Assembly (NCBI GenBank): GCA_947579605.1
Contig: OX388320.1
Span: forward strand, 310,001 to 374,000
Direction of reading: 5' to 3'
DNA length: 64,000 nt
Source of the DNA: Athripsodes cinereus
Taxonomy: Eukaryota; Arthropoda; Insecta; Trichoptera; Leptoceridae
Of the stretch, positions 1 through 64,000 are shown piece after piece; the first letter of the stretch is position 1; each line of letters opens with the position of its first letter. Below the pieces are notes generated by a model. It was not told the origin of the DNA, did not search any database, and was given only the letters and a program-made list of their open reading frames with translations. Both the position numbers and the translations under genes were made by a program.

Positions 1-78
1 AGCTGAGAGAAAGGCTAATAATACTTCAAAAAACTTTGTAGAGAAACCGTCAACTGCATATACCAGAATGTAAGAGGA

Positions 79-2895
79 ATGGGCACGAAATTACAGGAGT
101 TACGAACGAGTGTCGCAACATTATCATACAACGTCATCCTTATAACTGAGACCTGGCTACACTCGGGAATTCACTCTTCTGAGCTGGGTTTATACGCATA
201 TGATGTTCATAGAAAAGATAGAACATTGGAAACAAGTAGTAAAGTAAGAGGTGGAGGCGTTTTAGTGGCAGTGAGAAGAGAGTTCCCATCAAAGCGACTA
301 GAATTGAAGCATTCAGATGTTGAACAGGTTTTTGTGATGGTTAATGCTGGTGGTCATAGGTTCATTGTGGGCTGTGTATATATACCACCATCTTCACCGT
401 TAAGCGTCTATGAGCATCATTTTGAAGAAATGGAATATATAAGGAATAGATATCCTGAGGAAATGTTCATTGTTACTGGAGACTACAACCTGCCTGATCT
501 TCAGTGGTGCCAGGAGCATCTGGAGGGTCCAATCAAGAGTAATGGACGATCTTTAAACGATCTTGAAAGTGTCGTCACTGAGCAGTATAATTTTCTGAAT
601 TTATATCAGCTCAATTTTGTAAAGAATACTAATGGCAAAACCCTGGACCTTATTTTTTGTAGTGACCCGAGTGTGATTGTTAGTGAATCCTGTGAGTGTG
701 TTCTCCCTGTGGATGTTTATCACCCTCCATTGGATATAGTTATGAAAACTACACAGATTGCACAAATAAACAAAAGTAAAACATTTATTAATTATCAGAA
801 AGCAGATTATAGATTAATTAATGACAGGTTTTATAATGTAGATTGGACTTTCTTGGAGGTTCTTCCATTGAGCAGTGGTGTTGACAGGTTTTATGAGATA
901 GTTCGGGGGGTGATCTCGGAGTTTGTCCCTTCAACTACTTATTGTACATCGGGTTATCCAGAATGGTTTAGTCATGAGTTGATAGAAAAGATCAAGGCAA
1001 AGAAGGTGGCACACAAGGCTTATAAGATCTCTGGGGAGCACCATGATTACCAACAGTTTCAAATGTTACGCAGGGAGTGTAAGAGGATGGCTGATTCTTG
1101 TTATAAAAAATTTATAGACAACATAGAAAGTACCATTAGTATAAATACCAAACACATTTTCAAATACAGTAACTCGCTTCGGTCGCAGGACTCGGGAATC
1201 CCGAGATCTATGGAATTTGGTGATACGGTGGTAGACACTCTCCCTGGAATTGCGAATTTGTTTGCGGACTTTTTTGGTTCTGTCTATCATGGATCCCATA
1301 GTACTGGACATGGCACTCATGATGAACTTACATATGACCTGCATTTATCCTCAATCAATATAGAAATCAAAGATATTGTAAAATATATCAGAGGCCTGGA
1401 GCCAAAAACTAGTAGTGGTCCTGATGGTGTTCCTCCTTTATTTATGAAAAAATGTATGCATAGTCTGTCCTACCCATTGTTTGTTATTTTTAATAAATCA
1501 TTGACATTAGGTTCTTATCCAGAATGCTGGAAACACAGTTATCTCGTACCAATTTTTAAGATTGGTAACAAGCAGAGCGTCTCTAATTACAGACCTATTT
1601 GCATTCAATCATGTATACCAAAGTTACTTGAGAAGATTGTCTTAAGTAAGATATCTCCCTGTATCACAAACATAATAGCCGAGTCTCAACATGGTTTCAT
1701 GCCCTTAAAGTCTACTCAATCAAATTTAATGGTTTATGAGAACTTCATATCTGATTCGTTGGCCCATAAAGCCCAGGTTGATGCGATCTATACGGACTTC
1801 AGCAAGGCTTTTGATAGGGTGGACCATGGGATTCTTCTAGAGAAATTAATGGCGATTGGAGTCACTGGTTCGCTGTTTACTTGGTTTGTAAATTATCTAA
1901 AGGATCGGAGATTATCTGTCAGAATCGGTGACACATATTCGTACGAGTTTCTAGCCCTGAGTGGGGTGCCTCAGGGTTCCCACCTCGGTCCCATCCTATT
2001 TAATTTATTCATAAATGATGTAATGAACGTGTTCACTGATGTGGAGGTTCTTTTGTATGCCGATGACCTCAAGATATTTAAAGCAATTAGTGATGAAAGT
2101 GACAGCCGTATTCTTCAGGAGAATCTGAATAGATTTTATGATTGGTGTACGAATAACAGATTAACACTCAATGCAAAAAAATGTCACGTAATGCGTTTTT
2201 ATCGAATAAAGAGTCCAATAGTGTACGAGTATAAACTTGATGGTGCCTTGCTGGAGTCCGTGGATGAAGTTCGCGATTTGGGTGTCGTTTTTGATCGTCG
2301 TCTTAGTTTCATCAGCCACACTAACATCACTTGTAATAAAGCTATGAGGCTTTTGGGATTTTTATTAAGAGTGTGTCAGCAATTCTCCCACATACACACT
2401 TTGAAATTGTTGTATGTTTCTCTGGTACGTAGTGTCTTGGAGTACTGTTCATCAGTCTGGTCTCCGTGTTTCCAGGTTCACATTAATAGCCTGAATAGGG
2501 TTGAACGAAAATTTCTGCAACATATAAATTTTAGACTGGGAATACCCAGAGAACATTTGAACTACAATTTTCTTTTAAATTCTTTGAATTTATTGCAGAT
2601 ATCAGAGAGAAGAAAATTAACCGATTTAATGACTCTGTTCAAGTTAATAAATGGTTTTATTTACTGCCCAGATCTATTGCATAAGATAAATTTTCATGCA
2701 CCATTGAGAGTTACTCGACAATCCTTACCATTTTATGTTGATGACTCGACCACTACGTATGGTCAGAATTCATCTCTAAAAAGAGTTCAGCGTTTGGGAA
2801 ATGAATTTGCTGAAGGGGTTGACATATTTCACTCATCATTAGTCCAATATAAATCACATGTGACAGAAGCCATGTTGAGAGTCCAGAGGATGTGA
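79..2895 (+). CDS. Endonuclease/reverse transcriptase of a Jockey-type LINE (ORF2)
   Basis: The predicted protein nicks target DNA and reverse-transcribes its own RNA at the nick. From this ATG it is 938 residues without a stop. Residues 1-220 are the apurinic-type endonuclease (TETWL near residue 23, GDYN at 134-137, a variant YHPP near 214-217). The reverse transcriptase follows: SNYRPI near 502, DFSKAFD at 573, GVPQGS at 629 and the catalytic YADD at 660-663. A C-terminal part with SVLEYCSSVWSP and RKFLQHI is usual for Jockey. The true start is probably upstream: codons 22-78 are open in the same frame and encode YQNVRGMGTKL, the first conserved endonuclease strand. A stop at 19-21 limits the extension. 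The frame may therefore start at this internal ATG, be 5' truncated, or use a non-AUG start. All key residues seen are present, so the element could be active. Confidence 0.9.
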   Translation: MGTKLQELRTSVATLSYNVILITETWLHSGIHSSELGLYAYDVHRKDRTLETSSKVRGGGVLVAVRREFPSKRLELKHSDVEQVFVMVNAGGHRFIVGCVYIPPSSPLSVYEHHFEEMEYIRNRYPEEMFIVTGDYNLPDLQWCQEHLEGPIKSNGRSLNDLESVVTEQYNFLNLYQLNFVKNTNGKTLDLIFCSDPSVIVSESCECVLPVDVYHPPLDIVMKTTQIAQINKSKTFINYQKADYRLINDRFYNVDWTFLEVLPLSSGVDRFYEIVRGVISEFVPSTTYCTSGYPEWFSHELIEKIKAKKVAHKAYKISGEHHDYQQFQMLRRECKRMADSCYKKFIDNIESTISINTKHIFKYSNSLRSQDSGIPRSMEFGDTVVDTLPGIANLFADFFGSVYHGSHSTGHGTHDELTYDLHLSSINIEIKDIVKYIRGLEPKTSSGPDGVPPLFMKKCMHSLSYPLFVIFNKSLTLGSYPECWKHSYLVPIFKIGNKQSVSNYRPICIQSCIPKLLEKIVLSKISPCITNIIAESQHGFMPLKSTQSNLMVYENFISDSLAHKAQVDAIYTDFSKAFDRVDHGILLEKLMAIGVTGSLFTWFVNYLKDRRLSVRIGDTYSYEFLALSGVPQGSHLGPILFNLFINDVMNVFTDVEVLLYADDLKIFKAISDESDSRILQENLNRFYDWCTNNRLTLNAKKCHVMRFYRIKSPIVYEYKLDGALLESVDEVRDLGVVFDRRLSFISHTNITCNKAMRLLGFLLRVCQQFSHIHTLKLLYVSLVRSVLEYCSSVWSPCFQVHINSLNRVERKFLQHINFRLGIPREHLNYNFLLNSLNLLQISERRKLTDLMTLFKLINGFIYCPDLLHKINFHAPLRVTRQSLPFYVDDSTTTYGQNSSLKRVQRLGNEFAEGVDIFHSSLVQYKSHVTEAMLRVQRM

Positions 2896-3311
2896 ATTTG
2901 CAAGTGTGAATTGCTGTAGTGTTCGGTGATATGGATTGTTCTGTGATGTCGTTTTTATTGTTAGCTATGATTGATCCATCTTCTTGTATCCAGTCTGTCT
3001 TGTTATTTTTATTGGTAACTATAATTGATGATAGTTTACACGTGTTTTAAATTTTGAATTTCATGTCTGACATTGAATTTGTTTGTGTTGTGGTTTTAAA
3101 TTAAAAAAAATTAAATTCTGTAATTTTATTTTTAAATTTTAATATCTTTTATATAATTTCTATTACATTGTCTTTTATATGTTTTTATATCATTGAGATT
3201 TGAGTGTGTTTGTGTTGTGTTTTCAATTTTATTGTTGTGGAAATTGTTTATGTATATGTATCATGTAATAAGGGCTTTTTTTTGCCGTAGAATGAATAAA
3301 TAAATAAATAA
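2896..3311 (+). other. 3' UTR and AATAAA-repeat tail of the LINE
   Basis: This T-rich segment after the TGA stop contains no frame of note. It ends in the GGCTTTTTTTTGCCGTAG block and four AATA-type repeats, the presumed reverse-transcription start used during insertion. Confidence 0.7.
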
Positions 3312-3403
3312 TATACTGAAATGTCAAAAGTATGAATTTTTCATAGATAAAAATATCAACTTTTCTACTTTTGAAGAGCAAACACTGTGGAAGTTCATAT
3401 TGA

Positions 3404-3626
3404 TTTTTTGATAATAAACAATATAAATATAATTAAAAAACACTATTACTTTCACAAATTATATAAAGAGTTATAAGTACTTTTCGGACATCCGTCCATC
3501 ATCAGTAACAACTTAGAACAAGTTCTGATGATGGACGGATGTCCGAAAAGTACTTATAACTCTTTATATAATTTGTGAAAGTAATAGTGTTTTTTAATTA
3601 TATTTATATTGTTTATTATCAAAAAA
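3404..3626. repeat. Palindrome P1: two 102-base arms, hammerhead cores at the centre
   Basis: The arms at 3404-3505 and 3525-3626 are reverse complements for about 102 bases. They are separated by a 19-base spacer that itself contains AACTT/AAGTT. Each arm begins at the centre with CTGATGATGG and runs outward to an A/T-rich end (poly-A beyond 3620). It has the architecture of the palindromes at 29.4, 33.3, 45.3 and 51.7 kb but a different arm sequence. Probable origin: head-to-head Penelope-like element leader. It directly follows the LINE tail. Confidence 0.85.
3470..3509 (-). ncRNA. Hammerhead ribozyme candidate, type I (P1 left arm)
   Basis: Read on the minus strand, in order: GTTA (stem I), core CTGATGA, one extra T, GGAC with loop GGAT and GTCC (stem II), GAA, self-complementary AAGTACTT (stem III with the required A15.1-U16.1 pair), A (cleavage base, UA fits the NUH rule), then TAAC, which pairs with the initial GTTA. 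All canonical core bases are present. The departure from the textbook motif is the extra U between A9 and stem II, which recurs in every copy here. The plus-strand mirror in the right arm (from 3525) has the same core, but stem I is displaced by two bases. Confidence 0.55.
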
Positions 3627-3639
3627 AAAAAAAAAATAA

Positions 3640-6600
3640 ATAAAAATATCAATAAATAAAATAGAAATAGGTCAACTATATTAAAATATTTGATAAATAT
3701 TTTGTGGTAAATTATGCGGTTACCGGCCAATTCCTTAAAATGGCTCATAATCAATTGAGATGCAAAATAAATGAAATCTACAGTAAGAATTCTAAATCTA
3801 CTAGTATGATTAATTAAAATTTACATATTATGCTGACATTTTGTTATCAGAGAACGACTTTTGAATCACGTGCTTTGTTTTTGTCATTAACTATTTCCGA
3901 TTATTTCGGTAGTACTTACAATCGCGTGTAGAAATAATAATAATTGATAGGTAGATTACGCATTGAGTGAGCGAGGATGTGTAAAAGTAGAAGATGAGCA
4001 CAACCTTCAGATTTAGTAGTATAAAGGGTTGTTTTACTGTTTCCATTCATAGTCGTGGTGGTGGTGGTGGGTGGTGGAGTAATGTAGTGTTATATTGTTA
4101 TTTGAGGGAGGTTGTATCTAGCGTTAGCGCCACCCTATTAAACAACTCTACCATCTCACTACCTTCACTACAATACACTGTAAATGTTATCAGAGTCATT
4201 TCATCTCACTTGACATTTACACTTCCACATGACTTGGCAGTGCCCTTCTGGCTCTGTGAGGTGATGACTGGCTTTTGTGACACTTTCTTCTTCTTCAGCT
4301 GAGGTGTTATTGGATTTAGTGTCGGTGATGATCTTTATTCCATTTACACAGTACATTAAGCCCACTATTATAAAGCAAACGAATTTTTTTCTGGCGATGG
4401 TCTATTTTAGCGAGTTTTCTTTTAAATCATACATTAATTCAAATTGTGTTGATGTATTTAAAATGATTTTGAATATTTTTCAATGTGTTTTATTCATTCA
4501 AAGTATCGTAGTCAGAGAATCATCCAAAATAAAATGAAATAATTTAATTTACTTCACATTTCTACAATGAATCATTCGTAGTTTATTGGTATTTTTCTTA
4601 AACATTTTGACATAACAAATAAAAAATATCTTTCTCTTAACCTTAACACAAAATATTTTCATCATTTTAATTATTCTTCACTTCAAATAAAAACAAATTA
4701 ACTTATACCTAGTATATATATATATCTACTAATTACATTATATAATCTATATAGGATAGGAAACATTATTGACATTGTGATTTCATATTGAGATAATCTG
4801 CACGAAACATATAAACATTAGGATTAATGATTCGATAATAATAATATCTACATAGTACTCGTAATAATACCAGCCCCTTTCAACTATTTTTTCGCATTCC
4901 TATTTCTTCAATCACTCACCCCCTCCACCCATAGTACACTACCGTGATCTGTATGCTGGCTCACCCCTTCTCACTCCACTTGTATACAGTAGATCCACAG
5001 TGTAATCATCTTTAGACACTATTGTTACATCATTAGGCACAGAGTACAGTCACGTTACATTACATTAGTGTTACATGTCATATTGTTACATTGTTTCTAT
5101 CTTCACAGCCTACAATACTTCGACACTCCCATCACCAGGGTGGTTAGAATAAAATTGAAGTACTTGCTAGATGTACGAAGAAAAGTATCTAGTAAATATT
5201 GCTTAGCTTGTTCGACAAAAAGTTAATCTTGTTTTTTTTTTCTCTTTTCTGTAATGTATTCTTGGTTAATTATGAATTCAAATATAATAATTAGCAGAAA
5301 ATAAATATAACTAAACAACATACCCTTTATCATTATTGATCAGTATAAGTAATTCACATTCATGGGCCATAATGAAGTCGTGAATATAAAATTTTGAATG
5401 GCCAAAGGCTTACTTAATGTTTCCTGAGCTCCAAAAAAGGAAAAATCTACATAAAACCCTGCTGAAATTTTCGTATCTTTCTAAATCTGATCATTCTATT
5501 CTTCACCATTCATGATACCTAATACACAACACAATGTTGATAATCAATGTGTTACACTCTTAATACATTAAATTATTTTGTAATCTATTTCATAATGTTA
5601 AGTGCCTCCATATCTTGAAAGCTTTCATTAATAATCACACTTCACTTGGAACCTTATAATTGATGACTTAGTATAATGTAATACTCGATAGGGTAAAATG
5701 TCGTAGGTCACATAATAGTTCAGTTATTAAAATATTTTTCATAAGAAAATAACTTCCTATGCAGGCTTTTGACGATTGCAATTAAAATTCATGTAGACAT
5801 GTTATAATAACTTCAATAAAACAAAATATATAATATTTAAAGATATGTGTTTAGCTATGTTTTAATGTAAAGACATTTTTGTTTTTTATCAACGTTTGTT
5901 AGTATCAGAAGCTGATCTCGACTAACTTGTTTTTCAGTTCGTTCTGGGATATCATACTTAGTACAATATTATGATAAATTTGTATTTATTTCATAAAGCA
6001 AGATCGGCTTAATGTTTTTGTTTTCAATTAGATAGTATTTTTACTGCGCCACGGGTATGTTAAGCAATTACATTAGGAAACAGAGAATTCCTCCCTCATT
6101 TCCAAAACATATCTCCTGGCGTGACATCCAATTGTGTAATCTGTTCCGAGGGGAACTTTCAGATGGAGATTACAGTCTCGATAAATTTTAAGTACAACCT
6201 TTATTTTTTAAGAAAGTTGTAAGGCGAAACGTAAATTTAAATATACAAATCTCGAGACATGTCTTAAATAAAATCCGTGGGAACAAAACGAAGGAAAGAT
6301 AGAAAGTGGTAGCAGGAAACAAGAAAATAAAGGCAATAAAAATATATAATGAGACAGTAAATTACCTGTAGATAACATCTTTGGTAGCCGAGAAGCTTAG
6401 GATGTTCAGGTGAGAGAAAGTAAACACGTAAAATAGAGGTTTAGTGGGGCAGTGTTGCTAGTGCTAGGTCGGGCTCCGAATATAATAAATTTACTATCAT
6501 ATTGCTGCGGCACAGAGGCATTGCTCAACGCTCGATGCTCCGATACTCCGTTGGTAATATCTCCTTTCCTCCTCTCACACCATTTCCCGTATTGATCAAC

Positions 6601-9080
6601 GAAAACAAAAAAGGTTGGATTAGGTTAGGTTTTGATTACTCTCCCTTTTCCTTATCGAGCCTCTGAATCCTTTGTCTTTAAATACTTGCAATTCCTTATA
6701 ATAACTTTCGTATTTTTTTTTCAAGATATTATTTTGAAAATTCCGCTCCATCGGGCAAATTAAAAATGAATGGTTCAATAAAGATTTATTTTTATTATAA
6801 GTAATTAATTTTATCTATTGGAACAAGGATAAGCTCGCATTGGATAATGCCAAACATTCATCTAACTCGAATAGTCAAATGTCTGTCCACCTACATAGTT
6901 ACTTGTTTACTTGAAACTTTATATTATTAACTAAGTAATCGTGTCACTAGGAAGTCTACAAGCCGAGCTGATCTGAGTTGTACTAAACTTATACTGTACA
7001 TTAGCTACATAGAGAACAAGAAACATGATAACTTGTGCTGGGAATTGTATTCTATTCACACACATGACTGAGAAAGCGACATAGCGATAGTGACATTGTT
7101 TCTGAAAGTTCCTGTTGCCTACAAATTTAGTCTACAACTGCAACTTAAGTGTTATATTGTGACATTCGATTTATATTTGTATGAGATTACTACAATCATA
7201 CGTAATAATAATAATAATAATATGTGCATATATTTCTTGTTACAGGAAAATAACGAATAATAAAAGCTTTCACAAAAATGAAGGAAATTTCTCTTTTGAA
7301 CTTCCATGGATTGTAATAAAATGTTTGATGTTTTTTTGGTAGTTGTTGTGAGTTATTTCTTTTAAATTTGTATTTTTTCAAACAAACAGTTTGTCGCCTT
7401 TGGGAAAATATTTGTTTGACAAATAAAGCACGTTATAAAGAAACAGAGTTTAATGTCAGGAGTTCGAAAGATTTTTTCATCTTCCCATCTTTATATAATC
7501 CATTGTTGTATTATGTTTTTGTGTCTGTGCTGGAATTTTATTCATTTACTGTATTTTGAACAGAGAAAGTCTTTCTTATTTTTATTAATAACCTCTAGTG
7601 AAGCTTTGATGGTGTATTCCGCTTCCTCTATTTATTTCCTAGTAGGTACTTGCGTGCCATTTCCAATAATGATCTTTGTATAAATGTTGCCATGTTGATT
7701 TCTTTAACTTTGCCATTATCTTTGTCCTATTATCAGTTGCCATCAGTCATCGCTTTGTATTGGTGACGTCCACCAACCTCCCCTGAACTGTCCTTCTAGT
7801 CAGTACCCCTCCTCCCATTAGCCAGGTTCTCATATAGCACGCGATATTTTCTTTATCACCACAAAGTATCTTAAGACTCGGTTTGGTTTCTTACCGAATT
7901 AATGTGTTCTCCTATCTGACTACCGTGTCACGTTATATTTACACTTTCCTCGTATCAAAGCTCAGTAATAATTCGTAAGTTTGCTTCTTATTATTACTGT
8001 TTGATAAACTTACACGATTTGCATATTAATCTTATTTACCATTTCATACCATTTCATAGGAAAAACAATATTTAATTTTCGCATTTGATTGTACGAGTAT
8101 ATACTCAGGTAAAATTGAAATATTTGAAAAAAAATGTGATTGTATCACTTCTGAAGCTAATGGAACAGACACATTTGTAGGTACATACGTTAAATCCTGC
8201 ATATAAATATATTTGTTTTACTAATTCGGTTTATTCGTCCAAACTAAATTCAATTTTGATTATCAGTTGTTCACAAATAATAGGGATAATGGCTTTCACG
8301 TTCTGTTATTCGAATTCATTTTGTGTTGATCGTAATTTTTTATTAACCAATTTGATAATTTGACAATATAGTGATAATTTAAAAGTAGAGATTCGCTTAA
8401 AAGCGTTAAAATATTTGTCTTATCCTTTTTATAAGGATAATAGATCTGTTTATAGCATATGACATTTATATATATTAGATATAAAGAGAAAGAATAAGAA
8501 TGTTATGTATGTAAAATGAAATATTTATTGTATAAATATGAATGTTTTTCAAAGTAATTAACTTATGAGTGCTTCACTCTGGTTCCCGATTAACTTGAAG
8601 ACGTTTAATTGCTGTAATTCCCAACAGCTCTGTTCTCCAGAGATATATAATCCTCGTATATTCCTAACCTTCCCACTCTCACTCACCTCAACTCTAATAA
8701 TTTACGGAATTTTTACTAAAAGGAAAAGTTTACTTGGAATTTTTTAGTATTTTCATTTCAGATTTCACTCGGGATTCAAATTGAAACAAGCAATTATTTT
8801 TTGGAAAAATAAACAATAAATTCTTTGTTCGGAAATACTCTCGCACTCCCTTATGGCGGTGATTATCCGGAAATAATTGGCTTTTCTTTGATTTCTGAAT
8901 AATTAAATTTAATGCACTGCCATTGTGAAATTACGTTCGATTTGCTTATCCACTCAAATTAAATCTTTATACCTACAACTGATCATTCAAAGTGTACTAG
9001 ATTCAAACAATATGTTAGTAAATTTTTAATTATGTGTTGATGTGATAAAAACGATAACAATACTAATGGTGTATTTTTCT
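3640..9080. other. AT-rich DNA without a recognisable gene
   Basis: I see only short random frames. Notable points are a GTG-repeat at 4055-4077, a TATATA run near 4717, TAA repeats at 7203-7222, a GGATTAGGTTAGG stretch near 6617, and slightly GC-richer patches near 6430-6560 and 7740-7860 that I cannot assign. Confidence 0.5.
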
Positions 9081-9091
9081 TCCTTTTTCAG

Positions 9092-9164
9092 GTAAGGGTT
9101 CATTAAAGCCTTCTAACAATTTGAAAAAAAGCAGTATTCTGCGAAATACTCACACCAAATGTCT
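9092..9164 (+). other. Possible 73-base internal exon (host gene)
   Basis: A strong pyrimidine tract (TTTTTCTTCCTTTTTCAG) ends at 9091 and a consensus donor GTAAGT begins at 9165. The 73 bases between are open in only one frame, entered two bases in, giving KGSLKPSNNLKKSSILRNTH and a few more residues. It is basic and serine-rich with no recognisable domain. In that frame the exon ends with two leftover bases, so it cannot join the candidate at 46138 directly without reaching a stop six codons on. It could be a micro-exon of a gene with very large introns, a non-coding exon, or chance. Confidence 0.25.
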
Positions 9165-9170
9165 GTAAGT

Positions 9171-10970
9171 AACTAAAAATAAAAATGATGACTTGCGAAC
9201 AAGTGGATGGCCTATTCAAATAAAATAGAAAAAATAAGATTGTTTAAGAATTTGTCTTCATAGATTTTATTTTAATTGAAGCATTTTACATTATTCAACA
9301 GAAAATAAACTGCAGGCAGTAAGAATATTATTAAAATGGTTTAATAATATTCAGTGGAATAGTTTATCTGGAGACTAATATTTCTTATAATTGTTACTTA
9401 TTCTGAATTATTTCAATATTTATTTTTATGTTCAAATAAAGTCAGTCAGTACTTGATATAAAATTGGAAACATGTTTATTTTTAAATCGTCGGAATAATG
9501 TCTGATTCTGTTTTAATTCCCCAAAGGATCTTTGCCATCTCGTACAAGACAAAGTTATTTGCTTGAGACATCTGGCTGTGATCTGTGTACATTGTTTTGT
9601 ATTTTAATATGAAATTTAAATATCGTTGTCCGTCTCCTAGGCCCTGAGGTGAATAGGGATGTTGGAATCATTCAATTATTTATTTCCCTCCGTAAAAATA
9701 AATGAAATGTTTTATTATTATTAGATATACATTCTACTTCATATTATTTTTATTGAAAAAATAATTCATACACACTTACTGCAGTAAATATAATCAAATG
9801 TCAGTAGCATCATTTTACAGTACATACTTCATTACAGAAACATTCAAGTTTATATTTTGTCTTGTCAATTCACATTTTTTATTTTAAACAGTCTGATAAA
9901 ATTTAAACCGAATATCTATCTCTTACAAGACATTCGAAAACTAATGTAAGGATTAGGAGACCTGTAATTTAAAGACTGCATAATTGATTTATTTTATTAT
10001 ATTTTATATCTTTATCTATTAATGCCATCACGTAGGTAATCTCTTGTGGTATGCATAAAGCACATATAACGAACATAAAGGTTGTTATTCATAACACAAC
10101 ATACAGATAAATTCCTCGTGGATCTGTCGCTATTTTATATTTTTCATAATTGAGCTTAATTTCATAACATATTCACGGGGAGTGTTTGCCTGTAGTTATT
10201 GTGCAAAGCTCGTTATGCAATCCTCCCCATACATTGCAATGCATCAACACAATGTGAATTCTTTAACTTCTTATAGTTATCATCATACTGTACTAGACAA
10301 TGTTTTGTCTTTGTATGAGAGAACCAACCACAAAGCTAATTCTTGTGTATTTTATTGTTATTCGTATGAAATAATAACAATCGCATTAGCTGTCTGAAAG
10401 CACAACACTGTATGGTGCTGTGCTGTGTGGTACTATACAATACAATATAAAATACAATACCTAGGTAGGTATATCACGGGAATGAAATGTAATTCTGCAA
10501 AACAACATATTACTATTATTATCTGTACTCAACATAAAATTTATGATACAAATAATTTTTAATCCGGATTTTCTCAGGGAATAAATATAAATGGATAGGC
10601 AATTCAAAAAAAGAAAAATTGTTAATTTCTCATATTAAAATACTGAAGACTAATTAGAAAGTCACTTATGCAATTGATTACTATTCTATTCAATGAAAAA
10701 AGGTGACTATTTTTTGACTAAATACAGGCTTATATTTTATTGTCAATGCAAACATGTACATTTTGGTGTCGAAAAATTTGGAACATCTTTGTGAGGTGAG
10801 TTAAAATTAAAATTTAATTTTGTAGGAATGCGTTTTATCGATTAGATTTACTTGAGAAAAGAAGGCACTAGTTTCTCCACCTGTTTCTTATATGGATTGT
10901 GTATAGTGAACGTAAATATTAAATAGCTTAAAACAATGTGGTTTGAAGGCTTTCATGGCGATCTTCTCTA
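9171..10970. other. AT-rich DNA, nothing assignable
   Basis: Short frames only, with no conserved motif, terminal repeats or tail that I can recognise. Degenerate ACAATAC repeats lie near 10430-10465. Confidence 0.4.
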
Positions 10971-10973
10971 TCT

Positions 10974-11080
10974 GGTTGTTGTTTTTCGGGTTTGCCATGT
11001 CTAGTTTTATTATGTAAAAAAAATATTGTCAAATTTTGACAAAATAAAACTAGACATGGCAAACCCGAAAAACAACAACC
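10974..11080. repeat. Inverted repeat with 37-base perfect arms
   Basis: The arms at 10974-11010 and 11044-11080 are exact reverse complements (GGTTGTTGTTTTTCGGG... outward). The AT-rich 33-base loop contains AATATTGTCAAATTTTGAC. Outside the arms the flanks differ (CTCTATCT on the left, CGATAGCT on the right). No hammerhead core is visible. The class is unknown; the head-to-head arrangement resembles the other palindromes in the window. Confidence 0.7.
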
Positions 11081-11689
11081 CGATAGCTCAAAACAAGTTT
11101 TCAGTGTTTAGAATTTCACCAACCTCATTTGTAAACTTAAAGAATTCATATAAATCTCGAAAATAAAACTGATTTAGGTTATACTAATAGTCAGGAAGGA
11201 TTTTTAAGGCTTTATTTATGAGTCCTGTACTTATTTGTTGATTCGCATAAGTTATTATGCTAATCGACACATTGACAAAATTATCTACATACACTTTCTG
11301 ATTTTATGATCTTTTTAAATATATATTATATACTTTCATATTATGGAAAACCTTTTCTGCTTTTCAGGAATATTATTCTCATTTTTCAGATATATATTAA
11401 TACAATATGTATTAGAGAAAGTGCAAACAACATTTTTTGTTAAAGAGTTGTTTATTTGTCGTAGACTCAAAACAATATTTGAATTCTGAAATTGATTTTG
11501 TGAAGAAAAACGTGTCTGAATATTTTGCGACGAAAAACGTGTTTGAGTACAGCGAGTGAATGCTTCGTATTATATCTTTGAAAGTAATTTATATGTACGT
11601 AATTCTGAAAAACAATAAGATTTCTTTTTACACTAGACTTTCACCGAAATTAAATCTTGGATTAATGTTTCCATTTTTTTAAATTTAAA

Positions 11690-12180
11690 TAATAATAAAT
11701 GTGTATATTGTTAATGATTTCGAAATTAAATATCATAAGCAAAATACACCTTTTATATTTTATCCATAATCCATTGTTCTTGACCAAATTTTTAACTTTT
11801 TAACTTATGAATTTTAACTAACTGACTTTTTACTATGTTTAACAATTTTATACCACTTTGATTTCTCTTTGTAATGTCTTGACCAAATTTTTAAATTATG
11901 AATTTTAACTAATTGACTTTTTACTATATTTGACATTTATATACCTTTGATTTCTCTTTGTGATGTCTTTACCAAAATTTTTTTAACATTTTTGTATCTT
12001 TTTTATAATTATAACATGATTAATGTTATATTGTCTGTAAAACTTTCGTTTCTTTAGTCTAATTGTTTTGTGTCTTTTTTGTAACAGATCTTTCCTTTGT
12101 TTACATGATTTGTATGTATACAGAGGTTTAACATGTTAAAGGCTTTGGCCGTAAATATTTGTAAATAAATAAATAAATAA
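11690..12180 (+). mobile_element. Jockey-type LINE, 3' UTR and tail only
   Basis: The end reads AAAGGCTTTGGCCGTAAATA followed by AAATAAATAAATAAATAA (12137-12180). This matches the 3' terminus of the LINE at 1-3311. No coding sequence survives, so this is a 5'-truncated copy. The left border is approximate. Confidence 0.65.
11779..11990 (+). repeat. Tandem repeat of about 90-99 bases in a LINE 3' UTR
   Basis: Unit 1 (11779-11877) and unit 2 (11878-11966) both start CTTGACCAAATTTTT and end in GATTTCTCTTTGT(A/G)ATGT. A third unit starts at 11967 and fades. The array lies upstream of the Jockey-type tail at 12136-12180. Tandem blocks in 3' UTRs are common in Jockey-clade LINEs. Confidence 0.7.
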
Positions 12181-12469
12181 TCTATGCATTTGACTGAAGA
12201 CTAAGATTTGGTACATGAATTTAGTTAAAACTTGAATAAAAACACACATGTAATATGCAGAAAGACTTTTTCTAATCTTCGTGTGGGGGATATCTTCCAT
12301 GTTCCTTTCGTAGCTTTCAATGAAAATAGTGAAGCAAGTACGCATAAGGTATCCTAATAACCAACCAAGATGGCAAAAGTTGAAATAACTTTATTTCTCG
12401 GATATTGCAGGAGTCCAAGGACTCCTATTTATCCGTTTAGGTGACGATTTATTAATATTTTAATTCTCT

Positions 12470-12800
12470 CTTGTTTAAAACCACTATGCCAGTGTTGGCA
12501 TCTCCGATCCTACCAGGTCAGTGGGCGGGGCACCCGGCTGACGTAGCAGATCCCATCTTGAGACCCACACATCCACGAATGTCTTAAAGTGTGAAGCGTT
12601 TGTGGCATTTAAAAACACTTCCCCAAACCAGATCGAGGAGTGTCAACAGTCATACCCAGAATCATTTTCACTATTGCATCCATCATCAAAGGACATTCCC
12701 AAAGGATATTGCACATATTGAGCTCCTGTCCCACATGTTCAAGATGGCAAAAGTTCCGAAAACTTTTGAAGATCTCTTCTTAAGTTTACTTTATATTTTA
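12470..12800. other. GC-richer unassigned block
   Basis: This block stands out by composition (GTGGGCGGGGCACCCGGCTG near 12521). Minus-strand frames resemble a degenerate LINE C-terminus (ECPLMMD), but frameshifts would be needed and I cannot place a family. Confidence 0.25.
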
Positions 12801-12814
12801 TTACAAAACTGACA

Positions 12815-12975
12815 CGTAATATCCCATCAGACGGGTAGCCAGCAGATCAGCAGCATGTAACAAAGATTCTAACCGTTCTCTCCGTGCAAAAAATAAGTCA
12901 TTCAGGATGGGTTGCAAATCTCATCCCTGAATTTAAGTTGGAAAATGTTTTTATTTTTTCGAACACTTGCCATTT
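12815..12975 (-). mobile_element. TAG-tailed LINE end (family T), decayed copy
   Basis: The minus strand carries the conserved blocks of family T: the GCGATGAGGTTTGCCACCCATCCTGAATG-like region, the CACGGAGAG region, and the GCAGCTGATCTGCTGGCTACCC region near the 3' end. The CCCCACTTGTGGG hairpin is damaged here. Family T recurs at about a dozen places in the window. Confidence 0.65.
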
Positions 12976-12979
12976 TAAG

Positions 12980-14400
12980 ACATTCGAAAACTAGTAAACA
13001 AAAATAGTGGGTGACGCATTCTTTGTGGGTGCGACGCATTTTATTATTGCTTATGATTTTGCGATCTTGAATAACAAAAATAGCTTTGGTGTCTTCTTAG
13101 TAGATAGAGTTTCAAAATTAAATTTTGTGATACACTGTTGATTATTATTTATACTGAGTAAAGCAAGAGAGACATAAATATATTATTATATTATTATTTG
13201 TTTATTAAAGTGAATGCAAGACGCAGAGGAGCAAGATGAGCTGCATACCAAATTCAATGGAAAATTTGCAAGACTTTGTGTGTGTCGTATCATAGTCGAT
13301 GGTTTTTGCAGTCTCAGAGGTGACAGAGTAGTGACAATATTACGGTGCGGTGTATGGTATGATGGATTAATAGAAGAGAGGAAGGGGACACTGGGAATTC
13401 CAGTTTATATTATTATAGAGATGAATAGGGTGGCGAATTCCATTTATTATTGTCACCTCAAATAATATTAATTTCAAATTGTTCTCTCTTTCCTCTTGGT
13501 GAATTTGTATTATTAACATATTCTATATTTATGTGTATTATTATAACTTTTAGTATATATATTTAATATTTCCAAGTATTCCCTGGTGTATCAAGATCAC
13601 ATATAATTTTGTACCGTAGATTTATATCTGTTTTTAGATCTGTATTTATATACAGATTTTACAATTAAGTTGGTGGAAATTTAACACGCAAAGCATGCTC
13701 AGTAATATTTTTTGAGATCTTGTATTGATTTGATTTTGACTTAAAATTGAGTCGTCTAATTAATCAATCATTGTATGATATCCTACATAGATTAATTCGT
13801 TCCTTCTCAATGGGTAGACACAGAAATGGGTACTGGAATGTTTTTGAATAGTTTTCTGTTTTTATGCAGTCGGAATACTATAAGATTTGTATATAGATTA
13901 ATAAAAATCACTTGTTTATTTATTTGCATGTCTTTATTATTCCATGAAATATAATATATTTTTTTTTCCTTCATTACATTCTATATTGCTGTAACGTTTC
14001 GATTATGTTTTTGTCGCATAATAAGAAAAAAATATTTTTGAATTATTGGATGTCGATGTCTTTTTATTAGATTTTCTTTGAAAACATATTGGCACCATAA
14101 TCTGCACGAATTGTAAGATGTGGAAAAGCTAACATCACAAGGGAAGCTCTGATATATAAAAACTATTAAAAATTTTACCAATGGGAAGGGCAGAAGTCTC
14201 TGGTGCGTTAATATTTAATAGATTTTGCTTTTTATCATGTCTGTAATCGTTCTGAAGAAACATTTTTCTGTATTTAATTTTCATTTAAAAATAATTTGCT
14301 GCTGAACTAGCAGGAGACAGTTTTTCACATTTTTTTGTGCACGGATTGTTTTTGTATTAAAACCTTTAACCCTGTGTAATTTAAAAGTATAATATTCTGT
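12980..14400. other. AT-rich DNA without a recognisable gene
   Basis: An 83-codon frame at 13214-13465 has no recognisable motif and no splice context, so I do not call it a gene. ATT repeats lie near 13180-13200. Confidence 0.4.
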
Positions 14401-14481
14401 ATATAACCAGATGAATAGTTGTAAACAATTCAGATTGATAATTATTATTTATCGTGTCGAAACCCAGAGAAAAAAAACCCA

Positions 14482-14660
14482 TCAAACTGATCTCCAGTAC
14501 TGCGCAAAACGCACAGCAGGTGGAGATGCGTCAAAAATATCCTCCATAGTGCAAGTGACAGGGCACAATGGACATTCCAACAAGTGTGGCATAGTCTGTG
14601 CTGCACCACAGTCACATGCTCCGGATTCGTCCTGTAGGAAGCCCCATAGATAGATAATAG
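14482..14660 (-). pseudogene. LINE reverse-transcriptase C-terminal zinc-finger-like fragment
   Basis: The minus frame reads CDCGAAQTMPHLLECPLC and then DIFDASPPAVRFAQYW. This C-x-C-x8-H-x4-C arrangement followed by a short helical tail is the usual C-terminus of several insect LINE polymerases. Only this end remains. The flank downstream on the minus strand is T-rich. The neighbouring 14660-14752 repeat also occurs at 20.6 kb. Confidence 0.6.
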
Positions 14661-14752
14661 AGATTGATAATGACCTTATAAGTCGAAAGACGTCTCTCTG
14701 GGAATTAATAATCAATAGTAAAAAAGAAACACTTGTTTCAAATTACATAAAT
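14660..14752 (+). repeat. Dispersed repeat V, copy 1
   Basis: GATTGATAATGACCT..ATAAG, then TCGAAAGACGTCTCTC, then GAAACACTTGTTTCAAATT also occur, reverse-complemented, at 20603-20690. Looser relatives lie near 30860 and 37590. The class is unknown. Confidence 0.65.
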
Positions 14753-14811
14753 ATAATATTCTGTTTATTAATCCTTGATTCTTTTACTTCTTTAAATATT
14801 TTACCCCTTGA

Positions 14812-15432
14812 AGTCCCCGGTTGTGAAAAGGTATCTCAGCCTTTTATGTAAGTTATCGAACATTTGTAAAAGGCAGGTGTTCGTTAAGTCAATTTACATC
14901 TACAATTCAGACATGCTACCCATTGTGAATGCCTTATTTATTTTATTAGCACGGAGAAGAAAAATTGTATGCTTATTACATGTAGTTTATGCTTATTGTA
15001 TGAGATAAACGAAGACTAGAGGCGTTTGAGATGTGGACCTATAGAAGACTATTAGGAATTTCCTGGAGAGACCACATCACAAACGAAGAAGTCCTTCAAA
15101 GAATCGAAGGAGGAAGGCACCTGCTCAAGATCTTGTCAGAAAGGCGTGCAAGGTGGATCGGCCATGTAATACGACAAGAAGGCCTCTTGCATGCCGTAAT
15201 GGAGGGTATGACCGAGGGGACAAACTCTAGGGGACGCCCACGCCGAGAGTACCTGGAGGACCTGTTGGTGGACATGCGCTGCTCATCATATGCAGAATTT
15301 AAAAGAACCGCACAAGACAGGGAGGAGTGGAGGAGAAGAATTAAAGAGATATTTGCTGCAAACCAATCCCAGGATTGAAACCAGAGAGAGAGAGCCCGAT
15401 GTTTACCTCACTTGTGGGTTATGTCGTGATGG
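14812..15432 (+). mobile_element. Family T LINE end, interrupted by another LINE fragment
   Basis: The 5' half (about 14812-14999) carries TGTAAAAGGCAGGTGTTCG, ACAATTCAGACATGCTACCC and GCACGGAGAAGA. The 3' end resumes at about 15396 as CTCACTTGTGGGTTATGTCGTGATGG. Between them sits the coding fragment at 15010-15378. The interruption is nested insertion. I could not define a target-site duplication. Confidence 0.65.
15010..15378 (+). pseudogene. LINE reverse-transcriptase C-terminal fragment (RRLRWxGH type)
   Basis: The open frame from about 15010 reads LEAFEMWTYRRLLGISWRDH, NEEVLQRI, ERRARWIGHVIRQ, GRPRREYLEDLL and REEWRRRIKEIF, then stops. This is the C-terminal region after the polymerase domain in a widespread arthropod LINE type; the clade (RTE/L2/CR1-like) cannot be fixed from this part. 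The first ATG (15031) is internal, and the frame is cut at the insertion border near 15003. An AG-repeat after the stop (15385-15394) may be the remains of its tail. It is inserted in the family T copy around it. Confidence 0.75.
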
Positions 15433-15492
15433 TATGGTAGAAGTTTAAAAATACGTACGTACCTAATTGGTAGTTTTTTGGGTGTTTTTTTT

Positions 15493-15873
15493 TAAGTTTA
15501 TTTGTTTATGTTTTTATTTTATTGAATAAAATTCTCTAATAATAATTGCAGGGGCATACTATTTTGGTTTGAAAATCCTCATTGTTTTAGAATTCTACAT
15601 GGTTAAGTACTGCAGGGAAACTCAACCGTATTGAATGGAAAAAAAACATCGATATTTGCTTGTATGTAAATTGTAAAACTAAAGACAAAATAATAAATTG
15701 AATTCAGGCTTCAATAGTCGAATCACTGATTGCTTCGGTATTTCTATAATGAAAATATGTAATCGGTCGTGAAGTAAGTACGTAATTTGTAGATTGTGGT
15801 TGGTGCTGGTGACCTGAGAATTATATTTTTTCATTCATGTAAAATTACTATAACTATATAAAATTATAATACG
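15493..15873 (+). repeat. Dispersed repeat U, copy 1 (partner at 43.1 kb, inverted)
   Basis: About 380 bases match the reverse complement of 43080-43453 along their whole length. Shared blocks include GGGGCATACTATTTTGG, AGGCTTCAATAGTCGAATCA and GGTGCTGGTGACCTGAGAAT. There are a few substitutions and small indels. I see no long frame, tail or obvious terminal repeats. The class is unknown, probably a non-autonomous element. Confidence 0.85.
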
Positions 15874-16004
15874 AATAATACTTTTATTTCGAGACCTTCC
15901 CTAATGTAATCTTTGTATACACTTTTGAGTTTGTTCCTAAATATGTATGTTCGGTTGCTGTCATGGACGCCATTATTAAAAAAGAAAGTAAATTTAATGT
16001 CAAA

Positions 16005-16130
16005 TCCACCCATTCTGAAGGTCTAAACTCTTTGATGGCACGAAGAGAACATTTTGAATATTTATTTCATGCAGCTGATCTGCTAGACTCTCCACTTGTG
16101 GGATATGCCGTGATGGTTCAATAGTAGTTG
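16005..16130 (+). mobile_element. Family T LINE end, short copy
   Basis: This copy keeps CCCATTCTGAAGGTCT, TGGCACGAAGAGAAC, CATGCAGCTGATCTGCT, then CCACTTGTGGGATATGCCGT and GATGG, with a weak TAG tail. It is 5' truncated. Confidence 0.65.
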
Positions 16131-16384
16131 TATTAAATGCGAAATTATCTTCTGCTGGATGTAACGCTCTTGTAATAGGTTAATTTTTTGAGACATTGAG
16201 TAGTAAATAATTACAAATAATAAACATTGGTTATACATAAATTTTATAACACTTCTCATATTCTGGCACTAGCTTATGATTGTGAAAATGGGACATAGGA
16301 CAACTAGGTTGTTCCACTTGATACTTTATATAATCAACATATTTCTATACATGTTTTGTGAAAGCTTTACAATAATGTTCTTCT

Positions 16385-16480
16385 TATTTTTCTCTTCGGC
16401 CTATTCTGTCCATTTCTGGACGAAGGCCTTCATTTCTGTTCATATTCTCTGATCTTGATCCATACCGGCTCTCCCTCTGG
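16385..16480 (-). pseudogene. LINE polymerase C-terminal end
   Basis: On the minus strand 16436-16401 encodes EMKAFVQKWTE then a stop. It resembles the extreme C-terminus (AYVQQWTD-like) of a common LINE type. The rest is decayed. It is placed by motif only. Confidence 0.45.
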
Positions 16481-16489
16481 ATGCATTTT

Positions 16490-17925
16490 ATTTTAATTGT
16501 ATTAAATCATCAACTTTATAATTATTCCCCGAGTATGCCGAGTTTTAAGATACTATTAAAATATTATTCCGGGTTATATTTTGCATGAATAAATATGACT
16601 GGGATTAGTATCTAACAAATTACATTTCATAAGACTTATTGCAGTATGTACCTACATATACCTGCCAGCCTTATGGCTGTTTCATAGCTTCAACATGTTA
16701 TCTATCTACCTACCCTACGAAGGATGTAGGTATTATTACATCGGAGCTGAAGGAGGGTCGTGAGTTCATACTATTGTACCTATTTATATCTACCTACATA
16801 ATATAACTGCGAGAAAAATGAATTTACATTGTGTAATGGTATAATCTTATTACTAGGTATGGGTATCTAAATACCTACTTTTTGAGAGAGAATAAATAAT
16901 CCTCACTATTAATAATGATTTTAGTATTTGAAAGGTATGTTGAAGAGGATATTTCAACAATAAATTGTTATTGATATCATTAGTCTTGTATATTCTCTTA
17001 CATATTATATTATATTTATAGATATATTATTATAAATATTAATATTAAAATGATAGAGTTAAACACTGTTACTTTCATTCTATCATTTTAATATTAATAA
17101 AAATGAACTTTCATAAGGTTACCACCGAAAAAATAGAATTCTTATTATAAATATTTAAATTCTTTCCTATCTATTGTAAATTTTGAGGGTTATATTTCGT
17201 TACAGTTACAAAACACCATTTTGTTTGGGATTTACACTGAAAATAATTATTTTTAATAGGAAGATCCTTCCAAATCATCCAGATCAACAGGCCAAAACCA
17301 TCGTCGTGGGTATCTTTACTATACTCTGTATTAAATGCCCCGTTCAAAGTAAATAAATTTATTTGGTATTAAGTAACATCGATTGTAAAATAATAAGTAA
17401 AGTAGTAAAAGAATAACAAAAGTAAAAAAAACAAAGAGTAAGCAAAGGATATACACAAGTTAGTGAATAACAGAAGGCCGAGGTGAGGTGTCCAGAGACG
17501 TTTTCTTTGGTGTTTGTTCGAAGGTAGTAAGCATTGATGAGATAAAATATAGGAAAAAATCGCATTCGATTTATTATTAATGAATAATTCTTCATCTCAA
17601 ATATGTTCCACGTTATTGAATAAACGTGAAAATGTTCCTTTAATTGGCAGGCATTATAATATAGTAGGAACATGTGGAATATGATTCTACTTGTGTATCA
17701 GCTGCACCCCTACATTGGAAATACTTATCAGATTTTATTATCATTAAAAGATTACTTATTCTATAAACCTCTTACTATTTCCATTCAATGTACTAAGTCA
17801 GTGCCCTCCAATAGATTTTCCACATGAAAATATTTTTGTGGTATGGAATTGTTACCAACTTCTTAATACTACCAGGGTGATTGAAGTATCTGTACCAACG
17901 ATAAGTTCAACATTCAATTTGTAAT
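16490..17925. other. AT-rich DNA with a 20-base inverted repeat
   Basis: ATTAATATTAAAATGATAGA (17040-17059) and TCTATCATTTTAATATTAAT (17080-17099) are near-perfect inverted arms around a 20-base loop. Nothing else is assignable. A 104-codon minus frame (17359-17673) looks random. Confidence 0.5.
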
Positions 17926-18352
17926 TGCTTTATTTATTTATTTCACAATCCACGGCGTGAGCCTTTTACATGTTCAAGAATAAATAATACAAAAATCAAA
18001 TATCTCATTCACAACACAGTTGGAAAACAAGAATTAACAAAACACAAAAGAGAATCATTTCATAACAATAATAATTTAAGTCAAATCATAAAATATTAGA
18101 GTGTCAGTACAGAATGTCAATGAAATGTTTAGTATTTAATATGTCAAGAATTAAAATTGCAATAATGTAGGAGATGACATGTAGATAGAAGAAAAAAAAA
18201 TGTAATCTAATGGAAATGATACAAATAATTTAAATGTCATAAGAATTAATGTCATAAATAGTTAAAATGTCAAATTGTCTGTAATGATTTAAAATGTCAA
18301 TAAATGAAACAGAAAATTGTTAATTATAATGTAAATTATCAATGATGTGACG

Positions 18353-18687
18353 TTACCAGATGAAGAAATAATCAAAAATAGTACTCAGATATAATATAGA
18401 TAAAAAAAAGTAAAACAAAACACAAACACTCTTCGAAATGCCCATTGTAAGTATATTGAAATGATTTATAACGTCATGTTTATATTTAGGTAAACTGTCG
18501 GCAAAAATGTCTGTATCATTACCCACCAGATTACCCAGTCTGTGGATTCGAACCATAGGAGAGTAAAATGTGTAATTGTTCCTAGTGATGGGTTCTCGAA
18601 ACAATACAGTCTGTCTGGTACTTCTGGTAGGTATGTTAAGTTCAATCAATTCGGGAGAGTCTATTTCTCCTCTGAGAAGTTTATGAA
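18353..18687 (-). pseudogene. Jockey reverse transcriptase C-terminal part, downstream half
   Basis: The minus frame resumes at HKLLRGEIDSPELIELNIP, followed by TRSTRQTVLF, NNYTFYSPMVRIHRLGN and a short tail to a stop. This corresponds to the last quarter of the Jockey polymerase (compare LRVTRQSLPF and SSLKRVQRLGNEF in the intact copy). Codons just before HKLL belong to the inserted family T copy, not to the Jockey protein. Confidence 0.8.
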
Positions 18688-18944
18688 TTATCCCGTGGAG
18701 CACCCGGTAAAGAATTGGTCTCCCACTCTTCTCCATGAGTTTTCGAGTGTCCTGTAAAAGGCAGGTTTTCGAAAAAATAAGACATTTTACATCTTAAATT
18801 CGGCGATGAGGTTTGCCACCCATCCTGAATGTCTTGATTTTATGTTGGCACTGAGAAGACAGCTTGCATGTTTTATATGCAGCTGGTCTGCTGGCTACCC
18901 CACTTGTGGGATATGCCGTGATGGTATAGTAGTATAGTAGTAGT
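18688..18944 (+). mobile_element. Family T LINE end inserted in the Jockey remnant, with TSD
   Basis: The 10-base sequence AGTTTATGAA occurs at 18678-18687 and again at 18945-18954, flanking the copy. Inside are TTATCCCGTGGAGCACCC (5' truncation point), CTGTAAAAGGCAGG, GCGATGAGGTTTGCCACCC, CAGCTGGTCTGCTGGCTACC, the hairpin CCCCACTTGTGGG, then CCGTGATGGTATAG and a TAG-repeat tail. A 5'-truncated insert with a 3' simple repeat and a target-site duplication is the signature of target-primed reverse transcription. This is the longest and cleanest family T copy. Confidence 0.85.
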
Positions 18945-18954
18945 AGTTTATGAA

Positions 18955-19130
18955 GGAAGCAAAGATCAAAGACTTTTCTACGATTTTCTAAGCTGAGGAG
19001 TCCAAGCTCGTCCATCAAAGCCGGATAATCAATGCTCTCCACCGGTATTCCTAATTTATAATTAATCAGTCTTATTATTATTATCACCGGTATTCCTAAT
19101 TTATAATTGAACGTTGGATAATTATCAAAT
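18955..19130 (-). pseudogene. Jockey reverse transcriptase C-terminal part, upstream half
   Basis: The minus frame gives NYKLGIPVESIDYPALMDEL, then LLSLENRRKVFDLCFLHKLL, running into the insertion. The same region of the intact LINE reads FRLGIPREHLNYNFLLNSLN, so the assignment is secure. A 23-base direct duplication with a 22-base insert (19041-19108) disrupts it further upstream. Confidence 0.8.
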
Positions 19131-19499
19131 AGGTGTGACGCATAAAAATACTCGATTTGTTATTTGTGATTCATTGAGCTTATAGGACGAAAGTTTGATT
19201 AATGGTTAGGTATTATTTGATATACTTAGATCATTTTGAATGTTTCTCTCTCCGCTCTTTGACTGTCTTCAAATTATATTAATTACTTTAAAAAGAAAAT
19301 TAGATCTCTTCATCCTGAATACTATGAATGGTAAATTATTTGTAGGTTTAAAAAAGTACGTTCTTCCAATCTAAAGTTCTAACCTATAACTTGCACAGTT
19401 TGACATAAAATAATACCTACCCAATTCCAAAAGAGACAAATCAATGTTATTATTGCCTTAGATTCATTATTCATTGATTTTGCTGAGTCCTTCTGAATT

Positions 19500-19778
19500 A
19501 ATTATTTATTTTTAATGTTGTCATAATGTTTTTTTTATTGCTTCTATTTGATTTTATTATACTAATTATATTTATTAAATTTTAATTATTGATCTATTTA
19601 TATTATGTATGTATATATTAATTTATTTATATTGTTTTCGATTATGCATTAATATTTTATGTCTTTCTGTCTTGTTTGAATTTACTTTTATGTGCTTTTT
19701 GTGTCTGTCATATATTATATTTTATACATGTAAAAGGCTAACGCCGTATGTTGGAATAAATAAATAAAATAAATAAAT
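19500..19778 (+). mobile_element. Jockey-type LINE, 3' UTR and tail only
   Basis: It ends ATACATGTAAAAGGCTAACGCCGT, then AATAAATAAATAAAATAAATAAA at 19755-19778. It has the same terminus type as the LINE at 1-3311. The upstream border is a guess in AT-rich sequence. Confidence 0.65.
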
Positions 19779-20461
19779 CAATATATTGTGTCTAATTTGT
19801 TTCTCTTCAGCATTGAATGAATATTTAAATAGCTTTATTAAACTATTATTTATAGAGAGAGTAGAGAAGTAAATAGTTATAATAACAAACTGGCTCCTTA
19901 ATGATTCATTTGCTAAGGGTGAGGTTAAAGTTTCTGGTCAAACTTAGTCCAAGTACTTCTTGTAGTTATCCGGTCAGACTGTCCAACTAGTGACGGAGTG
20001 AAGATAGAAGTAGAACCTATCAGTAGCGTTCTTTTCATACATGCAAAAAACTAACGCATACCACAATAATTACACACTAGATAAAATAGTATCTTAGACC
20101 AACATACGCTGGATAAAATGACATTCGTCTTAAATTTCTATCCTTTCTTCGTCACAAAATATGCTGCACCTAACACAGATCCAATCCAATAAAAATGTCT
20201 CAACTTCAATAAGAGTCTTGGATTATTTATCAAACTCTATTATAACTTTAAATATAAGTATGATTAATGTTTGAGGCATTCACAACAAAACAATTACGAT
20301 CCATATTTGGTTGTATGAGATAAATATGTTAACTGTTAAATCTACTAAAAAAATAGCATTACCACGGTTTCAGTGGAGACCTTTTAGAATTTCATTTGAA
20401 TCTAAATGGTTGGCGTCTCAACTAAAACAGTAGTAACGATAATGTTTATATATAACAATTT

Positions 20462-20590
20462 ATTTATTCTTTACTGTACATTGATTACAAGCAAATTCAC
20501 TATTTAAAACAAATACAATCATACAATCAATATACAGAGGGCGAGTTTATCGCAGAGACGCGATTAACATGTTTATCTAAATTAGATGAA
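20462..20590 (-). mobile_element. LINE 3' end with 16-nt hairpin (family H)
   Basis: The minus strand reads the hairpin ATCGCGTCTCTGCGAT (20549-20564), AAACTCGCCCTCTGTA, TTTGCTTGTAATCAATGTAC, AGTAAAGAATAAATAAA. The same order is found at 29.2, 36.1, 49.2 and 51.6 kb. Only the 3' end is present. Confidence 0.7.
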
Positions 20591-20602
20591 TATTAATTAT
20601 AA

Positions 20603-20690
20603 ATTATGGAATTTGAAACAAGTGTTTCTTTCTACTATGGATTATTGTTTCCGAGAGAGACGTCTTTCGACTTATCAGGTCATTATCAAT
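20603..20690 (-). repeat. Dispersed repeat V, copy 2
   Basis: This is the reverse-complement match to 14660-14752, including GATAATGACCTGATAAGTCG, AAAGACGTCTCTC and GAAACACTTGTTTC. Confidence 0.65.
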
Positions 20691-20699
20691 CTTGATGAC

Positions 20700-23340
20700 T
20701 ACGTGTGCACCGACACAATTAATAAATTAATTAAACAGCATAGTCAAATTGTTTTATGATGAAAGTCTAAACATTATACCTATTGACTGCAAGAGGACGA
20801 CCACTGCAAAAAGTTTAGTTCCACCACTGGCAACATATCTACATTGTATGAACACTGAACTGACGTACAAGTTATTTACTTTCACCGCAGCTCACGGAGA
20901 TGCTGAATATGGAAATTATAAAGGATGATATTATATTTATTTGGATATACATATCTCCATCGGAACATTTTATCGGAAAGATGTGACGGGTATCTATTAT
21001 TGATAATAATGTATTATTCAGGATTTTGAATGTCGTGTATCTCATACAACTTACTACTTTGTTAACAATAAGACATTTCCAATCAAAGTTATAGCAATGT
21101 CTACTTGTTGTTGAACTGAACTATTGTTACTTCTGAGATATCATTAACATTTTATGGATGAACCTTTCGTAGAAAATGGACATTTGAATTAACAATTTCT
21201 CTAGAATCATTTAAAAAGTTGTAAACTACATTTTTTGAATATCAGTTTGTTGCTTTTTAATTCGGAAAACTTCATTTTAATTAAAAAAAATATATGTTAT
21301 TTTGAGTTGTACTAACACGTTAGTAATAATTTGACCATTACGTGTCGAAACATAGGTGACTTTAATACTTATTACGAATATTCAAAATACTGTTATTTGA
21401 AATTTATTTATTGCCAACATATTATACACATAGATTATATACATTTTTTTTGTATTCAACATAGTTCTTTCTTTCTTTCTTCTTCCGGCAAGGCACCCGA
21501 CACCGAGTGAATTCTGTATTGTACATAGTAAAGCAGGTACAATTTATGCATTAATTAACAGAACTAAATTTCAAAATACTTACATTTATTTATCGTCACT
21601 GCCAACGTCAACTCAATCAAAAAATATAATAAATATAAAAAAATAATTAAGATTGATTCAATCTAATCGTACTTGCTTCAAATTAATAAATTTTATTCAC
21701 GTATGTAAACTACGTTTTAAGCAGAAAATATATTTTCTTTCATAACCAGTGTTTCATTGTTGATAAAATCCCTTTCGGTGAATTTCTGAGGTAAAATCTC
21801 GATACATCGATGTTATGCAATTGACATCTCATCCCTGCTCTGGTCAGGCTGTGGTTTTCATGATAATTCTGACTTGTTTTTGCAATTTCACTTTGTATTG
21901 AGTTCAGCTTTCAATTTATCGACCCGCCCACTAGATGTGAATGTGTCAAACAACAGTTCAACACAACAATTCAAACATTAGAATTGACTACTTTGTAGCA
22001 AAAAGCTGTCAGTTATATATACTGTATATATAATATGTACGAGCATTCATTTCAGTATGATAATGGAACGCTAGTATTGCTTTCAGATAGCTACGTGAGG
22101 TGATTTCCATTACTAGTATGCCTATCATTATGATTGGTACAATTTTGTTTTCCATTTACCTTTGGTATTCATTATTGGATGGATGTGAAAATTTAGAATC
22201 CATTCATCATCGGCTATTTCCAACTTCCTTTTTTCTGGAGCAATATTATTTTTAGGAAGTTGAAATAAAACGCCAAACTTTTTAAAATTATATTTATTCG
22301 GGTCAATAGTTTGCTAATTTGGAAGCACGTGGAATCCGCTGAGGAAACATTATTATTTCATAAGTCTATAGTGCTGAATTATGCGGTACATTGAGGACAG
22401 CGATTTACTTTTGAATACAGTAAATATTGGCCTAAAATATGTTGACTATTCTAAGCTATTATGGATACTTAATAATATTATTCAAATCTTTACTGTTTCA
22501 GTTTTTTTAGAATACCTAATAATAATATTGTGGTTGATGCTAGATATTACACTCAATACGTGGCTTGAAACATAATGAATTCCTAACTTCAATACTTAAC
22601 ATAAATGTTTGAATAATGTAAGTGTAACGTTCCTGAAATGCCTCCAATCTGCTGTTGTAACCTTTGTCTAATGGGATTAGTTAAATGATATTCAAAATAA
22701 ACTCACCCCATACAAACATTACTATCGCTAGTTACCTACCAGGTATACGAGTATGTAGGTCCGTAATAACAACCTTTGGATACAACCACTGTGAAGGTGA
22801 TATTGATTTTTCATTGAATTTTCAATACGCGATTATTATTTTGTATAAAATTACATATTATTATTATCGTGTAAACTTTCAACTCAGGGTCAATGGCTCT
22901 GATAAATACAGGTTTATTTAGGTGTTATCAGAAAAACATCTCGCGGTTTTGAATATTATTATCAAAGAAATTTGGAAAGTGTAGAAGTAGTGTGAAATTT
23001 ATCGACCTTGTATAACATTTATCCATTACCTTAATTTGTTTTTGATAGAACGTTTGTAACCATTCGTTTGAGTTAATATAATGTATCACCAATTATTTTC
23101 TTACAGTTGTTGTATTATTTAACTAAGTAAATACGAGTAATACGATGATTGATAATATATATTTTTACAACAATTCTAACTCTAATAACTTTTACACATC
23201 TTTTGTATTTCATTTTCTTCTTATTTCGACTGAAAATTAGTTTTACTAATTTAGTGAATATAATTCCTTTAAATTTTTTTTATTAGATTTCTGTATTATT
23301 TTTACATTTTGATTGAAACGATAAACAAAACTGACATTAT
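20700..23340. other. AT-rich DNA, no gene recognised
   Basis: Short frames only. A CTTTCTTTCTTCTTCCGGCA patch lies near 21471. Nothing else is assignable. Confidence 0.4.
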
Positions 23341-23411
23341 TTTATAATATGAGTGTCCGAGGAGGACCTGATCACTCGTAAATGAGTGGATGGCCTTTAA
23401 AGACAGATATA

Positions 23412-23612
23412 GGTGTCCGAGGAATACAAGTAAAATACCAGTGTTCCTCAAATCTTACGTATAAGACAATTTATTTCTATAATTTAACGATGAGGCATGC
23501 CATCCATCCTGAATGTCTTATTCTTTTATAGGCACTAATGTGTATGTTATTATGTGTCGTTAGTCCACTGCCTACCCCACTTGTGGGATATGATGTGATG
23601 GTATAGTAAGAT
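23412..23612 (+). mobile_element. Family T LINE end
   Basis: It carries ACGATGAGGCATGCCATCC, TGAATGTCTTATTC, CCTACCCCACTTGTGGGATA and TGATGTGATGGTATAGTA. GTGTCCGAGGA occurs both at 23351-23361 and at 23413-23423, just upstream, a local direct repeat. Confidence 0.7.
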
Positions 23613-23817
23613 AACGACGAGGACCACCATGTCGTAATACACTTTTAAAACTAGCAGTTATACGATTATCTATCTATGATAAATATTAAAATAAAAATAA
23701 GGTTATGGGGCCATAAAAACAATAAAAATATTACAAGTTTATGTATCGGCATTATGACTACCACAACTTTTATCAGATAAGTTTTAATATTATCATATTG
23801 TGATAGTGTGTCTCGCT

Positions 23818-24045
23818 TTGTATTATTATTATTATTATTGTCATTTGCCAATGGAGCCATGAGCCAGGGGGCAATGCGCAGAGTTTCACCAAGAGCCATG
23901 AAGAAACGGAACTTGGCAAACGACTCCCATCCTGTCATAACTATCCAGGAAGTAAGAAGCAATAACAATAACGTCTGTGACTTACAACTTACAACATACA
24001 TACAGTACTCCACCATCCACCCTGCTTAACCAGCGGAGGGCAAAG
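23818..24045 (-). mobile_element. Retroposon-like block with AAT-repeat tail, unknown family
   Basis: A GC-richer block read on the minus strand (GTCGTTTGCCAAGTTCCGTT, CTCTGCGCATTGCCCC, TCATGGCTCCATTGGC) ends at an (AAT)n tail at 23840-23821. The sharp composition border and simple-repeat tail suggest a LINE or SINE 3' end. I do not recognise the family. Confidence 0.4.
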
Positions 24046-24241
24046 TCATAACCAATTCATAGATTATTTTTAATGGTATAATACTAACAATGTACGAAGT
24101 CAATAGATTGAGAACTGTTTTCAACGGATGACCTCATTTTCATAATACTCAATGACATTGATGTAAATTATTAGATAATTAATTGTAACTTTATGATTTC
24201 ACTTATTTTAACAATTTCTAGACATTTTTAAATAAAATATT

Positions 24242-24281
24242 TAAACTTACTTATACGACGTTTGTCGTATAAGTAAGTTTA
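24242..24281. repeat. Perfect 18-bp hairpin with GTTT loop
   Basis: TAAACTTACTTATACGAC (24242-24259), loop GTTT, then the exact reverse complement (24264-24281). It stands alone in AT-rich sequence without an adjacent tail, so it could be a MITE relic or chance inversion. Confidence 0.8.
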
Positions 24282-24289
24282 TCGTTTGT

Positions 24290-26280
24290 CGAGAATGCGC
24301 ATGTTTCGATAATTAAATAATTTCTTTTTTCCATTTCCATTTCATTAACTTGTTAATGCAAATGTAATAACATAATTTTTGTAAAATTATTACAAGATTA
24401 TTAGCGATTATTAGAATTTTAAACTACATTCTGATAGAAAACCTCATTAAAATATTGTTATTGTCTTACCACAAACTTACATCAATTTCGGATTGGTATT
24501 CTATACTTTTTCGTTTATTTTTCGTACTTTGACAAAGTAACTTAAATCGAGTCAATCGAATAGGTAACTTTTCATGACATTAGTAAATATTAATTAAAAA
24601 TAATAAAATATATATTTAACCTTTTTTTTACATTTATATAAATTTGTTGACATACCCAATATTGAAAGGGCCTCTCGTATTATACGACTCCCTGCTCGGC
24701 GGCAAGTGATGCATGTGTGAGGGTATCCTCCTAACTTTACAGGTCTGTGGGATGGGAGGAGGGGGAGGAATGTATTTCTTCACGGATCATAATTCCCACC
24801 CTTACAAAACTAACTCTTATGAAAAGTTCCTCGGAGTCAGGAGTGAATTCTTCTATTATTATTCTTGTTGCACACTATTCAATGGATTTTGAAAAAGCGA
24901 TTTTCATTGTTATTTTAAGCACGTGATTTACGTACTAAGTAGTAATGATTATGAATAAATTATGCTTGTATATAATTATTAAATATTTCTGTCAAACCTA
25001 ATAATTTTAATTAGGTATATTTATTTTATATATTTAGTAGATATCCTCAGCATTAAAAGAGTAACTCACTATTACATTAATCTGAAGATGAAAGCGCATT
25101 GCTTATGAAAGCTGGAACGCGTTCATTAAATCTTGTGGAAACATAATTTCCTGTTTTATAAAATAATTTAAACATGAACATTTACAAAGTATTATCGGAT
25201 GGCAGTACTAAGTATATATTTTTATAATTGAATGATTTTTTTTTCTATTTATTTATTTCAAAAACAGTAAGTAAATGTGCAAACAAACAATAAGATCAAC
25301 GTTATGGAATATAATAGTTTGTTGAATAGTATACGCCGCTCCTGTTTTAACATTATTCTTCCTGTAGATCCTTCTATAAGAGGCGATATTTCTTAGGGAT
25401 TTATAATTGTAATTGCATTATTCCTACATTAAAATCCGCTTATGTGCGTGTTGGGGGGTCGTCGGGGGCTTCCAGGTGGTATCTGAGACATAATTACAAT
25501 AGTACATATTATTATTATTATTAGATATATCGGTGTAAGTACCTACTTTGTGGTATATCCCACGGTGCATAAGTCATTCTACCAAAAGAAAGAGGGTGGA
25601 GAAGCTGTGTGTATGTAATTATGTAGATACAATGATAATATGGTGAGGGTGGGACACAGATGTAATAATATATTGTTCTGCAACATTTAACAAACTTATA
25701 TTTTAACTACATACAATGTCATAATTAATGCCAATCTATTTATAACAATTATTGTTGTTTTATCCGAGGTTTTATTGCAATTATTATTTATTATGCAACA
25801 ATTACTTTGTGTTTCGTCTTAGTTGGTGTTAGAACTGTCACAGAATTGATAGCTTCAAGGGTTCGAGTAATTTATGTATAATATTTGCATTTCAGCTAAG
25901 TGTAAGGGTTAGTATTTTATTTGTTGATTTCGTATAGGGTTGTAAATTACTATGTAAAGATGTTCTAACCTTCAATAAATCATAAAGTATTTCAAGTTTC
26001 CTTGTTTTCATAAAGCTGTCATTTGAGCTGCCCTGCAGTACGGGTTAGATAGAATTCAAATGCTTATCATTGTTTTTCTGATCTAAGCTGTAATCAAAGG
26101 TACAGTTATTCGATAGGTATTTAAGTATTTAGAAACAGAAAATAATCATATTCATGTAATTGCATATTGTTTCTTACATTTTGTATTTTTTTTTAAATGA
26201 ACTCATTATATACGCACCTGAAAGTATATCAGGGGCATATATATCTTTAAGTCATGACCACAAAGGCGGAATGTAAAGTA
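24290..26280. other. AT-rich DNA with one GC-richer patch
   Basis: 24660-24800 is GC-richer (GACTCCCTGCTCGGCGGCAA, GGGAGGAGGGGGAGGA) and unassigned. CTGAAGATGAAAGC near 25083 loosely recalls the hammerhead core but lacks pairing arms. Otherwise I see nothing. Confidence 0.4.
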
Positions 26281-26285
26281 ATAAT

Positions 26286-26615
26286 ATGAGTGTTGAGAAT
26301 ATTTCCGCGTCCACTCGACTGACTAGAGGTTTGTTGTTGCTTGTTACAAAGGCAACACCGTGTCAGAGAGTCGGGGAGTTCTCAAGGGATGCGGAGTGTG
26401 GACCCGTCGTCTCACTAACGACCCGCGAGAGAAGCAGTATACTGAGGAGTGGGAGGGAGTATATGCAAGATGTGCGAGGAATGAGTGATGAGGCGGTGAC
26501 GAGATGTGTCATCTCATCTCATCTCTGCTGCGACTCCTTGTTGAGGGGAGAGACGCTCCCGCGGGACCACAAGGGTACCACTATTCCTTGCTTGTTGTCC
26601 TTATTATTATTGTTA
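26286..26615 (+). mobile_element. GC-rich block with TTA-repeat tail, probable retroposon of unknown family
   Basis: About 300 bases are much richer in GC than all neighbours (ACCCGTCGTCTCACTAACGA, GACGCTCCCGCGGGACCACA) and end in (TTATTATTG)-type repeats at 26601-26622. A 117-codon frame begins at 26286, but its tail is poly-leucine from the repeat, so it is probably not a real protein. The structure (island plus 3' simple repeat) fits a truncated LINE or SINE. A CpG-rich promoter or exon is a weaker alternative. Confidence 0.4.
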
Positions 26616-26899
26616 TTATTATCTTCATCGACAATGTGATGCTTGGCTCCATCATAAATAATACCACATTCATACACATACATGGGTATATGTATACACC
26701 CCGTGCATGGCACGTGGATGCGGAAGTATCTACAAACTGGCGAAAAACTTTATATGGTATTTTTTCTTGAATTTTTTTCCTACGTGTCAACAAACTATCC
26801 AAGATATTATTATATTCAAGGGGTCTTATTCTTAGATTTGAGTTAAAATATTTAACTTTGAACAGATCTTTCCTGTTCACAAACCAAATAAAGCTTTAA

Positions 26900-28490
26900 A
26901 TAAAAAAAAAATAAGTATTGGAAAAAAACATTTGTTGACAAGTAGTATGAATTACATATTTTTTATGTTCATAATTATGTGATGCATTGCACACGGAAAG
27001 TGCAAGTCAAGGCCATTATATTGACACGGTAAAAGTTTGGTAAAGTGAACAAATCGCTATATAGCGATAATATCGCACATTTTTTTATTCATTTATCATT
27101 TTTTACGTATCGAATTCTCGGCATTCTTAGAATTTATTATATTTTTTGATTACTATATCGATATATCATATCGTTGTTAATGAAGTCATAATCTGCCATT
27201 GAGAACATGTACCCTATAATATTTCGGTAAAATTAGGTGAAAAAATAATTATAACAATTTTACTATAAGTAAAAATACAAGTCTTTGAAATACTTGGTTT
27301 TGAGTGGCTACATGTCCTGGAAGCAGTAGCAATGGATTTGTATTTTTGGAGCCAGTTTCTTGGCACCAAAATAAGACGTAGTTAAGATTACATATCTATG
27401 TATGTGTGTGAATTTGCTTCATTTGGCGTCTATTGAAAAATTATGTCACTTTTACATTATTGATTCTCATAACACAAAAAAGCTTAACATTACTGACAAA
27501 GATATCGATTTACTACAAACGTAATACTTGGTTTAATGTGACTATTGATTTCACGTTAAGAGTTCATGAAACAGCAATATTTTATCATTAATAATTTTGC
27601 AGTTAACGTACAACGTTCCTTTTTCTGTCAAACAATATTCATTGTAGTACAATATACATAACTCGTAAATAGTCGATAATTAATTAAACTGCTGTTTTGA
27701 ACTGAAAGGCAACTTATTGTTTGTTAAGGAGAAGTACTATTATTTATCGTACTACAGAAACAAAAGTATTAAAGAGGAAACTAAGTTATTATTATATACT
27801 TAATTCCATTCAGTTGTATTCTATAAATAATAAGAGCAAGTAAGTAAACTTCTGACTGCAAACAGTTTTAAGAAAGTGTAACAGTTAGTATCACATTGCA
27901 ATACAAAAGTATGAATAAATTTCTTCAACTCTACAACAATAATTATTATTTTTATGTGTATTATTGTTCTCTAGTGTAATAGTGCAGCAGTTTTTGTGAT
28001 TTTTCATTCTGTTGTCGTCTTGCTTCGACTGTCGTAGAAAACTTGGCAAATATGTAAACAAAACATAACACGTATGAACGAAAGGAGAATAACTCTTCTG
28101 GTTTTCTTCGTAGTAATTTAATAAAAAATATTATTTTTCTACGGTATTACTCTAACTCAAATTTTTGGTTCCCACTCCGAAAGCCATTGGGGCCATTCTC
28201 TCTAATCTTCTTTATATTCGTACACCAGATATTGGATTGTTTGGGAGTGCGTTTCTCAGTTGCATTCGAGAGATCTCCTCTTGCTCTACATATTTTCGCA
28301 TAAGATAATTACAGTAGCCCAAACTTTTTGTTGACAGTGGAATTTTGAATGATTTTCTTGATTATCTACGATGTTCCATGTCTCCTTCCAAACCTTAGTT
28401 AGATCTTATACTGATTTAGTTATATGGCACACTATTAATCATAAATCGGAATTTCGAAGTAAGGAGAGAGAATATATTTGTTGCAAAAGT
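26900..28490. other. AT-rich DNA, no gene recognised
   Basis: It contains ATCGCTATATAGCGAT at 27053-27068, which has the size and stem of the family H hairpin, possibly a decayed copy. Otherwise I see nothing. Confidence 0.4.
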
Positions 28491-28508
28491 GTTTAGTATC
28501 TAGGTCTC

Positions 28509-28748
28509 GTAGAGTTCCCGTGAAAGAAAAGGCCTCTGACTCCTTTCTGTAAGTTTTCAAGTAGCCTGTAAAAGGCAGGTATTCCTAAAACATCAGGTTA
28601 AAGACATTCAACATTTTCAGTTCAGCAATGAGATATGCCATGCATCCTAAATGTCTTGACATTTATCGGCTTGAAAAAGATATCCTGCATGTTTGTTTCA
28701 TGCAGTTAGTCCGCTGGCTACCCCACTTGTGGGAAATGCCGTGATGGC
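28509..28748 (+). mobile_element. Family T LINE end
   Basis: This near full-length tail copy has CTGTAAAAGGCAGGTATTCC, GCAATGAGATATGCCATGC, CATGCAGTTAGTCCGCTGGC, CCCCACTTGTGGGAAATGCC and GTGATGG. The simple-repeat tail has gone. Confidence 0.75.
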
Positions 28749-29183
28749 ATGTTTACATGTATCTAGTATTTTTTTTTTATTTAAGTCATTTTTTTAATAT
28801 TATGTATATATCACAATTGTGAATCAAAAAAGCGCTGTATGATATTATTTACGGCATGGAGTTTTAGCGTTTAAAGAGCAGTAGCGCAATTCTTTTAACA
28901 TTATTATGCAACTGTACTTTCCTTAGAATGGAGTTACCAAGTAAGTGATGCCTACATAGTCCACACCACATAGTGAGATAGCTTCTTACGGAGACATGTA
29001 CCTATTATATAAATTGAATTATATAATAATACACACAATTTCTTTTCATTCCGTCCCAGAGGAACAAACTCACACTGTCTACTTCAGCAGTGTCTTATTA
29101 TTTATTTATTATAATGTTAAATGAAATGTTTCAATTGTTTATTATAAAAATGATTCCCTTTTTAGTTATTTTGTAATTATTCT

Positions 29184-29320
29184 TTTTTATTTATTTATTC
29201 TTTTTGCACATCATCATTACATAACAGTGTTAACAAAATAATATAAATTTTTTAAAACTAGGACGATGTTTAGTGGCGAGATTATCACTTTAAAGTGATT
29301 TCTTCTCTCTAACCACGACA
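29184..29320 (-). mobile_element. LINE 3' end with 16-nt hairpin (family H)
   Basis: On the minus strand: GAAATCACTTTAAAGTGAT (hairpin at 29284-29299), AATCTCGCCACTAAACAT, a spacer, then AAAAAGAATAAATAAATAAA. The stem is ATCAC/GTGAT where other copies have ATCGC/GCGAT. Confidence 0.65.
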
Positions 29321-29357
29321 AATTGAGATAAACCTAATAAAAAAAATTGCTTACAAA

Positions 29358-29562
29358 AAGATAATTGAAAAAAACACACAATATGTAGTTAACTTCCAAA
29401 TGACTTTATTAACTTCGCGTACTAGTATTCGGAGACTCTCGTCTCCCAACTTTTTTACTAATCGCCTGATGATGGAGACGAGAGTCTCCGAATACTAGTA
29501 CGCGAAGTTAATAAAGTCATTTGGAAGTTAACTACATATTGTGTGTTTTTTTTCAATTATCT
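29358..29562. repeat. Palindrome P2: 89-base arms with hammerhead core
   Basis: Arms at 29358-29446 and about 29474-29562 are reverse complements apart from one base in an A/T run. The spacer contains TTTTTTACTAATCGCCTGATGA. It is almost identical to P5 at 45.3 kb, which marks recent amplification or exchange. To the right it continues into a conserved start of a reading frame. Confidence 0.9.
29462..29505 (+). ncRNA. Hammerhead ribozyme candidate (P2)
   Basis: TCGC (stem I), CTGATGA core, extra T, GGAGAC-GAGA-GTCTCC (stem II, six pairs), GAA, TACTAGTA (palindromic stem III), C, GCGA (closes stem I). All parts are in the right order and spacing. The weak point is the 15.1-16.1 pair, which is U-A here instead of the conserved A-U. 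The fold is likely, activity uncertain. Confidence 0.45.
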
Positions 29563-29566
29563 TGAA

Positions 29567-29662
29567 ATGGACTTCCAACAAGTACCTTCGGTCAACAACA
29601 TTAATGCTTACGAAAAATATACAAAACAATACACAACAAAAGAAAAAAAAAACCAAATTTTG
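29567..29662 (+). pseudogene. Conserved start of a Penelope-like element frame
   Basis: Five bases after the P2 arm a frame opens: MDFQQVPSVNNINAYEKYTK, and then stops after 31 codons. The same start on the opposite strand lies beside P5 (45271 leftward) and P4 (MDFQQVTSVNNI, 40018 leftward). A shortened form (MNFQQV) lies beside P6. Several copies preserving an ATG and its first 6-12 codons just outside a palindromic leader suggest this is the element's own N-terminus. No polymerase or GIY-YIG domain follows in the window, so all copies are truncated. Confidence 0.5.
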
Positions 29663-29946
29663 AAACTTATCCTTATCTGAATTCTTTTTTGAAACTACTC
29701 CAGTGCCATCTCAAAATCACTATGCCATAAAATATAAAACATTCGGAATAGGTGGCATATCTGTCGAATAAAAAATATCTCACGTGTCTCTTGTGGGATA
29801 ATCGAAAAATGAAGGACTTATTTTTTTCCTGCTTTACTAAGCGAATCTGTGTTGAGATGTGCTAGTGTTTACATATTGTGATTATAGTTTTCTATTTTAT
29901 TATGACGGTACTTCTGCACACAGGAAAAGGAAGTCATATTGTCACA

Positions 29947-29976
29947 TAGCATAGCACAGCACAGCACAGCACAGCG
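29947..29976. repeat. Microsatellite, CACAG repeats
   Basis: There are five to six consecutive copies of the pentamer. Confidence 0.8.
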
Positions 29977-30124
29977 TAACGTACTACTAAAACAGTTTTA
30001 TTCTTCTGCTGCAGCAAACTTCCTTAGAAACTTCGCTTGCTAAGGAACTTTTAAGAGATATTATGAATGATGAATGCTTTGTAACATTTTAATAAATAAT
30101 ATAGTTATCTTATCACCATCATCA

Positions 30125-30260
30125 CCGCATATTTATTTATTTATTCATCATAAACGGCACATTGGCCATTGATATAACTAAGTATACATACAAAACCAAA
30201 ATATAAAAACATTAGCACAGTGGAAGTAAATAAAATCAAAACATATCAAAAATCAATTAG
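30125..30260 (-). mobile_element. Jockey-like LINE 3' end
   Basis: The minus strand ends ATGGCCAATGTGCCGTTTATG then AATAAATAAATAAATA. The terminus type is that of the LINE at 1-3311, strongly diverged. Confidence 0.5.
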
Positions 30261-30270
30261 TTGATTACAA

Positions 30271-30680
30271 AGATGATATCCCACAAAATGGGGTAGCCAT
30301 CAGACCAGTTGCATGTCATAAGCAAGTAAGCCGTCTTTTCCGTGCCAATAAAAAAAATTAAGACAATATTATAATAATTGACAACCGGTGTGGCGCGGAG
30401 GCTAACGCACTTGCCTTCGAGTTACGAGGTCCCGGGTTCGATTCCCGGCCAGGGCAAAATGAAGAATGACCTTTTTCAAATTGTCCTGGGTCTGGGTGTT
30501 ACATGTATATGTGTTGAGTGCATTGTATATATGTGTATCGCCGTGTTAGTACCCATAATACAAGATTCAAATCTTAGTTTGGGACTAGCTCGGTCTGTGT
30601 GAATTGTCTATACATGTAAAAAAAAAAAATATGGGTGACAAACCTCATCGCTAAACTAAAGATGAAAAATGTGTTTATTT
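30271..30680 (-). mobile_element. Family T LINE end, split by a SINE
   Basis: The 3' part at 30271-30375 (complement of CTACCCCATTTTGTGGGATA, TGCAACTGGTCTGATGGC and TTGGCACGGAAAAGACGG) is continued at 30632-30680 (complement of GCGATGAGGTTTGTCACCC). The tRNA-type SINE between them inserted later. Confidence 0.7.
30383..30629 (+). mobile_element. tRNA-derived SINE, family A, full length
   Basis: It begins with a tRNA-like head: an A-box-like GTGGCGCGGAGGCTAACG near 30390 and a perfect B box GGTTCGATTCC at 30435-30445 within CCCGGGTTCGATTCCCGG. A unique body (AGAATGACCTTTTTCAAATT, GGTCTGGGTGTTACATG) follows, then GTGTGAATTGTCTATACATG and a poly-A tail (30618-30629). The internal RNA polymerase III promoter and A tail define a SINE. 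Other copies lie at 42.9 and 46.7 kb. Confidence 0.85.
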
Positions 30681-30689
30681 TTGTGGACC

Positions 30690-30843
30690 AAAAATTTTCC
30701 ACATGTGGCAGGAGTAATCCACATCCATTAAGAGCGACAGTCCGCTAGAGTCACCGCTTTTTATGTTGCGCTTTTTATGGGATCGAACCACAGACCCCTT
30801 GTTCAAGAGGCCGATACTCTACCTCCAGGCTACCGACGAACTC
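30690..30843 (-). mobile_element. tRNA-derived SINE related to family B, different body
   Basis: The minus strand has the family B head (GAGTTCGTCGGTAGCCTGGA, GGTAGAGTATCGGCC, B box GGTTCGATCCC at 30778-30788). The body (CATAAAAAGCGCAACATAAA) is unlike the 34.2 and 53.7 kb copies. It is therefore a chimera or a sister subfamily. Confidence 0.7.
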
Positions 30844-31270
30844 ACTGTGTCGTTGTTAAGTTAGTAGAGATTGACAATGTCCTAACAAGACGAATGACGT
30901 ATCTCTCGTTAACAAATCGAATAGTAGGATAAAACATTAGTTTTATTTATTTCGTTTTAAAGTATTATCTAGCGTTTGCAAAATATTAGCAATGATCTTA
31001 TATTCAGCTCAATATTATAGGAATAATATTATATTGTGAAAGAGGGTATCCAAGTGGCCAATTATCTTGTGGTCGTAAAAAATCTTTTTGGGTAATTTTT
31101 ATTACACTATTAATTTCAATTTTAGTTAAGTAGGTATGTGTGATCGCAGGAGATGCTCACGGGTTATTAATTAACGGCACCGTATACAAATCGTATTATT
31201 ATTGTTATGGAGTAGCATTCGTTAGAATGGAACCAAAAAGGAATAATAAAAACTAAGCAACCTCCTGCAG

Positions 31271-31364
31271 TGTAGAGGACAGTTTGTATGTTTCTTACAT
31301 ACAGCTGATCTGCTGGCTACCCCACTTGTGGGATATGCCGTGATGGTATAGTAGTAGTAGTAGT
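31271..31364 (+). mobile_element. Family T LINE end, severely truncated, with TSD
   Basis: AACCTCCTGCAG at 31259-31270 is repeated at 31365-31376. The 94-base insert keeps GTGTAGAGGACAGTTTGTAT, CAGCTGATCTGCTGGC, the CCCCACTTGTGGG hairpin, GCCGTGATGGTATAG and five TAG repeats. This proves that the family moves as a retroposon and that the 3' end alone is enough to be found inserted. Confidence 0.85.
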
Positions 31365-31379
31365 AACCTCCTGCAGACG

Positions 31380-31840
31380 TTAGGTATATTCTGAAACAAG
31401 ATACAATAATTACGCTACATCATTATTAAATGCAAATAACAATGAATAGGTAGGTACTACCTAAACAGGTAAATGTAGCTTCTGTATTTCTCAAGTAAGT
31501 TTTACTTTTGTACATGCAGAATGTTGTTCACAATAATAATTATTATTCCGTTTGTAGGTTAAATAATTATTTATTGTGAATTGTGTGCTTTTGTTCAGGT
31601 AGTATGTCGCATACAGATATTGTTTGTAAAAGCTCGTGCAATACAATATAACTCAACTATGCAAGTGTCCACGTATTTTGTATCCAAATGTATATCAGTT
31701 TTAAATTCGGTTGCACAACGCTAGAGGGCATATCACAGAGATGGGCAGATATACCTATCTCGTTTTATTTTGTTTGGACTGTTAATTCCTTTTTCCCTTC
31801 GCCCTGAAACATGCCTTTAGAAAAACAAGATATTAATATT
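31380..31840. other. AT-rich DNA, nothing assignable
   Basis: No frame or repeat of note. Confidence 0.4.
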
Positions 31841-31845
31841 GCTAT

Positions 31846-31992
31846 CTTTCTATACCTACCCTCACGCCGTACTGCAAGTGGGGTAAGTAGAGAGAAGGAA
31901 CGCCATATAAACCAATCCTTACATATTTTATTCGCTTCCTCTACATTCATACAATTTCTCATATACGCACGTCAATTTCTCTTACTTAACAA
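31846..31992 (-). pseudogene. LINE C-terminal fragment, family R
   Basis: The minus frame encodes MRNCMNVEEANKICKDWFIW and then a frameshifted copy of the CTTACCCCACTTG...GGCGTGAGGGTA end. It matches the last third of the 43.9 kb copy. The upstream border lies near 31992. Confidence 0.65.
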
Positions 31993-31999
31993 AGGCTGT

Positions 32000-33190
32000 A
32001 ATATATTTTAGTGCGTATTATGCTTTTTTTTAAACTTGTAATTTATTTCTATGTTGTTACTAAGAAAAAAGACACAGAAATAATGATTTTCACATACAGC
32101 GCAAACACCTGTTGATTCCTCTGCTTATGGCCAAATCCGTGAAGGGTTTTAATGGTATGAAGAAACTCTGTAAAGTGCATTATTAGTTTAAGACAATTCA
32201 TAAGTTTTTTTAATTACATACTGCTTTAGAACTAAGCATGATCTGCCGAATTGTAGAATGAAATTCGTTCATGCACCATTGACCACACAGAAAGTATAAA
32301 AATAAAAGTACAAAATCTCCCTGAAATGTATTAATCCATTTTCGTGCTTAATTCGACCAGTAGTTGCTTTAGTTCATTTCTCAAAGTAAAATAATATTAA
32401 TATATTTATAGAGACAAATCGATTCACGTAGATTGTTCACTACTTATCTTTTACCTAGTCGACTTGTACTCCTGTCCAAACTCTGTGAGAGTTTCTCTCT
32501 GTCTGCATTGTGTTTGTTCATTTATGTGACCAACCCCCTACTTTACATTCATGTATGTGACTTGAAGAAGTTAACAAACACGAACTATTTCTCTATATTT
32601 TCTATAATAAAACTAGGAATCGTTTGGTGATTTTGTGGAACCAACTTTATTGTTGTTACTGTACTATTATTTGTATACTTCGTTGTAGTTAAAGCAGTTT
32701 CTGGTAATAGTTTTGTGACCAATTTGTTTAAATTCTATATAATAGATTCCAACTTAGTTGGAACAAGAAGAGAACAACAATTGGCGAAGAACAAAATATA
32801 AGTGGGAATCAAATTATAACAATTATAAAATTAGTCAAATCAGGTCATTCAGAACATTAGTCATGAAAAATGAAAACATGAATCAGATTTGTGATGGAAT
32901 CAAATACACCATCACTAAGCAATAATAAAACAAGGGCTTTTTTGTAGTTACCTTATAAAAATATATATTTTAAATTTATTGTTCAAGTGGAAACGCTAAG
33001 TGTATAACTTCAAAAAAGAATTTTTTTATAAAAATGTCTCTCATAATGCAAAAAGTTATGTCTGATATCATAATAAGCCATCACGGAGTTCCTCACAGTT
33101 GTAGTAAAGAGTAGAGCAACTGCATGTTAAAAACATCAGTTTTTCATTAATTGTATCGGAATTAACTTTGTAACACTTCATTTTAAATTA
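32000..33190. other. AT-rich DNA, no gene recognised
   Basis: A weak minus-strand echo of family T may lie at 33080-33135 (CCATCACGGAGTTCCTCACA). Nothing else. Confidence 0.35.
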
Positions 33191-33192
33191 GC

Positions 33193-33445
33193 AAATAAAA
33201 TAAAATAAATATTTATTATTTTTGTTTTATGTTACTGTTGAGTAAGACTATTGCACGACCGGTTTCGCGGACTCCGAGTTCGCAACACCAGGTGCTGATC
33301 TATACCTACTATCGATCATAGATCATAATATCGTATAGATCAGCACCTGATGATGCGAACTCGGAGTCCGCGAAACCGGTCGTGCAATAGTCTTACTCAA
33401 CAGTAACATAAAACAAAAATAATAAATATTTATTTTGTTTTATTT
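33193..33445. repeat. Palindrome P3: about 90-base arms with the best hammerhead core
   Basis: Left arm 33193-33283 and right arm 33353-33445 are reverse complements with few mismatches (GTTACTGTTGAGTAAGACTA... outward into TAAATATTTATT). The central spacer of about 70 bases contains a further inverted repeat (GGTGCTGATCTATAC / GTATAGATCAGCACC). The arm sequence is unrelated to P1 or P2, so it is a different subfamily with the same design. Confidence 0.85.
33343..33385 (+). ncRNA. Hammerhead ribozyme candidate, type I, complete core (P3)
   Basis: In order: GCAC (stem I), CTGATGA core, extra T, stem II GCGAACTC / GAGTCCGC with one A-C mismatch, GAA, ACCGGT (stem III; A15.1-U16.1 present, fully self-complementary), C (cleavage base, after 33381), GTGC (closes stem I, four pairs). 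Every catalytic base is present; only the extra U before stem II departs from consensus. Stem III is too short to form a stable loop alone but would give six pairs in a dimer, as in minimal hammerheads of Penelope-like elements. The mirror copy on the minus strand (33253-33295) has a mutated core, CTGGTGT. Confidence 0.6.
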
Positions 33446-33584
33446 GATACATCAGTTTTTTTTAACCGATATAAAAAAAGATATTCAGGATCGATATCAA
33501 TACTCCATTACCGCTGAGAAAAAGATATTAAATGTCTTTATACGTAAATTATTGAAAAAGTATCTTCTGTGTACTACCTGGCAA

Positions 33585-33806
33585 TAAATTGGTCGCCCAC
33601 TCTTTTCTGCAAACTTTCAAGTATCATGAAAAAGGCAGGTATTAGGAAAAATAAACAAATTTTACATTTTAAATTCAGCGATGATGATGTTTGGCACTCA
33701 TCCTGAATGTCTTCATTTTTTTGGTGTGAGAGGAAGGCTTGCATGTTTGCCAAATGCAGCTGGTCTGCTGGTTACCCCACTTGTGGGAAATGCCGTGATG
33801 GTGCAG
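33585..33806 (+). mobile_element. Family T LINE end
   Basis: It has AATTGGTCGCCCACTCTTTT, TGAAAAAGGCAGGTATTAGG, GCGATGATGATGTTTGGCAC, GCAGCTGGTCTGCTGGTTAC, the CCCCACTTGTGGG hairpin and CCGTGATGG. The short frame across it (WSAGYPTCGKCRDG) is shared with the 18.7 kb copy, but other copies have it out of frame, so coding is doubtful. Confidence 0.75.
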
Positions 33807-34177
33807 ACCAAAAAGGTGAAGCTTTTTGTAATAAATCAGAGATTATTCTTATAATTACTTGTCCTTTACACTTATGTAGACACTACCGTAGTGATCCCAG
33901 ATTATAGATATTGATAACAGATTAACTATTCCAGGAATTTATTTATGTAAACATTTTTAGACCCTGATATATTTATAGGAAACAACCCTTATTTGGAAGT
34001 GATTAACAATAAATTTTGTCAAGAGATAATATCTGACCGTGAGATGGGCCCGCACCATATTACACATTAAGTATCTAGGCAAATAAATGTACCTAAGCAA
34101 ATATATCTAGATATATTAATAATTCAGTCTGAGATTTTTGTAACTAAAATATTATATGGACCATATCAATATTTAAT

Positions 34178-34352
34178 GAGTTCGTCGGTGGCCTGGAGGT
34201 AGAGTCTCGGTCTCCAGAACAAGGGGTCCGTGGTTCGATCCCAGGTGCCGGCAAACTCCCCTTTCACGGCACAAGCTTTTAGCTTAGTGTGAAAGGTGTA
34301 TAAGGTTGTATTTGGGTTTATAACAAACCCAGATATGTCTTTTTTTTTTTTT
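34178..34352 (+). mobile_element. tRNA-derived SINE, family B
   Basis: The tRNA-like head has GTGGCCTGGAGGTAGAGTCT (A-box region) and B box GGTTCGATCCC at 34232-34242. The body has CAAACTCCCCTTTCACGGC, AGTGTGAAAGGTGTATAAGG and GGGTTTATAACAAACCC, which is itself a hairpin. It ends in a T run. The 53.7 kb copy is nearly identical through the body. Confidence 0.85.
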
Positions 34353-34359
34353 AAATGTG

Positions 34360-35930
34360 TTATTGACATACTTCTATCAATTATGTATAATTAGCACAAA
34401 AGGTATCTAGGCATGTCCAAACCATCGTATTTTATTTACTTCCATTCTGTCCACAACACTCATCGACTATCCGCTTATATTTCTTATATCTTCAATCCTC
34501 ACTCAGACACGCAACGTTTTACCAATCATTCTTCTCAGTCTAGAAAGACTAACGAAAAATATTGATATAAATTACAAATGCTATGTTGGTGGTTTGATAA
34601 CGTATGTTTTCAATTTGCGAACACTGTTACTAAGAATTTTTAAAATAAAATCATATTTTTATCAACATTGACATAGTTGTTTCAAGTGCAATAAAAAAAT
34701 AATAATTGGAAGATTTGATTGTGCGGCGAATAATTATACCAAACACCTACCTACTAGCTACGTATGTATTTATAATAATATATATTATGGATATATAGAG
34801 GAAAGAGACTCTCCTTTGATTCTGTTTCTTTTTTTTATGATATATTTTTTATTTTTCTTTGTTTTGTTTTTTTTTTCATTTTTCCTGCTGAGATTGCCTT
34901 GGCCAAAAGCTGTTACGATCTCTGTGCAGGTTGATATTTTTTTGAATAATAATAAGAGGCTCAATATAGAATGTAGAAGGCCGTACTTCTATCATCCACC
35001 AGAATAGTTAGAAGGTTTTTGTCCCTTTAGCTCTGTTAGTGGTCTCTCATGATTATACTATTTTCATAGGACATCATGGAAGAATCAAATCGAATAATGT
35101 TGGGGTTCTACATTTTGGATATAAATTTATTTTAACATATTGTTTTTATTATTTAATGTTATATTTAAATTTAATTGTTAATCTTAGATTCTAATGTTAT
35201 TTTGTTAAATAAATGAGATATAATAACAATATGACTGTATGTATTCTCAATATGTTAGTTGCTATATAGTATTAAAGGGTTTAATATTTAAGATGAGAAT
35301 AACCCGCAAGACCCTTGTATTGTATGTATGTACTATGTATTATGTACACACATTAAGGGTTGCACCCTCCCTCACCCATGGATGTTGCAGGAATGTCAAT
35401 TCCCATGTCATCCATACTCTTCATGCAAATTCTTCTCAAGGAAGGGCTCAAGGTTCGCCTGAAGGGCTATCCCCGACAAAATCCTCCCCAAAATTAAATA
35501 CAACCGTTAATGTCCACCGACTCCATTGTTTACAAAAGAACTTAAAATTAACTTACAGTTACGTATTTACTACGTACTAGTTGTTAGCCTAAATTATACA
35601 AAATATCTTATGTATTATGTACACAGTCTCCTGTTGGTCTCATGACGCGGGTTGCGGTGGGCGCCATACGATATGCTGCTGTTTATAATGTGTTATTTTT
35701 TTTACGAGGGCGTTATTTTATAAGTTACACATTATATGGGATTCACAGGGCACAATAATATTGCTCCCTCCGGGCTAACCGTTTCATCTGACATAGCCTA
35801 GTGCCTAGTGTCTACTACCTACTGGAGATTTTTTTTGTTGAGCTTGAATATTTATATAAGTATAGAATAAATAGCATAGAATTAAATTTCTTTATAACGA
35901 AAATGAAGTAATATTAAAAATATTTCGTAA
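34360..35930. other. AT-rich DNA, no gene recognised
   Basis: There is a T-rich run at 34826-34885 and a somewhat GC-richer stretch at 35360-35540 with a 113-codon frame of no recognisable content. No splice or tail signals worth calling. Confidence 0.4.
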
Positions 35931-35931
35931 A

Positions 35932-36050
35932 ATACTATACTATATTATACTATACCCTTAAGCCGTGTCCCAGGTGGGGTAGGCAGAGGGAACGGAACGC
36001 CTTGTTGATCTATCCTTACATACTTCTTTCGCTTCCTCTACATTCTACAT
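35932..36050 (-). pseudogene. LINE C-terminal fragment, family R
   Basis: The minus strand carries GTAGAGGAAGCGAAAGAAGT, GGCGTTCCGTTCCCTCTGCC, the hairpin CCCCACCTGGGACACGGC and a TATAG-type tail, as at 43.9 and 48.7 kb. Confidence 0.7.
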
Positions 36051-36059
36051 TAAATGTAT

Positions 36060-36128
36060 TTTTTTGTGTGAATTTGCTTGTAATCAATGTACAGTAAAGA
36101 ATAAAGAAATAAAATAAATAAATAAAAA
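36060..36128 (+). mobile_element. LINE 3' terminus (family H), very short
   Basis: TGTGTGAATTTGCTTGTAAT, CAATGTACAGTAAAGAATAA, then AATAAA repeats. It lacks the hairpin and abuts the family R fragment. Confidence 0.65.
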
Positions 36129-36129
36129 T

Positions 36130-39100
36130 GCCAGTTTCACACTATAAATTCGTTATTTTGACAAACTTTGTTATATCTACAATCGTTCTAACGTGATGTT
36201 ATGTATGTATTTATGTTTTTAATTTCAAATAGGTAAACAATATATTATTCAAAAACCGGGATGTGTAACGCTCATAGCAGATGATTGTGGGTACCCACTT
36301 ATATTTTAATAATGTTATTTCTACTCCACAAAGTCTCCATTATTCCTTGATTATAATAATAATAATATGTATGAGTGTATTCCTCTAGCGCCATGCGGTG
36401 TGCGATAAACAGAATGCACGCGACAAAAAACAACACATTTTTAAATATTATATTTTGTAAAAGGTAGGCGTGATACTTCTGAATGATTATATCCTGTTGT
36501 ATAAACTTACCTACTTATATTATTATTTATTTATTTTGTATTATTTTATAGATCTGATAATATTTTGAACATTGAATAGCTTTTATTATATGTATTGTGT
36601 GAATATTTTGTTTGGTTTAAAGAGATTGCTAAAGGCAATATTTTAGATTCGCAGATTTCTTTTATCTTTCTATTATTTGTTATTTATTTATTTCAAAATC
36701 TATCCTGTGATCCTGTTTTCCACATTTTTTTGCTGTCATATATAAATATGAATGATTGCTCGTCGCGGAATAAAGTGACGATATTGGCGCAGAATATTTC
36801 ATAATAAAAGGGACTCGTAATTTTCTCTATGTTCCCGAGTAATGTAACGAATAAAAGAAATCGTTATACACATTTTTCCTTTTTTTACAATAAGTTATTG
36901 TATTAGGTTACATATGTGAATTTAAATATATGGCTTAGAAAAAATAACATCACCTTATTTGGTAGTGTCCTGGATGGGACTTGAACCCGCAATGATAGTT
37001 TGATGTGTTGAATTTACAATATGTACATTATCTCTAAACTCTACATGAAATATGAACATTTTTCATGAAAACACAGAAAAGAAAAAGGAATTTTGTGCCA
37101 GTCCTGCCTTTTCCTATGATGATGCTTCTTATGAAGGTTCTATTGTACAGTTTGTAATATTTATGACATTCCTATATAATCCTTTCAAACATATTATTGT
37201 TATGTATGTACAACATATTATTGTGGCCAGAGCCATTTATCAGTTCCTAATTCTGCTGCATATGCACATAATAATATGCATTCACTGCTTGGCAGACTTT
37301 CACAAGGCAGAGATGTGCTTTATGGACGGTATGCATATTGTTCATAATAAGTACTGCATAGGATGTCTACTGCTTGCTTTGTACAGAATGCTGCGCTAGA
37401 TAAGCCCCACTGTATAAAGGTTTGTGTGTTATAAAATATGATGTTAGGAATATCCCTACATATGTTCTATTATGATAAATATATTTCCCACTATAAGAAC
37501 TGTCATGTAAATAGGTATCATTATTGATATAATTATTATAATAATGAAATTAAAAACAAATGTGTTTCTAACATGTTATTTTTGTTGAGAGAAACGTCTT
37601 TCATATTGCAAGGATTTTGCCAATTTTGTCATTTTTTTTTAATAGTTTTGAATCGAATTGATTTGGAATCAAATAAGTGAATTAATATACCTTTGAAGCT
37701 TATTGACAATTTATTTGTATATAAATATCTATATATGGTTTAATCTTAATCTTAATAGTGATTCTATTAATTATCCTATTGACGAGTGTATTTCATATTA
37801 TATTTAACCAGAATCTTAATAACTCAAACGTATTGTTGTACAATGGAAGATTTTAATAGTACTACATGCTATTTATGTAAAGTTAAAATTTTCTTCATCA
37901 ACTAGGTACTCAATAATTCCAATTTTATGCTTATATTACTATTCACGTTTTTTTATTTATGTATTCATTATAAGCACAAACCAGACAAAATCTACATGTA
38001 TTAAGTACAGAAAAAGGAAAATTTTTCATAGATTAGCTATCATCCATCACCATGCGCCACAATTAATTTAAAAAACATTAGTACCTAACATTCCGGTCAT
38101 CTTAACATGCCTACATAGTACATATACACAGTCTCGCTTGCTTACTCAATCATAACACTAGTACAAAATACGAGTCATCAATAACAAATCAATGGAAAGG
38201 ACGAGGGGGGAGGGGTGGGGGGGGGGTCGGTGATTACTGCTTGATTGACTATTAAATCTTATAAACTTGATTGTTCCTGAGGTACTTTTTTAGTACACGA
38301 GATTTTATGAGGTGCGATATCTGTTAAAGAGATTTATGCTTCGATTATTTCTGTCTGGCTTCGTTTGTCTATCTGTAACATTACTAAATTTTCCATAAAC
38401 AGGGCAGCCAGAGAACTAACTCTATACAATTATGATCATTCAGTATATTTTTTGTATGAATCAGATGTTGTAGAATGAGTTGTGTTTGGCACTGCATCGT
38501 TTTTTTATCCCTGATTGTTTGTTACTTAGTACTGTATACGTATTCTTGTGAAGATTTTCTTATATAGCTAAGTAAGGAAGGCAGGAAGAGCATTATACAG
38601 AAAGATAGATTTCGGTTTAAGTAGCAGATAATTATGTGTAATGTTAATGTATGTGGTACTTAGTTACATTGTGTAAGTAATTATTATTATTATTATTATG
38701 TTGTAGGAATAATAAGAGTTTTATGAATACTGATGAGGATTAATTTGTCAAAGACAAAAAGCACACGAGCGTGAATATATAATTCTGTCGAAATGAGTAA
38801 AACGGCTTTACTTTATAATAATATCAACCTGCGTATGTATAGGAAGTAATCTGCTGTTCGTAATAAGCCAAGTGCAACTTTCATACGAGGTCTGGGTGTG
38901 GAGATTATATTTTAATTTTCCACAATTTTTGAAGAATATAATTTTTCGTATGAGGATTTTGTCAAAGAGCTAATATAAAGTCACCCAGAGAAAATGGGAT
39001 GGTTGAGAACGAGTTACAAAGATAATACATAGCACACCTATAAATGTCACTTTTTTATGAGTGAGTTGTCAACTCGTTTTATGGCACTACTTTCAAGAAT

Positions 39101-39250
39101 AAATGTAGAAAGTGATTACTGAATTAAAGAAAAAATAAAATCCTTGGGAAACACAACATATATTAATAACTTTCACAGAACTCAATGTGTTCGATGTTGT
39201 TTTGTTAAAAAGAGATCTTTTACTTAAAAATTGAGTGGGATAAATTGATT
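36130..39250. other. AT-rich DNA, no gene recognised
   Basis: It contains a B-box-like GGTTCAAGTCCC on the minus strand at 36976-36987 without a credible tRNA fold, TTA repeats near 38681, a G-run at 38205-38226, and repeat V-like TTGAGAGAAACGTCTTTC near 37587. A 115-codon frame (37052-37399) shows no domain. Confidence 0.4.
38205..38226 (+). repeat. G-run, potential G-quadruplex
   Basis: Six G, A, four G, T, ten G in a row: enough G-tracts for an intramolecular quadruplex. It is unusual in such AT-rich DNA. Confidence 0.7.
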
Positions 39251-39254
39251 GAAT

Positions 39255-39365
39255 ACATTGTTGACCGATGATACTTGGTGGTACTTATATATACTTTAAA
39301 TTAGTCTAATGACGAGGGCGGAAGCTCTGAGAAACCGGCTAGCGATTTATAAAGTCAGCTTGGAA
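39255..39365 (+). repeat. Decayed single-sided relative of the hammerhead palindromes
   Basis: It opens with TTGTTGACCGATGATACTTG, the outer flank shared with P4-P6. It continues with CTAATGACGAG, GAGAAACCGG and TTTATAAAGTCAGCTTGGAA, the same order as core, GAAA and outer arm in P2. The core G is changed (CTAATGA), so no ribozyme is expected. Confidence 0.5.
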
Positions 39366-39984
39366 GAACTAAATATAAATTATTTATCTTTTATCAATTA
39401 TTGAGCACAAGTTGAAGGATATAAGTTGAAAATGCGATGTTAAAAATATTATACAACAGACAGTTCAAAATGCATATGATTTTTAATTACAGAAGTTTGA
39501 AATATCTAGTCAAAAACAAACCATTTGATATCTGAATATTATTTTAAGTTCAGGCCTGTATTGATGTGTCACTCATAATCTAGTGAAATACTCCGCATAC
39601 ACTTACATACTGTGCGGCGTAGATCATTGCTGAATAAGTGATTTCACTAAAAATAACAATATAATAGCGTATTTAATTAAAATGTAATGCTTGTTCTCAT
39701 TATTTTCGTATTAACATTTCAATTATACCTACGATCTTTTTAAATATTGAATCAAAGGGAATTTAGTAAGACAACTTCGGTTTCCTAAATAAATCTGCTT
39801 TGAATATTTAATCTTTCGTTTCATTCTCCCTTCGAGTTATCCGTGGAAATATAGGGAGGCTGCAAAATTCGTATTTCTTCGAACTATTTAGCTTAATGAT
39901 CGAGGTTCTTAAGGTTTTTGGATGTTGTAAGTATTAAATTTTTTTTTACAAAAACATCAACATAAAGTTACTTAAAAAATTCGA

Positions 39985-40208
39985 TGTTATTGACCGAAGT
40001 TACTTGTTGGAAGTCCATTTCAATATAAATTGAAAAAAAAAACAGTGTGTAGTTTACCCGCAAGTGTCAAATATCTTCGTTGTCCAAATTTTGAATGCGT
40101 GAAGTAATTTCTGTTACTACATGTTTATTAACTTTAAGATAAATTGAAAAAAAAACACAGTATGTAGATAACTTGGACAACGAAGATATTTGACACTTGC
40201 GGGTAAAC
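39985..40208. repeat. Palindrome P4: 36-base arms plus an internal direct repeat
   Basis: GTTTACCCGCAAGTGTCAAA... (40052-40087) and its exact reverse complement (40173-40208) enclose 85 bases. A second unit, ATAAATTGAAAAAAAAA with ACAGT(G/A)TGTAG, occurs directly repeated at 40024-40052 and 40139-40167. The left flank is the MDFQQV frame start on the minus strand. No CTGATGA core remains, so it is a rearranged family member. Confidence 0.75.
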
Positions 40209-40504
40209 ATCTGTCATTAGAAAATTTTCATTAGAAACTAAGGCTTTTTTTTAAATTATTTACCAATACGTAAATTAATACTGCATATTATAATGTGTAA
40301 TATCGTAATATTCACAAAATGTGTTGTGTTCTTTCTTCTTAACATTTCTTCCCTCCCGTCCCTCATGTATCTTCTGGCTTCCCTGCGGCCGTGACACGCA
40401 ACAGCAACACTAGCAGACTGTTTGTATCATCAATAACACTATTATCTTCCTCCGTCACAACCAAACATCTTCTCAGTTCATCTATCACACCAACTATATA
40501 CATG

Positions 40505-40600
40505 CCTACATATTATTCTACACACCTACTTTCTATTCAGCACCACAACACACCACACTACACCACACCATACCATATCACATCATAATATCATATACCT
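40505..40600 (+). repeat. Degenerate CACAC/CATAC simple repeat
   Basis: CACCACAACACACCACACTA and CCACACCATACCATATCACA form an imperfect pentamer-like stretch. Confidence 0.5.
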
Positions 40601-40789
40601 ACATAATATCTCTAGTCGTAGTAAGTAAGGCAGTGATAACACGTATTTTATCACACCTTTGATTTCGATCAATGTTTTCAACAGTTTTCACATGATCAAT
40701 TTAGTGAAATACTTTAACATAAACAACATGACGCATGGGTGGTTGAGTGTTGCAATGTTATTCCTTCGTTTAATTCGGTAGCAATGCTC

Positions 40790-41071
40790 GAGAAATAACA
40801 GAATCCGAACTGGCCATGGCAGATTCGGACATCTTCTCCAATTATGGGGCAAGAAAGACCATCAACCCACTATGTGCATTGTTGCCAAATTGAAACGATC
40901 AATCATATTGTGGAGGATTGTTCCCTTAGTAGATTTGCCGGAGATATAGAGGAGATTCATCGGGTGTCACCACGGGCAATTGAATATATTAATAACTTAG
41001 ACGCAGAGCTATAGCTCTTAGATAACTCTACGCACAGGGGTCGCTTGCATACGATGATGATGCTGATGATT
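40790..41071 (+). pseudogene. LINE polymerase C-terminus with GAT-repeat tail
   Basis: Two overlapping frames give NYGARKTINPLC and then HCCQIETINHIVEDCSLSRF, ending DAEL and a stop near 41012. The H/C pattern is the C-terminal finger of a LINE polymerase. A frameshift separates the parts. The copy ends in GATGATGATGCTGATGAT (41053-41070). The next LINE fragment starts immediately downstream. Confidence 0.6.
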
Positions 41072-41154
41072 CCTTCATTACGTTATTTGATTTCATAATA
41101 TCATGTATTCGTCAACATTTGTATCGACCAAACATTTGTTCCTTGTATATTAAC

Positions 41155-41796
41155 TATGGTTGCAATTCCCAAACATCTCAGGTTAGTAAATTCAGGTACC
41201 TGGGAGCAACCATAACGCCAGAGGGTGATCTCCGGTCGGAATTACCAATCCGCATAGGAGCAGCTAGCGGGGCTTTCAACAACATGAACAAAGTTTGGAA
41301 GGCGTCTGGACTCAGCATCAGGACAAAATGTCGCTTGTTCAATGCGTGCATCATCCCAATCCTTCTATATGGCTGCGAGTCTTGGCACTTAACCAAGGCT
41401 CAAGAGCGGAAGATACTAAGCTTTGAAAACAAGTGTCTTAGAAGGATTTTGGATGTCAGATGGTGTGAACATGTTACAAATGATGCTGTGCGCCGGCGCA
41501 CCCAGCAGATACCTGTAATCCCCGTAATACAGGAGAGACGATGGTCATGGCTGGGACGTGTTTTGAGAATGCCTAATAATAGTTGGCCAAAAAGAGCACT
41601 GTTCTTCAGTCCGCAGGGGTTCCGTAGGCCCGGGCGTCCCTCTTTCACAATACACCGTTCCTATGACAACGATATCAGAGCGCAAGGAATGTCGTGGGAA
41701 GAGGTGACGCAATTGGCACAGACACGCTCTGAATGGAGGAGGCTGGTTTCTGCCCTGTAGGCGTTGAGGGCGATGATGATGATGATGATGATGATA
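41155..41796 (+). pseudogene. LINE reverse-transcriptase C-terminal third with GAT tail
   Basis: The frame is open for about 200 codons: VSKFRYLGATITPEGDL, RTKCRLFNACIIPILLYGCE, CLRRILDVRWCEHVTND, RRWSWLGRVLRM, FRRPGRPSFT, WEEVTQLAQTRSEWRRLVSA, then stop at 41758. This is the 'thumb' and following region of a common animal LINE polymerase (RTE/CR1-like, clade not fixed). The catalytic YADD part is missing, so it is 5' truncated. The (GAT)n tail at 41770-41794 follows the stop directly. An ATG at 41119 lies in sequence before the homology and is not a true start. Confidence 0.8.
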
Positions 41797-41814
41797 TTAA
41801 CTATAAGAGATTGT

Positions 41815-43075
41815 TAATGGCACGGAGAGTATGAGCTGTATGCTAACATGATATAATCTGCTGTAGACTTTACTTGTGGGAGATGCTGTGATGATTAATT
41901 CTGGTGACTACAAGAGTTTTCATTTTAGAATATGTACTTCGAAAACTATCTTCGCTGCAATGGGTATCTATAGTGAGCTTAGTTAGTAGTAAGAGTTTAT
42001 ACATCTTACAATTATTTTCTGTAAGAACTAAACAACAGTAAAAATATGTTCATAACCAGATACTAACTTTTTTATTAATATTATTCCGTAATAAGATTTC
42101 TTTATTTTGAATTTTTTACCATCATAATACTCGTCTAATATCGTAGGGAATTATTTTATAATGAAGAAAATAAGCAAAGGTATTAAATATAATGAGAAAA
42201 CTAAAATATAATATCAAATAATATTATGTCATTGTGTAGGCTTTAGTAGATTTATCGTGTCTTTCAACTGACAGTTTATTTTCCGTAATAATTCATTATT
42301 TTGTTTATTCATTTGGAGGCTATACAAAATATTTTTGTGCCTACTTTCTACAAGAAACAGTACAACAAATGAAATTAGCGGGCATTGCTTTAATTATTTT
42401 TGTACCTAGTATTACTTATTTCTCAATATACATCTAATTGTGTTTTTCTTCCTAGATTAATAAAATATTTGTCAACGTAAGAAGATAACTTCTTGACATT
42501 TTGTAATTAAATATTTTACGTATAATAATGTTCTATTTATTATTAAGACATGAACTTTTTTAAGATTAAGTTATTTAGAATAACTCTACATGATTAGGTT
42601 ACTTCCATATTGGTTATCATCCATGGCACTTGAAAATTTCTTTATTCTGGGCAAGATGGAAGAAAGAAGGTGTCTATCTACTGTATTTTTTCGTATTTGT
42701 TGTGCAGCCAGATTTCGTTTTGTGATTTTTATTTGTAGGTATTGTGCAACTGTTAATAATAATTTGTGTCACGTTTCACATCGCATTGGCCGGTAGCTGA
42801 AATAATGTGCAAAGTTAATTGAAAGAGAGTCATATGCATAAAACTAATCTTATCTATGTTCTTCCATAGTTCATTAATTTTTCTTCTTGGTAATATTTTA
42901 ATAATTTAGTGAAGAATGACCTTTTTCAAATTGTCATGGGTCTGGGTGTTACATGTATATGTGTTTAGTGCATTGTATATGTGTGTATCATCGCGTTTGT
43001 ACCCATAATACAAGATTCATCTGAGTTTGGGACTAGTTCGGTCTGTGTGAATTGTCTATACATGTGAAAAAAAAA
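41815..43075. other. AT-rich DNA with one family T echo
   Basis: 41815-41897 carries GGCACGGAGAGTATGAGCTG and TTACTTGTGGGAGATGCTGT, a decayed family T end. The rest, up to the SINE at 42.9 kb, shows nothing. Confidence 0.4.
42908..43072 (+). mobile_element. SINE family A, headless copy
   Basis: It begins at GAAGAATGACCTTTTTCAAA in the body, lacks the tRNA head and B box, and runs through GTCTGTGTGAATTGTCTATA to a poly-A tail (43064-43072). The 5' truncation is typical of target-primed insertion. Confidence 0.8.
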
Positions 43076-43079
43076 GTCT

Positions 43080-43453
43080 TATAATTTTATATAGTTATAG
43101 TAATTATACATGAATGAAAAAATATAATTCTCAGGTCACCAGCACCAACCAAAATATACAGATTACGTACTTACTTCACGACCGATTACATATTTTCATT
43201 ATAGAAATACCGAAGCAATCAGTGATTCGACTATTGAAGCCTGAATTCAATTTATTTTTTTGTCTTTAGTTTTACAATTTACATACAAGCAAATATGGAT
43301 TTTTTTTTCGATTCAATACGGTTGAGTTTCCCTACAGTAGGTACTTAACCACGTAAAATTCTAAAACAATGAGGATTTTCAAAACAAAATAGTATGCCCC
43401 TGCAATTATTATTAGAGAATTTTATTCAATAAAATAAAAACATAAACAAATAA
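43080..43453 (-). repeat. Dispersed repeat U, copy 2 (inverted partner of 15.5 kb)
   Basis: It is the reverse complement of 15493-15873 for its full length with minor differences. It starts eight bases after the poly-A tail of the SINE. No coding capacity seen. Confidence 0.85.
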
Positions 43454-43915
43454 ATAAATGTATGTTATGTTATGTTAACTATGTAGGATACACACACAAT
43501 GATTATCTGTATTCGAGAGAAGATGAATGTAAGCCTGACATTGCATTCCTCTCTGTTGTTTTATATTAGATTCACGTAGGTAGGTATATATACAAAAAAC
43601 GTTTTATAAAATACAATACAACATGATGAAGATAGATAATTATATTATCCCGTTGACGAATTCAATATTTCCTTTTCTATGTTCCTATTATTATTGCGTT
43701 AGAATATCTTAGATTGACTGACAATAACAGAAACGAATATTATTATTGTACATCCTATAAAAGCCTTTTCACTTTGCTTCATAATAATATATAGATATAT
43801 TTCATCCCTTCAGATTGACAGGCGTAGAAGTTTCACACCAATAAACCAATATGCTTATCTAATATGCGCAAACAATACCGTATGTTACAATAATAGTTAT
43901 GTAATGAATATGGAT

Positions 43916-44270
43916 ATTAGAAGAATGAGCGGATGCAAGAAGAGTGTTGTGGACAGAATGCGCGTGAATAAACTACGGTGGTTTGGGCATGTTGAACGAA
44001 TGAACGAGGTAAGAATGACAAAGAGGATATACTTATCTGAAAGAAAGGGTGTGAGGAAACGCGGGCGTCCGAGAACCACGTGGCTTGATCACGTGGATCA
44101 AATTCTCAAGGACGGCCGCGTGTTGAGTAAGAGGAACCGACGTGCGTGTATGAGGAACTGTATGAATGTGGAGGAAGCGAAGGAAGTGTGTAAAGATAGA
44201 TCTGTTTGGCGTTCCGTTCTCTCTGCCTACCCCACTTGGGACATGGCGTGAGGGTATAGTATAGTATAGT
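43916..44270 (+). pseudogene. LINE C-terminal fragment, family R, with TSD
   Basis: ATGAATATGGAT flanks the copy at 43904-43915 and 44271-44282. The frame reads RMSGCKKSVVDRMRVNKLRW, FGHVERMNEVRMTKRIYLSE, RGRPRTTWLDHVDQILKDG and RNCMNVEEAKEVCKD, ending at a TGA (44249-44251). An apparent ATG at the start comes from the duplication, not the element. The 3' end is CTACCCCACTTGGGACATGGCG, then GGTATAGTATAGTATAGT. It is a recent 5'-truncated insertion of a LINE polymerase end. Confidence 0.85.
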
Positions 44271-44289
44271 ATGAATATGGATTACTACT

Positions 44290-45235
44290 GTACCTACTTA
44301 TAGTAACTTAGTATAAAACAGTGCATTTTTATTAAAAAAATAATAAAACTCATAGATTAGACACACGGTGGTCTGTATAAAAACAGTTTTAAATTTTCCT
44401 AATGATAAGAGTGAAAGCTTCTGAAAATCGTAATGCAAATAATATAATGCGTTCCATTTCAACATTTTATTGAAGATTTAATAATTTCTTATTTCTTGGA
44501 ATGATGGAACTAAAGTTAATGATATCGTTTTGATAACTTTATTAATTTATTCATAAGGTTTTGCACTGATTTATCAACAATTATGAAATGTTTTCTCGTT
44601 TGTTGCACTGTTTTACTTTCAAATGTAAATGTATTCATTTCACTTGCTTCTTAGTTCAATATATGGGGTGCATTAGAATAAGATATAGTCACTATCTATT
44701 TAAATACTTTTTTGGGTTATAACATAACATTTATATACAAAGTAAGATACATTTGTTCTAATACTCTTTACACATGTTGTTAGACTAGATTTTCTGTCCA
44801 GATACATCAAACAACGTGTCAAATAATTAAAACAAATTCTTATTGTAGATTGTATCATATGAATTTAGATACAAATGTTGCTGCTTTCATACTCCATAAA
44901 TTCCCTTTCTTCCATTCATTTTTACTATGATACTTACCCATCCGTAGTACAGAAATAGTATCTACTCAGATGTACATACACTATTACTTTGATGATATCA
45001 GCTGTGTACAGTGCAGAGAGAGTTATGTGTTTTGTATACAATAATTTAACATTTTGTTTTGAGAATATTTTTTAATATAAACACGAATACCAATGTGTGA
45101 TATTACGCTCATTCACACGACGTACATAATTTTATAGAAAAATAACAAACACCATACATATATCAATGTGTAATATGCATTTGTGTTTATAACTTTTTAG
45201 GTTATATTTTTTTATGTAGGTATTTCTAAAACATT
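44290..45235. other. AT-rich DNA, nothing assignable
   Basis: No frame, tail or repeat that I can recognise. Confidence 0.4.
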
Positions 45236-45478
45236 AATGTTGTTGACCGAAGGTACTTGTTGGAAGTCCATTTCAAGATAATTGAAAAAAACACAATATG
45301 TAGTTAACTTCCAAATGACTTTATTAACTTCGCGTACTAGTATTCGGAGACTCTCGTCTCCATCATCACTTTTTTACTAATCGCCTGATGATGGAGACGA
45401 GAGTCTCCGAATACTAGTACGCGAAGTTAATAAAGTCATTTGGAAGTTAACTACATATTGTGTTTTTTTCAATTATCT
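45236..45478. repeat. Palindrome P5: 93-base perfect arms with hammerhead core
   Basis: Arms at 45276-45368 and 45386-45478 are exact reverse complements. The left flank (45236-45275) is the minus-strand start MDFQQVPSVNNI. It differs from P2 by a handful of bases, but the intact-core spacer lies on the opposite side relative to the reading frame. Confidence 0.9.
45381..45424 (+). ncRNA. Hammerhead ribozyme candidate (P5)
   Basis: Same parts as P2: TCGC, CTGATGA, T, GGAGAC-GAGA-GTCTCC, GAA, TACTAGTA, C, GCGA. The left arm read on the minus strand has GTGATGA in place of the core, so only this side could be active. U15.1-A16.1 is inverted from consensus. Confidence 0.42.
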
Positions 45479-45798
45479 AGGTATTTCTAATTTACTGATA
45501 TAGATTAGGTGATTTACATAGTAGTTATATCATAAAAAATATGACGTTTCTAATAATTAATTTAAACACGTGTTTTTTTGAAATTAAATAAATTGTTTAA
45601 TTTATTTTATATCATTGATAATTATTTACACGATATAAAACTTTTAAATGTAGGCCACACACGGAGTTAAAAATAAGCTAGTTCTCTTAAGTATGAAATT
45701 TTGATAAACATTGGAGATAAACAGAGTAATTGAAATATGTTTACTACACAAATAATCGGATATTTAACATATTTAAAATAAACCAACAAATTTAAATT

Positions 45799-45994
45799 CA
45801 AGTAAAAAGCAGGTGTTTAAAAAAGTAAAGACACTTTACATCTAAATTCAGTGATGAGGTTTGCAACCCATCTCGAATTTCTTAATTTTTGCTAGCACGG
45901 AGAGGACAGTTTGCTGGTTGTGTTTAGCACACGCAGCTGGACTACTGGCTTTCCACTTGTGGGATATGTTTTGATGGTGTAAAAGTAGTAGTAG
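45799..45994 (+). mobile_element. Family T LINE end with probable short TSD
   Basis: AAAAAGCAGGTGTTTAAAAA, TCAGTGATGAGGTTTGCAAC, GCACGGAGAGGACAG, CAGCTGGACTACTGGC and CCACTTGTGGGATATG, then a GTAGTAGTAG tail. ATTTAAATT occurs on both sides (45790-45798, 45995-46003); being AT-only, it is weak support. Confidence 0.7.
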
Positions 45995-46137
45995 ATTTAA
46001 ATTTATAATATTGTATAAAGTGTTATAATTTTAAGTATTGATGTGATCTGTATGTTGTAATGATTCCTCATTTTATAACCAATATCCATTCCTGTTTTAT
46101 TTGGATTGTTCTAACTTTTATTTTATTTTTGTTTCAG

Positions 46138-46205
46138 GTATGGACAGACAATATGAATGAACTATCTCATCTCACAAAACATCTAAAGTTGAGTAAATAT
46201 CTGTT
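46138..46205 (+). other. Possible 68-base internal exon (host gene)
   Basis: TTTTATTTTATTTTTGTTTCAG ends at 46137 and a consensus donor GTAAGTAC starts at 46206. The 68 bases are open in one frame only (VWTDNMNELSHLTKHLKLSK then YL), entered at the first base. It is leucine/lysine-rich with no domain recognised. The good acceptor-donor pair in a region without TE features is the only evidence. Confidence 0.3.
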
Positions 46206-46214
46206 GTAAGTACC

Positions 46215-46650
46215 TACCATGGTATCTGTATGTATTATTAAACCTTCACTGTAATTTTATGAATTATCATTGAATTAATTAATTGTCAACTATAATGGAA
46301 ACATTAAACAAGCTAATCAGCACAATTATAATGTGGAACGAATTATTATAATATAATAATTAAGTAGGTAGATATTAATTCATGTATTGTAGTAAGAACA
46401 AAACAATTAAACAATCTAAAACGTGTTACGTCATGCCCTCATTCATTTAAATGAAAATATTTATGTATTGAATGTGAATACTAGTACACATATCACACTA
46501 GTGTGAGAACTAAGAACTGCACATTGCAGTATTTTAATAATTATTATATGATACTCGGTACTCGTGTGTATATAGTGAGGTGCTGATAATATTTATCATG
46601 TCCCTAGTAGCAGGTAGTAGATTTTCCGAATTGTAGGTATATACGGCGTA
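46215..46650. other. AT-rich DNA, nothing assignable
   Basis: No further exon-like segment is evident next to the candidate exon. Confidence 0.35.
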
Positions 46651-46655
46651 CAGAG

Positions 46656-46775
46656 GTCCGGTGTAACGCGGAGGTAACGCTTTTGCCTTTGATTCGCAAG
46701 GTCCTGGAATCGATTTCCGGCCAGGGCAGTTTGAAGAATGACCTTTTACTAATTGTCCTGGGTTTGGTTAGGTTA
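46656..46775 (+). mobile_element. SINE family A, diverged copy
   Basis: The tRNA-like head (GTCCGGTGTAACGCGGAGGT), a mutated B box GAATCGATTTCC and GCAGTTTGAAGAATGACCTT are followed by a short body that fades near 46775. It is older than the 30.4 kb copy. Confidence 0.7.
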
Positions 46776-46809
46776 GCATAAATATATAAAACATATAATT
46801 TTATATGTT

Positions 46810-47710
46810 TTAAAACCAAATTTTGTGTTGAAAGGATTGCTCAAGCAATATACCGCTTTTTGGCATTATGCTTTTTCACTTTACAATAATTGTTTTATAT
46901 TTTGTTTACAAAGTCCAAGAAAGATTATTTATTTAATAAAAGTTATTTATCAAAACTAAATGTCAAAGTATCAGAAAATTTTGAGAATTTTTTACAAGTG
47001 CTTATATTAGGTGTCTACATAAAATGTTCATTATTTGAGTTTATCAATGTTATTTTTACAAATAACCATTGTTTTGAGGCTATTTAAGGTGACGTTATCT
47101 TTTCTTAGACTTATATTATGTTAAATTTTCATACTTGAGTTAAGTCAGGTATATAATAATTGTGGTGATAGTTCCTATGTGAATTTGTGTGGTATTGAGG
47201 TATGCTATGCATGTGTTATAATGTATGGGTGATAGTGTGTATGAGTATATTTGTATATAGAACTGTAAGGGACTTGACATATCACCATGTCACTGGGATC
47301 TCTGGCGTGTACTGATTTTATTAATGCTCTCCTCATTTGTATTACACACCTAGCTGCCTATGTGACAACTTAAAACACATTTCACACTGCGACATTTATT
47401 ATGCAGTTAATACTAGTCGGATACTAAATATTTCATTTTAACAAATTCTTTATTAAACAACATTTATGTTTGAACACTTTGCTATTGAAATCTTCCAACT
47501 ACTCAACGTTCAGATATACATATGTATATTTACAGCTAACCAAAAAAATTGTCGCTGAACTGTTAGCTTATGCATAGTCAAAAAAAATATTTCTCATCAA
47601 TAGATACAATAAAAGAATCGTTATTGGACAAAATTCAACACACAAATACAATGATATTCAACATTACAAATATTGAAATTAACAAATTAAGTCCAAAAGA
47701 CAGACTTGTG
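46810..47710. other. AT-rich DNA, nothing assignable
   Basis: No recognisable gene or element. Confidence 0.35.
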
Positions 47711-47720
47711 TTGTGTTATC

Positions 47721-47828
47721 ATCATCTTCATCATCATCATCATCATCGCCTACAACGCTCCTCTCGGGAGCACAGGGCAGAAACCAGCCTCCTCCATTCA
47801 GAGCGTCTCTGTGCCAATCGGTGTATTT
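47721..47828 (-). pseudogene. LINE C-terminal end with GAT tail (same family as 41.2 kb)
   Basis: The minus strand reads ATTGGCACAGAGACGCTCTG, AATGGAGGAGGCTGGTTTCT, GCCCTGTG..., then GATGATGATGATGATGATGA. It matches the last 40 codons plus tail of the 41155-41796 copy. Confidence 0.75.
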
Positions 47829-47875
47829 TAAAAGAGTAACGCCCGGGCCCACCCGTTGCGTTATGTTGTGTGAAA

Positions 47876-47950
47876 AAATATCAATTTCTAAAGTAACGTA
47901 CACATTGTCGTGTAAAATGTTATCAACTTCTAAAGTAACGTACACACGAA
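47876..47950 (+). repeat. Tandem duplication, about 42-base unit
   Basis: TATCAA(T/C)TTCTAAAGTAACG then TACACA occurs at about 47878 and again at 47920. Confidence 0.7.
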
Positions 47951-48461
47951 TCATCCATATTATGTTCTGTGACAGTGTACTGTCTAAAAACAAAAATCTC
48001 GATCGCCTCGTACGAAAAAAATACTTTATTACGTAGTGTGAAAGAGGCCTGTGTAGGTTACAAACACATACTTCCTTTCAGAAACATTAGCTATTTTGGG
48101 GTGTTATTATTAACTTGCGCTATTTGTCGTTAGCTTTTATAATAACCTAAGTAACTTATGTACTCCTATACAGCTAAGTATATTAACCAAAAAAACACAT
48201 ATTATTATCTATCTTTGTTGAGGTATGTCATGTGTTAAGTATACATACATATGTTGATACATAATAATAATATGTCGCTCTCTTCTTCTAGATTTGTTCA
48301 TCATTTTGTCAAGGGTTTTGGAATGTTAGTTACACGTAGTTAAATACTTAAATATTTTAAAATTTATAATTTTTATAGCTATTTATATTTAGGTAACTGA
48401 TAATTCAGCGTTATTTTTGTCGAGTAAATGTTTTATTAAAAGTGCATTTATCTTATGAGAT

Positions 48462-48545
48462 TGGCTGGAAGAAATCATATTCGCGATAAGTTCTCGTTTT
48501 GGTAACTTTTTTATCGCCATATACAATGGTTATTTTATTTATTAT
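48462..48545 (+). mobile_element. Decayed LINE 3' end (family H)
   Basis: GGCTGGAAGAAATCATATTC, GCGATAAGTTCTCG and a later AATGGTTATTTTATTTATT resemble the hairpin region and tail at 51.6 kb. The stem is broken. Confidence 0.4.
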
Positions 48546-48656
48546 TTTTTACAATATTAACAGAATCAAACAGTCATTATAGAATACGTAAACATTCATT
48601 CAATATCCTGAAAAAAAAACCAGCACAGATCCTTAATTTACCAGAGATGTTTAAGT

Positions 48657-48962
48657 CTTAAATACGTTTCGATGGTTTGGATATGTAGAGCGAATGGACG
48701 ATGAAAGGATGACGAAGAGGGTGTATTTATCTGAAAGAGGGTGTGTGAGAAAGCACGGACATCCAAGAACTACATGTGTTGACCAATGGATCAAATTTTT
48801 AAGGATGGTTGCGTGTTGAGTAAGAGAAATTGACGTGCATGTATGAGAAACTGGATGAATGGAGAGGAAGCGAAAGAAGTTTGTAAGGATAGATAAACAT
48901 GGCGTTCCGTTCTCTCAGCCTACCCCACCTGGGACACGGCGTGAGGGTATAGATAAATAGAT
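48657..48962 (+). pseudogene. LINE C-terminal fragment, family R, with TSD
   Basis: AGATGTTTAAGT flanks it at 48645-48656 and 48963-48974. The frame corresponds to RWFGYVERMDDERMTKRVYL, a frameshift, RN-stop-RACMRNWMN and EEAKEV. The 3' end is CCTACCCCACCTGGGACACG, GCGTGAGGGTATAG, then a TAGATAAATAGATAG tail. Confidence 0.8.
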
Positions 48963-49164
48963 AGATGTTTAAGTTTTAAGAAACCATCAAAGTTAAATGA
49001 ATTATTATCAAAGCAACATAAAATTTAGTACTGAATAGCTCTTAAATTTACGAATAAAATTGGGCACTTTTTTTACTTAAAATAGATGGGAAAATCCAAG
49101 AATATATTTTTATTTATATTGTACTATTCTTTTATAAAAATTAGATCAATATTTTATTTGAGAT

Positions 49165-49290
49165 ATTATTTATTTATTCTTCACTGTATATTGTTTACAA
49201 TAATACAAATTAAAACAGTTATCATAGAAAATATCAGTTATACAATTCAATGTACAGAGTGCGAGTTTATCGCTAAATTGCGATGTTTTC
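49165..49290 (-). mobile_element. LINE 3' end with 16-nt hairpin (family H)
   Basis: The minus strand has ATCGCAATTTAGCGAT (49269-49284), AAACTCGCACTCTGTAC, then ACAGTGAAGAATAAATAAATA. Same order as at 20.5 kb. Confidence 0.7.
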
Positions 49291-49413
49291 TAACTAACCC
49301 GGACCTAGATATTAAACAGTATTCTAAAGCTTTCATATATTCATACATACCTCCCACCTTTTAAAGTTCTTATTTGTAAAATTTATATACCTACAGTATA
49401 ATTTTAATAATAA

Positions 49414-49690
49414 GAATGAATGAGGACAGAATGACTAAGAAGATATATTTGGCTGAGAGGAATGGTGCTCGGAGACGCGGACGTCCGAGGATTAAATGGC
49501 AAGATCATTTAAATCAAATCCTACAGGACGGTCACGTGTTGAGCACATTGAACAGGAGAGCATGCATGAGGAATTGTATGACAGTGACGGAAGCGAAAGA
49601 TATATGCAAGGATAGAAGGAAGTGGCGCTCGATCCTTTCTGCCTACCCCGCGAGGGAAGCGGCGTGATGGTATGTATGTATGTATGTATG
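49414..49690 (+). pseudogene. LINE C-terminal fragment, family R, with 15-base TSD
   Basis: TAATTTTAATAATAA is present at 49399-49413 and 49691-49705. The frame (MNEDRMTKKIYLAERNGARR, RGRPRIKWQDHLNQILQDG, RACMRNCMTVTEAKDICKD, WRSILSAYP) is uninterrupted to a TGA. The 3' hairpin is CCCC-GCGA-GGG, followed by AAGCGGCGTGATGG and a TATG-repeat tail. It is probably the youngest family R copy here. Confidence 0.85.
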
Positions 49691-49709
49691 TAATTTTAAT
49701 AATAAAATT

Positions 49710-51285
49710 TAATAATATTATAAAACGTACATTGTACCTAAACTAGAATTCATTACATAAAATCACTTTTATAAAATATGTGTATGTAAGAGATTTCTAC
49801 TCTAAACCCAGTAATGAATGAAGCATTAAGAGTACGTAGGTACTACCCCACATTTCAAATACAAACTATTGTTACCATAATATACTGAAGTAGGTATGCT
49901 GTGCTACTGTGAGTGTTTACAGTCTTCTGCATGTGTTACCATATCTCCAAAATAAAATCAAATAATATAAAAAGTAATTAGAGTACAATGTACCATTTTC
50001 CCTATGTACATATTTGTGTACCAGTTTACACTGTTTGTATTTTCGTCAAAGGATTTTCTTTATTTTTGTTTCGTCCTCTTCTCATTTGTATAATAAGATG
50101 TATGTAGGTGTATTTGTTTGTCTGTAAGTACCTACTACATCTGTAAATACAAATGTATTTATAATATTATTCTGTACAACATTTATGTGGGTTTAATGTT
50201 CTTTTTTATTGTCAACATTGTAGCTATACTGCGTACGGTATGTTGTGACCATAGACATAATACATAGCAAGAGTGTGCACATCTATAAAAAATCATGCCA
50301 CCTGAGATAGTAATTCGTAGAGAGCATTGAAAATTGAATAAAATGAAGTCATTTCACTTGCTTCTTAGTTGATTATCTTAGTTTTTTCCTTTGGTTTGCT
50401 TTATTATTTCATAGGGATAAAGAACTTAATGCCACGGCAGATAGTATATTTACGTTTGTATTTCGATCAAAAGTGCACAGTCTAGTTCTTGTAAAATGTC
50501 TTTGGTCATGACATACGAGTATATGTTGTAATGCTATATATTTCACTCATTTTTCATTCACATACTGAGCTAATTTCGTCAACAATTTCTGAAAGTTAGT
50601 TTCAACGAATTTCATTAAATTTTTATCTAAACCGCAGAATCCACTGAATTGAACAGACATCACAATCTTTTCTACTTATATCATTACGAGTGTTCCGTGA
50701 GACGTATCCGTAAAACATAGCCTACTTGTAGGAAATTTAATTTTGGTATCGATAAATAGAGGCAATTGTACTACACTTACCATAAAATAGCGTAAAAGTG
50801 TTATTTTATTTTCACTTATATTGTCTTAAATTAATATTAATCGGATGTACGCATTTGTCATTAAAACAAATATGTGAATACAATATTAAAAATACATATA
50901 TAGATCTGTATAATGGTAGGTAACGTTTGTGTGGTAGGTGTTCTTTTTCCCAATAAATTAGCTGTGATTTATTCCAATGTTCGCATTAGTATGAGACTTG
51001 TGGATTTATTAGTAAAACTTCACGCACTCCTAGAATATTAATGAACGTATTTATTTGGTGCGGTTCATCGTGCTTCCGAAATAATTTCACGGAGCGGCAA
51101 TTCCAAACGATATGTGACGATACCTTCAAAATTGAAATTATTAAATCGTTTTTCCATGGTCATTAAAAAATAATGTTGTATGGAATAAAATATGTGTTGT
51201 CAATATGTGGCTATCGATTTCATTAAAATACAAAGATAATGGTATTAATCAATGATACTAACCTTATTATATTATATAGATACTA
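49710..51285. other. AT-rich DNA, nothing assignable
   Basis: No frames, tails or repeats of note. Confidence 0.4.
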
Positions 51286-51289
51286 AGCT

Positions 51290-51376
51290 GTGTGAGTTGT
51301 CTATACATGTCTATACATGTTATGTTATTAATGTGAAAGGCTTAATCGCCGTTAATGATAGATAGAAATAAATATA
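51290..51376 (+). mobile_element. Jockey-type LINE 3' terminus
   Basis: AGCTGTGTGAGTTGTCTATA, CATGT (duplicated), GTGAAAGGCTTAATCGCCGT, then GATAGATAGAAATAAATA. The first block matches the 3' end of SINE family A. Confidence 0.6.
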
Positions 51377-51589
51377 GAAAATTACACATGTTAATTCATT
51401 TTTAAAGGCGCCACATTTTCATTACAATAGGTAGACTTCCTCTTTATTAGATAAATTGAAACGATAGTTTCGTTCTACTATTCTTCTCTAATCGGTTTCT
51501 GTGTTACATAAATTAATAGTTTTTTGGTTTTAAGCTACACAAATTTATAATGTTATTGTCATGAGGTAATTTAAATAAAGTATTTGGGT

Positions 51590-51706
51590 TGGTTGGAAGA
51601 AATCGCACCTCTGCGATAAACTCTAATTAAGATTGTATTTGATTTGTATGCATTTTGTGTAAATTTGCTTGTTATCGATGTATAATAATTAATAAATAAA
51701 TAAAAA
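51590..51706 (+). mobile_element. LINE 3' end with 16-nt hairpin (family H)
   Basis: GGAAGAA, hairpin ATCGCACCTCTGCGAT (51602-51617), AAACTCTAATTAAG, TGTAAATTTGCTTGTTATCG, then AATAAATAAATAAA. It abuts palindrome P6 directly. Confidence 0.75.
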
Positions 51707-51707
51707 A

Positions 51708-51935
51708 GGTACTTGTTGGAAGTTCATTTCAAGGTGAATTGATAAAAACACAGTATGTAGTTTACTTCCAAGTGACTTTATTATCTACGCTAACTAGTAT
51801 TCGGAGACTCTCTACTCCATCTTCAGGCGAATCATCAATCAACAATCGCCTGAAGATGGAGTCGAAAGTCTCCGAGTACTTGTAAGCGTAGATAATAAAG
51901 TCAACCGGAAGTTTATGTTATTTTTATCAATTCAC
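51708..51935. repeat. Palindrome P6, imperfect arms with decayed hammerhead cores
   Basis: Arms at 51735-51830 and 51846-51934 are imperfect reverse complements, each starting at the centre with TCGCCTGAAGATGGAG. CTGAAGA still fits CUGANGA, but in the right arm GAA has become GAG. The left flank encodes MNFQQVP on the minus strand and then runs into the LINE tail, so the frame is cut there. Confidence 0.8.
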
Positions 51936-51939
51936 ACAG

Positions 51940-53630
51940 ATTCATAGTTTTTTTTTGTCATGAAACAATCTCATAAGATTGTCTCTTTTTGAGATTTCTC
52001 TACTCTCCTATCGTCCTTCCGTGGTCTTTAAGTCAGAATGTTGGGGGTGCATTTGCCGTTCTCTTTTTCAGTTACATAACTAGTTTACTGCCAATTTCAT
52101 ATATTCCCTGTGGATTATTATCTCCATCTTGTGCTTTCTTATAAAATGCATTCATTATCTTTTTCAAGGCATCAAGTTTTTTTATAGATATTTATAATGA
52201 TTTAAGATGAATATTTTCAATTATAATACATTTGACGTTGTCTAGTATAACTTAAGAGTAGTGAAATAATAAGCTGTCATGTTATAATGTACAGAGTATA
52301 ATAAAATAAGTTGTTCCTCTTCTGATACAAAAAAAACTTAAAGATATATAGTATATACCAATTTAATTAGACTCACTAGCATATTTATACTCGCACACAA
52401 TTTACAAACTACTAGTACATTCATAATAATATGTATTCATAACCGTGTATGCAGCTGTGTAGAGGACGCTTTATTTTAATGATAGTTTGTATGTTAGTTT
52501 GTATATCTCGTATAATTTTATGTTGGCACCGCGTACAATATGTGTATTACTGTTAGTGATGAAACGGACAATTGTTAGACCGAATACCGGATAACGTATA
52601 TTCAGGGAGATTCTAACTGAATAGCCAGATATTTGATCACTGTCTTTACGCGTTTAGTAAATAGCTTGCCCGTAGTAAGATGACTTGTTTTATAATAAAA
52701 CATAATATTGTGAATAAATGTATGTAGCTAATTCTCGCTGTAGCAATTTTTTTTATTATTTATCGTCATTCCACCCAACATATGTGTGATTTAGCATCGC
52801 TGAAGCTATGTATGAAAGGTAATATCTCGTATATTTAATTTTGGTTAATTTTACTGATTTTTGAGTCATCTATTTGTTATCTGTTCCCAAAATATTTCAA
52901 ATAAATAAATACATATTTGTTAGAACGTTCTTTACAATTTGAAAATGATTTTTCAAGATAAATCAATGTTAATTTCTACTGTTTTTTTATTAAGTTTTAA
53001 ATTGGCAGTTATGAGCTTAAGTAAAAGTATCTCTTATTTCATCTTTCACTATCGATAGTTTCCGTTGATTTTATGTTTTTTTGGACCATAGAGAGTTTTT
53101 TTATGTAGTCTTTAATCGGAATCCGGTTGGATAGTTTAAATAAGTAGAGTACCGAAAGCTTACCGAACATCTGTTACATCTCTAAAAATTGTATTTCTAG
53201 GAACACATTATGTTGTGTGGTGAGTTGCTGGTAATTTTTAATTATTCATCTCATCCTTGTTTATGCTTTGCTTTACGGAGGCTCAGAAATTATTAAGTTA
53301 TTATTATTATTATTACTATCATGCTTTCTAGTTTTTCTGTTCATATATATACCTACTCAGTTTCTATGTTCTACCATATTTAGAATTTATACTTTTCATT
53401 ACACACATTATAGTCACCGCCTTCATTAATTATTTACATTTTTAATCTCAACGTTTGTACAAACAATATTGTCTTAACTAAGGCAATGTTTTAGAATTAT
53501 TAGTTTGTATTAACAATGTATATCAAAACTTTAAGTTAAATATTTTATTAGTATAATTTTCATTTTATTTTATGAATTTTTTGACACAATTGGACGTCGG
53601 GAACTGGATTTTACTTACTAGAAGTGTAGA
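51940..53630. other. AT-rich DNA, nothing assignable
   Basis: No recognisable gene or element. Confidence 0.4.
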
Positions 53631-53632
53631 AG

Positions 53633-53717
53633 TCAAACATATTTTGAACCACTTTAGATTAATCATTCCAATTGATCACACTCGTGATTAATCTTGAGCG
53701 GTTCAAAATATGATTTA
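53633..53717. repeat. Imperfect inverted repeat, 33-base arms
   Basis: Arms at 53633-53665 and 53685-53717 pair with about five mismatches (TTTTGAACCACTTTAGATTA against TAATCTTGAGCGGTTCAAAA). It lies just upstream of a SINE. Confidence 0.7.
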
Positions 53718-53744
53718 TAATTTTCAACTCAGATTTCAAAATAT

Positions 53745-53921
53745 GAGTTCGTCGGTAGCCTGGAGGTAGAGTCTCGGCCTCGTGAACAAGGGGTCCGTGG
53801 TTCGATCCCAGGTGCCGGCAAACTCCCCTTTCACGACAAAAGCTTTTAGCTCACTGTGAAAGGTGTATAAGGTTGTATTTGGGTTTATAACAAAACCCAG
53901 ATAATACTTAAAAAAAAAAAA
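53745..53921 (+). mobile_element. tRNA-derived SINE, family B
   Basis: Head GAGTTCGTCGGTAGCCTGGA, GGTAGAGTCTCGGCC, B box GGTTCGATCCC, body CAAACTCCCCTTTCACGAC to AACAAAACCCAGATAATAC and a poly-A tail. Confidence 0.85.
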
Positions 53922-53929
53922 TCATATTT

Positions 53930-55105
53930 AAAAATTTGTGAATCCTGAGATAGAAGGACATGAATACTCTATTTTGTCAATATTACTTCTCTGTAGACTT
54001 AGCATAGGTAAGGGTTTGTAAAAAGCAAAAGAAAGTAACGTAACACTATTCCATATTCAGATATAATATGTAAGTGATCTCATCTCACTTACTCTTTCTT
54101 AGCGTAAAAACTTCACTAATTTTAGTGTTTATATTTTTTGTAATGTAACACCTACTTACTGCGGTAATATTAAATAAAAAGTGTAACTAATTATTTGGTT
54201 ACATCTGTCAACACCACAATAGTGAATTTTTGAAAGAAGAAGAAGAAGTACCTATCAGAGAAAGAGTTCACATGCAAAAGCTTTTTTTAACTTAGAATTT
54301 AGAAATATTCTTCTTGTTGAATTTTTTAAAACTCCATTTTGCAAAATAGTAAATTTTTATGAAGTTTGTGGGATAGATACCTAGTGGTGGTAATCGATTT
54401 TATAGTAGTATAGAAATCAGTCCAAATCTAATTGTTTTCGGGTTTTACTGACATTTTACTACAAATCGTTGGGCAAAAGAGGCTTACTTGAACTGTAATC
54501 AAAATGTTTCAATAGTTATTAACGTATTGATTAGGTACTACCCTTTTGAGTGCAATGTAATGATTTATCCATTACCTCAAAACTATTGATTTTGAGATGT
54601 CTTGTATTGAGTATTGAGCCCACCAAATGTATTTGTATAATTTGATACCAAAGCATACATATTCGTAAGCTGCAAGGGAGTTTAAATGAGCAATGTATCC
54701 ATTTGTATAATAAAATAATATGTCTGTACAAAAATATATCTTAAAGTACAAGATACTAAAATATTTATGTGTGATTCACTATCTCTGTACTTGTGTACCT
54801 ACCTACATTCTCACGCCTGTACATGTATGTGTATGTGTTTATTGGGTAAGTACCCATATACCTTATACATAATATACCTAATATGTTTATATGGTATATT
54901 GTAGTAAGTATAAATATTTATTTCTCGTATTAGGTGGGTACTTGCCTGTTATTTATATTATATTTTATTTATTTTATTACATTCGTATATATTATATAAA
55001 ATATTTTACGCACGTTGTATGAACTCCATACATCTCATACTAAAATATTATTGTACTAGTGTTATTTACTCGCTATATGGTATTACTAACAATGGTACAT
55101 GTTTC
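53930..55105. other. AT-rich DNA, nothing assignable
   Basis: No recognisable gene or element. Confidence 0.4.
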
Positions 55106-55110
55106 ATGGT

Positions 55111-55575
55111 AGTGATGTAACGAATATTCGTATTCGCATTCGCATTCGCGAATATTCAAAGTATTCGCATTCGCATTCGTATTCCCAAAAAAATATGCGA
55201 ATGTTTCGCGAATATTATTTCGGTGTTAAAGTATCGAATATTCGGTTAAAGTACAGAATAGTTACCCAGTACATTGCAGAAAAAGGTACTGCAAGAAAAT
55301 GTTCTTTAAAAAAACCGAGGAGTTTTGAAATATTTTAAATTCCTATACCATTTTGAAAGTTCAACTATTTCATTTTAGTTGCTTTGTAAAAAATCGTGAT
55401 TTTAAGGAAACTTTTTAAGGATTTTGCTTAACCACCTACATTGAACCAATAAAACGAATAATTTTCTCAACCCCATTCATAAATTTTATGATTTTTGATT
55501 TCCCAATGATGTGTAAAATATTCTTTGCGTGTACAGAAAATATATATATAAATTCCAAAACGAATATTCGTTATT
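55111..55575. mobile_element. Possible hAT-like MITE with ATTCG sub-repeats
   Basis: TAACGAATATTCG (55118-55130) is inverted at 55561-55573 (CGAATATTCGTTA). Next to the left end, ATTCGC/ATTCGT is repeated many times through 55260. Similar ATTCG-rich ends occur in hAT-derived elements. No convincing 8-base duplication was found, so this is tentative. Confidence 0.4.
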
Positions 55576-55579
55576 ATTT

Positions 55580-57445
55580 TTTTAAGTATACTTAAATATT
55601 TTCTTCTTCTTCTTCCTCGTGTAATAGATCATTGATCTGTTGCTTCGGAAGTTGTTCCCTCTTGTGACACTGAGGACCAGCTATCCTTCCATCTTATTTT
55701 CAATTTACAGTAATGGACAGCCATTTTTACAAAATGTATCTTGTTGATAAAAAAAGAAATCGTAAAAATTATGTGATATCGTGTGTACCAAAAGAATGAT
55801 AGTTATTTAATACAAATATAATGGTAGGAGTGTATTGACTCTTCAAACTTACTCTTGTTCTCCTTCTGCGATTATTGGTTCTACTTAATAATGATGAGGT
55901 TTGTATTTCCTAAAAATTTTTTTGTACATATAAATAAACATAAATTAAATAATATAAATATATGTATTTTAGTTGAAGACGCACAATGTGATTTGCGTAA
56001 TATTTTTATAGTATGCCGTGTCGCTGCGCTGTGTTGCCGACACATGTTCCAGTTGTAAAAGTTCAATATGAAGATTTTTAATATTCCTTGGAGCTTTTTT
56101 TGTTGTTTCTTTTTATTTCCGCCTGTTGAATATGAAAGAAATATTATTATTACTCAACTACTATTTATTGTTTTTTCTTTTTTTTTGGGCGCTAAATTTT
56201 ATTATTATTTATTCTTTATTCTTTTCCATCATCCGTAGGCCACTATTTGGGCACTTGGAATCGTCAGTTTTTACAATGTTTTTTCTTTTTAACAAATTGA
56301 ATAAATCACCTTCAGTAAAATCATACATATAGGAAACGAAGAAAAAAAAATACAAAAAAGAATTATGTAGTATATCAAAGTTATTTCAAGTGTAAAGGGC
56401 TGAAAAATAACTTCATGTCAGTATATTCAAATCAATATAATTATGTAGTGATAATAATATTATCATATTATGTAGTGACTACGAGATAATTCTCTTGGTT
56501 CATTTTCTTATTTGATATAATAAAAAACATAAATCATTTGTTTATACCATATTTATTGTTTATAATTCAAAGCTCAATATCTGTAATATCTTTTTCCAAT
56601 TATGAACAATTAAATATTCCGGGAAAAAAGTGTTTCCTATAATACAGGCGTTTATAAAACGTCACGAACAGAACATTCAGCATTGGTGCCATACCTCATC
56701 GCTGAATCAATGATGATCAGTATCTTATCGTTAATGTTTTACATACCTTTATTAATAAGACGCTAAAAACTTACAGAAAATGTCCCAGAGACGTATTCTT
56801 TGCGAACGTAATCACAAAATAATTTTAATCCTTTAAACAATTATCAGTTGTTTAGCAATGAATATTAAAGAGCAATTGTCATACAAGAATGTACTAACCT
56901 AACAGGTTCTAGAATATGTGTATGTGGAGAGTACATAGGAATTCCCTCGTTGAGAACTTTTTAATGGCAATTAAGATTTTGTAAGTGCACCCCTTCTAGT
57001 TAATGCGACACGGATGAAAATAACATCACATAGCATTTACAGATAGATAGAATGTGTGTGTGTGTGTGTGGGGGGGGGTATATGTGTTTTTGGGTTCCAT
57101 AATATTATTATAATCCTGAAATGAAATCATCTTCATACATAATTAAGTACGTAAGAGGATAATATGCTAACTGCTGACACACCTGTACTTAACATAGGTA
57201 CTTACATATTTTGTAATGTGAACAGAAATGCAAAACCAAATCCTATATTTAACGAAATCTTTAGATGGAAATTACGATGTGAAATACCAATTCGAATCAG
57301 TATTTTTTAATCCGTGATATCTTTATCTAGTAAAATGTTAATTTCTAGCATCAAAACACAAAAGAAAATTGACATAAAATTATGAAGGGCTAAAAAAATC
57401 AATAAGGAATTCTTAAAAATTAATGACAGGAATGTGAAAAGGTAA
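55580..57445. other. AT-rich DNA with GT/G microsatellite
   Basis: TGTGTG repeats ending in nine G lie at about 57053-57078. 56660-56720 weakly echoes family T on the minus strand. Otherwise I see nothing. Confidence 0.4.
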
Positions 57446-57454
57446 GACTTAATA

Positions 57455-57661
57455 CAAGGATGGCAAACCTTTTTGGGTCCGTGTGCCAAAAATCCTTTAA
57501 TATTATTCCCCGATTGTATGATGATGTGCCTAAGCGGTAAAAAAAAAATGATAAAATTGGAAACTCAGAAATGAATATTTTGAACTTGGATATCGTGCAC
57601 GTACCATTCAAAAGCTCAATTGTGTTACCTTGGGCACACGTGTCTAAGATCACCATCTCTG
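57455..57661. mobile_element. hAT-like MITE with 8-base TSD
   Basis: The ends are CAAGGATGGCAAACC at the left and, reverse-complemented, CAGAGATGGTGATC at the right. Both reach CGTGTGCC about 25 bases in. Flanks ACTTAATA (57447-57454) and ACATAATA (57662-57669) match at seven of eight bases. CAG/CAA-type ends with an 8-base duplication are the hAT hallmark. It has no coding capacity. Confidence 0.65.
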
Positions 57662-57669
57662 ACATAATA

Positions 57670-58430
57670 CTTTAGTGAATAAATAATTAAGTTTGCTTTA
57701 TAAATTATGAGTTTTTAGGTAATCTTTATATTTGTAGTTACTGGCATTATTCTTGTGTATAAAAAAACATGTTTGCTATTTACAACTATCGTTTTATAAA
57801 TATTTTCCAGTATTCTTTTTTTACGTGCATTATATACTTATATATTATGCAATAGGAGTACATGCATGCATTTAGTTTGGTCAGAATGGGGCCGGGCACT
57901 GAGCAGTCACCGCATCTACATTGACTAATATTTCATCTCCCCCACTCGACCAAGCGGAAATTTTGCTCTGCACTATGTTTTTGCCCACCTTTCTTCTGTC
58001 AGATTTATAATATAATACCAGACCCCTCTTTGGTCTAGGAGGGAGGAGGGATTGCGAAGCTTAGCCAGACTGACTAATTAACGAGGGAGGGGCTTGGACA
58101 GGTGCCTGCAATTGTTAGAGGTAACATTTTTCATAATACAATCCCATGCAAATAATACTATCTTCATTGTTAAATGCACCGTTTATTTAATTACTTACTT
58201 TCACTTTAAGTAATAGAACTGTTTTGTGTTTTTCTTGTATATAAACAGTAAGAACACTCACGATGTTTTTCTTGCAATGTTTCAAATTTATACTTTAGTG
58301 TCGTTGCATTATGCAAGAAAGTAAGAGTTTTTAATTTCATAATTTAATGGTAAATTCTTTCAGAGACAATCTGAAAGACAAAACCCTTAATAGTGTTATT
58401 CGTAAAGATTGTGGAAAGCTGAGGTAATAG
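57670..58430. other. Mixed DNA with a GC-richer patch
   Basis: 57880-58100 is GC-richer (AATGGGGCCGGGCACTGAGC, GGGAGGAGGGATTGCGAAGC) and unassigned. Confidence 0.35.
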
Positions 58431-58439
58431 CAGGAATAA

Positions 58440-58645
58440 AAGTGAGCAAACTACGGTGGTTTGGGCATGTGGATAGAATGAATGAAAAAGAAAATATGTA
58501 TGGTTGCGAAGTATGTCCGAGGAATAAATGGCATGATCAGATTGAGCAAGTATAGGATATCACGCATTAGGAATTGTATAACAGTGACGGAAGCAACAAC
58601 TGTATGCTTTCTGCCTACCCCGAAAGGGAAGCGGCGTGATGATGA
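58440..58645 (+). pseudogene. LINE C-terminal fragment, family R, decayed
   Basis: AAACTACGGTGGTTTGGGCA encodes LRWFGH; later pieces correspond to the RGxxW and RNCITVTEA regions, with deletions. The 3' hairpin is CCCC-GAAA-GGG, followed by AAGCGGCGTGATGATGATGG. Confidence 0.7.
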
Positions 58646-58649
58646 TGGT

Positions 58650-59325
58650 GATAATTAAAAACAAGTGTACATGTAAAGTTAGTAAGTAACCAGTCTTTAT
58701 TAATGATTGTTCCATTACTAACAAGAAATATACAATGATATTGTTATACGACATTTAATTAAACATCCCGGACGGGACATTTCTTTTTCTATTATTATTT
58801 TTTTTATGTTGAGAATATTTCAGACTCGACTACTATTATCCAATCAGTACAAGTAGCTGTTATTAAATAATTGCTCTTTTGTGTATTTGAATAAATAATT
58901 AAGCTTGATCCGTATAGTCGGAAATGAAGTTCATATTATCAAATTTTTAGATATTATAGATGTCTAGCAAGCAGATTAAGTGAAGTCATAAAACTTAAGA
59001 TTAGTGTGCTGTATTATTTACGTGATATTCGTATAGGCAATGTAGAAGTCATAAGGAGGAACGTTGAATATTTTACGAGGACGGGAAGTGAGCGGTTATC
59101 ATATCTCTTCATTTATATACAAGTACCATACATTTTTAATATCATCTCAAGATAGCTGGTGTGTTTGTCGAGAGTTCTTATTTGATTCCATACAAAACTT
59201 GTATGATACACGATGAAAATGTAAATATGAATGCCTTTAAACTTTTTCTTAAATGAAATTCTAGAGATTTTTTAACTGTGATTTTTTTTTACTTTTGCTG
59301 TTTGTAAAATTATATTCCAATTTTT
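58650..59325. other. AT-rich DNA, nothing assignable
   Basis: No recognisable gene or element. Confidence 0.4.
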
Positions 59326-59334
59326 TAGTTCAAG

Positions 59335-59692
59335 ACATTTAGCATCTTAAATTCAGCGATGAGGTTTGCCACCTATCCTGAATGTGAGAGGACGGCTTGC
59401 ATGTTTCTAACATGCAGCAGAGGCCTGAGTCAATAACACATTTTCACGTTACGTTTTCATTCCGTTAGCGTTCAAATTTAGACGATGTTGCGCCAAAGTG
59501 TTAATTTTCGTAACTATTGTGTATCTTTACAACGAAATTGAAACTTGCTTGCAACTTCGTCTATACTCGAAAGTCTACATTTGAACGCTAACGGAACGAA
59601 AACGTAACGTGAAAATGTGTTATTGACTCAGGCCTCTGGTCTGCTGGCTACCCCACTTGTAGGATATGTTGTAATGGTATAGTGGTAGTAGT
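59335..59692 (+). mobile_element. Family T LINE end, split by a MITE
   Basis: 59335-59417 (CAGCGATGAGGTTTGCCACC, AGAGGACGGCTTGCATG) continues at 59639-59692 (GTCTGCTGGCTACCCCACTT, GTAATGGTATAGTGGTAG). The 221 bases between are a foreign inverted-repeat element. Confidence 0.8.
59418..59638. mobile_element. MITE with about 60-base terminal inverted repeats
   Basis: The ends are CAGAGGCCTGAGTCAATAAC and its reverse complement. The inverted repeats run about 60 bases with only a couple of mismatches, then diverge around a central unique part. No coding capacity. It sits inside a family T copy, whose sequence gives the empty site; a target-site duplication is not clear. Superfamily unassigned. 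Confidence 0.8.
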
Positions 59693-59699
59693 AGTTCAA

Positions 59700-60360
59700 A
59701 ATTATAACAATACTTTTTAAATTTTTAACAAATTATAACAAAATTAAATTTATTTGTCCTGCGTCTCATATTAAAATAATAAGTATTTGCACACTCACGG
59801 ATGTCTCTGGATTAGAGAACTCTTTGTTTAATTAATCATTTATTGAACGCTGATATCTCCTTACTTCAAATTAATACGATTTAGCGACCGATTGGGCCAC
59901 ATTTCCAAAACAATCTACCACGAACCCCTGATAATAAGATAGTTAGGCGTTTTGTGGTAATTCTAATATTTTAATATTTGCAAATAGGAAATTTAGTTTT
60001 GTGAATGAACAATGAACACCATACAAAAATCATTGCTTATATTATAAATCCTATCTACCATATACTTATACCTAATAGATAATGACTTTCTAGTTTCTTC
60101 GTAAGACTATACATACATTAATTTCTCACATAAAACGTTTACTGACCTTTCAAATAGCTACTAAAGAAATAAGTTTATTGATAGACGTAGGTATTATAAA
60201 AACTTATCCGTTTACTGTCATGATTTTCTCAAATTATGATGTGTAAGAATAATCATAAAATTACAATTATTTTATGCTGTCATCAAAACTATAAATTATT
60301 AATGATGCTCATAAATAATAAGCTTTATGCATTATTTTATTGGTTATACTCTAAATTCAT
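59700..60360. other. AT-rich DNA, nothing assignable
   Basis: No recognisable gene or element. Confidence 0.4.
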
Positions 60361-60366
60361 ATATGA

Positions 60367-60711
60367 TCTAATATATAAAATTATCGTGTCACGGTGTTTG
60401 TTATCATACTCCCTCGAAACAGCTGGACCGATTTTGATGAAATTTTGTGTGCTCATCGGGTAGGTCTGAAAATCGGCCAACATCTATTTTTCATACCCCT
60501 TAAAGTTAAGGGTGACCGAATTTTTCAATCCGATTTTTTTTATTGTTTTGGTAATTTTTTTTTATTTTTATTTTTTATGGCGAGGCATTAAAAAATATAA
60601 TATACAGCCCTAAATTTTCACCTTTTTACCATCAACCCCTATTTTTTTAATAACGATATAAGTATATGGTAAATGCATATGAAAAAAAACAACATTTGCC
60701 GGGTCAGTTAG
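60367..60711 (+). mobile_element. Helitron-like non-autonomous element
   Basis: It starts TCTAATATATAAAATTATCG, TGTCACGGTGTTTG, followed by GAAACAGCTGGACCGATTTT, GATGAAATTTTGTGTG. It ends TTTGCCGGGTCAGTTAG. A TC start, a CTRR-like end (TTAG, one base off) and an A before and T after fit Helitron insertion between A and T. The internal ACCGATTTTGATGAAATTTT block is, to my knowledge, common in insect Helitrons. No Rep/helicase coding remains. Confidence 0.65.
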
Positions 60712-60714
60712 TAG

Positions 60715-62450
60715 AATATATAATCCGTTTTTTATTAGTTACGTTTGTAAAGTTTGTAGTAAAATCAGCCTTTAATTAACAATATTCAGTGTATTTCATT
60801 AAGGTACTTAAACAATACAATAAATTTTAATTATATGAATAAAAATAAAAGTTTACGAGCTTACTTTAAAGTATAAAATTACTTCTAAATACAAAAAAAT
60901 ACTTTGTATGAAATATGCTTTATAAAGATCATTATATACCAACACATGTACACCCCTTTTCATAATCTTAAAGCGCATCTAACATAAATTTACACCCTGA
61001 TAATGAGCATCCCTTTCAGAGCTATCAACACTGTAATGGTAAGAGAGGTAGCTATCTTACAGTATCTTAACATAGTCTCATTTACAAAAGCACAACATTA
61101 CAGAGAAGAGGTGAGATGCTTATCAGATTAATTTCTTCTGTAATGTTGTGTGAATGAGTAGGTATTACCGTGTAACTAACTAATTTTGCTTTGAAAGTTC
61201 TCCATTTTATAAAAGCAAGTATAAAAATAACTACATATGCGTTTGGTATATCTGATATAGCCTTATATTAAAACATTCATTAGATCTACCGATGTCATTG
61301 TACCAGTGTAAAATGAATGCGTTCTTAACATTTGTTTCCTGACAGCTATCTATCTATCTTTATGTACATACTATTACAAAATCTCCCACAAGTGGGTTAG
61401 CTGGCAAACTAACTGCATATTTTGCACATTCAGGTTATCCTAGATAGCACATTTCTTGTCGAAATAGAAGAATGGGTTGAATATCTCATCATTACCATTT
61501 GTGTTTGCATGCACATTGCCATTTGTGTACCTACATGTTTTTGTTGCCGTAATTTTATATGATGTTTGTACTTACACTGTAATTTTGTTTGATGTTTTTT
61601 ACTTACTGTGTAGAGTTTTGATTGGTTTACGTATTATAAATATTTATTGTTGTTGTATTATATTGTGAGATAAACTGTATGACTCTGTTACAATAAAATA
61701 AAATAAAATAAAATAAAAAATAAAATTACTAAATTGAAGATATTCATTGTTAATTTACTACATAAAATTTTATGAACAGGTGTCCACCTTTAATTAAACT
61801 CTGAAAGTTTTCACGAAAGAATATACTAGATATTCTATTCCCAGAAATATAGAATAAATCTATGATATTCAGCATTCTTTTGTTATTTTTTATCTAAAAA
61901 TAAAATCTCACTCTATTTAGCTTTGACATGTCAAGGTTTAAAGTATACAGCCTTAATCAGCATAGTATAAATATGTATAAAGTATCTATGTTGTCAGGTA
62001 TTTGTCATGTGTATTCCGCACGCCTTCATTTCCATTTTACTTTGTGATAGGTATTTTTTACTGGAGAAAAAGGCTTTTACACAAAATAACAAGCTAATGC
62101 GTGTAAAATTACACTGAGGCGAAACAACATTTCGGTTGAAAATGTTTTGAATCCATTAGTAAAGTTAGTGAGAGACGCTTTAAGTTTCGCCAAACTTTTT
62201 ATTTTCACCTGAAAAGGATAACCTTACTAGAGATGATATCAAATTATAAACATAATAACATGTCGTGGAATCATTCAGATAAAACGACTCTTTGTAAAAT
62301 TATATTTTGTATTTCAAAGTATTGGTTATATGAAAAATAATTTTATACGCAATCGTTCTATATAATTAATGAGTTAATACTTTCGACTGGGTATCTTATT
62401 GATCGCGTCCACACAGCTAGATGAAAACGTCAATCAGTCATCAATCTTCA
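60715..62450. other. AT-rich DNA with repeat tails
   Basis: 61092-61156 contains inverted CACAACATTACAGA/TCTGTAATGTTGTG-like arms. 61381-61432 is a short minus-strand family T end (CTCCCACAAGTGGGTTAGCT). 61480-61726 ends in TAAAA repeats and may be a LINE 3' end. Confidence 0.45.
61692..61726 (+). repeat. AAAAT microsatellite
   Basis: Five or more consecutive TAAAA units follow GACTCTGTTACAA. Possibly a retroposon tail. Confidence 0.75.
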
Positions 62451-62499
62451 TGATGTGCAGAGATACAACTTATATATAGTTACACAAAATTTAATAAAA

Positions 62500-62700
62500 A
62501 CAAACATTGAAGGAGACCCACCGTCCACCTGGATACCGCAGAAGTTTGGGGACTTCCTTTTATCTGAAATTCTACACTTAACAAATCTTGTCCACACCGA
62601 AGATGCTATTGTGGGCAGCCTGAAGGGCTGGCCGGCCAAAACAACCCCGTGTGTGGAATCTTTTGACTACACTCTTTCGATGTCCCTCTAGCCGAGAGAA
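62500..62700. other. GC-richer unassigned block
   Basis: ACCCACCGTCCACCTGGATA and GGCTGGCCGGCCAAAACAAC contrast with the AT-rich surroundings. There is an open frame on each strand (78 codons plus, 63 minus), neither with a recognisable domain. It may be part of a transposon or a diverged exon. Confidence 0.3.
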
Positions 62701-62709
62701 GCAAACAAA

Positions 62710-63490
62710 ATAATAATATATTTGTATATACAAAAATTGAACAATAATAATAAAACAAACAAAAATATTTTAAAAAAACAAACAAACAAAAGATCATCTT
62801 AGAATGTTCGTTGCCTCAATTAAGGCAACGAATTCTCTGTAAGACAGAAAATATGTCACATTTCTGAGCCAACAAATTTAAAAAGACCATTGCCTTGTTG
62901 GTCGGAGAATTCATCACCAGACATGTTATTTCATGGGTAGGATGGAACAACATTTAATGCACAGCCTAGGCTTTTTGAGATGTAACATGATATTTAAATT
63001 AGCCTACAACAAATGACATATTTTAAAATCCCATTGTACGGGTCGTTGGGATAACCTGCGCGGCGCCTCTTATCCTGTAAGTATAGTAATAATAATATTC
63101 CAGGGGATGCGTATTTAAAATTACCATTACTTTACAAACTCTACTACAAACGGTACTATACATATGTACATAGTAAAATATAATACTCTATTTTTATTTT
63201 CTTATTCTGTTAAACTTGCAGAAAATTTAGATTACCTTGAAATGTTCTAACACTTTTATATTTATTAAATTTTTACAACAAATCCTTGAATGAAAAGTAT
63301 GATGTATTTTCATTCATATTTATATGTATGTATATTTTTATTACACTTTTTGTTGTATGAAAATATTTATTACGCAATTATTTCAGTCAATCTATTTATT
63401 TTTGTTTCAAAGCTTAAAATAATTTATGACTATTTATATATAAAGTAATAATGATTTAATGAAACACAAATTTCCTAATACAAATGATAA
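62710..63490. other. AT-rich DNA, nothing assignable
   Basis: A GC-rich patch ending in a donor-like GTAAGT at 63078 lacks a matching acceptor. ATTGCCTCAATTAAGGCAACGAATTC near 62812 contains a short inverted repeat, CGTTGCCT / AGGCAACG. Confidence 0.35.
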
Positions 63491-63495
63491 CATTT

Positions 63496-63532
63496 GGCAG
63501 AGACTTTTCGAAACTAGTCCATCGTCAGTGCC
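63496..63532 (-). ncRNA. Decayed hammerhead-like motif
   Basis: On the minus strand: GGCA, CTGACGA (fits CUGANGA), T, GGAC and a weakened partner GTTTC, GAAA, AGTCTC, TGCC. GGCA and TGCC pair as stem I. It looks like a relative of P1 with a damaged stem II. No palindromic partner arm is present. Confidence 0.4.
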
Positions 63533-63559
63533 ATCAACTTGGAAACCAGAACAATCAAT

Positions 63560-64000
63560 CAATTTAAGACTATTAATTTTTTTTTATTTATAATTAGAAT
63601 TTGGAATTATTTTTATATAACTATATTAGTAAAATCATAAACATTCTTAAATTGAATCGTAGTTAAAAGACATTGTGTTCTTCACAGAAAAGTTAAGAAA
63701 TAGATTGCTCATATTGCAATTATAAATAAAAATTATCATTTTTTATTACAAGTAATGAAAGGTATTATATTACATACAGGTACTTACATAATATTATTAC
63801 AGTATATAGTTGTTGCTTTTAATAAAATAATCCACCTAATGAATGTAATGCTTTTTATTGTATGTAAGTAATCATATAATTTTATTATACAACGCCTCGT
63901 CAATTGTAGTTGTAAGATATATAATAATATTATGTATAGATATAACAGTAAGAACAAAGTAACGCCATCTCTGTACAGAGTTATGTATTCTAATAAATAT
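63560..64000. other. AT-rich DNA to the window end
   Basis: No recognisable gene or element. Confidence 0.4.

Follow-up and report, generated by a model that had tools for sequence, protein, structure and literature searches.

One tailed and one untailed arm in head-to-head Penelope-like leader pairs with hammerhead-like folds in Athripsodes cinereus

Palindromes with hammerhead-like folds in a 64,000-nucleotide stretch of the genome of the trichopteran Athripsodes cinereus (the window; assembly GCA_947579605.1, contig OX388320.1, positions 310,001 to 374,000) consist of two 5' leaders of Penelope-like elements (PLEs) placed head to head, and a tail is present on exactly one of the two arms. 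This asymmetry was observed in 42 of 42 distinct classified pairs from the window and from further loci of the genome, an unclear pair at 40.1 kb being set aside. Each palindrome is probably the product of a single PLE insertion, in which both target strands primed the reverse transcription of uncleaved leader RNAs.

Palindromes, tails and the link to Penelope-like elements

The five head-to-head palindromes that a first-pass annotation had placed at 3.4, 29.4, 33.3, 45.3 and 51.7 kb were all recovered by arm alignment (Table 1), the last of them in decayed form. Their arms represent, as claimed, three unrelated sequences, with the 29.4, 45.3 and 51.7 kb pairs forming a single family (family A). 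Three features had been missed, namely, another pair, at 17.0 kb, a relative of unclear status at 40.1 kb, and a decayed hammerhead on the minus strand at 63.5 kb, for which neither partner nor tail was recognized. The 40.1 kb relative was excluded from the counts, since neither start site is reached by its right arm. Twelve of the inverted repeats listed were read. Palindromes with neither core nor recognized tail were left uncounted (10968-11086 and 59418-59638 in the window; others in L004, L010, L013, L019 at 2434-2554 and L002 at 2769-2983), and no partner was recognized for lone cores or tail-like starts in L005, L011, L014 and L019.

Table 1. Coordinates of leader pairs and hammerhead-like folds in the window
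Feature	Position	Strand	Details
3.4 kb pair, left target-site duplication	3347..3359		ATAAAAATATCAA; second copy 3640-3652
3.4 kb pair, left arm: hammerhead leader and tail	3360..3505	minus	tail ATG 3398
3.4 kb palindrome, aligned arms	3404-3505/3525-3626		102 nt, 100% identity
3.4 kb, hammerhead-like fold	3470..3509	minus	stem I GTTA/TAAC; stem III AAGTACTT
3.4 kb pair, right arm without tail	3525..3639	plus	
3.4 kb pair, right target-site duplication	3640..3652		
17.0 kb pair with 14-bp direct repeats	17027..17155		TTATTATAAATATT at 17027-17040 and 17142-17155; both leaders truncated, without hammerhead; right arm tailed, ATG 17103
29.4 kb pair, left arm, untailed	29368..29446	minus	5'-truncated at stem II
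29.4 kb palindrome, aligned arms	29368-29446/29474-29552		79 nt, 100% identity
29.4 kb pair, right arm	29449..29606	plus	from +1 (ACTTTTTTAC) to tail end
29.4 kb, hammerhead-like fold, family A	29462..29505	plus	stem I TCGC/GCGA; stem III TACTAGTA
33.3 kb pair, left target-site duplication	33133..33144		ACATCAGTTTTT; second copy 33449-33460
33.3 kb pair, left arm, tailed	33145..33305	minus	core decayed to CTGGTGT
33.3 kb palindrome, aligned arms	33189-33305/33333-33449		117 nt, 97% identity
33.3 kb pair, right arm without tail	33333..33448	plus	
33.3 kb, hammerhead-like fold	33343..33385	plus	stem I GCAC/GTGC; stem III ACCGGT
40.1 kb relative	39970..40215		left arm tailed (ATG 40018, minus); hammerhead missing; right arm loses homology before either start site
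45.3 kb pair (L036), left target-site duplication	45217..45229		TAGGTATTTCTAA; second copy 45478-45490
45.3 kb pair, left arm, tailed	45230..45368	minus	ATG 45271, minus
45.3 kb palindrome, aligned arms	45276-45368/45386-45478		93 nt, 100% identity
45.3 kb pair, right arm from +1, untailed	45368..45477	plus	
45.3 kb, hammerhead-like fold, family A	45381..45424	plus	
51.7 kb pair, older family-A relative	51706..51915		left arm with tail start (ATG 51727, minus); right arm untailed
51.7 kb palindrome, aligned arms	51764-51830/51846-51912		88% identity
51.7 kb left arm, decayed hammerhead-like fold	51787..51830	minus	
63.5 kb, decayed hammerhead-like fold	63496..63532	minus	GGCA-CTGACGA-T-GGACTAGTTTC-GAA-AAGTCT-C-TGCC; stem register by eye

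In 30 loci ranked with a tailed, hammerhead-containing query, family A contributed 26 short pairs, and the one-tail rule held for every one of them (automatic classing for 25, inspection by eye for L026); given this query, tailless pairs and arms that begin beyond the cut site may be under-represented there. The rule also held for the long pair at L049/L051 and for all 17 classifiable pairs in the window, 20 sampled loci and L029/L044 (by eye), 15 of which had been located via their cores or arms with the tail disregarded. The 29.4 and 45.3 kb pairs belong to both sets, which leaves 42 distinct pairs. A first typing of ends had classed 4 of 24 untailed arms as "other", their ends being mutated, interrupted or slightly short. 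PLEs are characterized by a one-sided tail of 30-40 bp, and such a tail is present here, with about 44 nt in family A. The tailed and the untailed arm are, that is, one from each of two reverse-transcription start sites.

The first-pass annotation had taken the arms for 5' leaders of PLEs in inverted pairs. This assignment, to the leaders or pLTRs of PLEs, is supported by the L049/L051 pair, in which the leader adjoins a frame with reverse transcriptase (RT) and GIY-YIG endonuclease (EN) sequence, and the PLE tail, target duplications and pLTR layout are also present. On the minus strand of L049/L051, the RT and GIY-YIG frames are followed, in order, by a stop codon, a 3'UTR, a TATA box and the hammerhead, with no tail. 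The partner to which this untailed leader is joined is a plus-strand leader with a tail, and the head-to-head element as a whole shows a target duplication of 11 bp (TACACATATCA). At a second locus, a leader lies behind what appears by eye to be an endonuclease C-terminus. The GIY-YIG domain of L049/L051 matched PF01541 with E=0.0024 and a score of 18.5, below the cut-off of 22.6, and for the RT fragment Pfam yielded no model with an E of 1 or below, and PDB and NCBIfam nothing usable. Among 17 homologues of this fragment, PF00078 was found in 10, PF26215 in 13 and PF01541 in 2; one homologue, P0002 (E=5.7e-62), combines all three. The loci read included no complete PLE frame, only a 5'-truncated copy with RT and EN in two frames. 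Most copies read consist of a leader pair only.

A unit of its own that moves whole, either a DNA transposon of the MITE type or a non-autonomous element in its own right, would also be compatible with inverted repeats that are short, non-coding, present in many copies and flanked by target duplications. This origin is very unlikely and already contradicted by the data: the outer ends are unlike in every classified pair, in place of like terminal inverted repeats; an inner sequence is shared only by L031 and L034, which gives 21 different ones among the 22 family-A pairs with exact anchoring; L040 is a single-arm copy with its own duplication; and an arm can extend into RT/EN sequence. Hairpin chimeras can yield perfect palindromes and would make an assembly or library fold-back artefact conceivable, but in view of the unlike outer ends, the target duplications and the differing joints across many loci, its probability is negligible.

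Hammerhead-like folds at the palindrome centres

Judged from its sequence, the fold at the palindrome centre is built like a hammerhead of the minimal type I kind, with a CUGANGA core, three pairing helices and GAA; we hold to this wording because one U is inserted after A9. A descriptor (stem I of at least 4 bp, core, insert of 0-2 nt, stem II, GAA, stem III and H17) found four intact folds in the window (+29466, +33347, +45385 and -3505), as compared with 0.15 per Markov-shuffled window (20 shuffles). This agrees with the CTGATGA/CTGAAGA core, stem II and GAA reported near the palindrome centres; both cores at 51.7 kb read CTGAAGA and are partly decayed. The proposed stem I pairings (Table 1) form in the four intact cores, but not in the second 3.4 kb core, which is preceded by AGTT, and the 51.7 kb left arm retains three of the four.

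The view that pairing is the conserved property was borne out, as 40 of 44 stem I pairs form across 11 families or subfamilies (permuted mean 19.3, maximum 34), in a permutation test that is somewhat favourable because stems II and III are common to L008 and L044, the stem register was chosen by eye for L015 and for the 63.5 kb fold, and the 3.4 kb pair was represented by its paired arm. The test used 11 of 14 distinct cores, omitting L023 +704 as weak, and L040 -472 and the 51.7 kb core because each is a decayed relative of an included core. Stem III is self-complementary in 9 of the 11. Stems I and II vary with their pairing retained. Of the two refuting outcomes named in the first-pass annotation, copies without compensatory changes in the stems were thus not what was observed, whereas the absence of covariance-model hits was (see below).

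The extra U before stem II was indeed constant. The 100 pattern places listed all lie in the first 2.1 Mb of contig 1. Among them, a 1-nt insert preceded a stem II of 4 bp or more in 28 (shuffled mean 2.1), and such a stem II formed with no insert in 2 (2.3) and after a 2-nt insert in 3 (1.9). The 1-nt insert was T in 28 of 28, and stem II does not follow A9 directly, as it would in a regular hammerhead. Hammerheads also have, as a rule, an A15.1-U16.1 pair; this position is A-U in 10 of 11 families and U-A in family A. An additional nucleotide in the core has a natural precedent in a viroid hammerhead, according to the title of reference 28 in PMC6155905. The Rfam covariance search suggested in the first-pass annotation gave no hammerhead match, even at E up to 10, and matches to miRNA precursors, all below their cut-offs, reflect hairpins. 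No covariance model was built from our own sequences because a MAFFT alignment of 12 hammerheads leaves the stem III ends out of register. Single-strand folds of six leaders were unremarkable (z of -0.8 to -1.9).

Short, AT-rich, non-coding repeats with type I-like hammerheads are also found in animal-type retrozymes, described in an excerpt of PMC7229834 as tandem hammerhead repeats that spread via self-cleaved circular RNAs. We consider such an origin extremely unlikely here: the arrangement is head-to-head, a short direct tandem of one family was not noticed in the core lists (by eye), and none of 56 family-A arms begins at the hammerhead cut site. Same-family neighbours were head-to-head throughout the window and the loci read, except for a core fragment inside the L018 joint, at locus sizes in which kilobase-spaced tandems could not show.

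Ends, joints and a scheme for insertion

The flanks of 21 of 24 family-A pairs share a word of 9-15 nt, as compared with 11 of 552 mismatched-flank controls. These target-site duplications of at least 9 nt mostly measure 12-14 bp; a clear one is absent from the other three pairs and was looked for and not found at 51.7 kb. Inner ends cluster: in 27 of 56 family-A arms they fall at -2 to +4 relative to the position that lies 32 nt downstream, counted from the first TATA-box base (TATAAATA). Exact matching, which left out L042 and L046 with their long centres, gave overlaps of 0-2 nt in 16 of 22 family-A joints, the remaining 6 being broken by mutation or extra bases. Overlaps of at least 1 nt were more frequent than in random joints (75% versus 45%) and those of at least 2 nt less frequent (6% versus 14%). 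Microhomology, at most weak, was dropped as evidence, and overlaps of up to 7 nt in a first analysis were superseded by exact matching.

For the head-to-head PLE copies of a rotifer, an excerpt of PMC3846280 proposes snap-back or self-priming, in which a single cDNA or antisense transcript folds back and is copied into a palindrome. Such a process would suit the 6 of 24 family-A pairs in which 85 nt of the two arms match without a difference, as well as the above-chance agreement of variants within pairs (T-run difference of 0.67 versus 1.45, P=0.0014). However, snap-back predicts the same outer end on both arms, contrary to all classified pairs, both ends are flanked by target duplications, and the two arms of L046 differ, with T-runs of 9 and 6. 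We judge it unlikely.

Given the arm structure, tail asymmetry, target duplications, end positions and RT/EN link, we infer two priming events on two strands. The PLE transcript would start about 32 nt downstream of the TATA box and pass the hammerhead-like fold and then the codon at which the PLE reading frame begins. Cuts made by the PLE enzyme in the two strands of the target would be staggered by about 12-13 bp. Each of the resulting 3' ends would prime reverse transcription internally on a leader RNA, close to the 5' end of that RNA; one would do so at the outer tail boundary, the other about 44 nt upstream of it. The two cDNA copies would run towards each other, often reaching the RNA 5' end, and would be joined almost bluntly, to give a head-to-head leader pair with a target duplication, in which the hammerheads lie close to the middle and one arm is tailed, the other untailed. 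In support, a PLE protein in purified form is able to cleave and extend the two strands and initiates internally on its RNA at two positions that delimit the tail; insertion also persists in hammerhead mutants (PMC11167929). Several points count against this scheme. It does not account for the strict use of unlike start sites by the two arms, and in PMC11167929 the strands showed no difference in their start sites. The agreement of variants within pairs also suits one RNA copied twice. The absence of a complete PLE frame from the loci read, the sub-threshold or missing Pfam matches, the pairs without a clear target duplication and the untailed arms classed as "other" weigh in the same direction.

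PMC11167929 and excerpts of PMC3846280 and PMC7761336 describe PLE integration, the frequent inverted copies and the role of the hammerhead as unsettled. With the one-tailed/one-untailed rule and the target duplications, the "optional tail" would become a mechanistic constraint, namely, that each target is primed twice, once from either start site. The palindromes look like footprints that record the insertion of elements of a class that is still little understood, and a rough extrapolation puts such insertion products at some twenty to thirty thousand in the genome. Whether the hammerhead helps to join two RNAs becomes directly testable.

Possible dimer linkage and comparison with known systems

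By comparison with the palindromic dimer site of retroviruses, the hammerhead fold might serve PLEs mainly as a candidate dimer-linkage signal, with twin insertion as the normal product, a possibility that we put forward tentatively. Two same-family leader RNAs would be linked through the self-complementary stem III and so form a double hammerhead. This pair would be delivered to one target, each DNA strand would prime one RNA at a different start site, and a head-to-head twin insertion would be the normal outcome. On this view, cleavage would play a minor part or have been lost, a point suggested by the U15.1-A16.1 pair in family A, which is young. Among 11 unconstrained homodimer folds compared, the full double hammerhead formed for family A only, and stem III was joined between strands in three (A, L008 and L044), the rest preferring other duplexes, a result that makes dimer linkage slightly less likely.

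Minimal PLE hammerheads that cleave as dimers were reportedly described by Lünse, Weinberg and Breaker in 2017. As far as excerpts of PMC7761336 and PMC6466107 go, minimal PLE hammerheads occur in tandem and resemble the present folds in their very short, palindromic stem III and a possible double-hammerhead dimer. The folds analyzed here differ by the inverted partner, the extra U and the U15.1-A16.1 pair of family A, and since the partner is inverted rather than in tandem, a dimer would need two RNAs. Metazoan retrozymes, which according to an excerpt of PMC7229834 co-exist with PLEs, are likewise small non-coding elements with type I-like hammerheads; they form direct tandem repeats and circular RNAs of about 170-400 nt, a direct arrangement not seen in the window and the loci read.

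A close likeness also exists to PLEs with inverted pLTRs such as Pen2a and others of Adineta vaga (PMC3846280, excerpt) and Poseidon PAc of Anolis (PMC11167929), which share the RT/GIY-YIG frame, TATA box, target duplications, a pLTR that runs into the start of the frame, inverted head-to-head pLTRs and a short tail at one of the two. As in PAc, the hammerhead lies at the junction of pLTR and ORF (PMC11167929). In contrast to these PLEs, most copies here are reduced to a leader pair, family-A duplications mostly span 12-14 bp, and the hammerhead has a constant extra U. Furthermore, the tail is called optional in the excerpt on the rotifer PLE (PMC3846280), whereas here exactly one arm is tailed in 42 of 42 classified pairs.

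Hammerhead-like fold in the window and in the genome

All five palindromes were present where the first-pass annotation had placed them, with arms of 58-117 nt and spacers of 15-27 nt. From the centre to the outside, in each the core CTGATGA or CTGAAGA is followed by a single T, then a hairpin, GAA, a self-complementary word of 6-8 nt (decayed at 51.7 kb, an older family-A relative), one base, and four bases. The proposed pairing of these last four bases with the four that precede the core held in at least one arm per palindrome, only three of four pairs remaining at 51.7 kb. A descriptor scan detected four intact hammerhead folds in the window versus 0.15 per shuffled window. The Rfam check suggested by the annotation was negative, with no hammerhead in the window either at the model cut-offs or at E values up to 10; in our view, the standard models may be poorly suited to a fold that has an additional nucleotide in its core and almost no closed stem III.

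In the genome (716 Mb, 160 contigs), the loose pattern CTGANGAN{8,30}GAAA had 73,096 matches, compared to 25,402 for a reversed control. The 100 pattern places listed come from the first 2.1 Mb of contig 1 and lie on its plus strand. With a 1-nt insert, a stem II of 4 bp or more could be closed at 28 of them, against a mean of 2.1 and a maximum of 6 in shuffled sequence; closure with no insert (2 places) or with two nucleotides (3 places) was at chance level. The insert was T in all 28, in agreement with the constant extra U described earlier, and was always followed by G. Subtracting about 2 from the 28 per 100 and applying the rate to the 73,096 matches leads to an estimate of ~19,000 cores in the genome, and the 200 kb of sampled loci contained 9 pairs (~45 per Mb); a rough extrapolation from these unlike units puts the genome at twenty to thirty thousand copies.

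In a set of 11 families or subfamilies (11 of 14 distinct cores; registers partly set by eye, two cores with common stems II and III, and use of the paired arm at 3.4 kb somewhat favour the permutation test), 40 of 44 stem I pairs were kept (permuted mean, 19.3; maximum, 34; 20,000 permutations), and stem III was self-complementary in 9, with seven different words. Therefore, pairing rather than sequence is kept in this fold, as had been claimed. At 15.1-16.1, 10 of the 11 have an A-U pair, whereas family A, the leader family of the 29.4 and 45.3 kb pairs, has U-A. Under the NUH rule for hammerhead cleavage sites, family A, including these two copies, may be a poor cleaver.

Outer ends and tails of the paired leaders

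A DNA search with the right arm of the 29.4 kb pair retrieved 992 candidates, of which 40 were scored, so that the resulting 30 loci are a lower bound of the copy number. A second, inverted arm was located within a few hundred bases at 26 of them. Outer ends fall into two classes, either near CAATTATCTT or ~44 nt beyond, at CAACATTAATG. The extension starts with GAAATGGACTTCCAA, and the same position in other families is occupied by ATGAACTTCCAC, ATGAATTTCCAC or ATGGATTTCCAC; judged from these starts, the extension resembles the opening codons of a reading frame. It is the published tail of Penelope-like elements (PLEs): according to PMC3846280, the rotifer 5' leader (pLTR) encodes the first 12 codons, or 22 when a 31-bp one-sided tail is included.

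One tailed and one untailed arm were observed in 26 of 26 short family-A pairs, 25 classed automatically and L026, where a later insertion splits the untailed arm, by eye. An earlier, stricter classing gave tail/no-tail in 20 of 24 pairs and tail/other in 4. The long L049/L051 pair also has one arm of each kind, and three loci (L037, L040, and L045) carry a single tailed arm. No two-tailed pair occurred among the family-A loci found with the tailed query, which could under-represent pairs without any tail but not two-tailed pairs. A second set comprised the window, 20 sampled 10-kb loci (starting at position 1,000,001 of contigs 1-20), and neighbours in L029 and L044; the 40.1 kb relative, with its unclear right arm, was left out. 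By eye, exactly one arm was tailed in 17 of 17 classifiable pairs, 15 of which had been recognised from cores or arms without use of the tail. Since two pairs are common to both sets, 42 distinct pairs obey the one-tail rule; ends chosen independently would be unlike in at most one half of the pairs.

Pairs of the second set and other features of the window and of genome loci (L numbers)
Place	Position	Strand	Recognised from	Observation
Window	3.4 kb		cores or arms	pair
Window	29.4 kb		cores or arms	pair
Window	33.3 kb		cores or arms	pair
Window	45.3 kb		cores or arms	pair
Window	51.7 kb		cores or arms	pair; tail shortened or diverged
Window	17.0 kb		aided by tail	pair
L002			cores or arms	pair
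L003			cores or arms	pair
L007			cores or arms	two pairs
L008			cores or arms	pair
L008	6682-6770		aided by tail	pair
L015			cores or arms	two pairs
L015	8474-8798			tail shortened or diverged
L018			cores or arms	pair
L029			cores or arms	pair
L044			cores or arms	pair
L003	7007-7029	minus		tailed leader; internal deletion joins stem II almost directly to tail; inverted untailed arm adjoins
L018	8374-8403			pair centre; short direct copy of CTGAAGATGCCTACAAG precedes intact core, as if by template jump at the joint
L023	1704-1894			family-A arm split by an insertion bearing another hammerhead family (stem II GAGACAGTAGGTCTT, stem III AAACGTTT), suggesting insertion of PLE leaders into one another
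Window	10968-11086			palindrome lacking both hammerhead core and PLE tail; perhaps a foldback or MITE-like element of another kind
Window	59418-59638			as preceding
Window	22-2895	plus		unbroken 957-aa frame, Exo_endo_phos and RVT_1 domains; LINE-type retrotransposon, not PLE
Window	41026-41760	plus		244-aa frame with DUF6451; perhaps retrotransposon remnant

Enzyme link, target duplications, and inner ends

On the minus strand of the neighbouring loci L049 and L051, an RT fragment with YVDD is followed by a GIY-YIG endonuclease (sub-threshold PF01541 match, E = 0.0024), a stop, a 3'UTR, TATAAATA, and an untailed family-A leader with its hammerhead, while the plus strand carries a shorter UTR and the same leader with the tail. 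The two arms share an inverted repeat of 600 bp (99%), and the 11-bp word TACACATATCA lies on both sides of the whole element. The RT fragment alone matched no Pfam model; among its 17 homologues, PF00078 was found in 10, PF26215 in 13, PF01541 in 2, and all three in one. L029 harbours a pair of another family around a 735-bp centre with a putative endonuclease C-terminus, assigned by eye.

In 21 of 24 family-A pairs, the two flanks had a word of 9 nt or more in common, versus 11 of 552 mismatched flank pairs, and in 18 of these 21 the word measured 12-14 nt; the single-arm copy L040 has a 13-bp duplication. Joints between arms are almost blunt. Inner ends were located at -2 to +4 of ACTTTTTTAC in 27 of 56 family-A arms (13 of them precisely on its first base; in longer copies, this base and the first one of TATAAATA are 32 nt apart), upstream in 8, at +5 to +26 in 18, and at +27 to +52 in 3. 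None of the 56 starts at or past the hammerhead cut site, a result favoured by the hammerhead-containing query; the 17.0 kb pair starts beyond the hammerhead. These positions suggest that the inserted family-A RNAs were uncleaved and that copying often reached a putative RNA 5' end.

Origin of the two arms

Source variants were readable in 21 of 24 family-A pairs. TG copies agreed within the pair in 17 (permuted mean, 12.6; P = 0.004), the exact T-run was equal in 11 (permuted mean, 5.8; P = 0.013), and the within-pair T-run difference was 0.67 versus 1.45 (P = 0.0014); the arms of L046 are discordant, with T-runs of 9 and 6. This concordance fits either a pair of sibling RNAs from a single source or one RNA that was copied twice, but not random pairing of RNAs across the whole family.

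The purified Anolis PLE protein cuts and extends both target strands, initiates inside its own RNA at two sites bounding the tail, and is not stopped by dead hammerheads (PMC11167929). Combined with this biochemistry, the palindrome features point to leader RNAs that would be primed from both target strands, the palindromes being the product. The rotifer authors proposed that head-to-head copies arise by self-priming on an antisense template (PMC3846280); the outer ends, unlike in every pair classified here, argue against this origin for the present copies. Besides priming from both target strands, we make the bolder suggestion that the two inserted RNAs might be delivered as a dimer linked by their palindromic stem III, because of the stem III self-complementarity, the within-pair concordance, and the unconstrained fold of two family-A hammerheads, predicted to be a double hammerhead (-34.2 versus 2 x -13.7 kcal/mol). 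Against a dimer, unconstrained folds gave the full double hammerhead in only 1 of 11 families and an inter-strand stem III in 3, two of which share the same stem III.

Among the components, PLEs, inverted pLTRs and the tail are already known, as are minimal dimeric hammerheads. The covered portions of the literature, including PMC7229834, PMC7761336, PMC6155905, PMC3846280, PMC6466107, and PMC12910113, contained no strict one-tailed rule, no two-strand priming as the origin of head-to-head PLE copies, and no dimer-linkage role, which at this coverage is weak evidence. As described in PMC6466107 and PMC7761336, the known dimeric PLE hammerheads likewise have a palindromic stem III, but they are arranged in tandem, unlike the pairs reported here.
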